Origin: Populus alba
Taxonomy: Eukaryota; Streptophyta; Magnoliopsida; Malpighiales; Salicaceae
Reading direction: 5' to 3'
NCBI RefSeq assembly: GCF_005239225.2
Contig: NC_133288.1
Coordinates: forward strand, 16,808,169 to 16,872,168
DNA length: 64,000 bases
Numbering within the stretch: the first letter of the stretch is position 1; each line of letters begins with the position of its first letter. Under the pieces are notes generated by a model that saw nothing but the letters and a program-made list of their open reading frames with translations, was not told the origin of the DNA and searched no databases. Shown one piece after another: positions 1-64,000 of the stretch. The position numbers and the translations under genes were made by a program.

Positions 1-1932
1 AAACTAAAATAAAAAATATTATTTTAATATATTTTTAAATAAAAATATTTTTACAAAACAACTATAATTATATTTTTAAATAGATTAATGATGTGGTTTG
101 AAGCCAGTGTTGTGGTGTGAACAAAGTTGACTAGACACTAAGTGCCCGTTTGGCATTGCGGTCAAACCTGTTTTTTGAAAAATTTTAAATTTTTTTTTTT
201 TGTTAAAATTGAGTGCGGTTTGTACTTTTTGGATCGTTTTGATGTGCTGATATCAAAAATAATTTTTAAAAAATGAAAAAACATTATTAGCATGCTTTTC
301 AACACGAAAAGCTATTTGAAAAGCAACCGCTACCACACTCTCAAACACCCTCCAAATATTATGGATTCACGTGCATAGCGCTTTCCTTTTTGGGTTTCTA
401 GCATTTTCTATTCCAGTCATTAAGCTTTATTTTTTAGTATTTTTTTATTATGTTGATTAAAATTGAGCCAGATAATTTATTTCTAATAATTTATTTTTAT
501 TAATTTTCTATGGAGTTCTCACAATGTAAAAAAATCTTAACATTAAGTTAATGCTCCATTTAATAAAATAAAATTCAATTTTATTATTTCAAATAAATTG
601 AAATTGTGGAGACCAACTTTGACACTGAAACAAAAACGCTACTTTTCTTTTCTTTTTTATTATTTAAGAAGTGTGGATTTTAAAATTTTGGTTCCTAAAT
701 TTTTTTCATTTTTATCCATTTTATTGAGGTTTTGACGTTTAAATTCTATTCTTCATTTTTTTGTGTTTCAGTCCTGGATTTTGTGAGGGGATAGAGAGTT
801 GTAGCAAGATATAGGAGAGGAGAGAAATTTGTTTAATGTCCATATTTTAGCAACAAAAACAATCAATATTGATGTCAATGGTTTTAATTGATGAAATAGT
901 TTCTATTTAGATGTTTTTGACCCCTTATCTTGCCAAAAAAAAATAAAATATGACTTGATAGAGTTTTTATTCAGGATATTTTTTTTAACCAATTAAATAT
1001 TATTTTGAATTTAGATATGAATTTATTGAAGTTTGTGAGGAGCTTATTATGTGTTTTAGATGAAAAATAATTGAAGACAAGTTTTTTTCATCCAAGAAGT
1101 TAAGATCTGACTTTCCGGCCACCTAAAATAGCCATGATATAACTAGTGAATGGATGCATCATGTACTTTTAAAAAAACAAAATGATGACCAGGAGAGTAG
1201 GCTCGAACTTGTTTTAAATACATTAGGAGTGCTAGCTCACCCAGGCCTTAGCATATGGTTGTTTTTTACCTTTATTTTTTATATTTTTCCTTTAATTTTA
1301 ATTGCAATTTATTAAAATAAATTAATTAAAATATATTTGGGGTGTTATCTATTAAACATCGTTCAGTTTTTACTTTATATTCAAATAAGATTGTAGGATT
1401 ATTTGTATACTATTAGCAATCACTTTTTTTTGTATGGCCACTCATTATAGTTGTTTTCTTAAATTTTATTTTATGGCCTTCCCTACTCATACCTATTTTT
1501 ATTATTGTAAAATTAAATAAGAAAAAGATTCCAAATAACAAAGTTATTAAACTCAAATATATTCATAACTCGAGTTGTAAGTTTAATGGTTTAACTTGAG
1601 TTCACCCAAAACTTTATTATTTTAATATTTTTAAAAAAATGAAGTTATCTTGAAAAAAAAATAAAGTTAAATCAGGTTTTAATCTGATTAACTAGGTTGC
1701 ATTTACAGCTATTGGATCAACAAAGTCATATCAACTCCTATCCAATGTAGTTTAAAATTCAAACAAAGCAAAAAGTTAGGGTTGGAATTTTTAGATTGAC
1801 TTGTCAAACAAAGTTTTATAACACAACCAAAAAGTTTCTCGCAGCAATACTCAAGTAATATATTATTCTTATATTCTTTGATACAATTGCATCAAGATTA
1901 TTATGTTATTTTTTTAATTAAAACTTGTTTAT
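1..1932. other. AT-rich intergenic DNA left of the retrotransposon
   Basis: No gene is supported here. The stretch is strongly AT-rich with many poly-A/poly-T runs. One MITE-like block is listed separately (about 143-360). A repeat-like segment around 1180-1270 reads like a dispersed repeat (it contains the words GGCTCGAACTTG and CCCAGGCCTTAGC), but I cannot name its family. Confidence 0.6.
143..360. repeat. MITE-like non-autonomous element (probable)
   Basis: Imperfect inverted ends are visible: the left end reads GTGCCCGTTTGGCATTGCGG and the right end is a diverged complement around ACCGCTACCACACTCTCAAA. They enclose an AT-rich core with the phrase GTGCTGATATCAAAAATAAT. A related core phrase (CGCTGATTTCAAAAATAAT) recurs near 62755, so this is a multicopy family within the window. 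The termini resemble hAT-like MITEs common in dicots. The family assignment is inference and no target duplication was confirmed. Confidence 0.45.
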
Positions 1933-1937
1933 ATGAT
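1933..1937 (+). repeat. Target-site duplication, left copy (ATGAT)
   Basis: ATGAT directly precedes the left LTR terminus TGTCGC at 1938 and matches ATGAT at 22515-22519 directly after the right LTR terminus. Five bases is the usual duplication size for Ty3/gypsy elements. ATGAT is nearly its own reverse complement (ATCAT), so an inverted-repeat reading would also match at 4 of 5 bases. The direct match is perfect. Confidence 0.65.
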
Positions 1938-2516
1938 TGTCGCACATGTGCGGCGTCGCGGCGATTTTACAAGTTTTTCATTTTTTTATCTACAATGTAA
2001 ATCTATCTATCTCTATTTGGCAAATGTTGGGGAGACAAGAAAATATTGTCGTTTATCGGTGGAAAGTGGAATGGGAGTCGCCACCTAGTATTTTGGTCAC
2101 TAGAAACCCTAACTAATCTCAGAGATCGGGTACGGGGACTGGTTGTGTAAAGGGAAGGTATTGGCACCCCAAATACGCCCTACCTAAGGTAAGCTGCATT
2201 GTTTTATTATCTGATAAAATCTAAGGTCTTTTCGTGTTTTCCTAGTTGTTGGTATGGTTCAAGAAAACTCCTCATCGGTAAGGAGATCCTTATCTTAATG
2301 AGTAATTCTGACGTTAACAAAAGAATTTAATATTCGGAATACGTCTTACATATAAGATCGTAACCCCAAATACTAAAAGAAAACACAATAATTTTTTTGG
2401 AATTTTTGAAATATTGGCCCAGTTCTCATGGCTTGAATGAATTGGTTATTAAAGCCAAAATGCATGCTATTATATATATTGTTTTGAAATTTCCTTTGTT
2501 GTGTGAAAATATGATG

Positions 2517-2520
<4 letters not shown>

Positions 2521-2588
<68 letters not shown>
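2521..2588. repeat. (TA)n microsatellite inside the left LTR
   Basis: A near-pure TA run of about 67 bp. The matching place in the right LTR (about 21918-21941) has only about 24 bp, so the two LTRs have diverged in repeat length since or during their formation. Confidence 0.95.
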
Positions 2589-2591
<3 letters not shown>

Positions 2592-3866
2592 GAGACTAGG
2601 CCGTATGCAAGAAAACAAAACATTTTTTATTTTTTTATTTATTTGATGACTTGATGAAAATCGAGTATTTTAATATTGGATTTATATCTTTACAGTATAA
2701 AAATATAAGCTGATATTGACCAAAATGCAACAACAAACTTGTGGAAAATCACATATTTTTTTGAAATAATTCTTTGAAGAATTTTTTTTTCGAACGGGCC
2801 AGACTCGGCCCAAAAGGAAATTGGGCCAAAATCAACCCAAAATAAATTGGGCCGAAACAAGCATGGATTGGTTACTGTACACATAGTAACCGGGTTATTG
2901 TGTGCACAGTAACCAGTTAATTAATTAGCCAGTTACTGTGCACATGCACAGTAACCGGGTAATTATTTTCTTTGCTTGCAGAACACACACAGTGCACGTT
3001 GTGCATGCAAGAAGATGAACAGTAAAATGAGATAAGGGGTATAAGGCTGACCTGTGGTGGTTTTGAAGGCGATGCTATTGGCCGTTGCTGACCGAATGAT
3101 GGCTGAGAGGGTGGTCGGTCTTTCTTCCTTTTTCTCTGTGTTTGTTTTTTTACTCTGTTCTCCTCTGCTCCTCTTTTCTTCTTCTGTTTCTCACAGTGTT
3201 CTTCCCTCTCACGGTGATTTAGTTGTTGTTTGGTAGCGCTGATGGTGCTGGTGACGGTGGAGATGGACGCCGACGATGCCTCACGGTGGTTGTGACAGTG
3301 GCAGGTAGTGTTTGTTGCAGTTTTTCTTCTTTTTCCCGTGCAGAGGCATCAACCTCTGTTTTCCTTTCTAGTTTGCTTCTGTTTGCCTTTCTTCACTGTT
3401 CCTATCACCTTGCTTCTCTGCTTCTTCACTTTCTATTGTTTTGTATCATGGTGTGGCCGCTGGGATGAAGAAGATGATGAGCTGGCGATGGCGTTGGTAG
3501 TGCTGGTGCGGGTGTGATGGAGAATAACAACGGTTCTTCCCCTGTTTTAAAACAAACTCCTCCCTGTTTATTTTTCCTTTAAATCCCCTCCTCTATTTCA
3601 AACTTTCCCGTGTTCTTCCCTTCCTTTCTCTTATTTCGTTCCCAAGTCCCCCCTCTGTTATGCTTTCTTCCTTTCCCCTGTCTCTCGCGCAAAAAACCGC
3701 ACCTCCCATCCTCACTCTAAAAAACTGTTCCCCCTCTGTTTTGGTTTCTCTCTTCTCTACACTCTCACAGTATCTTTCATCATTTCAAACTTCCCTCTCC
3801 TTTTAGTTTTCAAAAGAGCTCTCTCTCGTCCAAAAAAATCCCCCCTGCTGCTGGTGTTGAGAGCAA

Positions 3867-3874
3867 TATTTATA
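3867..3874 (-). promoter_or_regulatory. LTR TATA box (left LTR)
   Basis: The minus-strand word TATAAATA lies about 300 bp inside the U3 start. It is in the same place in all four LTR copies or fragments of this insertion, as expected of the element's own promoter. Confidence 0.6.
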
Positions 3875-4168
3875 TGCTATAAGGGAGCGGGCTGCTGTTG
3901 CGCGTGGGGAGCAGGGGACACCAGGTGAGGTCTTCAAGCAGGGGGCGCGGGGCTTTAAGTTTTGGGAGCAGCATGCAGTCATTGGCGTGGGGCTCTAGGC
4001 TCGGTCACTGTTCCTCGTTTAAAGGGGGCGTGGGGCTTTAGGTAGCGTGCGGAAATAGAGAGCGGGATGAACAATGTCTGTAAAAACGACATTGTTCATT
4101 TTTTTTTAATTAATTTTATTTTTTTATTTTTATTTTATTTGTAGGGGACCTAAAAATGGGTTACAACA

Positions 4169-4182
4169 GATGCCCCCTCTTT
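4169..4182 (-). other. Polypurine tract next to the left LTR
   Basis: The minus strand reads AAAGAGGGGGCATC directly before the LTR start TGTTGTAAC. This is the plus-strand DNA primer site of an LTR retrotransposon. The same tract precedes the LTR starts at 17124, 19329 and 20343. Confidence 0.8.
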
Positions 4183-4309
4183 ATAAAGATAAACCAAAAC
4201 TGAACTTCCAAAGTTGATCTTGATTGACCTGAAACTTTGTATTTACAACAATTCCGCTTCAACCCGAAACTAAGATCAAAACTCAGTCTTCTCAAGATCC
4301 CAATTTGGC
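4183..4309 (-). other. Retrotransposon 3' untranslated segment next to the tract
   Basis: A non-coding segment between the polypurine tract and the hairpin array. It is homologous to 16970-17105, 19340-19500 and 20165-20325. Confidence 0.6.
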
Positions 4310-5785
4310 GATCCTCAGGCCTCTAACTTTGGTTATATTAACCTGGCATTCCATTTGAGATCCCTTCTGGCAATCTCTTTTAACTAAAAATCTATATTTG
4401 TAGTTTGGCCAACCTGAAATCCCATCTGGCGATTTCCCTTAGCCAAAGTTGATATCTATGTTGCAATTGGGCTAACCTGAGATCCCATCTGGCGACCTCC
4501 TTAAACCAAAATCTATAATTGTAGCTTACTTAACTTGGAATCCCATCTGGCGATTCCCTTTAACCAAAATGAAATATGAGGTCCCTTCTGGCGACCTCTT
4601 TTGACCAATATCGAAATACGAGATCCCTTATGGCAATCTCTTTTAACCAATCAACTTGGAATCCCATCTGGCGATTCATTTTAACCAAAATGAAATATGA
4701 GGTCCCTTCTAGCGACCTCCTTTGACCAATATCGCAATACAAGATCCCTTCTTGCGATCTCCTTTAACAAAAAATCTTGGAATACCATCTAGCGATTCCT
4801 TTTAACAAAAATTGAAATATGATGTCCCTTTTGGCGACCTCCTTTGAACAATATCAAAATACGAGATCCCTTATAGCGATCTCTTTTAACAAAAATCTTG
4901 GAATCCCATCTAGCGATTCCTTTTAGCCAAAGCTGAAATATGAGGTCCCTTCTGGCGACCTCCTTTGACCAATATCGAAATACGAGATCCCTTCTAGCGA
5001 TCTCCTTTAACAAGAAATCTTGGAATCCCATCTGGCGATTCCTTTTAACCAAAGCTGAAATATGAGGTCCCTTCTGGCGACCTTCTTTGACCAATATCGA
5101 AATATGAGATCCTTTCTGGCGATCTCCTTTAACAAAAAATCTTGGAATCCCATCTGGCGATTCCTTTTAACCAAAGCTGAAATATGAAGTCCCTTCTAGC
5201 GACCTCCTTTGACCAATATCGAAATACGAGATCCCTTCTTGCGATCTCCTTTAACAAAAAATCTTGGAATCCCATCTGGCGATTCCTTTTAACCAAAGCT
5301 GAAATATGAGGTCCCTTCTGGCGACCTCCTTTGACCAATTTCAAAATACGAGATCCCTTCTAGCGATCTCCTTTAACAAGAAATCTTGGAATCCCATCTA
5401 GCGATTCCTTTTAACCAAAGCTGAAATATGAGGTCCCTTCTGGCGACCTCCTTTGACCAATATCGAAATATGAGATCCCTTCTGGCGATCTCCTTTAACA
5501 AAAAATCTTGGAATCCCATCTGGCGATTCCTTTTAACCAAAGCTGAAATATAAGGTCCCTTCTGACGACCTCCTTTGATAAATATCGAAATACGAGATCC
5601 CTTCTGGCGATCTCATTTAACCAATCAACTTGGAATCCCATCTGGCGATTCCTTTTAACCAAAGCTGAAAATATAAGATCCCTTCTAGCGATCTCCTTTA
5701 ATCAAAAACCAAAAAATCTATTTTGTAAATCGGTCAACCTGGAATCCCATCTGGCGATTCCCTTTTACCGAAGCTGATATCGATG
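4310..5785 (-). repeat. Tandem hairpin array in the retrotransposon 3' region (copy 1)
   Basis: Tandem repeats with a period of 122 bp: the phrase CTTGGAATCC recurs at 5019, 5141, 5263, 5385 and 5507. Each unit holds three subunits of about 40 bp. Each subunit contains a short inverted repeat around a loop GCCAGAWGG (minus-strand sense), with stems GGAATC/GATTCC, GAGATC/GATCTC or GAGGTC/GACCTC. The array ends are degenerate. It lies between integrase and the LTR, so it would be transcribed in the element's 3' untranslated region. ORFs through it (repeated RRDLVFRYWSKEVARRDL) exist because 122 bp units carry few stops, and they are not considered genes. Confidence 0.9.
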
Positions 5786-6489
5786 TCGTTCTTCCTGATG
5801 GAAATTTTTTATTATTATTATTTAAAAGGTTCTTCTCGTTATTCCAAAATTAAAACTGTGATTCTTTGTTATCATCAACTCAGTGATTCTTTCTTCGTCC
5901 ATAATTTTGTTGGATTACATTAAGGATTCCTCCTGTAACGATTCAAAAATAATGCAATGATTTATGATTAGATGCCATGCATGCATTCGTACCTGGTTTT
6001 GAAACATAGGCCCCATCATCTTCTTCTAGTTCATAAAACTCTCTTAACATGAGCTTGTTTTTGGAGTTGTATGCTGGATTCATTTCTCGTGTTGCCTCTT
6101 TTTACCTATCATATCTTGAAGAAGAAGTCTTCGACTTTTTATAAGTAGCCTTTTTTCTCAGAATGTATGACTTGTCATTGCCTCTTTGTCATGCTTTTGT
6201 CAAATGCTTTATCTTTTTCAAATCTACGAGCTCTCATCCCGTTTTGAAAACATGTAAAACTTTTCATGAAATATCTTTTATTGCCCCCAGTGGGAGTGTG
6301 ATCCTAGTCCGGGTTTTTTTTTTTTTAAAGAAGAAATTCATTCAGCCAATGATAAACTTTTTAGTGAGTGATACGATAACAACAAGAAATGCACTGTTGG
6401 GATTAATGCAAGAATGATTGTTGTGAGATCAATGCAAAAAAGAAAGAAGTCAATGACCAAACTTTGTTTTATTGATTTAGGTGCCTACA
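5786..6489 (-). other. Retrotransposon spacer between integrase and hairpin array
   Basis: Non-coding in the element's orientation. The stretch 6000-6345 is mirrored by 14876-15240 in the plus-oriented half, which shows that both halves carry the same 3' region. No gene is supported. Confidence 0.65.
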
Positions 6490-9400
6490 TCAAGCATAAT
6501 ATCTTTTCACAGAGTCAAAATTCACAGGTCGAGCTAGGTCTTCCCCGTCCATTCTAGCCAACTTTAGCGCTCCTCTTGAGAATGCCTTCTTTACTATGTA
6601 AGGACCCTCGTAATTTGGTGCCCATTTGCTTTGATCATCTTCGGGTAACGACAATATTTTCTTCAATACTAGATCCCCTTCTTGAAACAACCGCGGTCTA
6701 ACCTTTTTATCATATGCCTTGGCCATTCGTTTCTGGTAAAGTTGGTGATGACATATTGCAGCCATCTTCTTTTCACTGATCAGGTTTAGTTGCTCATATC
6801 TCACTTTGGCCCACTCGGCCTCTTCTAATTTAGAATCCATCAACACTCTTAACGACGGGATTTCCACTTCCAAAGGCATCACTGCCTTCATACCGTACAC
6901 CAGAGAATATGGGGTAGTCCCTATCGAGGACCTGACTGTAGTGCGGTACGCATGAAGAGCAAACGGCAACATCTCATGCCAAACTCTATATGTGACTACC
7001 ATTTTCTGAATAATCTTTTTGATGTTCTTGTTGGTGGCTTCTACTGCGCCATTCATTTTTGGTCAATATGGTGAGGAATTCGAATGCTTGATTTTCCATT
7101 TAGTACACAGCTCTACTATCATTTTGCCATTGAAATTCTGTGCATTATCTGTCACTATCTTTTCCGGAGGACCATATCGGCAAATCAAATCCTTTTCTAC
7201 AAACTTCTTCACTATCTTATGTGTTACGTGGGTATACGAATTAGCTTCCACCCATTTTGTGAAGTAGTCAATAGTTATGAGGATGAATCTATGACCATTG
7301 CTAGCTTTTGGGTTAACAGGACCGATCACGTCAATTCCCCACATTACAAATGGCCATGGAGATATTAGATTAAATAGAGGAGCTGGAGGTGTATTGACCT
7401 TATCACTGTAAACTTGACACTTGTGACACTTCCTGACATAGTCGATATAGTCTTTCTCCAGTGTCATCCAAAAATAACCATCCCTTTGAATTTTCCTTGC
7501 TATCATATGCCCGCTAGCATGGGTTGAGCAAATCCCCTCATGGACCTCTCGTAATGTCTTTCTAGCATCGGCCTCATTCAAACACCTTAGCAGGGTTCCA
7601 TTAAATGATCGTTTATATAAAATCTCTCCATCTAAATAGAAGTTTATAGCCAACCTTCTCAAGGTTTTCTTATCCGTTTTAGAAGCTCCCACCGGATATT
7701 CATGATTTTGCACTAGATTCTTGATATCGTAATACCAAGGTTGTCCGTCTATCTCTCCTCCAACTAAACAATAGTGAGCTGGGTCATTTCTAATGTCAAT
7801 GTGTACCAATTGTACCTTACACTTGAGATCAATGGTAGTCATAGCAGCTAGTGTGGCCAAAGCATCCGCAAAATGGTTCCCCTCTCTTCCTAGATGGGTG
7901 AATCTAATTTCTTCAAATTCCTTGGCTAGCGTGGATAGGTATTCCTGGTACGGCCTCAACTTTTCTTCTTTGGTTTGCCATTCCCCTTTAACCTGGCAAA
8001 TAATCAACATTGAATCCCCATATACATCTATCTTCTTTATTTTCAGCTCTAATGCTGCTTCTAAACCGAGGATACAAGCTTCATACTCAGTTGTATTGTT
8101 GGTGCACTCAAAATGCAGTTTCACCGAAACTGGATACTGTTTCTTATTAGGAGAGATTATTACCGCACTGGCCCCATTACCATATACATTCATTGCCCCG
8201 TCAAAAAACATGGTCCACCAATCTGTCTTCTCTTCTTCTTTTTCTATTGACAATATATCTTCATCTAGGAAATCAAAATCCAAAGGTTCGTAATCTTCAA
8301 CAGCATTATCGGCCAGATGGTCCGTAATTACACTCCCTTTTACGGCTTTCCTTGTCATATACACTATGTCATATTCTGCCAATAAAACCTGCCACCTTGC
8401 AATTCGGCTTGAGAGAAAGGGCTTGTTACAAATATACCTCACAGGATCCACTTTTGAAATCAACCAAGTGGTATAGTATAACATATAATGTCGCAACCTC
8501 TTTGCCGCCTACACCAACGCACAACAAAGCCTTTCTATCTCAGTGTATCTAGATTCACATTCAGTGAATTTCTTACTTAAGTAATAAATAGCTCTTTCCT
8601 TCCTTCCGGTTTCATCATGCTGACTCAATACACATCCCATGGCTGCTTCAGTTACTGTTAGATATAATACTAGAGGTTTTCCTGATACCGGAGGAACCAG
8701 TAATGGTGGATTTTGTAAATAATGCTTGATTTTATTGAATGCCTCCTCACACTCCTCATTCCAGGTTCCAAGATTCTTTTTTCTCAGTAGTCGGAATATA
8801 GGTTCATATGTCGTGGTTAGCTGAGCTATAAACCGAGCAATGTAGTTTAACCTTCCCAAGAATCCTCTTACTTCTTTCTCCGTCTTAGGGGATGACATAG
8901 CTTGAATTGCCCTTATTTTATCTAGATCCACCTCTATACCTCTTTCACTTACCACAAATCCTAACAGCTTGCCCGATTTAACTCCGAATGAACATTTTGC
9001 AGGATTAAGCCTTAGTTCATACTTCCTCAACCTCTCAAATAACTTCCTCAAAATTTCAACATGATCTTGTCCCTTTTTAGACTTGGCAATCATATCATCT
9101 ACATACACCTCAATTTCCTTGTGCATCATGTCATGGAATAGAGTCACCATTGCTCTTTGATATGTTGCTCCTGCATTCTTCAAACCAAATGGCATGACCT
9201 TGTAGTAGTAGGTCTCCCAAGGTGTGACAAAAGTTGTTTTAGCCTTATCCTCTGAAGCCATTTTTATCTGGTTGTATCCTGAAAAATCATCCATAAAGGA
9301 ATAAGTAGAACTTCAGGCAACGTTTTCCATTATAACATCTATGCGTGGTAGAGGAAAATCATCCTTAGGGCTAGCTCTATTCAAATTCCAAAAATCCACA

Positions 9401-9972
9401 CAAACTCTAATCTTCCCCTCCTTTTTAGGCACCACAATAATGTTAGATACCCATTGTGGATACCTAACTACTTCTAGAAAACCAGCATCCCATTGCTTCT
9501 CGAGTTCTGCCTTGACCTTGATCCAGACATCCGGGTGGGCCCTCCTCAGCTTCTGCTTGACTGGCTTACAACCTTCTTCCAATGGTATCTTGTGTACTAC
9601 AATACTTGTATCCAAACCGGGCATATCTTCATAGGACCAAGCAAAGACATCTAAATATTCTTACAATAGGGCGATCATTTTTGTCCTTTGTTCAAAAGTA
9701 ATTAAGGTACCTATTTTCAACTCTTTCTTGAGCTGATCACTGCCCACATTGATGGTTTCGAGTTCCTCAGCGACAGGCTTCCAAGTATGTTCATGTTGTT
9801 CTACTAGCCTGGTGAATTCACTGATATTGCTTTCATCCCACTCTTCTTCTTCCATAGCTATCACATGCTTGTTCAAGTTTGGCCATTTATTCTTGATGTT
9901 AAATGTATGTGATGTTGTAGGAGATCCGCTTTCAGGATTCCTGAAAGCGGGAAGTGCTTGGTGTAAATGCAT
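6490..9972 (-). pseudogene. pol: Tat/Ogre pol: reverse transcriptase, dual RNase H, integrase (interrupted)
   Basis: One minus-strand reading frame runs from 9972 to the stop at 6490 and is broken only by in-frame stops at about 9661, 9313, 8507 and 7060; no frameshift was seen. Order of parts: an N-terminal linker; RT with MPFGLKNAGATYQRAM and the catalytic YVDD; a gypsy-type RNase H (TEAAMGCVLSQ); a second RNase H with FFDGA, YEACILGLEAAL and NHFADALATL; then integrase with an H-C zinc region (KCHKCQVYSD) and the acidic residues in WGIDVIGP, VTDNAQNF and NGAVEA. The second RNase H is the hallmark of the Tat clade. The product would copy the element RNA and insert the DNA, but these stops make it inactive as it stands. 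Protease is absent from this copy, because homology ends near 10391 at a rearrangement junction. Confidence 0.9.
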
Positions 9973-10391
9973 AAAAAATAATTTTGAAAAGTGCTTGATC
10001 TCATCTTTTATTTAAAGAAAAGGTGGGCTCAATGACAAACACAAAATCTAGCTAACATCATGAGTCTTGATTGTCAACTAGAGGAAATAAAAGCAAACAT
10101 AAGCAATAACAAAAGCATGTTAAGGCAAACAAAGTTGGTTTACATTTTGAAAACTACTAGAGCTTCTTTGGTCACCCAGTTCTGAAACTTCTCATCCTAA
10201 GCCAACTTGCGCACAAAGGTCTTGGCAGAGACTTCTTCTAGTGTATGGACTGTCAGTTGTGGCAGCACTTTATCTCCTTTTCCCGCTACTGCTTTCATGC
10301 CATCTCCTTCCTCCTCATTTTCCTCCAAGGTGTTTATGCTCATATTTCTCAGCTCTTGACCAAGGCTTTCAGCTCTTTTATCATGTTGCAT
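9973..10391 (-). pseudogene. Region between protease and RT, truncated at an inversion junction
   Basis: Minus-strand coding-like sequence at about 10150-10391 contains HTLEEVSAKTFV, and the same peptide occurs on the plus strand at about 14400-14440. A non-coding-looking stretch (9980-10150) also mirrors 14500-14660. Homology to the element stops near 10391 and the following sequence changes strand. Confidence 0.6.
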
Positions 10392-10480
10392 TATGTATGC
10401 AGCTTTTGGGAATTATACGCTAAGGGGAGGGATTTCTAGCTTTTCTTCTTCAGGCTCTCTTCCTTTAATTTTAGCCATCC
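10392..10480. other. Junction filler between minus and plus retrotransposon halves
   Basis: About 90 bp that matches neither the minus copy ending at 10391 nor the plus gag copy starting near 10480. It could be filler DNA or diverged element sequence. Confidence 0.4.
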
Positions 10481-12132
10481 TTCTTGCCCTTCAGAACAAC
10501 TTCCGCCGTTACCCATGCCTTTGAAAGACATGTACGCCAAACTATTGAGCATTGGGCACATAGCTCCTATCCCTACACTACCATTACAACCACCATTCCC
10601 AATTTGGTACAAGCCCAAGTTGACTTGTGAGTACCGTACGGGTAATCCCGGGCATGGGATTGAAACCTGTTACGCTTTCAAAAAGAGGTTGTTGGAGCTT
10701 ATTAAGATAGGATGGGTATCCTTTGAAGACAAGCCCAATGTTAATTCAAACTCGTTGCCTACACATGCCTCAAGTAGTAGTGGAATAGGCATGATAGAGG
10801 TTGGAAATCAATGCAAGGTGTTGAAGGTGTCTATGAAAAAGATATATGACATGTTAGTATGATCAGGATTTTTAGAGGCAAATGTGGAAGGTCATTCGGA
10901 GGGAGGTGGCTATTGTGAGTTCCATGGAAGAGATGGACACCATATTGAGGATTGCATCGAGTTTTGAGAAAAATATTGCAAAAATGTTAAAAATAGGGCA
11001 ATTGAGAATTGAACCCATGGAGAGCGGGGGTGAGGTGAGTATGATGGAAGGTCAAGATGAGATGACAGGAGTATGCAAGGTACAACAAACAGCTAATAGG
11101 CCCCCAAGGCTAATTTTGGTTAAACCGTCCTGCACAAAAGGGAATCACAATGTCATGCCTTATAATTATGGTTATGCTTCCAACGTTCGAGCTCCTCTTC
11201 CTTTGTTCCAAACCGAGATAAGTGGTTTGACCATAAGTGGTCGTTGCTTTACGCTTGAGGAGTGGAGGAAGGAAAAGGGTAAAGAAGTGGTAGATCTGGA
11301 CAAAGCGCTAGAAGTGAATAAGCCAGTAACGAAAGAGGAGTCGAATGAATTCTTGAAGTTGATCAAGCATAGCGAATATTGCATAGTAGATCAACTAAAA
11401 AAGACTCCAGTTAGGATCTCCCTTATGTCCTTGATACTCAGCTCTGAGCCGCATCAAAACGTCTTGCAAAAGGTATTGAATGAGGCATATGTACCTTAAG
11501 ACATTGAACATAAAACCATGGAGCATCTAGTGGGGAGGATCCATGCAACTAATTACCTGTACTTCACGGCTGATGAGCTTAATGCTGAAGGTATCGGGCA
11601 TAACAAGCCCTTATACATTACGGTTAGATGCAAGGACTGCCTTATAGGAAAAGTACTCATTGATAATGGCTCGGCCCTTAACGTGTTACCAAAGCACATT
11701 CTGGAGGAAATGCCAATCGATGAATCCCATATAAAAGCCAAGTACTATGATGGCCAGAGCGTATGATGGCTCCCCTAGGCCAATAATTGGAACTTTAGAA
11801 GTGGAACTATATGTGGGACCATAAATGTTCCTAGTGACACTTCAGGTTATGGATATCCACCCTTCATATAGTATGTTGTTGGGAAGACCTTGGATTCATG
11901 CAGCGGGGGCAGTAGCTTCATCATTGCACCAATGCCTGAAGTATATCATGAATGGGATGTTGGTAACTGTCAAGGCCGAGGAGACAGTATCCATGATAAA
12001 GAATATGGTTGTGCCTTTTATCGAAGCAGATGATTGCAAGGATAACAATATCCATGCTTTTGAGGTTGTGAACACTGATTGGGTGCCGGAGAACATGGTA
12101 CTAAGAAGGCCAAGGATCTCAGAAGCAGCAAG
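10481..12132 (+). pseudogene. gag C-terminus and aspartic protease fragment of the Tat/Ogre element
   Basis: The plus strand carries the end of gag (10515-10862; PMPLKDMYAKLLSIG and a Cys/His knuckle-like CEYRTGNPGHGIETC). A frame change leads into 10882-11499, a stop, and then the protease at 11518-11766 with the active-site word VLIDNGSALNVLP. A second frame change leads to 11825-12130 with LLGRPWIHAAGAV, the typical C-terminal protease flap/strand region of plant Tat elements. It has at least two frameshifts and one internal stop, so it is not functional. The fragment stops abruptly at a primer-binding-site-like sequence at 12135. This is the only protease copy in the insertion. Confidence 0.8.
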
Positions 12133-12134
12133 AA

Positions 12135-12152
12135 TGGCGACTCCGCTGGGGA
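12135..12152 (+). other. Primer binding site matching tRNA-Arg
   Basis: TGGCGACTCCGCTGGGGA is complementary to the 3' end of a plant tRNA-Arg whose mature end is GGAGTCG plus CCA. Tat/Ogre elements are known to prime from tRNA-Arg. A leader and gag follow, as expected. It is not preceded by an LTR 3' end: protease-coding sequence abuts it, which is abnormal. Confidence 0.75.
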
Positions 12153-12843
12153 CCTTATAGACTAAGCTTTGTTTTTGTCTGATTTGTTTGTGTTTTCATG
12201 TGTTTATTGTTAATATGCATTTCCTTTTATTTATTTGCGTATTTATGTTTTATTTTATGCGTATTATTCATGCATTGTATAAAATTGTCTCATGCATCAC
12301 TTGCTTTTATTTTGAGAAACACACACAAGCCTTAAGTTAAATGGGGAATTAGTGGTTTGCCCTAAGACTATTGGCCAGGGTTCAGATGCGTGAAACACCC
12401 AACTCATATCTGAGTGCCTGCTTTGCAATGGTGGGCATACGTGCTTTAATTGTTCCTTGCAACGCCCCCATACTATCTTTACGAAGAACGTCACTTGATA
12501 GATATGAGACCCTTCAAGACTAGATAGAAAACCTACCCATTCTCACTTAATAAATAGAGCTTGTCCTTAGAATATTTATCTTATTTCCATTTGCATCAAG
12601 ATTAATAATGTTAAACTCATTAATACAGGCTTTTGAGATGAAATCATTTTTTGTTTTAGTAAGCTATTATGATAAAAACTTAGCAAAAGGATTACAAAAG
12701 TCATGAATCAGCTCCAAAAAAATACACATCACTTGTGCATCACATTTTCATCACGCATTTTGTTTTTAAATTATCATATGCATTCCAGATCGTGAAACAT
12801 AGGTCCCACATCTAAAGTCCACCACACCCGGTCCAGATCAAGG
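12153..12843 (+). other. Retrotransposon leader between primer site and gag
   Basis: About 690 bp of non-coding sequence between the primer site and the gag start at 12844. This matches the long leaders of Ogre-like elements. No conserved ORF was seen. Confidence 0.6.
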
Positions 12844-14286
12844 ATGGAGAACGAAGAAAGAGCACGCTTAGAGTCACATTATCAGACTGAGTTGGAATCC
12901 ATAAAAAACGAAGTTGCTCGGTTGACTGACTTACTCGAGCAACTACTAAGAGCTAAGAATGGGGAGGGAACGTCAGCACAACCACCTAAAGGAGCGCCAG
13001 CAGCTCACATCCCTCAAGTATCTCAAAACCAGGGGGCAAACTCGGCCACTGAACAACATTTTATGCCTATTACCCCTATCCAACCAACTCATGCTCCAAT
13101 CACTATTGACTTAACAACGGAGGGAATCCCAGATAATAGATCTCCTAATTTGATGGACTAGAACAAGTTGTTTGCCTTGGAAGAAAGATTAAGGGCAGTT
13201 GAGGGTAATAATTGGTTTAACCCTATGCGAGCAGCTGAAGTATGTTTAGTACCAAACATCGTGGTGCCAAAAGATTTTAGGATACCAGAGTTCATTAAGT
13301 ACACTGGTTTGGAGTACCCAAACACTCACCTTCGATCCTACTGCAATAAAATGGCGGAAGTAATCCGCGATGATAAACTGCTAATCTATTTCTTTCAGGA
13401 TAGCCTCGCAGAGTCTGCTTTGAGCTGGTACATGAGGTTAGATAGTGTCAGAATCAGGAGCTAGAGAGACTTGGTGGAGGCCTTCCTTAAGCAGTACAAG
13501 TTTAACATGGAAATCGCTCCTGATCGAACAAGTCTAATGTCAATGGAGAAAAGGAGCCAAGAGTCAGTAAGGGCTTATGCACAAAGGTGGAGGGATGAGG
13601 CAATGCATGTCCAACCCACTTTAATAGAAACAGAGATGGTGACTTTGTTTGCCAATACCTTCAAGGCACCATATTATGAGCATTTAATAGGTAGCTCAGC
13701 TCAGCATTTGTATGATGTTGTACGCATAGTGAAAAGAATAGAGCAAGGGATTAAAGCTGGACACATAATTGAGCCATTGGAGACAAAGGGTTTTATTGGA
13801 AGAAAAATGGAAGGTCCCGTTAACAACTTTGAAGGTGGGTCCAATAGCAAGATAACAGATTCATATAACCCACAAATACCTACCTCTCATGTGGCCCACA
13901 TAAACTTTAACAAACCTTTTTCCCCTAATCGAGCAAATAACTAGTCAAACAACCAAAACAACCACCAAAGACGAAACACAAGATACATTTTAGAACAACT
14001 ACCGCCATCACCTATGCCTTTGAAGGACATGTATACCAAACTACTGAGCATTGGAAAAATAACTCTTATCCCTACATTACCACTACAGTCACCATTCCCC
14101 ATCTGATACAAGCCCGAGTTGACTTGCGAGTACCATGCTGGTATTCCCGGGCATTGTCTTGAAACGTGTTATGCTTTCAAGAAAAGGTTGTTGGAGCTCA
14201 TCAAGATAGGATGGGTGTCATTTGAAGACACGCCCAATATTAATTCAAATCCATTGCCTGGTCATGACGAAAGTAATAGGGGATAA
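12844..14286 (+). pseudogene. gag: Tat/Ogre gag (interrupted by stops)
   Basis: A single plus-strand frame starts at ATG 12844 with a charged coiled-coil N-terminus (ESIKNEVARLTDLLEQLL), followed by the retrotransposon gag core (SLAESALSWYMRL, then VEAFLKQYKFNM, RSQESVRAYAQRWRDEA) and a Cys/His knuckle-like CEYHAGIPGHCLETC. Stops interrupt it at 13159, 13462, 13942, about 14104 and 14284, with no frameshift between them. Gag would form the cytoplasmic particle around element RNA. Compared with 10481-10862, the C-terminal part is a second copy in the same orientation. The protease region that should follow is missing here. Confidence 0.85.
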
Positions 14287-14660
14287 AGGGTTGGAAAACC
14301 TTGGTCAAGAATTGTCAATAATGAAGAAGGTGAGATCGAAGGAGATGACAAGGAAACATAAGTGGGGAAGGAAGATGAAGCATTGCCACGGTTGACTTTC
14401 CACACACTAGAAGAAGTCTCCGCCAAGACCTTCGTGTGCAAGTTGGCTCAGGGTGAGAAGTTTCAGAACGGGGTGACCTAAGAAGTTCCCATAGTTTTCA
14501 AAATGTAAAACAACTTTATTTGCCTTAGCATGCTTTAGTCATTGCTTTTATTTGCTTTTATTTTCTCTAGTTGACAATCAAGGCTCATGATGTCAGCCAA
14601 ATTTTGTGTTTGTTTTTTAGCCTACCTTTTTTTAAAATAAATGATGAGATTATGCACTTT
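14287..14660 (+). pseudogene. Post-protease linker, protease deleted
   Basis: Directly after the gag knuckle region comes the linker containing HTLEEVSAKTFV (about 14400-14440) and an AT-rich stretch that mirrors 10015-10391 on the minus strand. The protease seen at 11518-12130 is absent, so a deletion of over 1 kb lies near 14290. Confidence 0.6.
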
Positions 14661-14875
14661 TTAAACAAGGTTGAGTGGTTACAAAGAAAGTATCATAAAT
14701 CAATCAAAGATGAAATTTAAGAAAAGGTACCCCTGAAGTACAAACCTTACCTCTGGATAGCATAATGAATTGACAAATCACCTGTAAATTTATTTCAAGA
14801 TAAAAATAGAGTTTATCAATCCTAACAATGTGCATTTTGAAATAAGAAAAATTCATCGTTAGCAGTCCTGTTTTA
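14661..14875 (+). other. Unassigned segment at the pol deletion
   Basis: This sequence sits where about 3.5 kb of pol should be. I found no convincing match to pol or to flanking parts of the minus copy. It is either diverged spacer or filler at the deletion. Confidence 0.4.
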
Positions 14876-15454
14876 AGCCAGAATGAATTTCTTCTTTTTA
14901 AAAACCCGGACTAGGATCATACTCCACACTGGGGGAAATAAAAGATATTTCATGAAAAGTTTTACATGTTTTCAAAACGGGATAAGAGCCCGTAGATTTG
15001 AAAAAGATAAAGCATTTGACAAAAGCATGACAAAGATGCAATGACAAGTCATACATTTTGAGAAAAAAAAGGCTACTTGTAAAAAGTCGAAGACTTCTTC
15101 TCCAAGATATGATAGGTAAAAAGAGGCAACAAGAGAAATGAATCCAGCATACAACTCCAAAAGCAAGCTCATGTTAAGAGAGAGTTTCATGAACTAGAAG
15201 AAGATGATGGGGCCTATGTTTCAAAACCAGGTACGAATGCATGCATGGCATCTAATCATAAATCATTGCATTATTTTTTAATCGTTACAGGAGGAATCCT
15301 TAACGTAATCCAACAAAATTATGGACAAAGAAAGAATCACTGAGTTGATGATAGCAAAGAATCACGGTTTTGATTCTGGAATAATGAGAAGAACCTTTTA
15401 AAAAAAAATTTCAAACCCTGCCATCAGGAAGAACGACATCGATATCAGCTTCGG
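14876..15454 (+). other. Retrotransposon spacer before the hairpin array (plus copy)
   Basis: Mirrors 5786-6345. The shared words include AAACCCGGACTAGGATCATA and the AGAAGTCGAAGACTT-type region. Non-coding. It shows the plus copy joins the 3' region directly after losing pol. Confidence 0.7.
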
Positions 15455-16900
15455 TAAAAGGGAATCGCCAGATGGGATTCCAGGTTGATCGATTTACAAA
15501 ATAGATTTTTTGGTTTTTGATTAAAGGATATCGTCATAAGGGATCTCATATTTTCAGCTTTGGTTAAAAGGAATCGCCAAATGGGATTCCAAGTTGATTG
15601 GTTAAAAGAGATCGCCAGAAGGGATCTCATATTTCGATATTTATCAAAGGAGGTCGCCAGAAGGCACATCATATTTTAGCTTTGGTTAAAAGGAATCGTC
15701 AAATGGGATTCCAAGTTGATTGAGATCGCCAGAAGGGATCTCGTATTTCGATATTGGTCAAAAGAGGTCGCCAGAAGGGACCTCATATTTCAGCTTTGAT
15801 TAAAAGGAATCGCCAGATGGGATTCCAAGTTGATTGAGATCACCAGAAGGGATCTCGTATTTCGATATTGGTCAAAAGAGGTCGCCAGAAGGGACCTCAT
15901 ATTTCAGCTTTGGTTAAAAGGAATCACCAGATGGGATTCCAAGTTGATTGAGATCGCCAGAAGGGATCTCGTATTTCGATATTGGTCAAAGGAGGTCGCC
16001 AAAAGGGACCTCATATTTCATTTTTGGTTAAAAAGAATCGCCAGATGGGATTCCAAGATTTTTTGTTAAAGGAGATCGCCAGAAGGAATCTCGTATTTCG
16101 ATATTGGTCAAAGAAGGTCGCCATAAGGGACCTCATATTTCAGCTTTGGTTAAAAGGAATCGCCAAATGGGATTCCAAGTTGATTGAGATCGCCAGAAAG
16201 GATCTCGTATTTCGATATTGGTCAAAGGAGGTCGCCAGAATGGACCTCATATTTCAGCTTTGGTTAAAAGGAATTGTCAAATGGGATTCCAAGATTTTTT
16301 GTTAAAGGAGATCGCCAGAAAGGATCTCGTATTTCGATATTGTTCAAAGAAGGTCGCCAGAAGGGACCTCATATTTCAGCTTTGGTTAAAAAGAATCACC
16401 AGATGGGATTCCAAGATTTTTTGTTAAAGGAGATCGCCAGAAAGGATCTCGTATTTCGATATTCATCAAAGGAGGTAGCCAGAAGGGACCTCATATTTCA
16501 GCTTTGGTTAAAAGAAATTGTCAGATGGGATTCCAAGATTTTTGGTTAAAGGAGATCGCCAGAAGGGATCTCGTATTTCGATATTGGTCAAAGGAGGTCG
16601 CCAGAAGGGACCTCATATTTCATTTTGGTTAAAAGGAATCGCCAGCTGGGATTCCAAGTTGAGTAAGCTACAATTATAGATTTTGGTTTAAGGAGGTCGC
16701 TAGATGGGATCTCAGGTTAACCCAACCACACATAGGATTTTGGTTCTAGTTAAAGGGGATCGCTAGATGGGATCTCAGGTTAGCCCAACCGCAACACAGA
16801 TATCAACTTTGGCTAAGGGAAATCGCTAAATGGGATTTCAGGTTGACCAAACTACAAATATAGATTTTTAGTTAAAAGAGATCGCCAAAACGGATCTTAG
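15455..16900 (+). repeat. Tandem hairpin array in the retrotransposon 3' region (copy 2)
   Basis: The plus-strand counterpart of 4310-5785. Subunits of about 40 bp carry stems GGAATC/GATTCC, GAGATC/GATCTC and GAGGTC/GACCTC around the loop GCCAGAWGG. Near 16820 a further variant has the stem GAAATC/GATTTC. Some units lack one subunit (for example GTTGATTGAGATCGCC joins at 15717, 15832 and 15947), so unit number and composition differ from copy 1. ORFs running through it are not considered genes. Confidence 0.9.
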
Positions 16901-17109
16901 ATGGAATGCCAGGTTAATATAACCAAAGTTAGAGGCCCGAGGACTGCCAGATTGGGATCTTAAGAAGACTAAGTTTTGATCTTAGTTTCGGGTTGAAGCG
17001 AAATTGTTGTAAATACAAAGTTCCAGGTCAATCAAGATTAGTTATGGTAGTTTAGTTTTGTTTATCTTTATAAACTTACTGTGCAAAATCCCTGCTCCGT
17101 AAGTATTAT
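16901..17109 (+). other. Distal retrotransposon 3' untranslated segment
   Basis: Homologous to 20130-20328 and, inverted, to 4183-4320. It includes the conserved GGGTTGAAGCG-type phrase and leads into the polypurine tract. Confidence 0.6.
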
Positions 17110-17123
17110 AAAGAGGGGGCATC
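17110..17123 (+). other. Polypurine tract (internal plus copy)
   Basis: AAAGAGGGGGCATC directly precedes the LTR start TGTTGTAACC at 17124. Confidence 0.8.
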
Positions 17124-18028
17124 TGTTGTAACCCATTTTTGGGTACACCCCACAAATAAAATAAAAAAGAAAATAATTAAAAAAAAACAGTGTCGTTTTG
17201 ACACTGTTCCTCTTTCCGCACGCCGCCTAAAGCCCCACGCCCCCTTTAAACAAGGAACAGTGACCGAGCCTAGAGCCCCACGCCAATGACTGTATGCTAC
17301 TCCCAAAACTTAAAGCCCAGCGCCCCCTACTTGAAGACCTCACCCGGTGTCCCCTGCTCCCTTCTAGCATATAAATACTACTCTCAACACCAGCAACGAG
17401 GGGGGATTTGTTTTGAGGGAATGGAAGAGAAGTTTGAATGAGAGAAAAGAGAACGGAGAGAAAAGAAGGAAAGAATACCGGGGGGGAGTTTTTGAACAAA
17501 GAGAGAAAACGAAATAGAGAGAGGAGGGAAGAAGACAGGAAAGCTTGAAACAGAAAGGGGAGTACAAACACGCCAGTATTGACATGGATCATCATTTTTT
17601 TAGCTCATCATTCTTCACACGCGCTGCTGCACCATTGAAGAAGAAGAAGAAAACAAATGTTGTCATCGAGCTTTCCAGCCATTTCCACCTTCCTAACCAC
17701 CGTGAGGAATCTTCGGCTTCCTATTCACCACCACCAGCACCATCAACGCTGCCAAAAAATAGCAGAATCACTGTGAGAGGGAATAGCACTGTGAGAAACA
17801 GAAGAAGAAAAAAGAAGCAGAGGAGAACAGAGTAAAACAAAAAACACAAAGAAAAAGGAAGAAAGGCCGACCACCATCCCAACCATCCTTCGGTCAGCAA
17901 CCGCCAGCAAAACCGCTTTTAAAGCCACCACAGGTCAGCCCTTTGCCCCTTATCTCGTTTTACTGTTCATCTTCTTGCATGCAAAACATGCATTGTGCAC
18001 GTTCTGCAAGCAAGAAAATAATTACCCG
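17124..18028 (+). repeat. Partial LTR, plus orientation (diverged)
   Basis: Begins with the LTR 5' end TGTTGTAACCCATTTTTGGG and carries the TATA box at 17370-17377. It ends inside the LTR near the word CCCGGTTACTGT at about 18028-18040, where it turns back on itself. The matching span in the right LTR is about 1.2 kb but here about 0.9 kb, so there is an internal deletion. It is visibly more diverged than the other three LTR copies, for example at 17380-17560. Confidence 0.75.
17370..17377 (+). promoter_or_regulatory. LTR TATA box (internal plus LTR fragment)
   Basis: TATAAATA lies in the conserved context TCTAGCATATAAATACT, about 245 bp from the LTR start, matching the box in the other LTR copies. 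Confidence 0.5.
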
Positions 18029-18125
18029 GTTACTGTACACAGAGTAACCGGGTTACTGTGTGCACAGTAACCAGTTAATTAATTAGCCAGTTACTGTGCA
18101 CATGCACAGTAACCGGGTAATTATT
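18000..18125. repeat. Centre of the LTR palindrome
   Basis: Here the plus LTR fragment meets a minus LTR fragment head to head. The join falls in a cluster of short inverted words (GGTTACTGTACAC, GAGTAACCGGG, TGCACAGTAACC). Arms of about 0.9 kb on each side are inverted copies with almost no spacer. Confidence 0.75.
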
Positions 18126-19329
18126 TTCTTTGCTTGTAGAACGCACACAGTGCACGTTCTGCATGCAAGAAGATGAACAGTAAAATGAGATAAGGGGTAT
18201 AAGGCTGACCTGTGGTGGTTTTGAAGGCGGTGCTACTGGCGGTTGCTGACCGAAGGATGGCTGGGAGGGTGGTCGGTCTTTCTTCCTTTTTCTCTGTGTT
18301 TGTTTTTTAACTATGTTCTCCTCTGCTCCTCTTTTCTTCTTCTGTTTCTCACAGTGTTCTTCCCTCTCACGGTGATTTAGTTGTTGTTTGGTAGCGCTGA
18401 TGGTGCTGGTGACGGTGGAGATGGACGCCGACGATGCCTCACGGTGGTTGTGACAGTGGCAAGCAGTGTTTGCTGTAGTTTTTCTTCTTTTTCCCGTGCA
18501 GAGGCATCAACCTCTGTTTTCCTTTCTAGTTTGCTTCTGTTTGCCTTGCTTCACTTTTCCTATCACCTTGCTTCTCTGCTTCTTCACTTTGTATTGTTTT
18601 GTATCATGGTGTGGCCGCTGGGATGAAGAAGATGATGAGCTGGCGATGGCGTTGGCAGTGCTGATGCGGGTGTGATGGAGAATAACAACAGTTCTTCCCC
18701 TGTTTTAAAACAAACTCCTACCTGTATATTTTTCCTTTAAATCCCCTACTCTATTTCAAACTTCCTCGTGTTCTTCCCTTCCTTTCTCTTCTTTCGTTCC
18801 CAAGTCCCCCCTTTGTTATGCTTTCTTCCTTTCCCCTGTCTTTCGCGCAAAAAACCTCACCTCCCGTCCTCACTCTAAAAAACTCCTCCCCCTTTGTTTT
18901 GGTTTCTCTCTTCTCTACACTCTCAGAGTATCTTTGATCGTTTCAAACTTCCCTCTCCCTTTAGTTTCCAAAAGAGCCCTCTCTCGTCCAAAAAAATCAC
19001 CCCTGTTGCTGGTGTTGAGAGCAGTATTTATATGCTAGAAGGGAGCATACTGTTGTTGCGCGTGTGGAGCAAGGGACACCGGGTGAGGTCTTCAAGCAGG
19101 GGGTGCGGGGCTTCAAGTTTTGGGAGAAGCATGTAGTCATTGGCGTGGGGCTCTAGGCTTAGTCACTATTCCTCGTTTAAAGGGGGCGTGGGGCTTTAGG
19201 CAGCGTGCGGAAATAGAGAGAGGGATGAACAGTGTTTGTCAAAACGACACTGTTCATTTTTTTAAATTAATTTTATTTATTTATTTATTTTTATTTTATT
19301 TATGGAGGATCTAAAAATGAGTTACAACA
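18029..19329 (-). repeat. Partial LTR, minus orientation
   Basis: Read on the minus strand, it begins TGTTGTAACTCATTTTTAGA at 19329 and runs to about 18029, stopping at the palindrome centre. It closely matches 2868-4168 (left LTR), so the U5 half of the LTR is missing. It contains the TATA box at 19025-19032. Confidence 0.8.
19025..19032 (-). promoter_or_regulatory. LTR TATA box (internal minus LTR fragment)
   Basis: Minus-strand TATAAATA in the conserved LTR context, about 300 bp from the LTR start at 19329. Confidence 0.5.
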
Positions 19330-19668
19330 AATGCCCCCTCTTTATAATGCTTACGGAGCAGGGTTTTGCGTAGTAAGTTTTATAAAGATAAACAAAAACT
19401 GAACTCCCGAAACTGATCTAGTCGAAGCTTGATCAATCTGAAACTTTGTCTTTACAGCAATCCTCCTTAGCCCCAAAAAAAACTATGATCAAAATTTAGT
19501 CATCTCGAGATCCCAATCTGGCGATCCTCGGGCCTCTAACTTTGGTTATATTAACTTGGCATTCAATCTGAGATCCCTTCAGGCGATAGCTTTTAACTAA
19601 AAATCTATATTTGTAATTGGGCTAACCTGAGATCCCATCTGGCGATTTCCCTTAGCCAAAGCTGATAT
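19330..19668 (-). other. Retrotransposon 3' region fragment (minus), with polypurine tract
   Basis: Starts with a polypurine tract (minus AAAGAGGGGGCATT), runs through the distal 3' segment and a few degenerate hairpin subunits, and switches strand near 19668. It is mirrored by 19990-20342, giving an inverted pair with about 320 bp between arms. Confidence 0.7.
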
Positions 19669-20342
19669 CTGGCGACATTTTGATATTGGTCAAAGGAGGT
19701 CGCCAAAAGGGACCTCGTATTTCATTTTGGTTAAAAGGAATCGCCAGATGGGATTCCAAGTTGATTGGTTAAAGGAGATCGCCAGAAGGGATCTCGTATT
19801 TCGATATTGGTCAAATGAGGTCGTCAGAAGGGACCTCATATTTCATTTTGGTTAAAGGGAATCGCCAGATGGGATTCCAAGTTGATTGGTTAAAGGAGAT
19901 CGCCAGAAGGAATCTCGTATTTCGATATTGGTCAAAAGAGGTCGCTAGAAGGGACCTCATATTTCATTTTGGTTAAAGAGAATCGCCAGATGGGATTCCA
20001 AGTTGAGTAAGCTATAATTATAGATTTTGGTTTAAGGAGGTCGCCAGATGGGATCTCGGGTTAGCCCAACTACAAATATAGATTTTTTGTTAAAAGAGAT
20101 CGCTTGAAGGGATCTCAGATGGAATGCTAGGTTAATATAACCAAAGTTAGAGGCCCGAGGATCGCCAGATTGGGATCTTGAGAAGACTGTGTTTTGATCT
20201 TAGTTTCGGGTTTAAGCGGAATTGCTGTAAATACAAAGTTTTAGGTAATCAAGATCAATTTTGGAAGTTCAATTTTGGTTTATCTTTATAAAACTTACTG
20301 CGCAAAACCCCTGCTCCGAAAGTATTATAAAGAAAGGGCATC
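19669..20342 (+). other. Retrotransposon 3' region fragment (plus): short hairpin array and polypurine tract
   Basis: About 19680-20110 holds plus-oriented hairpin subunits of the same type as 15455-16900, followed by the distal 3' segment and a variant polypurine tract (AAAGAAAGGGCATC, 20329-20342) directly before the right LTR. No pol or gag is left between the two strand switches. Confidence 0.75.
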
Positions 20343-22514
20343 TGTTGTAACCCATTTTGAGGTCCTCCATAAATAAAATAAAAATAAATAAATAAAATTA
20401 ATTATAAAAAAATGAACAGTGTTGTTTTGACAGACACTGTTCATCCCTCTCTCTATTTCCTCACGCTGCCTAAAGCCCCACGCCCCCTTTAAATGAGGAA
20501 CAGTGACCGAGCCTAGAGCCCCACGCCATTGACTGCATGTTGCTTCCAAAACTTAAAGCCCTGCACCCCCTGCTTGAAGACCTCACCCGGTGTCCCCTGC
20601 TCCCCACGCGCAACAGCAACCCGCTCCCTTCTAGCATATAAATACTGCTCTCAACACCAGCAGCAGGGTGGATTTTTTTGGACGAGAGAGGGCTCTTTTG
20701 GAAACTAAAAGGTGAGGGAAGTTTGAAACGATCAAAGATACTGTGAGAGTGTAGAGAAGAGAGAAACCAAAATAGAGGGGGAGGAGTTTTTTAGAGTGAG
20801 GACGGGGGTGCGGTTTTTTGCGCGAGAGACAGGGGAAAGGAAGCATAACAGAGGGGGGACTTGGGAACGAAAGAAGAGAAAGGAAGGGAAGAACACGGGG
20901 AAGTTTGAAATAGAGGAGAGGATTTAAAGGAAAAATAAACAGGGAGGAGTTTGTTTTAAAACAGGGGAAGAACCGTTGTTATTCTCCATCACACCCGCAC
21001 CAGCACTGCCAACGCCATCGCCAGCTCATCATCTTCTTCATCCCAGCGGCCACACCATGATACAAAACAATACAAAGTGAAGAAGCAGAGAAGCAAGGTG
21101 ATAGGAACAGTTAAGCAAGGCAAACAGAAGCAAACTAGAAAGGAAAACAGAGGTTGATGCCTCTGCACGGGAAAAAGAAGAAAAATTGCAGCAAACACTA
21201 CCTGCCACTGTCACAACCACCATGAGGCATCGTCGGTGTCCATCTCCACCGTCACCAGCACCATCAGCGCTACCAAACAACAACTAAATCACCGTGAGAG
21301 GGAAGAACACTGTGAGAAACAGAAGAAGAAAAGAGGAGCAGAGGAGAACAGAGTAAAAAAACAAACACAGAGAAAAAGGAAGAAAGACCGACCACCCTCT
21401 CAGCCATCATTCGGTCAGCAACGGCCAATAGCATCGCCTTCAAAACCACCACAGGTCAGCCTTATACCCCTTATCTCATTTTACTGTTCATCTTCTTGCA
21501 TGCACAACGTGCACTGTGTGTGTTCTGCAAGCAAAGAAAATAATTACCCGGTTACTGTGCATGTGCACAGTAACTGGCTAATTAATTAACTGGTTACTGT
21601 GCACACAATAACCCGGTTACTATGTGTACAGTAACCAATCCATGCTTGTTTCGGCCCAATTTATTTTGGGTTGATTTTGGCCCAATTTCCTTTTGGGCCG
21701 AGTCTGACCCGTTCGAAAAAAAAATTCTTCAAAGAATTATTTCAAAAAAATATGTGATTTTCCACAAGTTTGTTGTTGCATTTTGGTCAATATCAGTTTG
21801 TATTTTTATACTGTAAAGATATAAATCCAATATTAAAATACTCGATTTTCATCAAGTCATCAAAAAAATAAAAAATAAAAAATGTTTTGTTTTCTTGCAT
21901 ACGGCCTAGTCTCTCCAATATATATATATATATATATATAACATCATATTTTCACACAGCAAAGGAAATTTCAAAACAATATATGTATTAGCATGCATTT
22001 TGGCTTTAATAACCAGTTTATTCAAGCCATGAGAACTAGGCCAATATTTCAAAAATTCCAAAAACAATATTGTGTTTTCTTTTAGTATTTGGGGTTAGGA
22101 TCTTATACGTAAGACGTATTCCGAATATTAAATTCTTTTGTTGACGTCAGAATTACCCATTAAGATAAGGATCTCCTTACCGAGGACGCCTTTTCTTGAA
22201 CCATACCAACAACTAGGAAAACATGAAAAGACCTTAGATTTTATCAGACAATAAAACAATGCAGCTTACCTTAGGTAGGGCATATTTGGGGTGCTAATAC
22301 CTTTGATTTACTCAACCAGTCCTCGTACCCGATCTCTAAGACCAGTTAGGGTTCCTAGTGATCAAAATACTAGGTGGTGACTCTCATTCCACTTTCCACC
22401 GATAAATGACAATATTTTCTTGTCTCCCCAACATTTGCCAAATAGATATAGAATATTACCTTTAGACTTAAAGTGGGACATATAATTTCGCCGCGATGCC
22501 GCACACGTGCGACA
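20343..22514 (+). repeat. Right outer LTR (plus orientation, about 2.17 kb)
   Basis: Begins TGTTGTAACCCATTTTGAGG at 20343 after a polypurine tract and ends GTGCGACA at 22514, followed by ATGAT. It is an inverted copy of 1938-4168; for example, a 60-codon window around 21270-21452 is unchanged at protein level relative to 3054-3236. It has a shorter TA run (about 21918-21941) and a different sequence block at about 22445-22495, just inside the U5 end. Confidence 0.85.
20637..20644 (+). promoter_or_regulatory. LTR TATA box (right LTR)
   Basis: TATAAATA in the phrase CTAGCATATAAATACTGC, about 295 bp into the LTR. If active it would fire outward, toward 22.5 kb. Confidence 0.6.
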
Positions 22515-22519
22515 ATGAT
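22515..22519 (+). repeat. Target-site duplication, right copy (ATGAT)
   Basis: Directly follows the right LTR terminus GTGCGACA and matches 1933-1937. Confidence 0.65.
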
Positions 22520-24910
22520 TATTGTAAGATGTTGTGTAAGAAAAAGATATTTTAGTAAAAAAATACCAGAAAAACAATTGTGCGCATTCATAAAATAAAA
22601 GGATTTTAATTAGAGAGATTCCCTTTTTATCTATATTTCTAATCATCCAAATTTTTGTGATATTTTTTCTAATTTCTTTTGATTTCTATTAGATAAATAA
22701 CTTAGAACAAAAAATCTATATTAATAAGAAAAGGAGAAATTATACTAAAAAATTATTTTTTTAATTGAATTTAAATTATTACTCTTCTTATAAAAAAAAA
22801 CACTTTATTTCCATATAATGAAATAGAAGTTTTAAAAGGCTCTTGGTAAACAAGTTTAGATATCTAAATATACATCTATCTCTCAGTTTTCGAACTTAAT
22901 TTTTTATTTGCATTAACAATATTTTTTAATATTTTAAAGAAAAAAAAAACAATATTTAGCTAGCAAGAAACTCTTTGAAATTGTCATCAAACTTAGTCCA
23001 ACAAGTAAAACTTGAAAACTGCTGACTTGATTTTGTGTTTTTTAGAACTATTTTTTATTTGATAAAAAACAAACAAACAATCGCAAAACTAAGGATCAAC
23101 CTAATAAGTTGTGAGCATCGTTTCCTAAACAAAAATCCACTACGGTCTTAAAAGAAAACTTAAATTTAAATATTTAGATAAAGTCACAATATTTTGTACG
23201 TGGTTGAAGGAAAAAAAAATTAATAAATGTGATAAAATTATATCAAAGATGTATTAGGAATCTTAAAAAAAATTATGTTAATTAAACATTCATGAGTTTT
23301 TTTTCCATATTAGACACATAAAAATTAAAAAAAAAATAGAATTTCTATAAAAACCTATAATATTATTTGTGAAAGATGACTGAATTGAATAATAATTTTT
23401 ATAATGCATTTAAATATAAATTTATAAAAAGTTAGAAAAGCAAACAATAAAAATAATAACAAAAACAAAACAAAAAAAACAGTGGCTCGGGCATGTCCCA
23501 AGTGGCCTAGTGTGCCTAGACTTTGAAGAAACAAAACCCAGGTGTATAGGCCTCCCAGGCCAAACCCTCGTGCCTGGTATTATTTGTTTTTAAATGGTGA
23601 ACAATCTATCATCTATCTTTTGCTTTTTTACAAATTATCTATCATTGTCTTCCTGGAATCTGACCACCATATAAGTAACCTAAAAATAAAGAAAAATAAT
23701 TTTTTGACCTAAAAATTTGTTTACCAATTAATTTTTACTCGAAAACACACTAAAAAAACATTTTAAAGATCTAATAAATCTATTTATGGCATCAAATAAC
23801 CCAAAAGGGATTGAAAATATAAAAATAAACCCAAATTAATAAAATTTTCCAAACCTAGTTATGCTATTTCAAGCAAGTTGAAGGCTAAATAAAATAATAA
23901 TGGAACTCTTCTGATTGAATGGAACTTTTTGACACCAAGATCAATTCTTTTCATAATTAGAATCAATGTTAACAATACAATCTCTCTCCTCTCCATTTTT
24001 AAACAAGTTTTATCTGTTCTCTCTAACTCAAGAACTGAAAACAAAGAAAATATTTTAAATCAAAATAAAAATTATTGTTGATACTGAGTTAGATATATAG
24101 TTATTTTGTGTTTTACTTTTTAGTCTCTTATCTTTAAAATTTATATTTTTACCATGGTTTCAAACTTAATTTATTCTAATTGGGATATAGAAAAGTTCGA
24201 TTGAAAAAAAATTATGTTTTTATAAAAAAAAATCAGTTAATTCATTATTTATATGAATAGTGAAGTAATTTAGTTATACCTTATTAATATCTTTTAATTT
24301 TTAGTATAAATAGCACATATAATTATCGGTTTATTTTATTAAATATATACATTAAATTATCTCATCATAATTTAAACTTTTTTATGCTGTAAAATATATT
24401 GAAAATATCTACACATTCTTTTTTATGTTAAAAAAATCTTAATCTTATTAACAACCGAGCATGCGTCACCTGCCGAGTAGATACTAGCAATCCTATTCCC
24501 TAGAAAATTGCGAAACAAATACATCCGTCGATATAATATTCTCTTGCCGGACGTCTCCGAGTTCGGAAAAAGAAAACAGAAAAATAAATCGGGTTCCGTA
24601 GACTATAATGCTGCTTGTGGACCCAAATGACCTGACAGAAAACAGCATCATAATTTCAACGCTGATTGGATACAAGTGGAAAACATGGATGCCAGCACTT
24701 TCCTTCATGGTAGTGGCAAGAATATGAATATAATATAGCCTTTCCAATGAGAAAAAAAGAATTTTAAGGTAAATATTCGAAGATAATTACGTTTCAATGA
24801 TAGTATACGACAAGCAATAAACATATTCCTTTTTTTGTTTTGAATCCATTAATTTATGAGCCTGAAAGTGATGACATCGTTTTCTTACTCCTCCCTTCCG
24901 GCAGTACTGT
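22520..24910. other. AT-rich intergenic DNA
   Basis: No coding region is supported. Long A/T runs dominate. A GC-richer patch at about 23480-23580 (words GGCCTAGTGTGCC, GGCCTCCCAGGCC) may be a dispersed repeat that I cannot name. Confidence 0.55.
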
Positions 24911-27085
24911 TTGGGTTTCATTATCATTCTTTTAAATTGTTTAAAAATTATTTTAAAGACATGGATAATTGAATCATTTAATACTAAACTAAAAGGGAGT
25001 TCACTTAATTACTATTTTAAATTGTTATTTTTAACCATATACAACATAAAAATCAATGCTAAACATTTAAAATTATTATCTTTAAGTTATGAAAGAAAGA
25101 TTCAATGCTATAACAAGTATTTCATTAATGTGTATGTCTTTTATACTGTGGAGAATGGAGATGACAGAAATATCTATGATGATGAGATTTGTGTTAATGG
25201 ATAAACTTTCAATGAGTTTGAAGTTACTCATTATAATAAGTTAAAAAAGATAATTGAATTGCAATATCACAAGACGTAAAATAGAATCTTTTTATTCAAA
25301 TGCTATTGATATGATACTAATAGAAAAATTAGAGTAAATCCTTATTATTAGTTGGTCAAAAATAATACAAAAGATAGACCTAGCAACATCAACAATGTTT
25401 TTGTATTTGCTAAACAATACCAACAAGTATGTTACACATACACCCCTTCCTTTAGAAAGAATCGTAAAATAGTTGATTGGTTATTCATTGTGAAAATCAA
25501 AACTAGAAGTCGTGTCCAAGTTGTTGAAAACGTTGAAGTAGCTGGGGGAGAAGATGTATTTCAACTTGATAAGTTAGTTGATCCATATGGAGTTATTCCA
25601 TCTACTAGGTTAAGCGAGTCTGGGGTTGCTAAGCAAATCTGGGAAAATCACAGCGTAACTAAGTAAGTTTTAACATGTGAAGTTTATATTTTTTGTAAAT
25701 TAATAACCTTTTTTATCCTTATTTTTTTAGTTTAATGAACTTTTGAATCTGGTTGTGTAATTTCTGGTATGACACACACACCTATGCTAAGAGAAGATTC
25801 GAGCCCAATGACTTTGAGGTGTGAAGAAATTTTAGATGCATTCATGAAGTGGATCCTTGAATATAAACAAGGAGACTCATTGTTCCATTAGCAAACATAT
25901 TGGCGGGTCGTTTCCTTTTGTTAAGTATGCAAAGCTCTTAATAAGACCATGATTATGATTATTTGTGACAATGTTTAACTAATGATTTATTTTTCAAGTT
26001 GCATGGTTTAAGTGCGAGCTAACTCTAATGGAGTTATATCTAAAAACACATATACAAAGAAAGAATACATATAAAAAAAGGTGCAACAGTTCATGGACAA
26101 TATAGCTGAGATGTTTGTTGTAAGTAAACTTTGAAACCTTTTATATATTTTTTGGACTAATGTTTTTTACTTTTTCTTCGTGGGAACACTATAATTTCAG
26201 CATGCATGCCAAACATGAAGAGGACCTTTAAACTTATTTAGACTACGATCTGGAGTTGTGATTGGAGGTTGGAGCAACTAATGAACCCGATAAAAATTGA
26301 GTTTATAGTATATTTATGACTATGACTCGAGATATGAGATCTGATTGTAATGTCTCAATAACAAGCACCCACAATCCAACTCAAGGCGGTCATCACTAGT
26401 CGTTGAGGAGTTTGTTGAAGAACAAATTGGTGCTATAAGGGCTTCAATGGAGAGAAAGTAGGAAGCAATAGAAGGAGATGATGACACACATGTCTAGTCA
26501 TTATCCTCCCTTTTATAGACCTTCATGAGATTTTCCTCCCTCTTTAACTCCACTTGTGGCTCGAACTACTTTTTAATGTATATAGACATTTGTAATTGAT
26601 TTTTACAGTTAAGTTAATAATATAAAATGTGTTTTTCAATTTCATTTAGTTGTTTAATGCTATTTAATATCAAATTATTAATAGTATTTCAAAAAAAAAA
26701 CAAATTACTAAAATACCAACAAACATAAAAAAAATATTGGTGATTTTGTAAACCCATTTTCCTCGAAGAGTTATAAAGAGTTATGAACTGTTTCGATATA
26801 GACCAATGGGTTCACTGACAAAACATGTTTGTTGGTGACTATGTCGATGATACACGATATATTACCGACGGTTAGTCCATTGATGAGCAATTGATAATAT
26901 TTACCGATAGAAAATGGTCGACACCTATTCTGTCAACATTTAAATCACCAACTAAATTATCAACGGTTCAAAAATCCCTAATGAGACACTCATCAACAAC
27001 ACATCTCCATTAAGAAATTTGTTGGTGATATTTATACCGATTGAAATATGTAACTTTTGCACCGATAGAATATTATGTCGGAGTA
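24911..27085 (+). mobile_element. Decayed CACTA (En/Spm) transposon remnant
   Basis: Frames at about 25110-25340 and 25352-25666 read like the domain (DUF4216) that follows the TNP2 transposase in plant CACTA elements. The order is VFYTVENGDDRNIYDDEI, FKCYWYDT, VFVFAKQYQQVCYTYTPS, VDWLFIVKIKTRSRVQVVE. Several stops interrupt it. The region 25730-26520 shows a further broken accessory-ORF-like part (EEFVEEQIGAIRASMERK at about 26405). The segment 26740-27085 holds repeated short words such as ACCGACGG, ACCGATAG and TTGGTGATATTTATACCGA in both orientations, typical of CACTA subterminal repeats. I did not find terminal CACTA ends or a target duplication. It is non-functional. Confidence 0.65.
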
Positions 27086-27229
27086 AATCAATTGTTTATA
27101 TTATACAATTAGAATGAAAATGATAGAAAAAAAATAATAGCAAGGTTGGCAATGCCTGAAAGAGAGGCAAGAGAAAAGGGGGGGAAAAAACAGCAATTTT
27201 AACTGATTATTTTCTTCTCCCTTGCTATC

Positions 27230-27445
27230 CATCTTTTTTTTTTCTTTTTTTGTAAGACCATCTGGAATCCAGTAACCACATGGAGCTCCGACTAATCCAT
27301 ATTCAAGCCGGGTAAAACCACAAGGGTGACAAAGCCCTCCCTACCGAGTATTCAACACAGCTGCATTCCTAAGCCTCGAATCGAGGATGTTGGTTAAGCT
27401 AGAATAGCCTGTGCCAACTGACATGATCACTGGTGTCTTTTCTTT
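27230..27445 (-). mobile_element. tRNA-derived SINE (minus strand, probable)
   Basis: On the minus strand, a head with a box-B-like TCGATTCGAGG (about 27370-27385) is followed by a body ending ATGGATTAGTCGGAGCTCC, then an A-rich tail (T runs at about 27232-27255 on plus). The 3' word GGATTAGTCG is shared with the second SINE at 45838-46020. The family is not named with certainty. Confidence 0.5.
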
Positions 27446-28846
27446 TTGTTTGAATCACTTATAAACTTCTGTAAATAGGAAATTAAATTATTTGTTTATT
27501 CGGATATCTCTTCTTCTTTTATTTTATTCTAAATCTCACTTCTTCTTCATTTTTAAGAAAAATTAATTTGAACCTAATTAATCTCCAATTTACAAAAGAG
27601 GGACGAAAGAAGTTAATAAACTATCACAAATCATACATTCTACTATATTTTCATAGATTTTATTTGTGAGCGCAATCTGATTCCAAATCATTTGAGTTTA
27701 TACACCGGAACCTAGCTAGTTGTGGCTATTTAAAAATGTAATAGCAGTTAATTTTTTAAAATAATTTTTGTATGTAAATAAATTAAAATAATAGTTTTTT
27801 ATTTTTTAAAATTATTTTAACACTAACCCATCAAAAAAATTTAAAAATACCAAAGTAAATTAATTCAAAGCTAAATAAAATAAAATAAAATTTTAATTTT
27901 TTTCAAAAATAATTTCAAAATACAAAAACATATAGACTAATTTAAATATTTGTTTTACCCATAAATGGATAAAAATGCATTCCTGATACAAATGACTTTA
28001 TATCCATCAATAAGAGATAATTAGCATGATAGATAAGAAAAGAAACTATCCCATTAAAAAAAAAAAGGGGGGGTAAAAACTTGATCCATGTTTGCGGTAG
28101 GAAATAATCCATAGCCACATCTTATCATTTTGCCACGAAGAAGATGTTTTTTAAATTTAAGATATGCTCACATTCTCACGTATTTGCCATTTTTTATTCG
28201 GTGGGATTCTACCGACCAGATTTTTCGTTGGAATCCAAACACGATAGCATCACCAATAATTAATTTCTTTCTTTTTCTTATGAATTTTCCCAAAGGAATT
28301 AAAGAGCTTGAAACAGGAGTTTTGTAGCCATTTTGTTAGGGCAGGAATTATCTTAGCAAGACATTAAATAAGAAATAATTGCATATTTTAATTAATCAAG
28401 TGGGATATATATACATGTTTTGTCACGGTTACAAAATCATCCGGGTTGTGAAAATCAATTTAAATATATCAAAATTAATTTAAAATAATATTATTTCAAA
28501 AGTTTTTCAATAAAAAAAATTTAAAATAATACCATTTAAAAAAATGTATTATTTCAAAAAAAAAAAAATCAAGTCAAGTCTCGTTTAAATTCAGATGACT
28601 TTAACCGAAAATCTATGTACTTTAATATAAAACTCAGTACAGATTAGATGGAACCACGAGAGACAGAATTTAATAAACTAGTTAAAAAACTCAAAAGGCA
28701 AATTCAGTGCACTGCATCAGCGGCTAATTAAGAACATCGTTGCTTGACGTTATTAATTACGTCCGGGGCTAAAACTCGATCGTGGGTCCAAAAACAGGAA
28801 CGAAATAAGAATAATTTATGGAGTTAACATTCCAGATAACTCATGG

Positions 28847-28882
<36 letters not shown>

Positions 28883-29549
28883 CGTATTATTCAAGAGCCA
28901 AAACAATAAATTAACCAAGATTTTCATATATATAAAAAAAAAAAACACGAGATGCTTGTATAAAAATACAATAATCTATGCATTTTATACAATTTTATCT
29001 ACATACCCTGTATTTATTGATATAAATCCATGGATGACAATAATAGATTAACTCCCATATAATAATCTTTCAAGCTGGCTTGGGGACATAATAATTGCTA
29101 TAAAGAAGTTAAAAGGTGTCCTTGTAAAACATCGTCCTCAGCCTTTAACAAGCTGTATTAATCCAGCAATTTTCTAGCAGCGTTATTAATTTCCACTAGC
29201 TTTTAATTAGGGTCAAAATACAATCAGACATCTTTGAGAAATGGTGTTCACTCTTCTTCAATGTACACCACAGTACTCTCTGCAGGCTTCATGCTAGAGC
29301 ACTAAACCTAGATTTCATTTGATGGTCAATGTCTAGAGTCCCCACTGCTTATAAATTAACAAATTTGTAAAGCAGCAGGGGGAGCAAATGTTTTATACAT
29401 AAAAATCAATTAACCCACAGAAACTTTCGTCTTTTTCTTTTTGTTCGGATTCTAGTGCGAGGAATAGAACAAGTTTTCTTAGTTAATGGATAAAGGAATC
29501 TTCTTAAAAAAGGAGTGAGAGTAAGTGCATGCCCTAGCTAAGCGTAGAG
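27446..29549. other. Intergenic DNA upstream of the WAT1-related gene
   Basis: AT-rich, with no supported gene. It holds a (TA)n run at 28850-28879 and MITE-like AT blocks around 27740-27940. The last few hundred bases are presumably promoter of the gene starting at 29688. Confidence 0.5.
28850..28879. repeat. (TA)n microsatellite
   Basis: Fifteen uninterrupted TA units. Confidence 0.95.
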
Positions 29550-29557
29550 TATAAATA
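29550..29557 (+). promoter_or_regulatory. TATA box of the WAT1-related gene
   Basis: TATAAATA in GAGTATAAATATCGGC lies 130 bp before the start codon at 29688. This leaves a 5' leader of about 100 nt. Confidence 0.6.
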
Positions 29558-29687
29558 TCGGCATCGCGTTGCTTTAGCTTTTCTTGTCTATAAAGAAGGC
29601 CATTTCTTGTTTCAGTCTTTGCATAGAGAAGTATTGAGTGATTAAGGGATACAGAGGGATCGAGTTAGGAGGATACATAGAGAAGAG

Positions 29688-31764
29688 ATGGGAGACCAAA
29701 CCCCATGTGAGAAGCTGTGTCTAGGGCTCAAGAAAGTTAAACATTACCTGGCTATGGTCTCCCTTCAATTTGGATACGCTGGAATGTACATCATCGCCAT
29801 GGTTTCTCTGAAACATGGCATGAGTCATTACATACTAGCAGTGTACCGTCACGTAGTTGCTACGGTTGTTATCGCACCTTTTGCCTTTGTTCTTGAGAGG
29901 TCTCTTTCTCCCACGAGCCAATTCACACCGGAATCACATTTCCAATTCTCTCACTTTCAACTTTCCTCTGCTCCGATTGTTATTTACATATTTCCTTCTC
30001 TTTTTGGCAGGAAAACAAGGCCGAAGTTGACACTCTCGATTTTCCTAAGGATAATGGTGCTTGGTTTTATTGAGTAATGCGCCTAAAAGCTCCCTAGATC
30101 TTTGGGTTTATACTTCATAATTAATGTAATCTATGTATCATATGTATGCTTAACTATATATTTTACTGGAAATTAATTACCAGGCCAGTGCTTGATCAGA
30201 ATTTGTATTATTTGGGGATGAAGTACACCTCAGCTACATTTGCATCTGCTACAACAAATGGCCTCCCAGCTATAACCTTTCTGATGGCGCTTTGTTTCAG
30301 GTGAAATATTGAAGTTTTAAATATCGCTACCTCATCATGTACGTGTATATTAAAAGTGTGAATAAAAATTAATTAGCATGTATTCATGACGCCTCGATAC
30401 ATGGGCATATAAATAGCATCTAAAAAGCATTATAATCAATTTAATTAGTATGATCCATGTTTGAATTATAAATCACAAAAGGATAGTACGTACGTGCTAG
30501 CATGCACGATGGGAAAGACTCTAATGCATGCTCAAGCATAATATTTGAATAAAATTCACAAGGAGCAAATTAATTAATGGAAGAGCTAAGCTAAACAAAT
30601 TTGTTTTGTTTAAATATGCTATGCTATATTATAAATAGGTTGGAGACAGTAAACTTTAAGAAGCTACATGGCGCAGCCAAGGCCATCGGAACTGTTATCA
30701 CGGTCACAGGAGCAATGGTTATGACCTTGTACAAAGGTCCGGTCATCGATTTTATAAGATCACATAGAGCAGCTCACCATGGAACAAGCAATGAATCCGG
30801 TAATCAGCATCGGCTTGCCGGAACACTAATGCTCCTAGGTAGTTGCTGTGCCTGGGCAGGTTTCTTCATATTGCAAGTGAGTATTAACTTCTCTTTACTG
30901 CTCATATATAGTTTCTTACAGGAGGGTAGAAGGCTTTGACAAAAATTAATACTAAGATTTGTTGAAATGTGTCGATTTTGGTTCAGTCATTTACTTTGAA
31001 GAAATACCCAGCAGAGCTTTCTCTCACAACATTGATATGCGTGATGGGCGTGGTGGAAGGTGCAGCAGTGTCCCTTGTTATGGAACGTGACATGGATGCC
31101 TGGAAGATAGGCTTCGACTCTCGGCTTCTTGCTGTTGTTTACTCTGTGAGTACATATGTTTTTCTTAATTCATTGTTTCAGGTGAGTGTTGAATAGTTTC
31201 TTAACATTTTTTTTTGTTGTTGTTGCACCTTCAATCATGTAATTAGGGAGTGGTTTGTTCTGGAATTGCATATTATGTGCAAGGTGTGGTAATAAGGGAA
31301 CGAGGCCCTGTCTTTGTAACTTCTTTTAGCCCTCTTTGCATGATCACCACTGCAGCTCTTGGATCCATTGTTCTAGCAGAGCAAATCCACCTTGGAAGGT
31401 ATACTACATGTAATTGTCTTTTTTTCAATATTTTTTTGGGTGTAGTATTTTTACGTAATTTAAGTTAAATAATCATCCATTTCTTTTGTAAATGCGATAC
31501 TCTATGATTCTATGACCTCAAGGATTTCAACATTATTTGTATTAATGCGTGTGTATATTTGTTTGTTGGCATCTATTCCATTGCAGTATAATTGGAGCCG
31601 TTCTGATAGTTTGGGGGCTTTACACAGTGGTGTGGGGCAAAAGCAAGGAGAGAACAAACTCATCAAAATTGCAAATGACAAATGAGAAATCTGGAACCCT
31701 AGAATTGCCTGTCAAAGATGGTAGTACTAAGCTATCATCATCAATCAATTTTGCGCGCAAATAG
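29688..31764 (+). CDS. WAT1-related EamA-family membrane transporter
   Basis: Seven exons with GT-AG introns: 29688-29899, 30011-30073, 30184-30300, 30639-30876, 30987-31145, 31247-31398, 31587-31764, giving 372 aa without a stop. The family (nodulin MtN21/EamA, DMT superfamily) has ten membrane helices and exports small solutes; WAT1 itself moves auxin out of the vacuole. Visible marks are the N-terminal helix region HYLAMVSLQFGYAGMYIIAM, the first EamA repeat ending PVLDQNLYYLGMKYTSATFA (about aa 92-111), a polar central loop (about aa 160-185), and the second repeat with CSGIAYYVQGVVIRERGPVF followed by IIGAVLIVWGLYTVVWGK. A hydrophilic tail closes the protein. Length and exon pattern are normal for the family. 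The substrate cannot be told from sequence. Confidence 0.9.
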
Positions 31765-33420
31765 CATCCAAGGACGACATGACGATGGAATGTCGAAGAT
31801 TCCACCCAAATCTTGAAGATTCTTCAAAAGATTTACGTTCCCTAGGACCACTATAAAGATACCACACTCACACACACACACACTCTATCTCTCTCCCTTG
31901 CCAGTGGAAGAAACTCTATCGAAATTAATATGTATCACTCTTTAGTCAATGTATGTTGAGGTGTCGATGCAATTATAAATTATTTTGATCATTTCTGAGA
32001 GAAAAAAATACTTTATATATCATCACTATCATATATTCTGAGATATACTCTTAGCAGCAGTGTCTTTCAAGATATCTGGGAAAGGAAAGGATCAAGAATC
32101 TATATCTAGCCAGCTTGCTTTAATTACATACGCTAAGCTAACAATATGATATTAGAAAAGAATCGAGTTCTCAGTGATAAAATGTATGAACATGGTAAAG
32201 ATTACTTTGGAGATAAACATAAATGGCAAGAGAGAGAATATGACCTCTCACGTTATCACTCGAGAATTTGAATCTTATACCATATAAATTCTTTTTATTA
32301 TGGGATGAGTATCAACCCATGTGACCAGGTGAGAGCAAATACCTCTTGAAAGCTTCGTAGCCAAGTTTTTATTGAGGGTTAAGAGTGTGTTTGTTTATAT
32401 GGCATCAATTATGTTTTGTTTAAATCATAAAAAAATATGTTTAGTTAAAATATTAATTGGCATTTTTTAAACATGAAACCCACCAAAAAAACAATAAAGA
32501 AATGTAGTTTCAAGATAAATAAGATATAGTTTCTTCACCGACATTGTTCACTTTTGTTAAGTGAATAACTTAATTTATTATGTTATACAAGTAAACAATT
32601 TTAATTTTTTTTAAATTATATTTTACTCAAAAAAAGTAGTGTTTAACATTATTCAATGACACTACATAAATTAAAAGAAGATTGCATGATAACGTAGCAT
32701 TTGCAGAATTTAATTGTAATTACAGTTTTGTTCATCTGATTTTGTTATACGCTCAAAAAACCATAAAATTATAATCATTGTCGAATGAATTTCGTACATG
32801 ATGGAATTATAGATAGTTTAATGGAATAAAAAAAAATTATATAAAATATTATTTATTTCATTATATAATAGCAGTAGTTAAATCTATAATATTTAAATTA
32901 AAAACCATCAATATTAATATATATCACCAAACACATTAAATTATTTTTTGTTCAATTTCAATTTTAACAACAGTCTTAACCAAATATATATAAATATCAA
33001 ATCAACCTCAACCAAAAATGCTTTTTATAAAATAATTTTTTTCATAAACCACAACCACAAAAATTACTACAATACCAAACAGACAAAAATAATTAAAAGC
33101 ATTACAAGTAAATGACTTTCAGACAATATCCCTCCCCTCCCACAAAAGTTACTCTGATCATCAAACAAGAAACAGTAAAAAAAAAAAAAAAAGTCGAGAT
33201 TTGGGCCGATTAAGCCCATCCAGCAAAATGGATCCAATTTATCCTCAGACGCCAGATTTTATTGGATCCGATATCCACCAACCAAACAGCCCTCATCCCA
33301 TTTGCTCTAGTCGCTCAACAATTGGATCATTTTGCTTCGCGAATTTCTCTCTGGATCTCCCTCTTTTCTGTATGTTCTAGAGAGAGGAAGTTAGAGAGAG
33401 GCAGAACGAAAAGGGAAAAA
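31765..33420. other. 3' end of the WAT1-related gene and intergenic DNA
   Basis: A (CA)n run at about 31868-31884 lies in the probable 3' untranslated region. A MITE-like block spans about 32385-33090: the left end GTGTGTTTGTTTATATGG and right end TACCAAACAGACAAAAAT enclose AT-rich DNA, and the ends are loosely complementary. The 5' leader of the next gene precedes 33421. Confidence 0.45.
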
Positions 33421-35456
33421 ATGGCGATGTGGGTGTTTGGATATGGGTCTCTAATATGGAAAGCAGGCTTTAACTACGATGATCGTGTCGTTGGTTTCAT
33501 CAAAGGATATCGCCGTGTATTTTACCAAGGTTTCTTTCTCTTACTCGTAAATACAAATATATTGTAGGGAGTATTTGTTAGTGAAATGTATTGGTGGGTG
33601 TTTTTTGTTCTGGTAATAGGCAGCACTGACCATAGAGGCACACCAGAGTATCCAGGAAGGACTGTGACTTTAGAACCTGCTGATGGGGAAGTCTGTGTGA
33701 GTGTTTTCAACATTTTTCTAGTGATTTTGCAATTCTATTTGCTTTCAAAGGCATAGCTACGCAATAAGATAAACGAAATTGTTGTTTCTCTTTTTAATAA
33801 ACCAGTGAGAGTTGAGTTTGCCCATTGCCATTTAACATTTTGTTTTCAATTATGTTTCTTTCTGTGTTGTGGATAAAAAAATAATCATCAAATGATGTGA
33901 GGGTTTTTTTTGTTTTTATCCTGCGAGGTCATAGTGGGGAGTTGCATATAAGATTTCCAAGAAAGAAGATCAAGAAGTAGCTCTGACGGTATGGTTTTTC
34001 AACTCAATTTCTTGAATTGCTGTTCTGATTCTTTTGTTCGTAGGAGACCTTATATTCTATCGTCCCTGTACACTTGTACTCTTGGACATTCCAGCTATTG
34101 AACAGTCTTTTTTTCTTTCACATCGTGCACTGGCTTGGGATCAACTAAACTGATACCCCGTGATATCACAGTGTAGGCATTGTTGTGGGGACTTCTTTTT
34201 TTCTTTTTCTTTTTGCTTGTATTCAGATTGGGGTGGAGAGGGATCATGGATGGTGCATCTGTATTTTGGAATTGATACCTGGATAATTGAATCCATCAAT
34301 TGCAAATTGCACAGTTCTCATCCTCCAACGATGCTGGAAAGTGCTTAAACGTTTCTCATCTGTATAGTTTTTTTCACTTCAAGCTGTTGTTTCAGAGCTT
34401 ATTTATCTCAACCCTTTTTCTTAGGCCCCTGCTTAATATATCTTAACAGAGTGTTTTCTTTTTCTCATTGTGGTATACAGTATTTAGAAGTAAGAGAGAA
34501 ACAGTATGATGAGAAGGCTTATCTTGATTTTTTCACTGTAAGTTCTAACTCTAGGTGTCAGTTTTACTCTATTTTCATCAGCCCTACAGCTGTATAGGCA
34601 TGTTCTGAAATCTATTTTCAGGATCCTGCTGCTACAACTCCAGCAGTTTCAGGAGTAATGGTGTAAGTGGTAAAAACCATCACCAACTGTTATCTTTTTC
34701 GCACTCGTCACATTGGGATTTAACCAGTCCTATTTAACAATTTCGTATTTCAGATATATAGGATCTCCAGACAAGAGACATAATCAAAACTATTTGGGGC
34801 CTGCACCTCTCGAAGAGATAGCCAAGTAAGCATCTTCAATCTTTGCATTTTAGTTCTAAAAGGTGCTTCATTTTTGCTTTGATCAAATCCTCATGTCATT
34901 TCACAAAATCTTGAATCCTTCCTGTGTATATACAACTATACAAGCACATCCGACTCATGATCAAAATCTCAGAGAGAATGCTATGATCCCTTATCATGTA
35001 TTTGAATAGTCAAAAGCCTGGAGAAATTATTAAAAATCTTACGTATATATTAAATTACTGTGGCCTAAAAAGTTGATTCTGGTTAGTCAATTCTACTCTA
35101 CTGGTAGTTGCTGAACTGGGCTGTGGTGCTTGAGTTCTCTCCATGGATCTAAAGCACAGTTGCAAGTAATTCTCAAATTCTGTCCTTTTGCAGACAGATT
35201 TTTTATGCTGAAGGCCCCTCAGGACCCAACAGAGACTACCTCTTCCACCTTGAATCGGCTCTTCTTCAAATTGGTAACATTTTAACTTCTACTAGTTAGT
35301 TCCAGTATTCTGGTTCTTTTTTATTTGTTAGTTATTACTGCCAAGGAAAAATCATTTAAATCCCTTTTTCACCTAGGATGTAAAGACAAGCATGTAATTG
35401 ATCTTGCAAATGAAGTGAGGCGCATTCATCCAGAGACAGGGCTGGCTGATTCCTGA
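33421..35456 (+). CDS. GGCT2: Gamma-glutamylcyclotransferase, ChaC-like (GGCT2 type)
   Basis: Eight exons: 33421-33529, 33620-33696, 33935-33988, 34481-34537, 34622-34662, 34754-34825, 35194-35273, 35377-35456, giving 189 aa. ChaC-type enzymes act in the cytosol, cleaving glutathione to 5-oxoproline and Cys-Gly and so recycling glutamate. The substrate-binding loop FGYGSLIW sits at aa 6-13, and the likely catalytic glutamate is E83 in [26 protein letters not shown] and [14 protein letters not shown] are typical C-terminal signatures. The full length is normal for the plant GGCT2 group. The start at 33421 was chosen because the YGSL loop of the family lies close to the N-terminus. An in-frame ATG at 33262 would add 53 residues without a stop. 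The gene converges on the chaperone gene at 36379. Confidence 0.93.
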
Positions 35457-36378
35457 TGCCCTGGATAACAGGCTTCAAGATTTACTTGTTAATTGAATCA
35501 GCGCGGTTATTTGTAGCCAACTTTCCCAGAGAAAAGTGGGTGATAAATATGAAGTTATGAACAATAGGCATAAAAATACCAAGCCGTCCTGGGATTTGTG
35601 CCATTAAGATGGTTAAAGATCCATGTATTCCTCAAATTGGAGCAATCATTGTTTGTGGCCAAGAAACATCTATGGGACTCGATCATTTAAATGAATTGAG
35701 TTTTAGAGCCATTTCTCGTGGGTAGATTTCTGAGTTTTTCATCCTTTTGTCATGAAAAATCAAATTGTTGCAGATCTCAAAATCTTTGGAAGAGAGACTA
35801 GCCTGGTCGAGAGCCCTCAGAGTTGCCCTCAGATGGACAGCCTGGATAATATAATTAATTCCAATCATCCCTAAACAATTGCTGTAAATATCACATCGCC
35901 CGAACAATGATCCCTTGGACGGTGTCTAGCATGGTGCTGGATGGAACCCGAAATGCACGGACTCACGCATGATTTGATTCATGGAATGTTGATTAAAAAA
36001 AAATTAGCTCAACTCGGAGCCAAAGAGCCCGGGGCCGTCAAATTCTGTGATGTTTTCGATCGGAAATCTTTGGTAGCAGAAATAAGCCTACATCGATATA
36101 CAAGAATCTGAGCTTATAATTCAGGCTAAGTTTTCCAGAGAAGAACCCTCCTCAAGTCACTAAGGCTGCTGCGATAAACACATCCTAATAGGCAAAGCCG
36201 CAAGCAAATTTTCCCATCAAAGCTAACTATTCCTACACCCAGAAACAGTCAGACGAAATAAATTTGAGTATAGTACACATAACACGCCCAATAATCTAAT
36301 GGCTGAGGCTTCTAATACACCCATTTACTCTATTTGTTTAAGCTTTGGTCATCCATGTCGAGTCAGCTTGCACCGGAT
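35457..36378. other. Convergent intergenic region
   Basis: The 3' untranslated regions of the GGCT2 gene (plus) and the CHZ1-like gene (minus) are expected to meet here. I see no further gene. Confidence 0.5.
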
Positions 36379-39300
36379 TCAGTCGCTGCCATCATCTTGC
36401 TCTGCATAAGCAAAAGAGAGAATTATAAAAATGAAATGATATTGAAGCTCATGGCATGCAACCAATATAATTCTCCTAGCTATTTCAACCAGTGATCTAT
36501 TCCAACTACCTTACACACATTGTAGTAGGCTTTGATTTGAGAAGGAATTGAGGCACCTCAGTTTAGCTGACATTGTTCTGGTTTCAAAGACATTCAAGTC
36601 CAGACACTTTAGAGGTCTACTATTACAGGGTATGCTGTGCCAAATGAAGGCTGACCCCCGCCCCCAACCCACATCTATGAAATTGAGTAACAAAATTCTC
36701 TCACGGGAGACCTAAATTCAGCCTGTCAGAACTAGTCAAATAGATCCAAAACATGACCGGCCTAGATATCAGAATCAAAGTAACATGCTGATTTAATTCT
36801 TAGCAAAACACGTGCTGCAATTCATGGTGCTAGGACCACATCCAAGGCAACACTTTCCACGGAAAATTGCAAAAGGGCCACTACTCACAGGTCCACATTT
36901 CCCTCCAAGTGCCACCCACTAACAAAGGACCCAATCTTGTCTATATAGTCACTTACCCTCATCAGCCTCTTCACTTGGGCTGTCAACACCCCCATTGTCA
37001 TCTCCATCATCTTCATTGTTGTCCTCACCATCTTCATCATCATCCTCTGTATCATCAGTGTCATCACTCTCACTTTCGACTAGTACTTTTGGCTTTGGAG
37101 CTACAAAACTGGTTGCAGACCTTCTACGTGAAGTTGTCACAATGTTGCTCAAGTCAATGCCCTCAAGTTCTTTTGCCCTTTCCTTTCTCTTTCTAACTTC
37201 TTTGATCTCTGAGGATACAATAATTAAAAAGTTAACTATATTAAATTAATTCATGTTAGCAGGTATAACTTGCATTTATGTCAAGTACTGTCTTGTGATC
37301 AATAAAACAAGAACTTGGAAATAATTTTTTTATGTAAATATTAGGTCCATAGAGTAGCATTTTTGTTATTCATTGTTCATATAGCTAGAGTTTCAATAAT
37401 AAAATCACCTTTTTCAGATGGATTTGATGACAGTCCTTCTCTAGAAAGTATGTCTTCAAGTTCTTTTATTAGCTGAGCTTCTCGCTTGTTGTCAGCCACT
37501 TGCTTCACCTTCTTATAAATCACAGGAGGCACACTACAAAAGAAATAGAAAATGTTAGAATGTCAAGCCTGGCAAAGCTCTGATTTAGGTCTAAATGGCA
37601 AGTAAAAGAGATACCTCATCCCACAGGATTTAATGACTGATTTCAGATGCTCCACACGTTTCCCATATGCTGGAGTAGAAGCTTCCTTTTTCTGCAAGAA
37701 GTTCAAAACATATTTTACTTAAACCATATTTTAAGATTTAAACAAAGGTCCTTTTCTTTGTAATTTTTCCTGCAGGATGTGAGTGGGTGCGTGGGGCGAG
37801 ACCTTGACTGGTTTTTCTGCAGATGATGGAGAATCTTTGTCTTCCGAAACATCTCCGCTGTCTTCCATGTCATTATTGTCCTCTGTCACTGTTTCCGAGG
37901 GCTTGATCTGCTTCTTGGCAGATACCTTCGTTTCCTTTTCAGATCTTCTCCGTTTCTTGGACCCTTGTGCATTCTGCATCTGTCGTTCTGCACCGATTTT
38001 CTTTTTCTTTAGTTTTACTTCTTCTTCCTCCTCCTCGCTCTCTTTATCTGAAGAATTGGCGCTCTCTTCACTGCTTACCCCTTTAGATGCTTTACCATGA
38101 GAATTATTCTTAAGATTTTTCTTCTTAGGTTCAGAAACTCGAGAAGATTTTAATACCTGATAAAAAATAATCATGGCAAAATTAGGTGGGATGAGATATG
38201 ACTGCAAGCTAAGAGGTAACACCTAAACAAGAATATGCACCTCATCTAACTGCTTGCTAATGAACTTCTTGTAGGGATCTAGTGAAAATTTATCGAGTTT
38301 AAGATCATCCTCTAAGAGTCGACGAAGTCCAGCCATTGTAATTTCCCTGAGAGGATAAAGGTGACATAAACTTCCATAAATCACATCATACCACAGAAAA
38401 ATAACGGGCAAGGACTGATTCAACCAAAAATCTTAGGCACAGAAACAACACGCAAACATAAAGGTTAGTAAAAGAACCAGACTGGCCATAGGAATTGACA
38501 ACCATTCCAAAAGAAACAAAAACATACTCGGAATTAGCTTTGATATAAGAAGCCCGTTTCATCATGGCTTTCTTTATGCTGCCTTCACTTGGAACTTCTT
38601 TAATCTCGTTTGCTTGAGTATCCTTGGTTTTTGATTTTGTTGTCTTTTTTCCTGTCATAAGGCCCATTACAGGAGAGTCTTCCATTTTTTCCTCTTCTTC
38701 AGAGGAATGTTCTTTTATATTGTTTTTTGACTCTAGTCTTTCAGGTGACTCTATGCCTTCTTTTGGAGAACCAGCATGTTTTCTCCCCGTTTCCCCAGAG
38801 TCCTTGGAGGCATGGTCACTTGGAACTTTGATCTCATTTGCTTGAGTATCCTTGGTCTTCGATTTTGTTGTTTTTTGTCCTGTCGAAAGGCCCGTTACAT
38901 GACATTCTTCCATTTTTTCCTCTTCTTCAGAGGAAGGTTCCTTTATATTGTTTTTTGACTCTAGTATTTCAGGTGATTCTGTGCCTTCTTTTGGAGAGCC
39001 AACATGTTTTTGCCCCGTCTCCTGAGATCCCTTAGAGGCATTTTCAGCAACAGCGCTATCTAAGCACTAACATAGACAGACACAAGTATCAAGTCAGAAA
39101 CAAACAGCAAAAATGAGTGAACATTTCAGAGTTCAGAAACCTTTTATCAACAATCAAAACTAGTACTGAAAATCAGAAAGCATGTACAGGAATGATACCA
39201 GCAGTGGCAGCAACAATAACAAAAACTGTTTCTTGGAATCCCAGCTCTAGAAAGTAGTTTGTCAAATTAACATACATCTCTAATTCAAATTCCCAAAAAC

Positions 39301-40447
39301 AATGAACAGCTATAGTCCACGTCATGATTCCAATGCACCATCTACATCCCTTACCTCTTAAGATTGGAAGAGTTAATAGAACAGTCCACAACATGGTTGA
39401 GATCAGTATCAGCAAGTGAAAGAGTTAAAAGTTAATTCCTAAGACGGGCATGGATTAACAGTTAAACATTATCATTCATAAGCAAATTAGACAGTTTATC
39501 ATCCAAAATAAGTACAACATAATTTAAGCACTTCTGTAAACTCTAAATGCCCAACACTACAGCAAATATATGCTCATTGCTTTCGTTTAAGAACTTCACT
39601 TATCTGCTCAATCTCCTTAATGCTGTATTTGTTTCACATTTATAAAAACTTCAAAACCAGCTTATTGAAAAAGACACGCACAGTTCTCTAATTCAAAACT
39701 ATCAATATCATAAACAATTATAAAATTACCGATACATCAAACACTTCACCAAAATTTTCGGATTCCCTGATTTCCAGAAAAGGTTTTTATCTTTATACAC
39801 GGTTGCTAACTTACTGGGCCGCCTGAGCAATGCAGACAAACAACACAGCATAACTAACTTTTCTTTAATACTAAACCGACATAGAATAGCTCGGGGATAA
39901 AAGAAACTAATGGTAATAATTACATTTTAATAAAAGTAAAAAAAAAAAATCAAATAAGTGGGCATATATTGGGATGAACATAAGCAAAATTACCAAAGAC
40001 AGAGTCTGAAGATTAAAAAAAATTATACACACACACACCTCAAACAAACACTGCTTGACAAATCTCTTATGCACGTCCAATGCGAATTTTTCCAATCCCA
40101 AGTCCTTCTCTAGCAGTCTTCGCACCCCCTCAAACGTCAAAGAGCTGCAATTTAAAATTCAGTCACATCAACAGTTCTCCTCAATCCTTCACTCACCAAA
40201 ACAACATAATTCACTTCCTTTCTAAATCAAATCCCAAACACAATTGCATTACACCAACTGCAATAAAAACCCTAGCCCTATAATTGCATTAACTTCGCAA
40301 GTGAGAGAGTGAGAGAGAGGGTACTCACTCGGCTTGTGCTTTGAAGTGGATAACGCGAGAGACCATTGCTTCCTTGACTTGGGACTCGATGTCGAGCATT
40401 TCTTTTTTCACCGTCTCGGTGCCTTGCTCTTGCAACTCCTCTGCCAT
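36379..40447 (-). CDS. CHZ1: CHZ1-like H2A.Z histone chaperone with two DEK C-terminal domains
   Basis: Nine exons on minus: 40329-40447, 40039-40144, 38528-39066, 38241-38346, 37803-38156, 37615-37691, 37409-37533, 36957-37208, 36379-36401, giving 566 aa. CHZ proteins deliver H2A.Z-H2B dimers in the nucleus. The CHZ motif is seen as [14 protein letters not shown] in exon 8, followed by a very acidic tail ([20 protein letters not shown]). Two DEK C-terminal domains are present: [20 protein letters not shown] in exons 1-2 and [20 protein letters not shown] in exons 3-4. Between them lies a Lys/Glu-rich segment containing a 76-residue tandem duplication. Another basic/acidic low-complexity stretch is in exon 5, and exon 7 holds a conserved helix ([20 protein letters not shown]). 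The start at 40447 gives a full DEK domain after a short acidic N-terminus. The family call is confident; H2A.Z specificity is by homology. Confidence 0.88.
38580..39036 (-). repeat. In-frame tandem duplication (228-bp unit) inside exon 3 of the CHZ1-like gene
   Basis: Two adjacent copies are offset by 228 bp: TGCTTGAGTA recurs at 38611 and 38839. Each encodes about 76 residues with [20 protein letters not shown], EEEEKMEx and [16 protein letters not shown]. The offset is a multiple of three, so the reading frame is kept. Confidence 0.85.
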
Positions 40448-43386
40448 TCTCGGCGCTACAGAGAGAAAATAAATAAAATAAAATAAAAAAAAAACGAATT
40501 TCTTTTTCTTCTTCTTCTCTTTTCTTTTAATAATTTAACTTCGCGAGCTGTGCTTTGGAAAAGTGACGCTCTTTTTTACACTAAAAGTCTAACACCTCAA
40601 CACTCACACAGACACACACGGGAAGTGGAAAAAATGCGGAGAGGAATGGGACATCGTGTTTTTCTGTATGATGTGATTGATTGTTTAATAGATCTGGGCC
40701 GTCCGTGTGTACAAGAAGACACCTCTCAACTGCACGTGTCAGTGTTTCCGTCTTTCCATCATTCCAACAATGATCGTTTTACTTTTTACCCCATGTTGTG
40801 CATTTGAATTTTGGAGGCGTGCTTTCCTTTCCTTTGGTAAATATTTTGCTTTCATGGCGTTGCTGTCAATATCAAATTCAAGAGTTCTCAGTTTCGTTTT
40901 CTTTTCGCGGATCATGATTCCAAGAAATAGAATATATATCAGCGTTCATGTTCGAAGCTCTGTCGCGTGAAATTTGTATGCATCTATAAGACTAATAAAT
41001 TTTTTTTTTTTTTTAAAAAAAATTACAATAACAAAAAAGATATTCATGAAGTCCAAAAATAAAATATAAATAGCTTTGGGGTAAAACTTATATATATTGA
41101 ATAATCAATTAATTTATTAATTCTGATAATTTAATCTATTATTTATAATCAAGATAGCCAGAAACGGATATTTAATACATGCAAAATATCATTTTTTGTG
41201 AGTTTGAGGATTCTCCGGCAATTAAATCAATGATTTTTTTAGAAAAAATATAATGATATTACATAAAAATACTTTAGAAATAAATAAATAGTAGTAGAAA
41301 AATAAAGATTTTAAACCGTTTATTTAAAGGATTTATAGTTTATTTATAGTCTATAAATTTTTTTTTATAGGAGAAAAATGGTTAAAGTGTAATATTATTA
41401 TGATATTATTAAAGAGGAGAAATATTCTTGACAAATGTATTAATATTGATAGAAAATATCTCTGATATATGTATTAATAAAAAAAAAAATATACTCTTGA
41501 TATATGTGTTAATATGGATGGAAATACAAAGGGTTTTTAAATGACTTTTACACACTATCTCTTATACAATATTAATATTAATAGAAATATAATTAATCCT
41601 TTGAGGACTTTTATGTACTTAATAGGTATAGAGAAAATAAAATCTAAAATATAGCTTGATCAAAAGAGGTGGATCCTTTATTTGATTGAGCCCAAAAAAA
41701 TTGGGTTTGTCTCTTACCTTAGCCCAGCTAAGAAAGGGCTTTTTCCTTTAGTTGGAGTCTAAGTTGGGTTCTTTTCTTAGCTAAGCTTAAAAAAAAATAG
41801 GTGCTTTTCTTGGTTGACCTCAATGAAATGTTGGATTTTATGGATTTTTTTTTTTATGTTTTTAAATTTGAGTTCATTATATATTTTATTTTTATTTGAT
41901 ATTAATGAATAAATTATTTTAAAAATTCTACATATTAGATTAATATACAAATTTTTATTAAGTAATTGATAACATCATCATCAAAAAACAAAAACTCTAA
42001 TCTTTTTTAAAAACAATGACATAATTGGATAATTTGTTAAATATTTTTTTTATAAATTAATTTAAAGATTTTTTTTTTATCAAAGTCTTATAAAAAATAA
42101 AAAATAAAATCTAAGAAAAAGGTTAGGCACACCTAGTCCATGAAAAAAAAGTTTATATTGTATTGGTCCTAGAAGGTCAGGTCAGGTACCTTGTTTTTTT
42201 TTTTATATAATTCTTTTTATTGTGTAGATGACTTACCCCTAGTATTTTTTATAAAAAATAATGTGTTGTCTACTTAGATAAATGATGTGTTGTCTATTTT
42301 AACAAACAACATGTCTTTTTCCGGTTGACTTTCCAAGCACCTAATATGATTATAAAGTTCATGTCCAAGTTTTGTGACTTTAAAAACTCAATTTTTAACT
42401 TGTTTTCCCCTTGAAAAATATCCTAAAAAATTGTAAGAATCTTAATAAACTCACTTGAAACTCAAAAAAACCTATAATCACTTTAAAAACCCAAAAACTC
42501 AACTTAATTAAAAACAACTTTACATGTCCGATCTATTTTTTACAACATGTTCAAAAAGAAACACCACTTCAATTGATCTCATCTCTTAAAGATGAATTCA
42601 TTGACACTAAGATTAACCGGAATATAGTCCACATAACACTTTCTCTCCTCTTCCTTCTTAAATTTTAAGGATTAATACCTAAAAAAACTAAAGTTTAAAA
42701 CTAAAATGTGAAAATCGCAAGACACGTGGACTAAAAATGAAAAAGTAAGATTTTCAAGAGCTAAACTATAGTTTTTCGTGCCTTATGAATAATAATTAAA
42801 AAAAAGGTTGTATTTTAGTGTTTAATCCATGTTGATTTAGTTTTTTAATTAATAAAATAAAACTTTATTTTGTAATATCAAGCTTTAATTTAATATTGGG
42901 ATTTTTTTCCATCATAAATATATCATAGCATATAAACAAAAATAAATTATGAGATCTAAAACCACACTAACATATTGTGAAAGGATAAGATTTAAAAAAA
43001 AAAAGTTCAATAACCATGATTAAATAAATTTTCAAGGATTAAAAATAAAAAAGGGGCTAACTCAATTGTACTACAACACAAAATAGTGCAACCCAATAAA
43101 CCTCTACATGAAAAGAAACTATAAGAACCCTTCTTCTTTTAGTTTTTTTCTAGATTGTCATCCTGCATTATACTATGGATTGGATTAATATTTTTTATGT
43201 AAAATAAATATTCAAGCGTTGCTCACATTTTTTTCTAGTAAAACAAAATTATATGAAGGTTGACCTGATCAACTTGACGAGTTTAAAAATAACTCAGACA
43301 ACAGATAAAAACATAGTTTAACTTAAAAAATTTAAGATGACATTATTTTTGTTTAAATATTTAAACGGCATCATATTGAATTAATC
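40448..43386. other. Intergenic DNA upstream of the CHZ1-like gene
   Basis: The first few hundred bases are presumably promoter of the minus-strand gene. The rest is AT-rich with no supported gene. Short ORFs at 40550-40970 show no family features. Confidence 0.5.
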
Positions 43387-44080
43387 CTGATCAACTTGGG
43401 CTAACTTGTGAAATTCACAACTTGAACCATGAAACCATGATAACTCATATAAAATAAATCAAAATAAATCATAAAACTCAATTCCTAATTAATCTAATTT
43501 TAAATGATAAAATTAAAAAAACAAATCAATTTAAAAAACAGCTCAATTCAACCCGGATTAACCTGTTAATCTCATGATCTGGGTTATAATACCTAGATAA
43601 CCTCATATAAATTAAACTAAAAAAATAATACGAGTCAACATATGTTAACTTGTCAAACTCATGACTTAAGTCACGAGACTGTGATAACCACATATAAAGT
43701 AAATTGAAACAGGTTAATGAAGCACAATTCTCAATCAACTTAATATGGAAGAATAAAACTGGAAAAAAAAAATCAATCTAAAAAAATACAACAAAACAAC
43801 CTAAGTCAATGCATGTTAACCTATAAAACTCATGATTTGGGTGATAAGATTGGAATAACATAATAAAAAGTAAACCGAAACAAATTATAAAGTATAATTC
43901 TTAATCAATCGAATGTTAAAATATAAAATTTTAAAAAATATCAATTAAACAAACTTGAGTCAACCGAGTAAACATACTAAACCAAGAACACGAGTCATGA
44001 GATTGAAAATAACCATATAAAAGCAAATCGCAACAAACCATGAAGCTCAATTTCTAACAGATCAAGTATTAAAGGATAAA
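43387..44080. repeat. Degenerate tandem repeat, about 120-180 bp units
   Basis: About five imperfect copies begin near 43387, 43554, 43632, 43811 and 43956. Each carries variants of a GTTAACYTGT word, an ACTCATGA(T/C) word and a GATAACC-ATATAAA word in the same order, with insertions and deletions between copies. It resembles a dispersed satellite-like family. No coding capacity. Confidence 0.55.
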
Positions 44081-45368
44081 AAAAAAAACTTAGATTCAAA
44101 TACCAAAGGAAAAATAAAAATATTATTACAATAAATAATATTTTCTAAGATGATGCACAGTAAAAGTATAATCTTTCAATTTTTGTTAATAATATAATAT
44201 AATATAATATATTGTTTCTTTAGTTATTTTTTTTATAAATTCAAAGTATTTTTATGTTAAATTAAAGGCAACGATGCAATGAGTCCAATGAATTAGGTTT
44301 GATCGTTTTCTTATTTATTTTTTTTAATTTAGATTTTAAAATTATATTTTAATACATTAGATTGATATAAAAATTGCATCTTTTATAAGGTTTAAAAAAC
44401 AAATTGGCGAAAAACATAATTCTAAACATGGAATAAAAAAATAAAATTTCAAATTCTAAGAAAACAAAGAAGATTGCAGCCTTCCAATAAATAAATGCTA
44501 TGGAATCAACTAATTTTTTTCATTAGAAAATTTTTATCTTTTGATTTCTATTTTAATAAAACTCCAAGTCATCATTTTCTTGCTATAATAATATATAAAC
44601 TTAAGGATCTCAATAATCATTTCAAGATATTTCTCAAAAAAATATTTATTTGATGATGCAAAAGAAGACTGTGTTTTCCTAAATTTACATGCTAGATATA
44701 TCGTTTTATAATGACATGAAAATCGAGATTTTTATGCGATTATACTTTCCTTTGTAATTTTGCAATGTTTATAAAAGTGGACATACCGACTTGAGTGAGT
44801 GAAAAAAAAAATCTGAAAAAAATTAATGAATAAACCTTTACATGTATAATATTATAACTTAGAAACAATAATATTAAAAAATAATATAAATTATATTTTA
44901 AAATTTAATTTAAAATTTTAAAATATTAGATTAAAATGATTTTTTAATATAATATCGTATATTAATAACTAAACGAATTCGAATCTCATTATTTTTATTT
45001 TATTTAATAAAAAAATTAAACAAAAAATAGTATATGGAAGAACAAATTTCAAGTTTAAAAAATTTATATATAAAAAATATATTAATAAATAATATAAATT
45101 ATATATTAAAATTTTATCTAAAATTTTAAATTATTCAGTTTAGATGATCTGAAGACATAAATAATAATTGCCACATTGGAACACACTTTCAGAGAGCAAC
45201 ATGTCAATTCACCCTCTCCATGCCTGTCGAGCATGTAATATTGAGAAAGATCGTCCTCAACTCACCCAGAAAACATGGATTTCATTACCCTCCAATTGCT
45301 TTCTTATAGTTGCAAAATGACAAGCTTCGGCAAACATGGCTCCGAGCTTAGCGATGGCCGCGGGATGA
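44081..45368. other. AT-rich intergenic DNA
   Basis: No gene is supported up to about 45180. The segment 45180-45368 is less AT-rich and belongs to the coding-like patch described in the next entry. Confidence 0.45.
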
Positions 45369-45644
45369 TCAAACTTCTGTTACAGGGAAAATCCACATCA
45401 TGTTGTGGATTATGGGATCGAAACTGGACGGACCTTCAAGGAGAGTAGATAAAGCAGAAATCCGAACATGGTGATGGCTTGGGATCAGCTTCTGAGCAAG
45501 GGAATTGGTCCCAATTTCTCTCCCTCTGTTTTCTGCAGAATCAAGCTTCTTGAAAAGATTACCGGTTTTTAGTATGGAGATTTTGTGTTTGTGGAGAGAA
45601 AAAGATGAAATCGTATCGAAGCTAAAATACAACAAGCAAAACAT
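45369..45644 (-). other. Coding-like minus-strand patch, unidentified (possible gene fragment)
   Basis: A 91-codon open frame on minus, in a local patch of more balanced base composition. Beyond its stop, another minus frame (about 45265-45380) reads KLGAMFAEACHFATIRKQLE. I do not recognise either peptide. It could be a decayed gene fragment, a short unannotated gene or chance. No splice structure could be established. Confidence 0.2.
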
Positions 45645-45837
45645 GAATCAGAAAACACCAAGATCATCAGAAGAGACCAAATATCACCGCTAAAACAACA
45701 CAGGCAAAGCAAATAGAACCCAAAAAAAAAAAAAAAAGCATAAAATCATCAACGGAGAAGGAACTGAATAAGCGTCAGAACCCTAGCAACAACCAAGCAA
45801 AATAAATTTGAAAAAACAAATTTAGCAGTGGACTAAT

Positions 45838-46020
45838 GGTGAAAGGGGCTTGTTCTTTTTTCTTCTGCATTAGGGTTCAAATCTTCACTGTACATGTCCT
45901 ATCATTCTTCATGGTGCCTTACATGCTCACTGGGTTTACAGGATGTTCAGTGACCGTGGGATTAGTCGTGGTGCGCGCAAGCTGACCCGGACACCCATGG
46001 TAAATAAAAAAAAAAATTTT
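45838..46020 (+). mobile_element. tRNA-derived SINE (plus strand)
   Basis: The head has a box-A-like GTGGACTAATGGT at about 45828-45840 and a box-B-like GGGTTCAAATC at about 45875. This is the spacing of an internal RNA polymerase III promoter. The body ends GGATTAGTCGTGGTGCGCG, then CCGGACACCCATGG and an A-rich tail to about 46010. The 3' word GGATTAGTCG is shared with the SINE at 27230-27445. No clear target duplication was read. Confidence 0.65.
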
Positions 46021-46816
46021 TTTTTTGAAAAAACAGCCTGGGATAAAGTGATTTGTTCTCCAGTTATTTCAGGTCTGAGTTTTACTAATATGATAATATA
46101 ATAATTATTAAAAATTTATATGATAATTAATTTTAAAATTCCATAAAATTAATTAAAATACATTGTAAACTAGTATGAATATTCATTTTAATAAAAAAAA
46201 TTAAAAAAAAAAAACAACATAGTAACCAATGCACAAATTAAAAAAGAGAAAGACACACATGCAATCAACCACCAATTAACCTAAGATAATAAGGTATTTG
46301 TATGAATAAAAAATAAATTTTATCAAAAAAGATTAATAAAAAGGTAAAAAAAGTAATTTAATTTAAAGTGATGGGAAGTATAGTAATTATTATTTTTTAA
46401 AGTGTTTTATATTTAAAAATATATCAAAATAATATTTTTTTTATATTTTAAAATTTAATTTTGTTATTAATAATCAAAATAATTTAAAAAATTAAATAAA
46501 TAAATTTTAACAAATCTTTATTTAACAACGCTATAGAACAGGGCCTTGTCTAACTAGCGAAAAGCTGATATATTTTATTTTTGTGTAATAATAATTGTTT
46601 AAAAATAGAAGGGAAGGGCAAATATGATGTGAAAATAAAAACATTACCCGCAGCGGCTGGGGTAAATATATATTTATGTTAAAATATCCTCCTTAGTCCT
46701 TATCCCTCCCGAGCTCCGTCGCAACTCGCAAGTCGCAACTATACTTGATTCTGGGGACACGCAATAAATCATACAACGCTGAGCACCGAAAAAATCCTTG
46801 TCCAACCAAAATTTCC
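46021..46816. other. Intergenic DNA and 5' leader of the coiled-coil gene
   Basis: AT-rich to about 46670, then a leader without recognisable genes. MITE-like AT phrases (ATATATCAAAATAATATTTT) occur at about 46415-46520. Confidence 0.5.
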
Positions 46817-49036
46817 ATGGGAGGCCACGGCGCTGTTGAGGTAGCGAAGACGGTCATCGAGGTGGCTGACGTGGCTTGGAAAGCCATGGAATTCACCCAA
46901 CATCACCACCTCCACGAAATTCACCAACATGAATCAGCTCACGACACCAAAAGTAATTCAGTAGATGAAGAAATGGAGTCTTTAAGATCGGAGAATAAGC
47001 GTTTGAAGGATTTGCTTGAGCACAACTTGAAACTCCTTCAAAGTTTATCTGAATCTCCTTGCTTATTAAACGATTGCCCTCCTCATGTATGTAGTTACTT
47101 TTATTAATTATAAGCATGAATCTTTAAATTCTCCCTTTGTGCAAATATCTGGCACTGTTTATCTGATTAGTGGGCATCAATTATAAGCATTATCAAATAA
47201 AAAAAATATTGTTAAATTTCAAAGCTTTATCACGGAATCTATATTGAACTTTTATGGGCGTTTGTTGTTTTTCAAAAATTGCAGCTGTACAGCCGTCTAG
47301 TAGCTACTGTGGATTCTGAGAATTTCTTGACTAAAATTAAATCCCTCCAGCAGGCATCAGTTAATGAAACCGGTATTCAATTCCCTTTTAAGGAGGTTAC
47401 AGGTTTGTTAATTTCTTACACGATTCTCGATTTGTTTAGCTTTGTAGTACTCTAGTTTCTTTGATGTTCATTTGGGTTTCTTTTTATTTTTTTATTAGGG
47501 GATGATATGCAATTAGTTGAGGTTCTAATCAATGTTGATGGCAAAGAACCTAGTCGGTGGGTTTGGGTGACAGAAGACATGGTTCCTAGCAATGTTGAAG
47601 AGCGGAGTGGTATTGATGATGAGAATTATGTGGTGGTGACTGAGGAACGTGTGGTGGATGGGGTTGCTAACTTCATGGCTAAATGCATTATAGCAAACCC
47701 AAAGGCACAGGTGATGTTTTGCTCTGTTTATTAAGATGGGTTGATTCTTGATATAGTATATGTAACATGATTTCTTATGTTGTACTTGCAGAATTTGACA
47801 CCAGAGGAGCTGCAGAAAAGTAAGTTGCAATTGAACTTTAATGCTTTTCTGCTTCTCATTCTTAAGCTGAAAACCTGATTATGTGCATTTAATTTATTTC
47901 CTCACAACTATCCTCTTGTTAAATCAGAGGGACTAGCAAATATTATCTGCTTCTCTTCTTGATTGGTTGATGAGATAACCACTAACCCTGTGAAGAGGAG
48001 ACTTGACCTATACATTTATTTGTCAACAAATCATTTTTTCTCCTTGCCTATCAATTAGCTAACCGTGTAAGGATTTCAATAGGACCATCTATTTTCTAAA
48101 TTTATGCTTAAATGAAGTATACTAAGTCATGCTCAGATGGATCTATGCTGTTCAGTGTTATGCTCTTTATCCTATGATACCGTTATGGTGATATCTAAAT
48201 GTGTTTGAAATAGCAAACCATATTCTGAATCTGATGCCTAGCATTTTCAAATCTTCCTGGATATGTTCCCCTTTCTATGTAATTTGTGATGAAGTAACAT
48301 GGGTTTCGTAAAAATGAAGTGTCACTCAATTTCATATGGTCTGCAACTTGCAGTTTTGGCAAAAGCTCTGGGTGGTGTGAGCAAATTGGAAAAAGTGTTT
48401 GGTATCTGGCATGCTGGGACCATGTTTTATACCCTGGGGACCTGGGGGCTGGCTTTGGCAGGGTGAGTATTCCATCATCTTCTAATATCTGAGTTTGCAA
48501 TTCTAGCCTTCTAGGAACACAAATTCCAGGCTGGGGAGAAATTTGTGCTATGTTGTCTGATAGAAGCATGTCTCAACTTTATTTTTATTTCTAAAGAATG
48601 ATTATCAATCTTTTTTTACTGCTACCATTTCAAAGTAAAATATATTCCTAGTTGATTGGTTGAGAAAAAATAGTTTGAGAATCTAAGCAAATGAACCTTG
48701 ATTATGTCCCCGGGACCCTGAAATGCCTCGTACTGACCGGGGTCTGTGTTATAATTGCTTCTTCACCAAAATGTTTGTTGTGTTAACCGAGCAAGGAAGA
48801 CATTAGAGTGCTAAGATCATCTGCACAATTGCATGTTGTTGCCAAAAGCTCGGTGGATGGCCGCATAAATTACCTTAGTTTAGAATTAGTTAGGGATTTG
48901 AGCAGCTTTTTGTCACATTTTGTTTAAAATCTTTGACACATTTTCTGAACGCAGATTGTATCGTAGCAGAGCTGTATTGAGGCTTGCAGCAGGAGGCATT
49001 CACGCAACCAGCAAAGTTGTTTTGAAGGCCCTCTAA
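46817..49036 (+). CDS. Plant coiled-coil protein of unknown function
   Basis: Six exons with GT-AG introns: 46817-47086, 47285-47402, 47499-47710, 47792-47819, 48354-48462, 48955-49036, giving 272 aa. I recognise it only as a conserved plant-type protein with no assigned role. Features seen: a His-rich stretch (HHHLHEIHQHE, about aa 29-39); a leucine-zipper-like coiled coil (EEMESLRSENKRLKDLLEHN, about aa 53-72); an acidic central domain with RWVWVTEDMVPSN (exon 3); and a C-terminal hydrophobic part with GIWHAGTMFYTLGTWGLALA, which could be a membrane-associated helix. The start at 46817 (context TCCATGG) is preferred. An in-frame ATG at 46745 would add 24 residues. A hydrophobic C-terminus after a coiled coil may suggest membrane or organelle tethering, which is inference. 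Confidence 0.8.
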
Positions 49037-50244
49037 AGATGGCCATTCCAATCTGAATGAACAAATTGTATCATAATTGATGTGGATATCCTGGGAGCTT
49101 CAAGTTTCTCAGCTGTGTGCAAATTGCAAAACTCATGATTCTTCACCTCGCATCCTCCTTGCTTCTATTATTGTAAATGTTTGTAAATAACTTTGGCTTT
49201 CTGTTTGCAACTCTTTCAGTTAAAATGATTAGATGCTTAATTATTATACTATAATAATACAAGTTCGAATTGTGTGCACAGACAGATGGGAATCCTTCTG
49301 TTGCGGTTTTCATGTGATTAGCTTGACATCATTCTTTCTTTCTTGATTGATGATAACATGGTGATAGTCCGATGGAGAGAACGGCCGCACTTACCCCGCA
49401 TGCCCTATAAAAAACCAAGGGGGCGGTTTTTGACAGTGAGGTTAAAAATGCCATTTGTCCAAAATTTAAAAAACAATATATTTTTAAATATTTTCTAATT
49501 CAATTTCATTTTGATATTAAAAATTATTTTTTAAAAAAAATATTTTAATATATTTTTAATACATTTTTAAATTCAAAAATGTATCAGGCCCTAAGTTGTA
49601 TGATAGCACAACATCTAGATCCAAATCGCTCAAATCTTTGTGGCAATAACGACCAAAACTTGAGCTATTTGTGATTCGGAAGCTCAAAGACTACAGAATG
49701 TTAACCACCTCAGTTTTTGGTGTAAGAACAAATACAAAACTCATAAAACAATACGTACAGACAACACGATGAAATAGATTTCACAAGTAAATGAGCTGCT
49801 GCCAGCTAAATTTGCTCTCATTACTCCCCAAAAAATATCACCGGAATAACCTCTCCATTCATGGCTAGCAGAGGACTTTTGGCATTCTAGTGTCCATTCC
49901 CATATTGATTTTGTGCAGCGTATCATCACTGGGAGTGAGGTATCATATCATGCGATCAGTCATGAAAGAGCAAACCAAATCTCAATTCAACTTGATAATC
50001 AATTTAGTCGTGCATGACAATTGCCAGTCTTTAGGATTCCTAATATACTTTCAATCCCACATGCTAAATAAGAAAAAATTGTGTAATGCAGATAAGACCA
50101 TCTTCACAAGGGATCTTCAAGTTCTGGAGAAAACAAGAATCGAAACATATACAATCAATTGCCAGTGAAAAGACAAACTCGTAGTGTAATTTCATAGTAA
50201 CAGCCAAGGATGACTCACCAATGCAAATGCTTTTAAAAGAGAGA
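49037..50244. other. Convergent intergenic region
   Basis: Holds the 3' ends of the coiled-coil gene (plus) and TFB4 (minus). A MITE-like AT block with GGCGGTTTTTGACAGTGAGG at about 49420-49600 lies between them. No gene is supported. Confidence 0.45.
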
Positions 50245-53200
50245 TTATGTTTCTGGAGCCTTTCTCTTAAGATCTGATGTTGAGGAAGTATCTGATTGGG
50301 CTTGGCCAAAAACTGACCTGGAGTAAATTAAGAAATAGGTTTGCATACACTTGGAAGACAAAAGTAAAAGTTAATTGCTACCTGAAGCAAAATTTGAAAA
50401 CTTCCGCAACAGGACAAAACTCTGACCTTTTTAATAACTAGCAGACAGTTAAAAAGCCAAACAAAAATGAGGACAATACTTTCTAAATTTTGAAAAGAGC
50501 TGGATCAGAACTTGCCTCTAAAACTACCCATTAATATTACTCTTTTATCATGAAATCAAATACCACAAATAGTAATGGCAGCCAGTGTGTCAAATTTTGT
50601 AATATAACTAGGAAAAAGCAAGTATCTACTCACCCACAAGTTGAACACTTCTTGTGATGATTGCAGAATATTGACAAACATACAGAACATATGTAGCCCA
50701 TATCAATTGTGGTTTTATGGCAAAAACACCTGGAAAATGCACAATTTGATAAGATAAACTGCAATATAAATCATAAAGCAAGAAGAAGAGAAGAAATTCT
50801 TCCTCCGGTAAATTTACACATGCAAAGAGATTTTCTTTATATGGCTAATTGACTACAGAAGTATGATGCAAACATACAAGGCACATGCAGATGATAAAGT
50901 TGTCTTTCTATTCGGGATTGTAGCTAGCAATTTCAATCTCATAAAAGAATAGCAAACCATTTTATAACATGAGTTGATACCCCAGAATCTCATAAAACTC
51001 AGGTATACCTCTTGAAAATGATTATATCCTTGACACTAGTGCATGATGTTGTCTAGTTATTCAAGTTTTTGACAACGCAATCTAGGTAACAAGGGCTCAT
51101 GAAAAGATTCCAGAGGAATTGACAATCTACAATTGTTCAAAAACTCACGATGCACGGAAGTCAACACCAGCAGGTCTTGGAAGTTGTATGAAGCTACGAG
51201 AGTGCAAATCAGTTGCAAAAACAGTCTGCATGAAATAAAAATACCAAATTAACATCAAGATAGATGCTGGAACAAGAGGAAAGTGAAAAACTGTCAACCA
51301 AATTTAATTAACAGAGTTTCATGTTCAACCAATGGATGGGAAAAACTTGCTTACGCATGAGGGTGCAAACAAGATAAGATAAGAGAACCAAACAATGTTT
51401 TGATTTATCTAGAAACAACCATGTAGCTTCTTTTCATAATATACTAACAAATTAAAGCATACCGTCAAATATTGGAATAGCCCATCCAGATGTTGGGGCT
51501 TAACATATACACCTGCGGTTATGTAGGAGGCCTGTTTCACATGAACTACAGGCAATTAGAAAATCAGATAATGTGCACAGAATTTGCTAGGCAAACCCAT
51601 CAATGAGGATACAATACCTGCTGCAAGAAGGCTGAATTATGAGCACCAACATAACAGGAATCTATAGGCACCTGCAGCAAAGAGCAATCAGATAATGCTT
51701 ACAAGTCTTAAAGAAGTCAACTGCAATGTACATGAAGGCAGGTTACAAATACTGTTGTGATGCTCATTTTTGTTTTTCTTAGGAATGAAACATGTAAGCA
51801 CCAAACAATATCTATCCGAGTGATTATCTTTAACATATTGGAATCAAGATATTCTGAGAGAGAAAAAAAGGCAGCAGAAATGAAAATAACTTAACAAGCA
51901 TATGAAGTCCTTAGCAGTGTGCGTGAACGCAACTTTTATCCTGTGTCAGGTTAATATGAAGTTTGGAGCCTTTATTGAGTGGGGTAACTATGCTCACATT
52001 GAAGACGAACAAAAAACAGTAAATATAAAAACAATTTCAATGAAATTATGCTCAATATTGTGAGGGCTCATAAAAAAGCCTGGTATCAGTTCCAGAGAAG
52101 GTGAACAATGAATTGTGGGGGAAAAAGGGGTTATAACAAGTCATTCTGGATGATGCAAAGTTTGTGATTTATGAAGAGGAAAAGGTAGCTGATCAAGATG
52201 AAAAGAAGAGAGCATCTCAGAAACGGGCCAATACAAGATTGTATGAGCAGAATGTAAAACAACTAAAAAAACTAGAAGCATTAGAGTACCATAGAGCGTT
52301 GTGCAGAGAATATTGAATTCATTACTGCAACATATCTGGAAAGACCAGAAACAATGTGTAAAAGCTTGAGGAAAAGGATAGCGGACAAATGAAAAGAATA
52401 TTAACAACATACTGTTCAGGCCCATCCGGGGATCCCTGCAAACACAAAATCTGCCCTTGTATGTCAGTAACACAGTTAAACAAAATGATAAAAAGGGATT
52501 TAGTAGTTGCCCAATGGCACGATAAAGCAAGAGAAGATCAAAAGCAATGCACACGACCCTCAACTGGATTGACCACGCAGAATGATTTCCGAACTCCAGA
52601 TGCTAATTAATTTGAGATTACAATAAAAACAAAATTTAAACAACATTTATCATTAATTTGCATAATGATCGATATTCAAGGGCTTGGTTGATGGTACAAT
52701 GAGAATTTCTCAAATGTCATGGTCGAATTTCCGCAGACAAACACAACTAACTGCCTTAGAAAACAAATATGTGAAAAATACTCACTCGAGGTTGAGGATG
52801 GAGTGGTCCTGAACGAAAAACCCTCTGTATATCTATTCACCGAGTTAAATAAACCACACAAATCCACCGAGATGAATCGATAACAAATCAACTTAAGAAA
52901 TGCAGCATTGTTAAGCATGTAGGATACAGCAAAGGGCCATGGACAAGGCGCCTGAGAGCAACGAAGACTTGATCGCTCTTTGAGACTGCTCTTTCCCCAG
53001 TTTCTCGTCTTTGATCATAAACTCCTCCAACTTCTGCAACAAATTGGAATAAAGAGACGGCATTCTCCCATCCTCCGAGCCCAGCTGACTCGCATCCGAA
53101 GAAGAATCATAAATGTAATCACAAGTATTATACCCAGAAGCAATCACCACCACTTGGTTCAGTTGATTTAGCAGCAAAATCGAGTTCACAAACGCCAGCA

Positions 53201-53508
53201 CCTGCAAAAAAAAATATTTATATCGAATCAATCCCTTTTAAAAAATTTATTTATCGGGGAGAGTTAGGGTTTCAGAGAGAGATTACGTGAGAAAGGAATT
53301 GGGAGAATGAGAGGGAAGAAGATGCTGTCCAAAAGAAGGGATTGGTGTCTAATAACACCACTACAAGGCTAACATCATCTGCAATTAACAACGTAATTAA
53401 TCAGTTGTTTAATTAATTAATTAATTAGTTAACAATGGAGATAGATATATACAGATAACTAACTAATGGAGAGAGACCAGAGTAGAGTTTTGAAGGAACT
53501 GAAGTCAT
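50245..53508 (-). CDS. TFB4: TFIIH core subunit TFB4 (p34, GTF2H3)
   Basis: Eleven exons on minus: 53478-53508, 53287-53378, 52928-53201, 52786-52832, 52413-52450, 52290-52335, 51618-51671, 51463-51531, 51149-51225, 50634-50729, 50245-50317, giving 298 aa, the usual size of the subunit. TFB4 pairs with the p44 subunit in TFIIH, the nuclear complex for promoter opening and nucleotide-excision repair. A von Willebrand A-like fold begins with [12 protein letters not shown] (about aa 14-25) and continues through [20 protein letters not shown] and [20 protein letters not shown]. The C-terminal zinc-binding part (exon 10) contains the CFCH, CSVC, FCNHH and CSTCG cysteines. A short basic tail (DLKRKAPET) ends the protein. 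Every exon join preserves the frame. Confidence 0.93.
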
Positions 53509-55847
53509 CAGAGAGATTTTCTTCTCTTGATTTCAGCGTTTTGGAGATTTTTTTTTTTTTTTTCAGGCTTCTCTTCTCTTCTCTTTTATGACGTTGAACC
53601 CAGTTTCTTAGGTTTTTGTTCTGTATCACGGAATTTCTTTAACGAATAGATCCCTCGTCTAAATAAATGGCATTTCTAGTAATTAATATCAGTTCGTTGG
53701 TCATTTATTTCATCTCTCATTTTTCGTGGATGCAAAAAGGCACGCTGGCACCTCTATTTTTGCCCCTAATTGTCTAATTATCAAACGACTTGACCTATAC
53801 TAATATTAATTTACTTTATATGTCCCTTTACAAAACTTTTGGCTCCACAGGAACTTTTTGAAATCAAATTTTTATTTAATTATATATAATAAAATAACTA
53901 TTTAAAAAAATTAACAAAAAAATTTGAAAAAAAAATTATTTTTTTGTCAATTTTTTTCTTTTTTAAGTCATGTAATTTTCCTAATAAGTTCTTTTATAGC
54001 AAAATAGTTAATTTAATAAAAAGTTTAAGTAATAAAAAACAAAATCCACAAAAATTATAATGATTTGAACTAATAAGAAGAGATTATATATTTTTTAATT
54101 AAAAACCTAATTTTTTTTAATTTCTAGATCCTTTTTACATAAGAATATATTTTTTATGTAAAGTATATTTTTATTTGAATACCAAATATTCTTTATGAGG
54201 TTTAATTAGTTTTTTTTTAAGGCTAAGGTGATGTAAATCATAAATTATTTAAATGTTTAATCTTTAAACTCTAATTTACACTAATTAATAGTGACAAATC
54301 TTATAAAACTTTTTTTTTAAAAAAATAAAGAGATAATTATACATTTGAGTTATAGCTTTGTATTTTTATTTTTGTGTTTCTCTATACATATATTTTATAA
54401 CTTATATAGTTTTTCTCTTTGCTAAAAAAATATAAGGCATATCATTCTATTTATAGGAAAATCATAATAATCCTATAAATAGAAAAAATATTATTTTACT
54501 CCCTAAATAATATCACATATATTATTTTATGATAATTTTAAAAATTTATCTAATCAAGTTCTTACTTGATTTTTCTAGGTCTAAAATCGTAATTCATGTA
54601 TTAATTACATTCAGTTTTTGATTTTCAAATCTTATAGTTCAAGCAAGTCATACTTAATTAGTCATCCTTATTAATTTTTTTTACCAAAAATTTTATTGTG
54701 TGTGATCTATTAGATTCATAATATGTTGGCTCAAATATAAGTTATAATCATAATCAACAATTGAACAATTTGTTTAGATAAATTAAATATAAATTAAATA
54801 ATTTAATTAATTATCAATTAAGCAGTTAATTAATTAATATTTAAAAATCAAGTGCAGTGTTTTAGCAACATGTCATGATCTTCCATTCATATGGGTTTGA
54901 TTTAACCTTTTAGTTGGTAGTTTCTCAGTGTAATTGTTATTTTTTTAAAAAAAAATATATTTCAGTTTTGACATTAAAGCATTGAGTGTGTATGCCCTGT
55001 TAAATTATGTTTATTCTCAAAACTTATAGTCATTGATTGATTTCTTGAATAAGATTTGAAACTCTTATTCCACTTACACAATGATTTCACAGTTATTACT
55101 ACTTGAGAACACGTAAAGCATTTTTTTTCTAATTTTTCTAATATATTCAAAGTGATAGATCCTCTCTTGATCACTCAAATACCTTCATATAGTTCATATT
55201 AAACGCAATGCCTATCCATTTTATATAATTTTTGTGCAAGTCGGCTCAGTATACATGTTACCTGACAATCACCTATATAATATTTATATGTATTTCTAGT
55301 ACCTTAACTTATGAGAGTAACAATTTCTTTTTATACAAGAAATAATATAAAAAAATACTAGTCTTCGTAACTCAAATTAATATTCAACTTTAATAAAGCG
55401 TTGATCAGGAAAATTTAGAAATAATGCTTTAATACAATAAAAATCTCAAAATTATAAAAAAAAAATTTATAATTTTATTTACAAAACATCTTTGTTATAA
55501 GAACTTTATCTTCACTCTAAATTTATTAATCAAACAATAGTTTTATTAATCAAAGATAAACGAATATTAAAGACAAGAAAAAACTTTATCAATTGTAAAT
55601 ATATTGATAAACGAATATTAAAGATAAATAAATATTTTGTATGAACAAAGTTAGCTAATCAGTTAGTTAGCATCAGATGTAACTAACTGATTAGCTATAT
55701 AATATATGCACTAAAAATATATCACTTGCATTAAAGCCAATACAATATCTCCCCATGTGGTGATCATATTTCTATTGAAACAATGACTTAATAAGAGAAT
55801 TTGCAAGATTCTTTTTAATGAATATTCACTTTATCTTTATATTTTTC
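53509..55847. other. Intergenic DNA upstream of TFB4
   Basis: Promoter and leader of TFB4 lie next to 53508. From about 53750 the DNA is very AT-rich with no supported gene. Confidence 0.5.
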
Positions 55848-56335
55848 TTTCAACGATTTATCTAATCAAATAGAATCATTTAATTACATGCTTAGATTAT
55901 TAATGAGACTTTGATTCCTTCACTTATGTAATTTCTATGATGTTATCATAATATAATGTTGTTGGATCAACAATATTAGAACCTACACCTAGTTCAATAA
56001 TTAATTTCTTGATCCAAATAATTTTTTTTATCACTTTAGATGTAAAAGCGTATTCAACTTTAGTTGTAAAATCCATCATTGTTTTTTGTTTGAAACTCTT
56101 TCAACTCACAACAACACTATTTAAAGTAAAATATATCATGATGAAGTTTTTTATATCATTAATATCTGGTTAAAAACTAGCATTTAAATAACCACAAACT
56201 ACAAGTTCATCTTTTCCATAGAGCAAAAAGATATTTTTTTATTCTTTTTAAGTATTTATGAGTAGTTTTAACTATTTTTCAACTAACCTCACCTGAATTA
56301 GATCAATATCTACTTATTATATTTAAAGCATATGT
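55848..56335 (-). mobile_element. Ty1/copia RT-RNase H remnant
   Basis: Minus-strand translation across frames shows the end of a copia reverse transcriptase and its RNase H in the correct order: KTTHKYLKRIKKYLF, DELVVCGYLNASF, FTLNSVVVS, FTTKVEYAFTSKVIKKIIW, and a final HLIRE-like motif. Many stops and frame changes show it is long dead. No LTRs were found around it. Confidence 0.65.
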
Positions 56336-57157
56336 ATAATACTATATAATTAAAACAACCCATTAAATATGCTAATTTTTTAAATGCAACCCATTAACGG
56401 CATTATTTTTTCACAAACCATATCCACGTGCTACCTTTCCAAAATTTGTTTGAAAGGGTGCAATTTTGAAAGAAAAAAAATAGAGATGCAAATGAAATGC
56501 TTTTTAATGGCCTTCTTCCACGAGATCATGGCAAGTCGAAAGGCCGGGGCCACCCGAGGCCGATGATTTTCAGCTGAACCTTGTTTTCTTCCCCGCCACT
56601 ACTCTCTCTTACCTTGTATCATAGTGATACTTTATAGATGCATCATATTTTGTTTTGATTTCTAGTTTTTTTCCAGGTATTTTCTTCTTCTAATTTCATA
56701 CTATCAATCAAATAAAAACATTTATATTGCAGATAAATTTATTGTGAAACATGAACGGATAACCTAATTTTCTGGGGTGCAAAATTTCTAAACTTGTTAA
56801 TCATGCCACTCTACAACACTAAATTTTTACTGCAAAGAAGATAATTTTTAAGGGTTTTTTATAAACAGCATAGAACACAATTGTGAACAAATATCATTGA
56901 GCTCTGGATAGTTTAAGCGAAGAATGAATAACAAAAGGGCAACTGCCCATGGCAAGCCTTATGGTACATAATGCAGCAAGCCAGCAGATCAAAATACCAA
57001 CCAGGCACGTAGACAGCCCATGGTTTCCCGTATCTCAGTTTTAAGTGATAGAGGTAAAACTAACAATGTTACATACAACAGAAAAGGACCTATTAAGAAA
57101 GAAACAAACCACACGAACCAAAACTATGCCACCTGGACAAGCAGTTTCATGGTAAAA
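56336..57157. other. Intergenic DNA and 3' end of the LysM gene
   Basis: No gene is supported. The right part is presumably the 3' untranslated region of the minus-strand LysM gene. Confidence 0.45.
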
Positions 57158-59507
57158 CTACAATGGAATGGAGGCCATGGCAAACAAGAATAGCACAGCT
57201 GCAATTACGAGAGTGGATGATGGATTGGCCGAGAACGAAGCAGAAAAACTTCCACTTGGGCCACTTGCTGGAGATAATCCAGGAAGTGATCCAGTAGCTG
57301 GCACAACTCCTGTCTTGGGTGTCGGTGTCGGTGTACTAGAACCATCTGACTGAGGTGCAGGTGCTGGAGCAAAAGTTGAATCCTTGATCACTGTGGTAGG
57401 TGGTGCTACCAGGGGAGGAAATTGTTGCAGGCCTACAACATTTTTTTAACACAAAGCCAAACCAGTTTAACCATTGTGCAAAAGGAATAGTAGAATAAAG
57501 CTTTACAGATTGATTCAATTGGCAACACCACACAAGATAATATCAAATTTGTTTAATTTCAACCTTTCTGCATTTCAAGTTTCAAAGTTGTGTTCACCGT
57601 GTTGATGGATCAGCGCAGAAGGTTGGTAGTGACAAAAGATACCGTGCTAAGAGAATTCATCTAGATTTGCTGAGATGTTTTTTCATGCTAAATACTAGTG
57701 ATACTATGAAGATCTACTTTTTGATTCACTAACATGGCATGGTCATAATCAATCATCATCAAAGAATAAGCAATCTGATTTTGATTAAAGGAATAGAGCA
57801 ACCGGTTATTTAACACTGAACCAGTCACTTATGAGATGATAACATTTTACAAAAAATATTGAACTTTCCACATTCCACACAAGCCCCCAAGAGTGATCAA
57901 TTTCAATTGCCCCATAAATTAAACATCATTTATCAAACTTTTACCTGGACATCGAGGTTGAAGAGATGTTGACAGCCTGCATGAAGATAAAAAGAGAATC
58001 GAAAGGGTTCAGCCATCAGGAGGCAACGACACTACACAAGGAACATGCTCAAGAAACTACTAAAGAATTAGAAAAGGTAAGAAGTGCAGCATACGTGGCT
58101 ATAATAGTTCCATTGACATATCCACCATAGCTACAAGAAGTTACTTTACATCCAGCACTACTCTGCTGCCATGTAACATTCCCAAGCATGAGATTGCTAT
58201 TCCTACATTGCATGCTCGAACAAGAAACTGCCAAGGAAGCAGGCATGCAGTACAAACTACACCAAAAGCAAAATAATAAGGTGAAAAGGCAAGTTGCAGT
58301 TCAAGAATATCAACATTAAAGTCAAAGAAACAGATTACTTGAGGTTTCCAGGTCCACAACTGCATTGGACACAGTGACTTGCAGAGATAGCATAGCTACC
58401 ATTTGGCACAATCAAACCAAAATCAGAAGCATATCTTGGAAACTTGGAAGCACAAGCTGCAATGCAAGAAATAAAGAAATGCTCCTTATCCATGTCATTG
58501 ATATGAACAATATGATCACTTACAAAAGACACTATTATTGAAAACAAATGCAGCGGCAAATTTAGCCATTACGGCTTTGCCCATTTCTTTACCACAGTAA
58601 CCAAACGAATTTAATACATGTTGATATAACTAAATTTCAGAAGAATTGAATGAAATTCAACTGAGTGACAGTAAATATCAAGCAAGCTCACTAAAGCCAG
58701 CCTCCTATCAGCTAAATGTTAGCAACTAACAAGATCACTAAAGAGTAGCTAAATTAATTACATAAAAAAAACAAAATGATCACTTCCCGATAAAACCCAC
58801 GAAGGAAAGTGACAGCAACACACAACTCTTTAAACTACACCCCAACATATATTACCTGGCAATGGTACAGCAAGTATATCGCCAGCCATGATTGCAATAC
58901 TCCCCATGGCATTAACATTCATCAAATCAGTTAGTGTAGTTGCATACCGTGCAGCAATGGCAGCTAGAGTGTCCACCTCCTTGACAACATAAGACAAATA
59001 AATAGCAGGCAACGAATTATCCGTCCCATTAAAGCAAGTACAAGGCAAAGGAACAACAAGGCTCTGCCCCACATCAAGCACTGAAGGATCATCAATTGAA
59101 TTCGCCTCCTTTATCTGGTCCGCAGAAACCAAACCTGCATAAATTGAGTCGGCAATGATAGATAATGTATCTGAGGGTCTTGTTTTGTAGTGGGTCGAGA
59201 CGGATTTGCGGATTCCATCAACACAAGAGCAAGTGATGGGGATTTTGAGGAAGAGTTGCGAAGGGAGGATGTGGTTTTCGACATCTGGGTAAGAGATATC
59301 GATGGCGTTGGCTGTGAGGAGAGCTACTGGATCAATTTGGAAGAGGGAAGCCACTTCTGAGACTTTGAGGTCTGTGTAAAGTGTATAGGCAAGAAGAGCA
59401 TTGCAGGAGTCAGAGTTAGAGCAGGGTTCGATTGTGGATTTGGAGGTCACTAAAGCCACTACATTGACGAAAATCAAGATAAAGGTTATGAATCTTGGGT
59501 TAGGCAT
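57158..59507 (-). CDS. LYM1: LysM GPI-anchored receptor-like protein (LYM1/LYM3 type)
   Basis: Five exons on minus: 58856-59507, 58339-58456, 58095-58256, 57945-57976, 57158-57432, giving 412 aa, close to Arabidopsis LYM1/LYM3. These proteins sit on the outer plasma membrane and bind bacterial peptidoglycan, working with the LysM kinase CERK1 in immunity. Seen here: a signal peptide (aa 1-22, FITFILIFVNVVALV); cysteine pairs including ITCSC and PCTCF around the LysM modules; a LysM at about aa 109-155 (SDTLSIIADSIYAGLVSADQ, SLVVPLPC); a second at about aa 173-217 (VDTLAAIAARYATTLTDLMN); and a Cys-rich domain with N-glycosylation sites (NGS, NVT, NGT). A Pro/Ser/Thr/Ala-rich spacer and a hydrophobic C-tail (STLVIAAVLFLFAMAS) are typical of GPI attachment. 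There is no kinase domain. LYM1 versus LYM3 cannot be separated by eye. Confidence 0.9.
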
Positions 59508-60230
59508 CTTGGGGCTGTAGGTGTTTGCTCTGTTTTTTCTAAAGGTTCACTAAAAGAAGAGGATTACGGAGTGGAAGTCGAAATGAATACGATGAAATGG
59601 GGTATAGCAGAGCTTTCCTTTTCAAGGAGAATAAATGTTACGGTTTATGGAAAAAAGGGCTTCAGGTGGTGAGTGTCAAATCACAAAAAGAAGAAATCTT
59701 TTCGCTTTGGGTTGGTGCCGGAAGGGAATGTGATTTGGTTTTGAGGTGCTGGGGTTTGGTTTGCTACGCTTTGAGCTGCTACTCTCTAAAGTCTTAAGCC
59801 CAAAAAGAATGTATGAATGATGTACATGGAGAGTTGAAGTTAGGATTTGATGCAAGAGACTGGATTTTGGCTCCGTACAGCGACAAGTAGTGGTTTGGTG
59901 CAGGGTTTTAGGGTTTGAGTTTTTACCCTGCCTTTCTCTAATGCCCTCCAGCAAGAACAGAGAGACAGGGAGTGTGTAAAAAAGGAGTGTTTTTTGGAAA
60001 CAGTAGAGTGAGGAAAGGGAGGAAGACAAATGGGTTGCATAGAGGAGCCGACCGAAGTCAGATTCACGATCCTAGAGTACCACACCAAGCTTTCACTGGA
60101 CGAATTTGTCCTTCTAGAGTTCTTACTTGGTACATCTCCAAGTAATGTGACAAATGAAAAGATAAAAAAATATATATTAATATAACTTCTCGAAGCTTGT
60201 TTTATATACTCCAATAAAATGTAATAATAT
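59508..60230. other. 5' leader and promoter region of the LysM gene
   Basis: Less AT-rich than the DNA beyond it. Overlapping minus-strand ORFs (59676-60214) show only low-complexity Ser/Leu composition and no family features, so I treat them as non-coding leader/promoter. Confidence 0.4.
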
Positions 60231-63200
60231 AATTTATTTTACAAAGATTCTATTCATTGCAATGGGTTTTTTTCACTGGTCTTTTTTCCTTTAATTTATT
60301 TTAAATTTTTTTATTTTTTTTATTTTTTTATAGTATTATTCTGGTCTTATGACTTGTGTCATATAAATAACAAGTTTATATAGATTGAACTTAGGTCGTT
60401 ATTTTTATTAAATATTTATTTATAATATTAGATTAATTGAGAATTATCTAGATTATTTTTAAACGCTCAAGTTGATCGAATTTTATTAAATTATTAAAAT
60501 AATTATATATTAAATATATTAAAATATAAATGAGTAGTTAAAATATCATTTATTATTTGAGTGTATATATAGAAAAGAAAGAGAAAAAGGAGAGATATAT
60601 TTACACTATTTAAAAATGTTATATTAACCACTTGACTCTTTTAAATCACATTTGTCATTGTAGATGCTCTTGCTACTTGCAATTTTCCCCACATTGCTTT
60701 TTTTTTTTTTTCATGGTCAAGTGTTGTATTTAATCTAATTTTATAAAACATGAATGTTTTATTTTTGAATAAAATAAGGCTAGATTTGTTGTCTGTCTAA
60801 TTAAAATGAAAACATTTGAATCCTACTAGTTTAGAAGAAATTGTATTTTATTTAATTAGTGCAGCATTCTCAAGCATGCTATATATCTGATTATCTTTTT
60901 TATCTGATAAAATATTTCTTCTTTTATATATTTATATTAATTTTTAATTTCATCATTTCATTGAAAAATTAATCATTGCTTGAGTTGGATTTTTTTATTA
61001 AATGAATGTGATTTTAATCCACACCAGGGTTGTAATAAAAAAAATTAGAAGTTGACAATAAGATGAAATTAAAAAAGTTATAAATAAATAATTAATTCAA
61101 AGAAATCGGTTATGAAAGGTTTTTTTTCCCTTATGATTTAAAGAGTATTTGAAAATTAATCATGTTTTTTAAAAATTTAATTTATTATTATTTTATATAA
61201 AATAAAATTTTATATTTTTAGATTATTTTAATATATTGATATAAAAATAAATTTTTAAAATATAAAAAAAAATATATTTTATACCATCACCGTTACAAAA
61301 ATTTTAAACATAAACTCTTTTGGATCCGTAGTTGAATGAGGGTGATTTGGTAATTCCGAAGTTTGCTTTTGAGATTTAGGAGAATCCAAGTGAACCCCAC
61401 GTAAAAATCTAATCTACAGTCCGGTTTTCTTTTCAGGCATGTAAGGAATTTTTTGGTATTTTATTTTGTTGCTGGTTTGGACATGGTACTATCATTTCAT
61501 GGGTTGCACGCGAACCATTTGCGCGTGTAGTGAAAAATTCTACTTGGTTCTTTAAGAAGAAAAGGGGGTGGCACGTGAACCTTCCGGCATTTAATATGGT
61601 ATTCTGTCATTAATAAAAAAATATTTTTTATTTAAAAATATATTAAAATAATTTAAAAATATTAAAAAATAATTTTAAATAAAAAATTAAAATTCAAAAA
61701 AACACTTTAAAACACAACCTGAATTTATACTAAATATTCGATTAAAAATTCGTTTGATATTATAATTGGTATTATTTTTTAAATATTTTTTATTTTAAAT
61801 AACATTAAAATAATATGTATTTTATTTTATAAAATTTATTTTTGACATAACCATATAAAAATATAGAAAAATATAATATAATTTAAAATAAAATAAATTT
61901 ATTTATTTATAAAAATATTTTTAAACTACAAAAAAAGGAGAACTAATTATCTCGACCTCCGGAGACGGATGTCGTTTACTAGCTGGGTCGGGGATGATTG
62001 ACTCGTTAAACACTGGAAACGGGATCATTGAATTTTATCAATCCAATATTTGCATCTCCCAAACAATTTTAGCTGCACTATTTTTTGTTTTCCTTCTTCT
62101 TTAACAGCAATACCAAGCTCACGATGCACGATCATATTTTACCACGAGAAAATATATAGATTTTCAATAGGGTTTACGATCTAAAAGAGCATACAAGGAA
62201 CCTTAGTTGCCTTGAACAAATTCTTGAGAAGATAGAAAACAGTGTATCCAATGTTCTTGTATTTGAAAACTTGGCATGGATAATTTTTTTAAAATTAAAA
62301 ATCCCGATGGTGTATAGGATGTTTCTTAACCCTTTTGAACACATCAATTTTTTTATGGGTTGTTTGGAATTCTAAATAGCGATCAGAGTTTAAAGTGTTT
62401 TTCGCTTAAAAATATATTAAAATAATTTTTATTTATATCAAAATGATTTAAAAATATTAAAATAAATTAATTTTAAATAAAAAAAAATATTTTTTAAAAG
62501 AACTAGATTTTAATTTTTTTTCAAAACACAACCTTAATCTTTTTCAAAAATATTTCATCTCTTACGTTTTCAGTAAAGTACTTCACCTCTTAATCTATAA
62601 TTGATTATAGATTTTAGCTTTTAATTCCCTATTTATTTTTGTGATTTATTTTTGTGTTTGAAAAGGATTTTGAAAAAAAATTAATTTTTTATTTTATTTT
62701 TTCTTTGCTTCAAATTAATATTTTTTTGGTATTTTCAGATTTATTTTAACACGCTGATTTCAAAAATAATTTTTAAAAGATAAAAAATATATATATTATT
62801 TTAATATATTTTTAAATAAAAAATATTTTAAAAAACAATCATAACCACACTTCCAAACATACCCTAATTTATTTCATTTTACTGTATTGTCTTCGTTATT
62901 TTATCTTGCGATTACATGATATTTCTAAGCTATTTTTCTATAAAGTCTTTCTTTCTCTTTTAGTAAGGAGTAAGAAAACATCCCACGTTTGGCTTATAAG
63001 AATTTTGTTATGTTTTTAATATCCTAATACAACTACAAAACTTGGGATGTTATTCTTCATATAAACAGTTAACAATGATTCGTTTTTTCTTGTTTTCATT
63101 TTCATCTTAAGCTTTTTCTATTTTTTTTCCTATCAAATTCTTTTGTGGTTAATTTAATTAATTACCGTTTAAGTTTGTGAAAAAAAAAATATAAAAAAGA

Positions 63201-64000
63201 TGATCATAATATAATAAACAAAGAAGTCAAGTTACCAATCAAAAATTCATGTGAAGAGTTATTTTCATTTAAAATTTTATTTTATTTATTTATTTATCTT
63301 TTTATTCGAGAGAGGATTGAGATTTCGACTAAAAAAATTATGAGAAAGACAGAAAGTTATCAATCGGATATATTTCAACCACTAAATAACTATTTTTGTG
63401 TTAATAGATTTCTGTTCATAGAAAAATTTCAATGAAAATGTTTTTTTTTTTATTTTCTAAAAAATATTTTCTAAAAAATAGATTGATACTTGTTTGTTTT
63501 TCCTATTAAGTTGATTTTTCATTTCTTGAAAGTGATTTGGAGATGTTACGGGGTTGGTAAGTAATATTTTTGAGATTTATGTTGTATTTTTTTTTTTTAA
63601 AAGCTAAGACTTGGATTTTTGGGATTCAAAATTTACCATCACTTTACATGAACGGAAAACATATTAGTTTGTAGGTGACCTTATCTCTTTCTTTTTTTAT
63701 ATATATAAAAATAGATGAATCGTCAACTTCTAATTAAAAAAAGAAGGCATGGGCTTGGTTTTTTATTTTTTATTTTTTATTTTATTATTATTTTATGAAG
63801 ACCAAGCCCGTAAGTCTAGCCTATCAACATCTAGCGCGTGGGCTAGCTCATCAATGCTTGAGCACTTTTTTTTTTTTTTTTTTGTATTTCTATTTGAATA
63901 TTTATCTATGCGCCCCCTCTTGTTTTTTAAACAAATTAAACTAGTTTTTCCTTTGTACATAGTAATTAATTTTTATATTTTTCTACTTGCACGGTGCTTT
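60231..64000. other. AT-rich intergenic DNA
   Basis: No gene, RNA gene or autonomous element is supported. It contains MITE-like blocks (one listed at 62335-62868; another AT block at about 61610-61720). A short hairpin with GGGCTTGGTTTT and its complement lies around an AT-rich loop at about 63749-63810. Confidence 0.5.
62335..62868. repeat. MITE-like element
   Basis: Left end GGGTTGTTTGGAATTC and right end around CACACTTCCAAACATACCC are imperfect inverted repeats. The AT-rich interior contains CGCTGATTTCAAAAATAATT, matching the element at 143-360. The family is not named. Confidence 0.45.

Follow-up and report, generated by a model that had tools for sequence, protein, structure and literature searches.

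The window analysed is a 64,000-nt stretch of the Populus alba genome (contig NC_133288.1), in which an LTR retrotransposon insertion occupies positions 1938 to 22514. The interior of the insertion is a chain of five segments in mixed orientation, connected by four junctions (J1 to J4), which rules out a simple palindrome. In order, the segments carry LTR-INT-RH-RT (−), gag end-protease (+), PBS-gag-3′UTR-truncated LTR (+), truncated LTR-3′UTR (−) and 3′UTR-LTR (+). The parts are as follows.

1933..1937, no strand: ATGAT, left copy of the putative target-site duplication (window letters)
1938..10492, minus: segment 1, with the 3′ LTR, a 3′ UTR with 122-bp minisatellite (4534-5699), INT, RNase H, RT and the intron-side sequence X (alignment, Pfam)
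1938..4168, minus: LTR a, complete, with U5 tip at 1938, U3 start TGTTGTAACCC at 4158-4168 and PPT at 4169-4179 (letters, pattern scan)
2800..3268, minus: 469-bp tract identical in LTR a and LTR d (arm alignment)
7063..8508, minus: ORF with RVT_3, Integrase_H2C2 and rve (Pfam)
8509..9312, minus: ORF with RVT_1 (partial) and RT_RNaseH_2 (Pfam)
10489..10492, no strand: J1, inversion junction from X (−) to gag end (+), 4-nt overlap CTTC (two copies compared per side)
10489..12132, plus: segment 2, the end of gag and the protease region, opposite in orientation to segment 1 (comparison with other copies)
12131..12132, no strand: J2, where the protease region meets the LTR/leader border next to the PBS; the two sides overlap by 2 nt (AG), or by 8 nt if one mismatch is allowed (comparison with other copies)
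12131..18072, plus: segment 3, with PBS, gag-like ORF (13465-13944), X-like piece (14338-14665), 3′ UTR minisatellite (15523-16662) and PPT (alignment, pattern scan)
12135..12152, plus: primer binding site TGGCGACTCCGCTGGGGA (pattern scan)
17113 to near 18072, plus: LTR b of segment 3, truncated (pattern scan, alignment)
18028..18124, no strand: J3, plus-to-minus turn at an imperfect U3 palindrome of 84 bp (left arm, 2883-2966) (alignment)
18028..19670, minus: segment 4, with truncated LTR c (18028-19329), PPT (19330-19340) and 3′ UTR (alignment, pattern scan)
19671..19677, no strand: J4, minus-to-plus turn within the 3′ UTR minisatellite (alignment)
19677..22514, plus: segment 5, with 3′ UTR minisatellite, PPT (20332) and complete LTR d (20343-22514) ending in a U5 tip (alignment, pattern scan)
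22515..22519, no strand: ATGAT, right copy of the putative target-site duplication (window letters)

Measured from the PPT/U3 start, the outer LTRs (1938-4168 and 20343-22514) are about 2.2 kb each; the internal LTRs b and c are both truncated and mutually inverted. Segment 3 resembles a pol-less copy, C2:12826404-12832916. The primer binding site TGGCGACTCCGCTGGGGA is presumably of the tRNA-Arg type. Segment 2 gave no Pfam match to a protease domain; we take it to be the protease region from its position and from a D-N-G-S-A motif. The Pfam domains follow the order RVT_1, RT_RNaseH_2, RVT_3, Integrase_H2C2 and rve. This is the order of Tat elements, in which, according to passages of PMC6317226, a second RNase H of archaeal type lies between RT-RH and INT. 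RVT_3 would then be the aRH-like second RNase H, and the predicted proteins place the element among the Ty3/gypsy Tat-type, Ogre/Retand-like retrotransposons. A DNA transposon with long terminal inverted repeats was rejected, as RT, RNase H and integrase lie inside and the normal copy has direct LTRs, a PBS and a PPT.

The left boundary reads tatATGAT followed by TGTCGCACATGTGCGG, with its tip at 1938, and the right boundary reads CCGCACACGTGCGACA followed by ATGATTATTG, with its tip at 22514. Positions 1933-4733 align in inverted orientation to 22519-19682 at 89%, so both tips are the same LTR end in opposite orientation; inverted arms of kilobase length cannot have arisen by chance. The assignment of this end as U5 relies on the normally built copy C2:12826404-12832916, in which the matching LTR end lies on the PBS side and the second LTR begins TGTTGTAACCC after a polypurine tract. 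The RT, RNase H and integrase domains also point leftward, toward the left LTR. A pattern scan of the insertion located four PPT/LTR starts, two U5 tips and one PBS. In place of the direct LTRs, with one U3 and one U5 tip, of a normal LTR retrotransposon, the insertion has two inverted outer LTRs and a U5 tip on either side, and the tips carry the 5-bp direct repeat (ATGAT/ATGAT) expected of a single integrase-mediated insertion. The original prediction had described two U5 outer ends, inverted LTRs and ATGAT at 1933-1937 and 22515-22519, and is borne out in each respect.

The match between the two flanks is weaker evidence than it looks, because the target of the family is biased and flank pairs also match by chance. 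Other U5 flanks of the family have A at position 1 (18 of 33) and T at position 5 (17 of 33); ATGAT itself stands next to two of these 33 tips, and flank pairs from other copies match as if duplicated in 4 of 528 cases. Given this bias, the chance of the 5-bp match alone is about 0.2 to 0.8%. A caution that ATGAT lends weak support had been voiced from the outset, and the A...T preference gives it a further reason. The 5′ LTR start of a normal C4 copy, from which its own duplication would be read, was not found in the stretches examined.

The two arms are not copies of a single strand. On the U5 side their LTR parts show 52 substitutions in 662 bp, and across the first 368 bp the left LTR scores higher with 18 other LTR tips of the genome than with the right LTR. 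Substitutions between the outer LTRs vary by part from 0.6 to 7.9%, and on both sides of the identical 469-bp tract the LTRs are 6-8% different further out. The LTR of segment 3 is of a different subfamily (about 79%), and the middle consists of gag-PR and PBS-gag in one shared orientation, with no mirror halves. The segments come from at least two related templates, and probably from three. In a poorly resolved tree of LTR tips the left and right LTRs have terminal branches of 0.035 and 0.070, and their placement as sisters is not rejected (p 0.204, 11 rows). We rejected a palindrome formed by snap-back of a single strand, since the arms are not alike and the middle lacks mirror symmetry. Of the palindromic reverse-transcription product originally proposed, the U5 at both tips thus survives and the palindrome does not.

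Turning to the junctions, the normal order around J1, with segment 2 just upstream of X, is seen in 38 of 39 other long matches, and in 38 of the 39 the gag-PR match and X are separated by about 158 bp, a candidate intron region; J1 itself occurs in none of the 39 other places scored (all from the best 40 of 602 candidates). J2 lies no more than 1 nt from the LTR/leader border next to the PBS. This border reads ACA followed by GAATGGCGACTCC in five copies, and 30 of 33 PBS-side places among the matches listed start their match at window position 12131. The PBS-side border is the usual end of minus-strand cDNA; as a mark of J2 it was picked post hoc. Both sides of J2 together were found in none of 39 other scored places (best 40 of 1305 candidates). 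We rejected ordinary nesting of one element in another as the origin of J2, because it would leave the LTR and a duplication between the protease and the PBS. At J4 about 6 unassigned nt, perhaps minisatellite, separate the two matches. No host DNA was recognised at J1 to J4.

Around the site, a single piece of the family, a 54-bp match at 80%, was found in 21.9 kb of left and 41.5 kb of right flank. Weak matches between the flanks and L021, considered as a shared repeat, were dropped as A+T-rich noise. We note that on C14 a facing LTR pair (4638391/4638470) looks like one element inserted some 80 bp inside another, with a run of N on its far side. A locus on C17, centred near 20197089, appears by eye to be a near-perfect palindrome and a possible assembly artefact.

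We favour, with a probability of roughly 0.7, one integration event of a composite cDNA that had U5 at both ends. The inverted U5 tips are flanked by ATGAT on both sides, J1 and J2 are unique among the places scored and have short overlaps, and J3 sits at a palindrome. The in vitro preference of HIV-1 integrase for pairs of U5 ends (PMC8742673) speaks for this reading as well. The reading is strengthened because J2 falls at the LTR/leader border beside the PBS, because the junctions contain no recognised host DNA and because the family is nearly absent around the site. The earlier claim of one integration, as against later rearrangement, remains the best account, although the product had been too simply described as palindromic. 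The mosaic arms, in which 469 identical bp adjoin 6-8% divergence, are what one would expect of two arms copied in part from one and the same RNA. Gene conversion between the inverted arms could also have produced the identical tract, and two insertions of different age would equally give unequal LTR branches.

Minus-strand synthesis always begins at U5. One virus-like particle may have packaged an autonomous RNA together with a pol-less relative and probably a third copy, and in it a minus strand begun at U5 would have made four template switches, three of them strand-reversing, in an order that we can only propose. One strand would have halted at the PBS edge and, with no normal second transfer, continued on the other template within its protease region; synthesis would then have followed another minus strand as far as the U5 end of that strand. 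A molecule of this kind would have no U3 terminus, and integrase would therefore have paired two U5 ends, leaving the usual 5-bp duplication. Another version would fit the sequence as well: two separate cDNAs lacking 5′ LTRs would have had their U5 ends paired and their far ends joined by host repair. That this is a natural U5/U5 concerted integration of two different cDNAs, which failed second strand transfer, carried no 5′ LTR and had their far ends fused by switching or end joining, is a proposal we put forward tentatively; it would give incomplete cDNAs an escape route into a genome.

The main rival, which we consider unlikely, is that two nearby insertions in opposite orientation were later fused by deletion and rearrangement, through end joining or replication template switching, with removal of both 5′ LTRs and the intervening DNA. 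The 2-4 nt overlaps at J1 and J2 also suit end joining, and the two outer LTRs have branches of unequal length and no clear sister relationship. The ATGAT match would be a coincidence, and chance matches do occur (4 of 528 flank pairs), yet fusion has to accept one of about 0.2-0.8%. It has further to put one junction no more than 1 nt away from the LTR/leader border, to make four rearrangements without recognised host DNA, and to bring the same LTR subfamily twice to a site whose surroundings hold one 54-bp family match. In a published Triticeae survey recombinant complexes outnumber the few that are ascribed to template switching (20 against 2 in the table; the text reads as 2 of the 20) (PMC1950507). 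A mixed history, in which reverse transcription joined segments 2 and 3 within an ordinary element whose left end was U3 and a chromosomal event at J1, perhaps also at J3/J4, later joined a second element, is improbable: J2 alone bears a mark of reverse transcription and J1, J3 and J4 are compatible with either process, but the ATGAT coincidence is still needed and J2 recurs in none of the 39 other scored places (best 40 of 1305 candidates). An assembly artefact from fold-back or collapsed repeats, conceivable for a high-copy family in an assembly with a possibly artefactual palindrome on C17, is hardly credible here, as the outer LTRs differ by 0.6-7.9% by part, unlike fold-back reads, the window has no Ns and both tips have clean 5-mers.

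If the single integration is correct, an integrase can work with two U5 ends in a natural genome, just like the purified HIV-1 enzyme, and cDNAs without a 5′ LTR are not dead ends. A search for U5-outward LTR pairs with one duplication would then make the rates of U5/U5 events and of strand-reversing switches in virus-like particles countable in any assembled plant genome. For annotation, it would mean that inverted LTR pairs need not represent two insertions. A literature search that left out most subscription journals yielded no inverted-LTR integrant, and the word "inverted" is absent from the available passages of PMC5668417.

Compared with the Tat lineage and its Ogre/Retand clades, as portrayed in passages of PMC6317226, the element shares the putative second RNase H between RH and INT, the large LTRs and the tandem repeats of the non-coding regions, and has between gag-PR and RT a candidate counterpart of the region found in intron-bearing Ogre elements; the LTRs of normal members are direct, whereas here they are inverted. 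Sabot and Schulman (2007) described complex LTR insertions, which they explain by template switching among RNAs packaged together and a single integration of the product (PMC1950507). Those complexes are likewise composites of related elements within one flanking 5-bp duplication, but have three direct LTRs, standard outer ends and two complete cores. The present insertion has inverted outer LTRs, U5 at both tips, no complete 5′ LTR and three strand reversals, and in place of a third internal LTR between two direct cores it has the truncated, mutually inverted LTRs b and c. In the complexes of those authors the outermost LTRs are highly similar, as products of one reverse transcription; here 469 bp are identical and other parts 6-8% different, and the tree neither supports nor rejects sisterhood. 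The recombinant complexes of Devos et al. (2002), as PMC1950507 describes them, form between direct LTRs and have no duplication at their flanks; they resemble our case in that the outer LTRs are not clearly of one origin. Passages of PMC8742673 report that HIV-1 integrase in vitro favours pairs of U5 ends and that most sequenced products have a 5-bp duplication. The 5-bp duplication is common to both systems and so, on our reading, is the pairing of two U5 ends; the HIV-1 reactions used short donor DNA, whereas ours is a natural insertion of another family, known from its sequence alone.

The two outer tips of the Tat-type Ty3/gypsy insertion, TGTCGCAC at 1938 on the left and GTGCGACA with its last base at 22514 on the right, are the same LTR end, mutually inverted, and each has ATGAT beside it. 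In a normally built, pol-less relative (contig C2, 12826404-12832916) the first LTR carries this shared end directly before the primer binding site (PBS), as GCGACA and then GAATGGCGACTCC, and the second LTR begins TGTTGTAACCC after the polypurine tract (PPT). By sequence comparison with this copy, both outer tips of the insertion are U5 ends, which confirms the inverted, ATGAT-flanked U5 ends of the original prediction. That prediction also proposed a single integration of a palindromic product. The best reading is indeed one integration of a molecule tipped by U5 on both sides (probability roughly 0.7); the palindrome did not survive, as the inserted molecule is a five-piece mosaic from at least two templates. 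The segment limits come from self-comparison of the window and comparison with other copies.

Segments of the insertion (window coordinates, strand)
1938-10492, minus: segment 1, with complete outer LTR a
10489-12132, plus: segment 2
12131-about 18072, plus: segment 3, with truncated LTR b
about 18028-19670, minus: segment 4, with truncated LTR c
19677-22514, plus: segment 5, with complete outer LTR d

Pattern scans of the window located four PPT/LTR starts, at 4158 (-), 17113 (+), 19319 (-) and 20332 (+), together with a pair of U5 tips and a single PBS, which we take to be of tRNA-Arg type. Segment 3 is similar to the pol-less C2 copy. Mutual identity among LTRs a, c and d is 94-96% in the part of U3 that was compared, whereas LTR b is only about 79% like them, thus two templates are indicated. 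In the stretch that a and d have in common without a difference, LTR c diverges by 3-4%, suggesting that a third template may lie behind it. The gag and protease labels are putative, given by position, by one weak Retrotrans_gag Pfam match (E 0.01, below cut-off) and by a motif presumed to mark this region. A 122-bp minisatellite in the 3′ UTR is present in segments 1 (4534-5699) and 3 (15523-16662), about 9.6 copies each; in segment 3, 114- and 122-bp spacings are mixed.

Between the left and right outer LTRs a tract of 469 bp (2800-3268) shows no difference. Substitutions number 52 in 662 bp (1938-2600), 4 in 640 bp (2600-3240), 11 in 410 bp (3240-3650) and 33 in 518 bp (3650-4168). Unequal terminal branches (0.035 left, 0.070 right) in a 13-row LTR-tip tree that does not group the two point towards outer LTRs of two ages; the identical tract points to one event, and neither observation is decisive. 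An AU test on 11 rows did not reject the left/right grouping (p 0.204). The tract may reflect either one RNA partly copied by both arms in a recent event or homogenisation through gene conversion.

The ATGAT match was weighed against U5-tip 5-mers of other copies: 36 tips were entered and 33 kept, three running into a PBS being dropped; the set excluded four more tips that are known to border on element sequence, those of the 5′ LTRs on C2 and C4 and a pair on C14. A occupies position 1 in 18/33 flanks and T position 5 in 17/33; ATGAT occurs in two of the 33 and ATCAT in one. Among 528 flank pairs, 4 would count as a duplication by chance; under a position-wise model such a match has a probability of 0.0022, and the required left flank would turn up with a probability of 0.0077. 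By these figures the match favours one integration roughly 130- to 460-fold. Against a prior with template-switch complexes as a minority the match is not decisive; a Triticeae survey lists 2 template-switch versus 20 recombinant complexes in its table, its text seeming to mean 2 among the 20 (PMC1950507). The flank bias and recurrent ATGAT in these 33 copies contrast with the near-random target duplications described for plant LTR elements generally in excerpts of PMC6317226.

No host DNA was recognised at the four junctions, J1 to J4 from left to right. At J1, gag-PR and X (the sequence at the RT-side start, intron side) meet head to head and share 4 nt, CTTC; elsewhere X lies about 158 bp beyond gag-PR in normal order in 38 of 39 other matches over 1.4 kb (best 40 of 602 candidates). 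At J2 the protease is fused to the border between the LTR end and the GAA spacer that precedes the PBS, overlapping by 2 nt, or by 8 nt with one mismatch. Among the 39 other places scored (best 40 of 1305 candidates), the PBS side alone was matched in 33, with the match starting at window position 12131 in 30 of them, the protease side alone in six, and both sides together in none. The turn at J3 falls on an imperfect palindrome of 84 bp in U3; J4 lies within the minisatellite, about 6 nt between the matches being assigned to neither.

When an LTR element replicates, synthesis of minus-strand DNA begins at U5 and stops close to the edge of the PBS after R-U5 RNA degradation. A switched product starting and ending on minus-strand 5′ ends would thus carry U5 at both tips, and J2 would be the expected stopping point of the minus strand. 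A random break within 1 nt of the LTR/leader border, a border chosen post hoc, is unlikely.

The window spans C5:16808169-16872168 in an assembly of 416 Mb and 96 contigs, and family matches are distributed over contigs C1-C19; an LTR-tip probe gave 3473 first-look candidates, of which the best 40 were scored. Within 21.9 kb to the left and 41.5 kb to the right the sole family match is 54 bp at 80%. The region bears at least one gene: an ORF at 58830-59546 (-) encodes LysM domains like those of LYK4/5 receptor kinases. A 228-bp unit occurs as a tandem pair (38598-39041) within a 226-aa reading frame (38386-39066, -) without a Pfam match. At C14:4638391-4638470 two LTR U5 tips point towards one another across about 79 bp. 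This spacer consists of leader sequence from just past one element's PBS; apparently one element has inserted into another. C17:20190694-20203483 is by eye a near-perfect palindrome, with Tat gag-PR/X matches symmetric about a centre near 20197089, where another RT-like sequence has an inverted copy around a short spacer; recent inverted duplication and assembly fold-back would each account for it.

No report of an inverted-LTR, U5/U5 integrant came to light in the literature searched, mostly by titles and abstract openings. In the window, RT, a pair of RNase H domains and integrase are all read leftward into the left LTR, and in this order the element is Ogre/Retand-like, as those elements are described in excerpts of PMC6317226. 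HIV-1 integrase in vitro prefers U5 pairs, and most of the sequenced products carry a 5-bp duplication, according to portions of PMC8742673; on that preference, U5/U5 integration would not be exotic for this class of enzyme.
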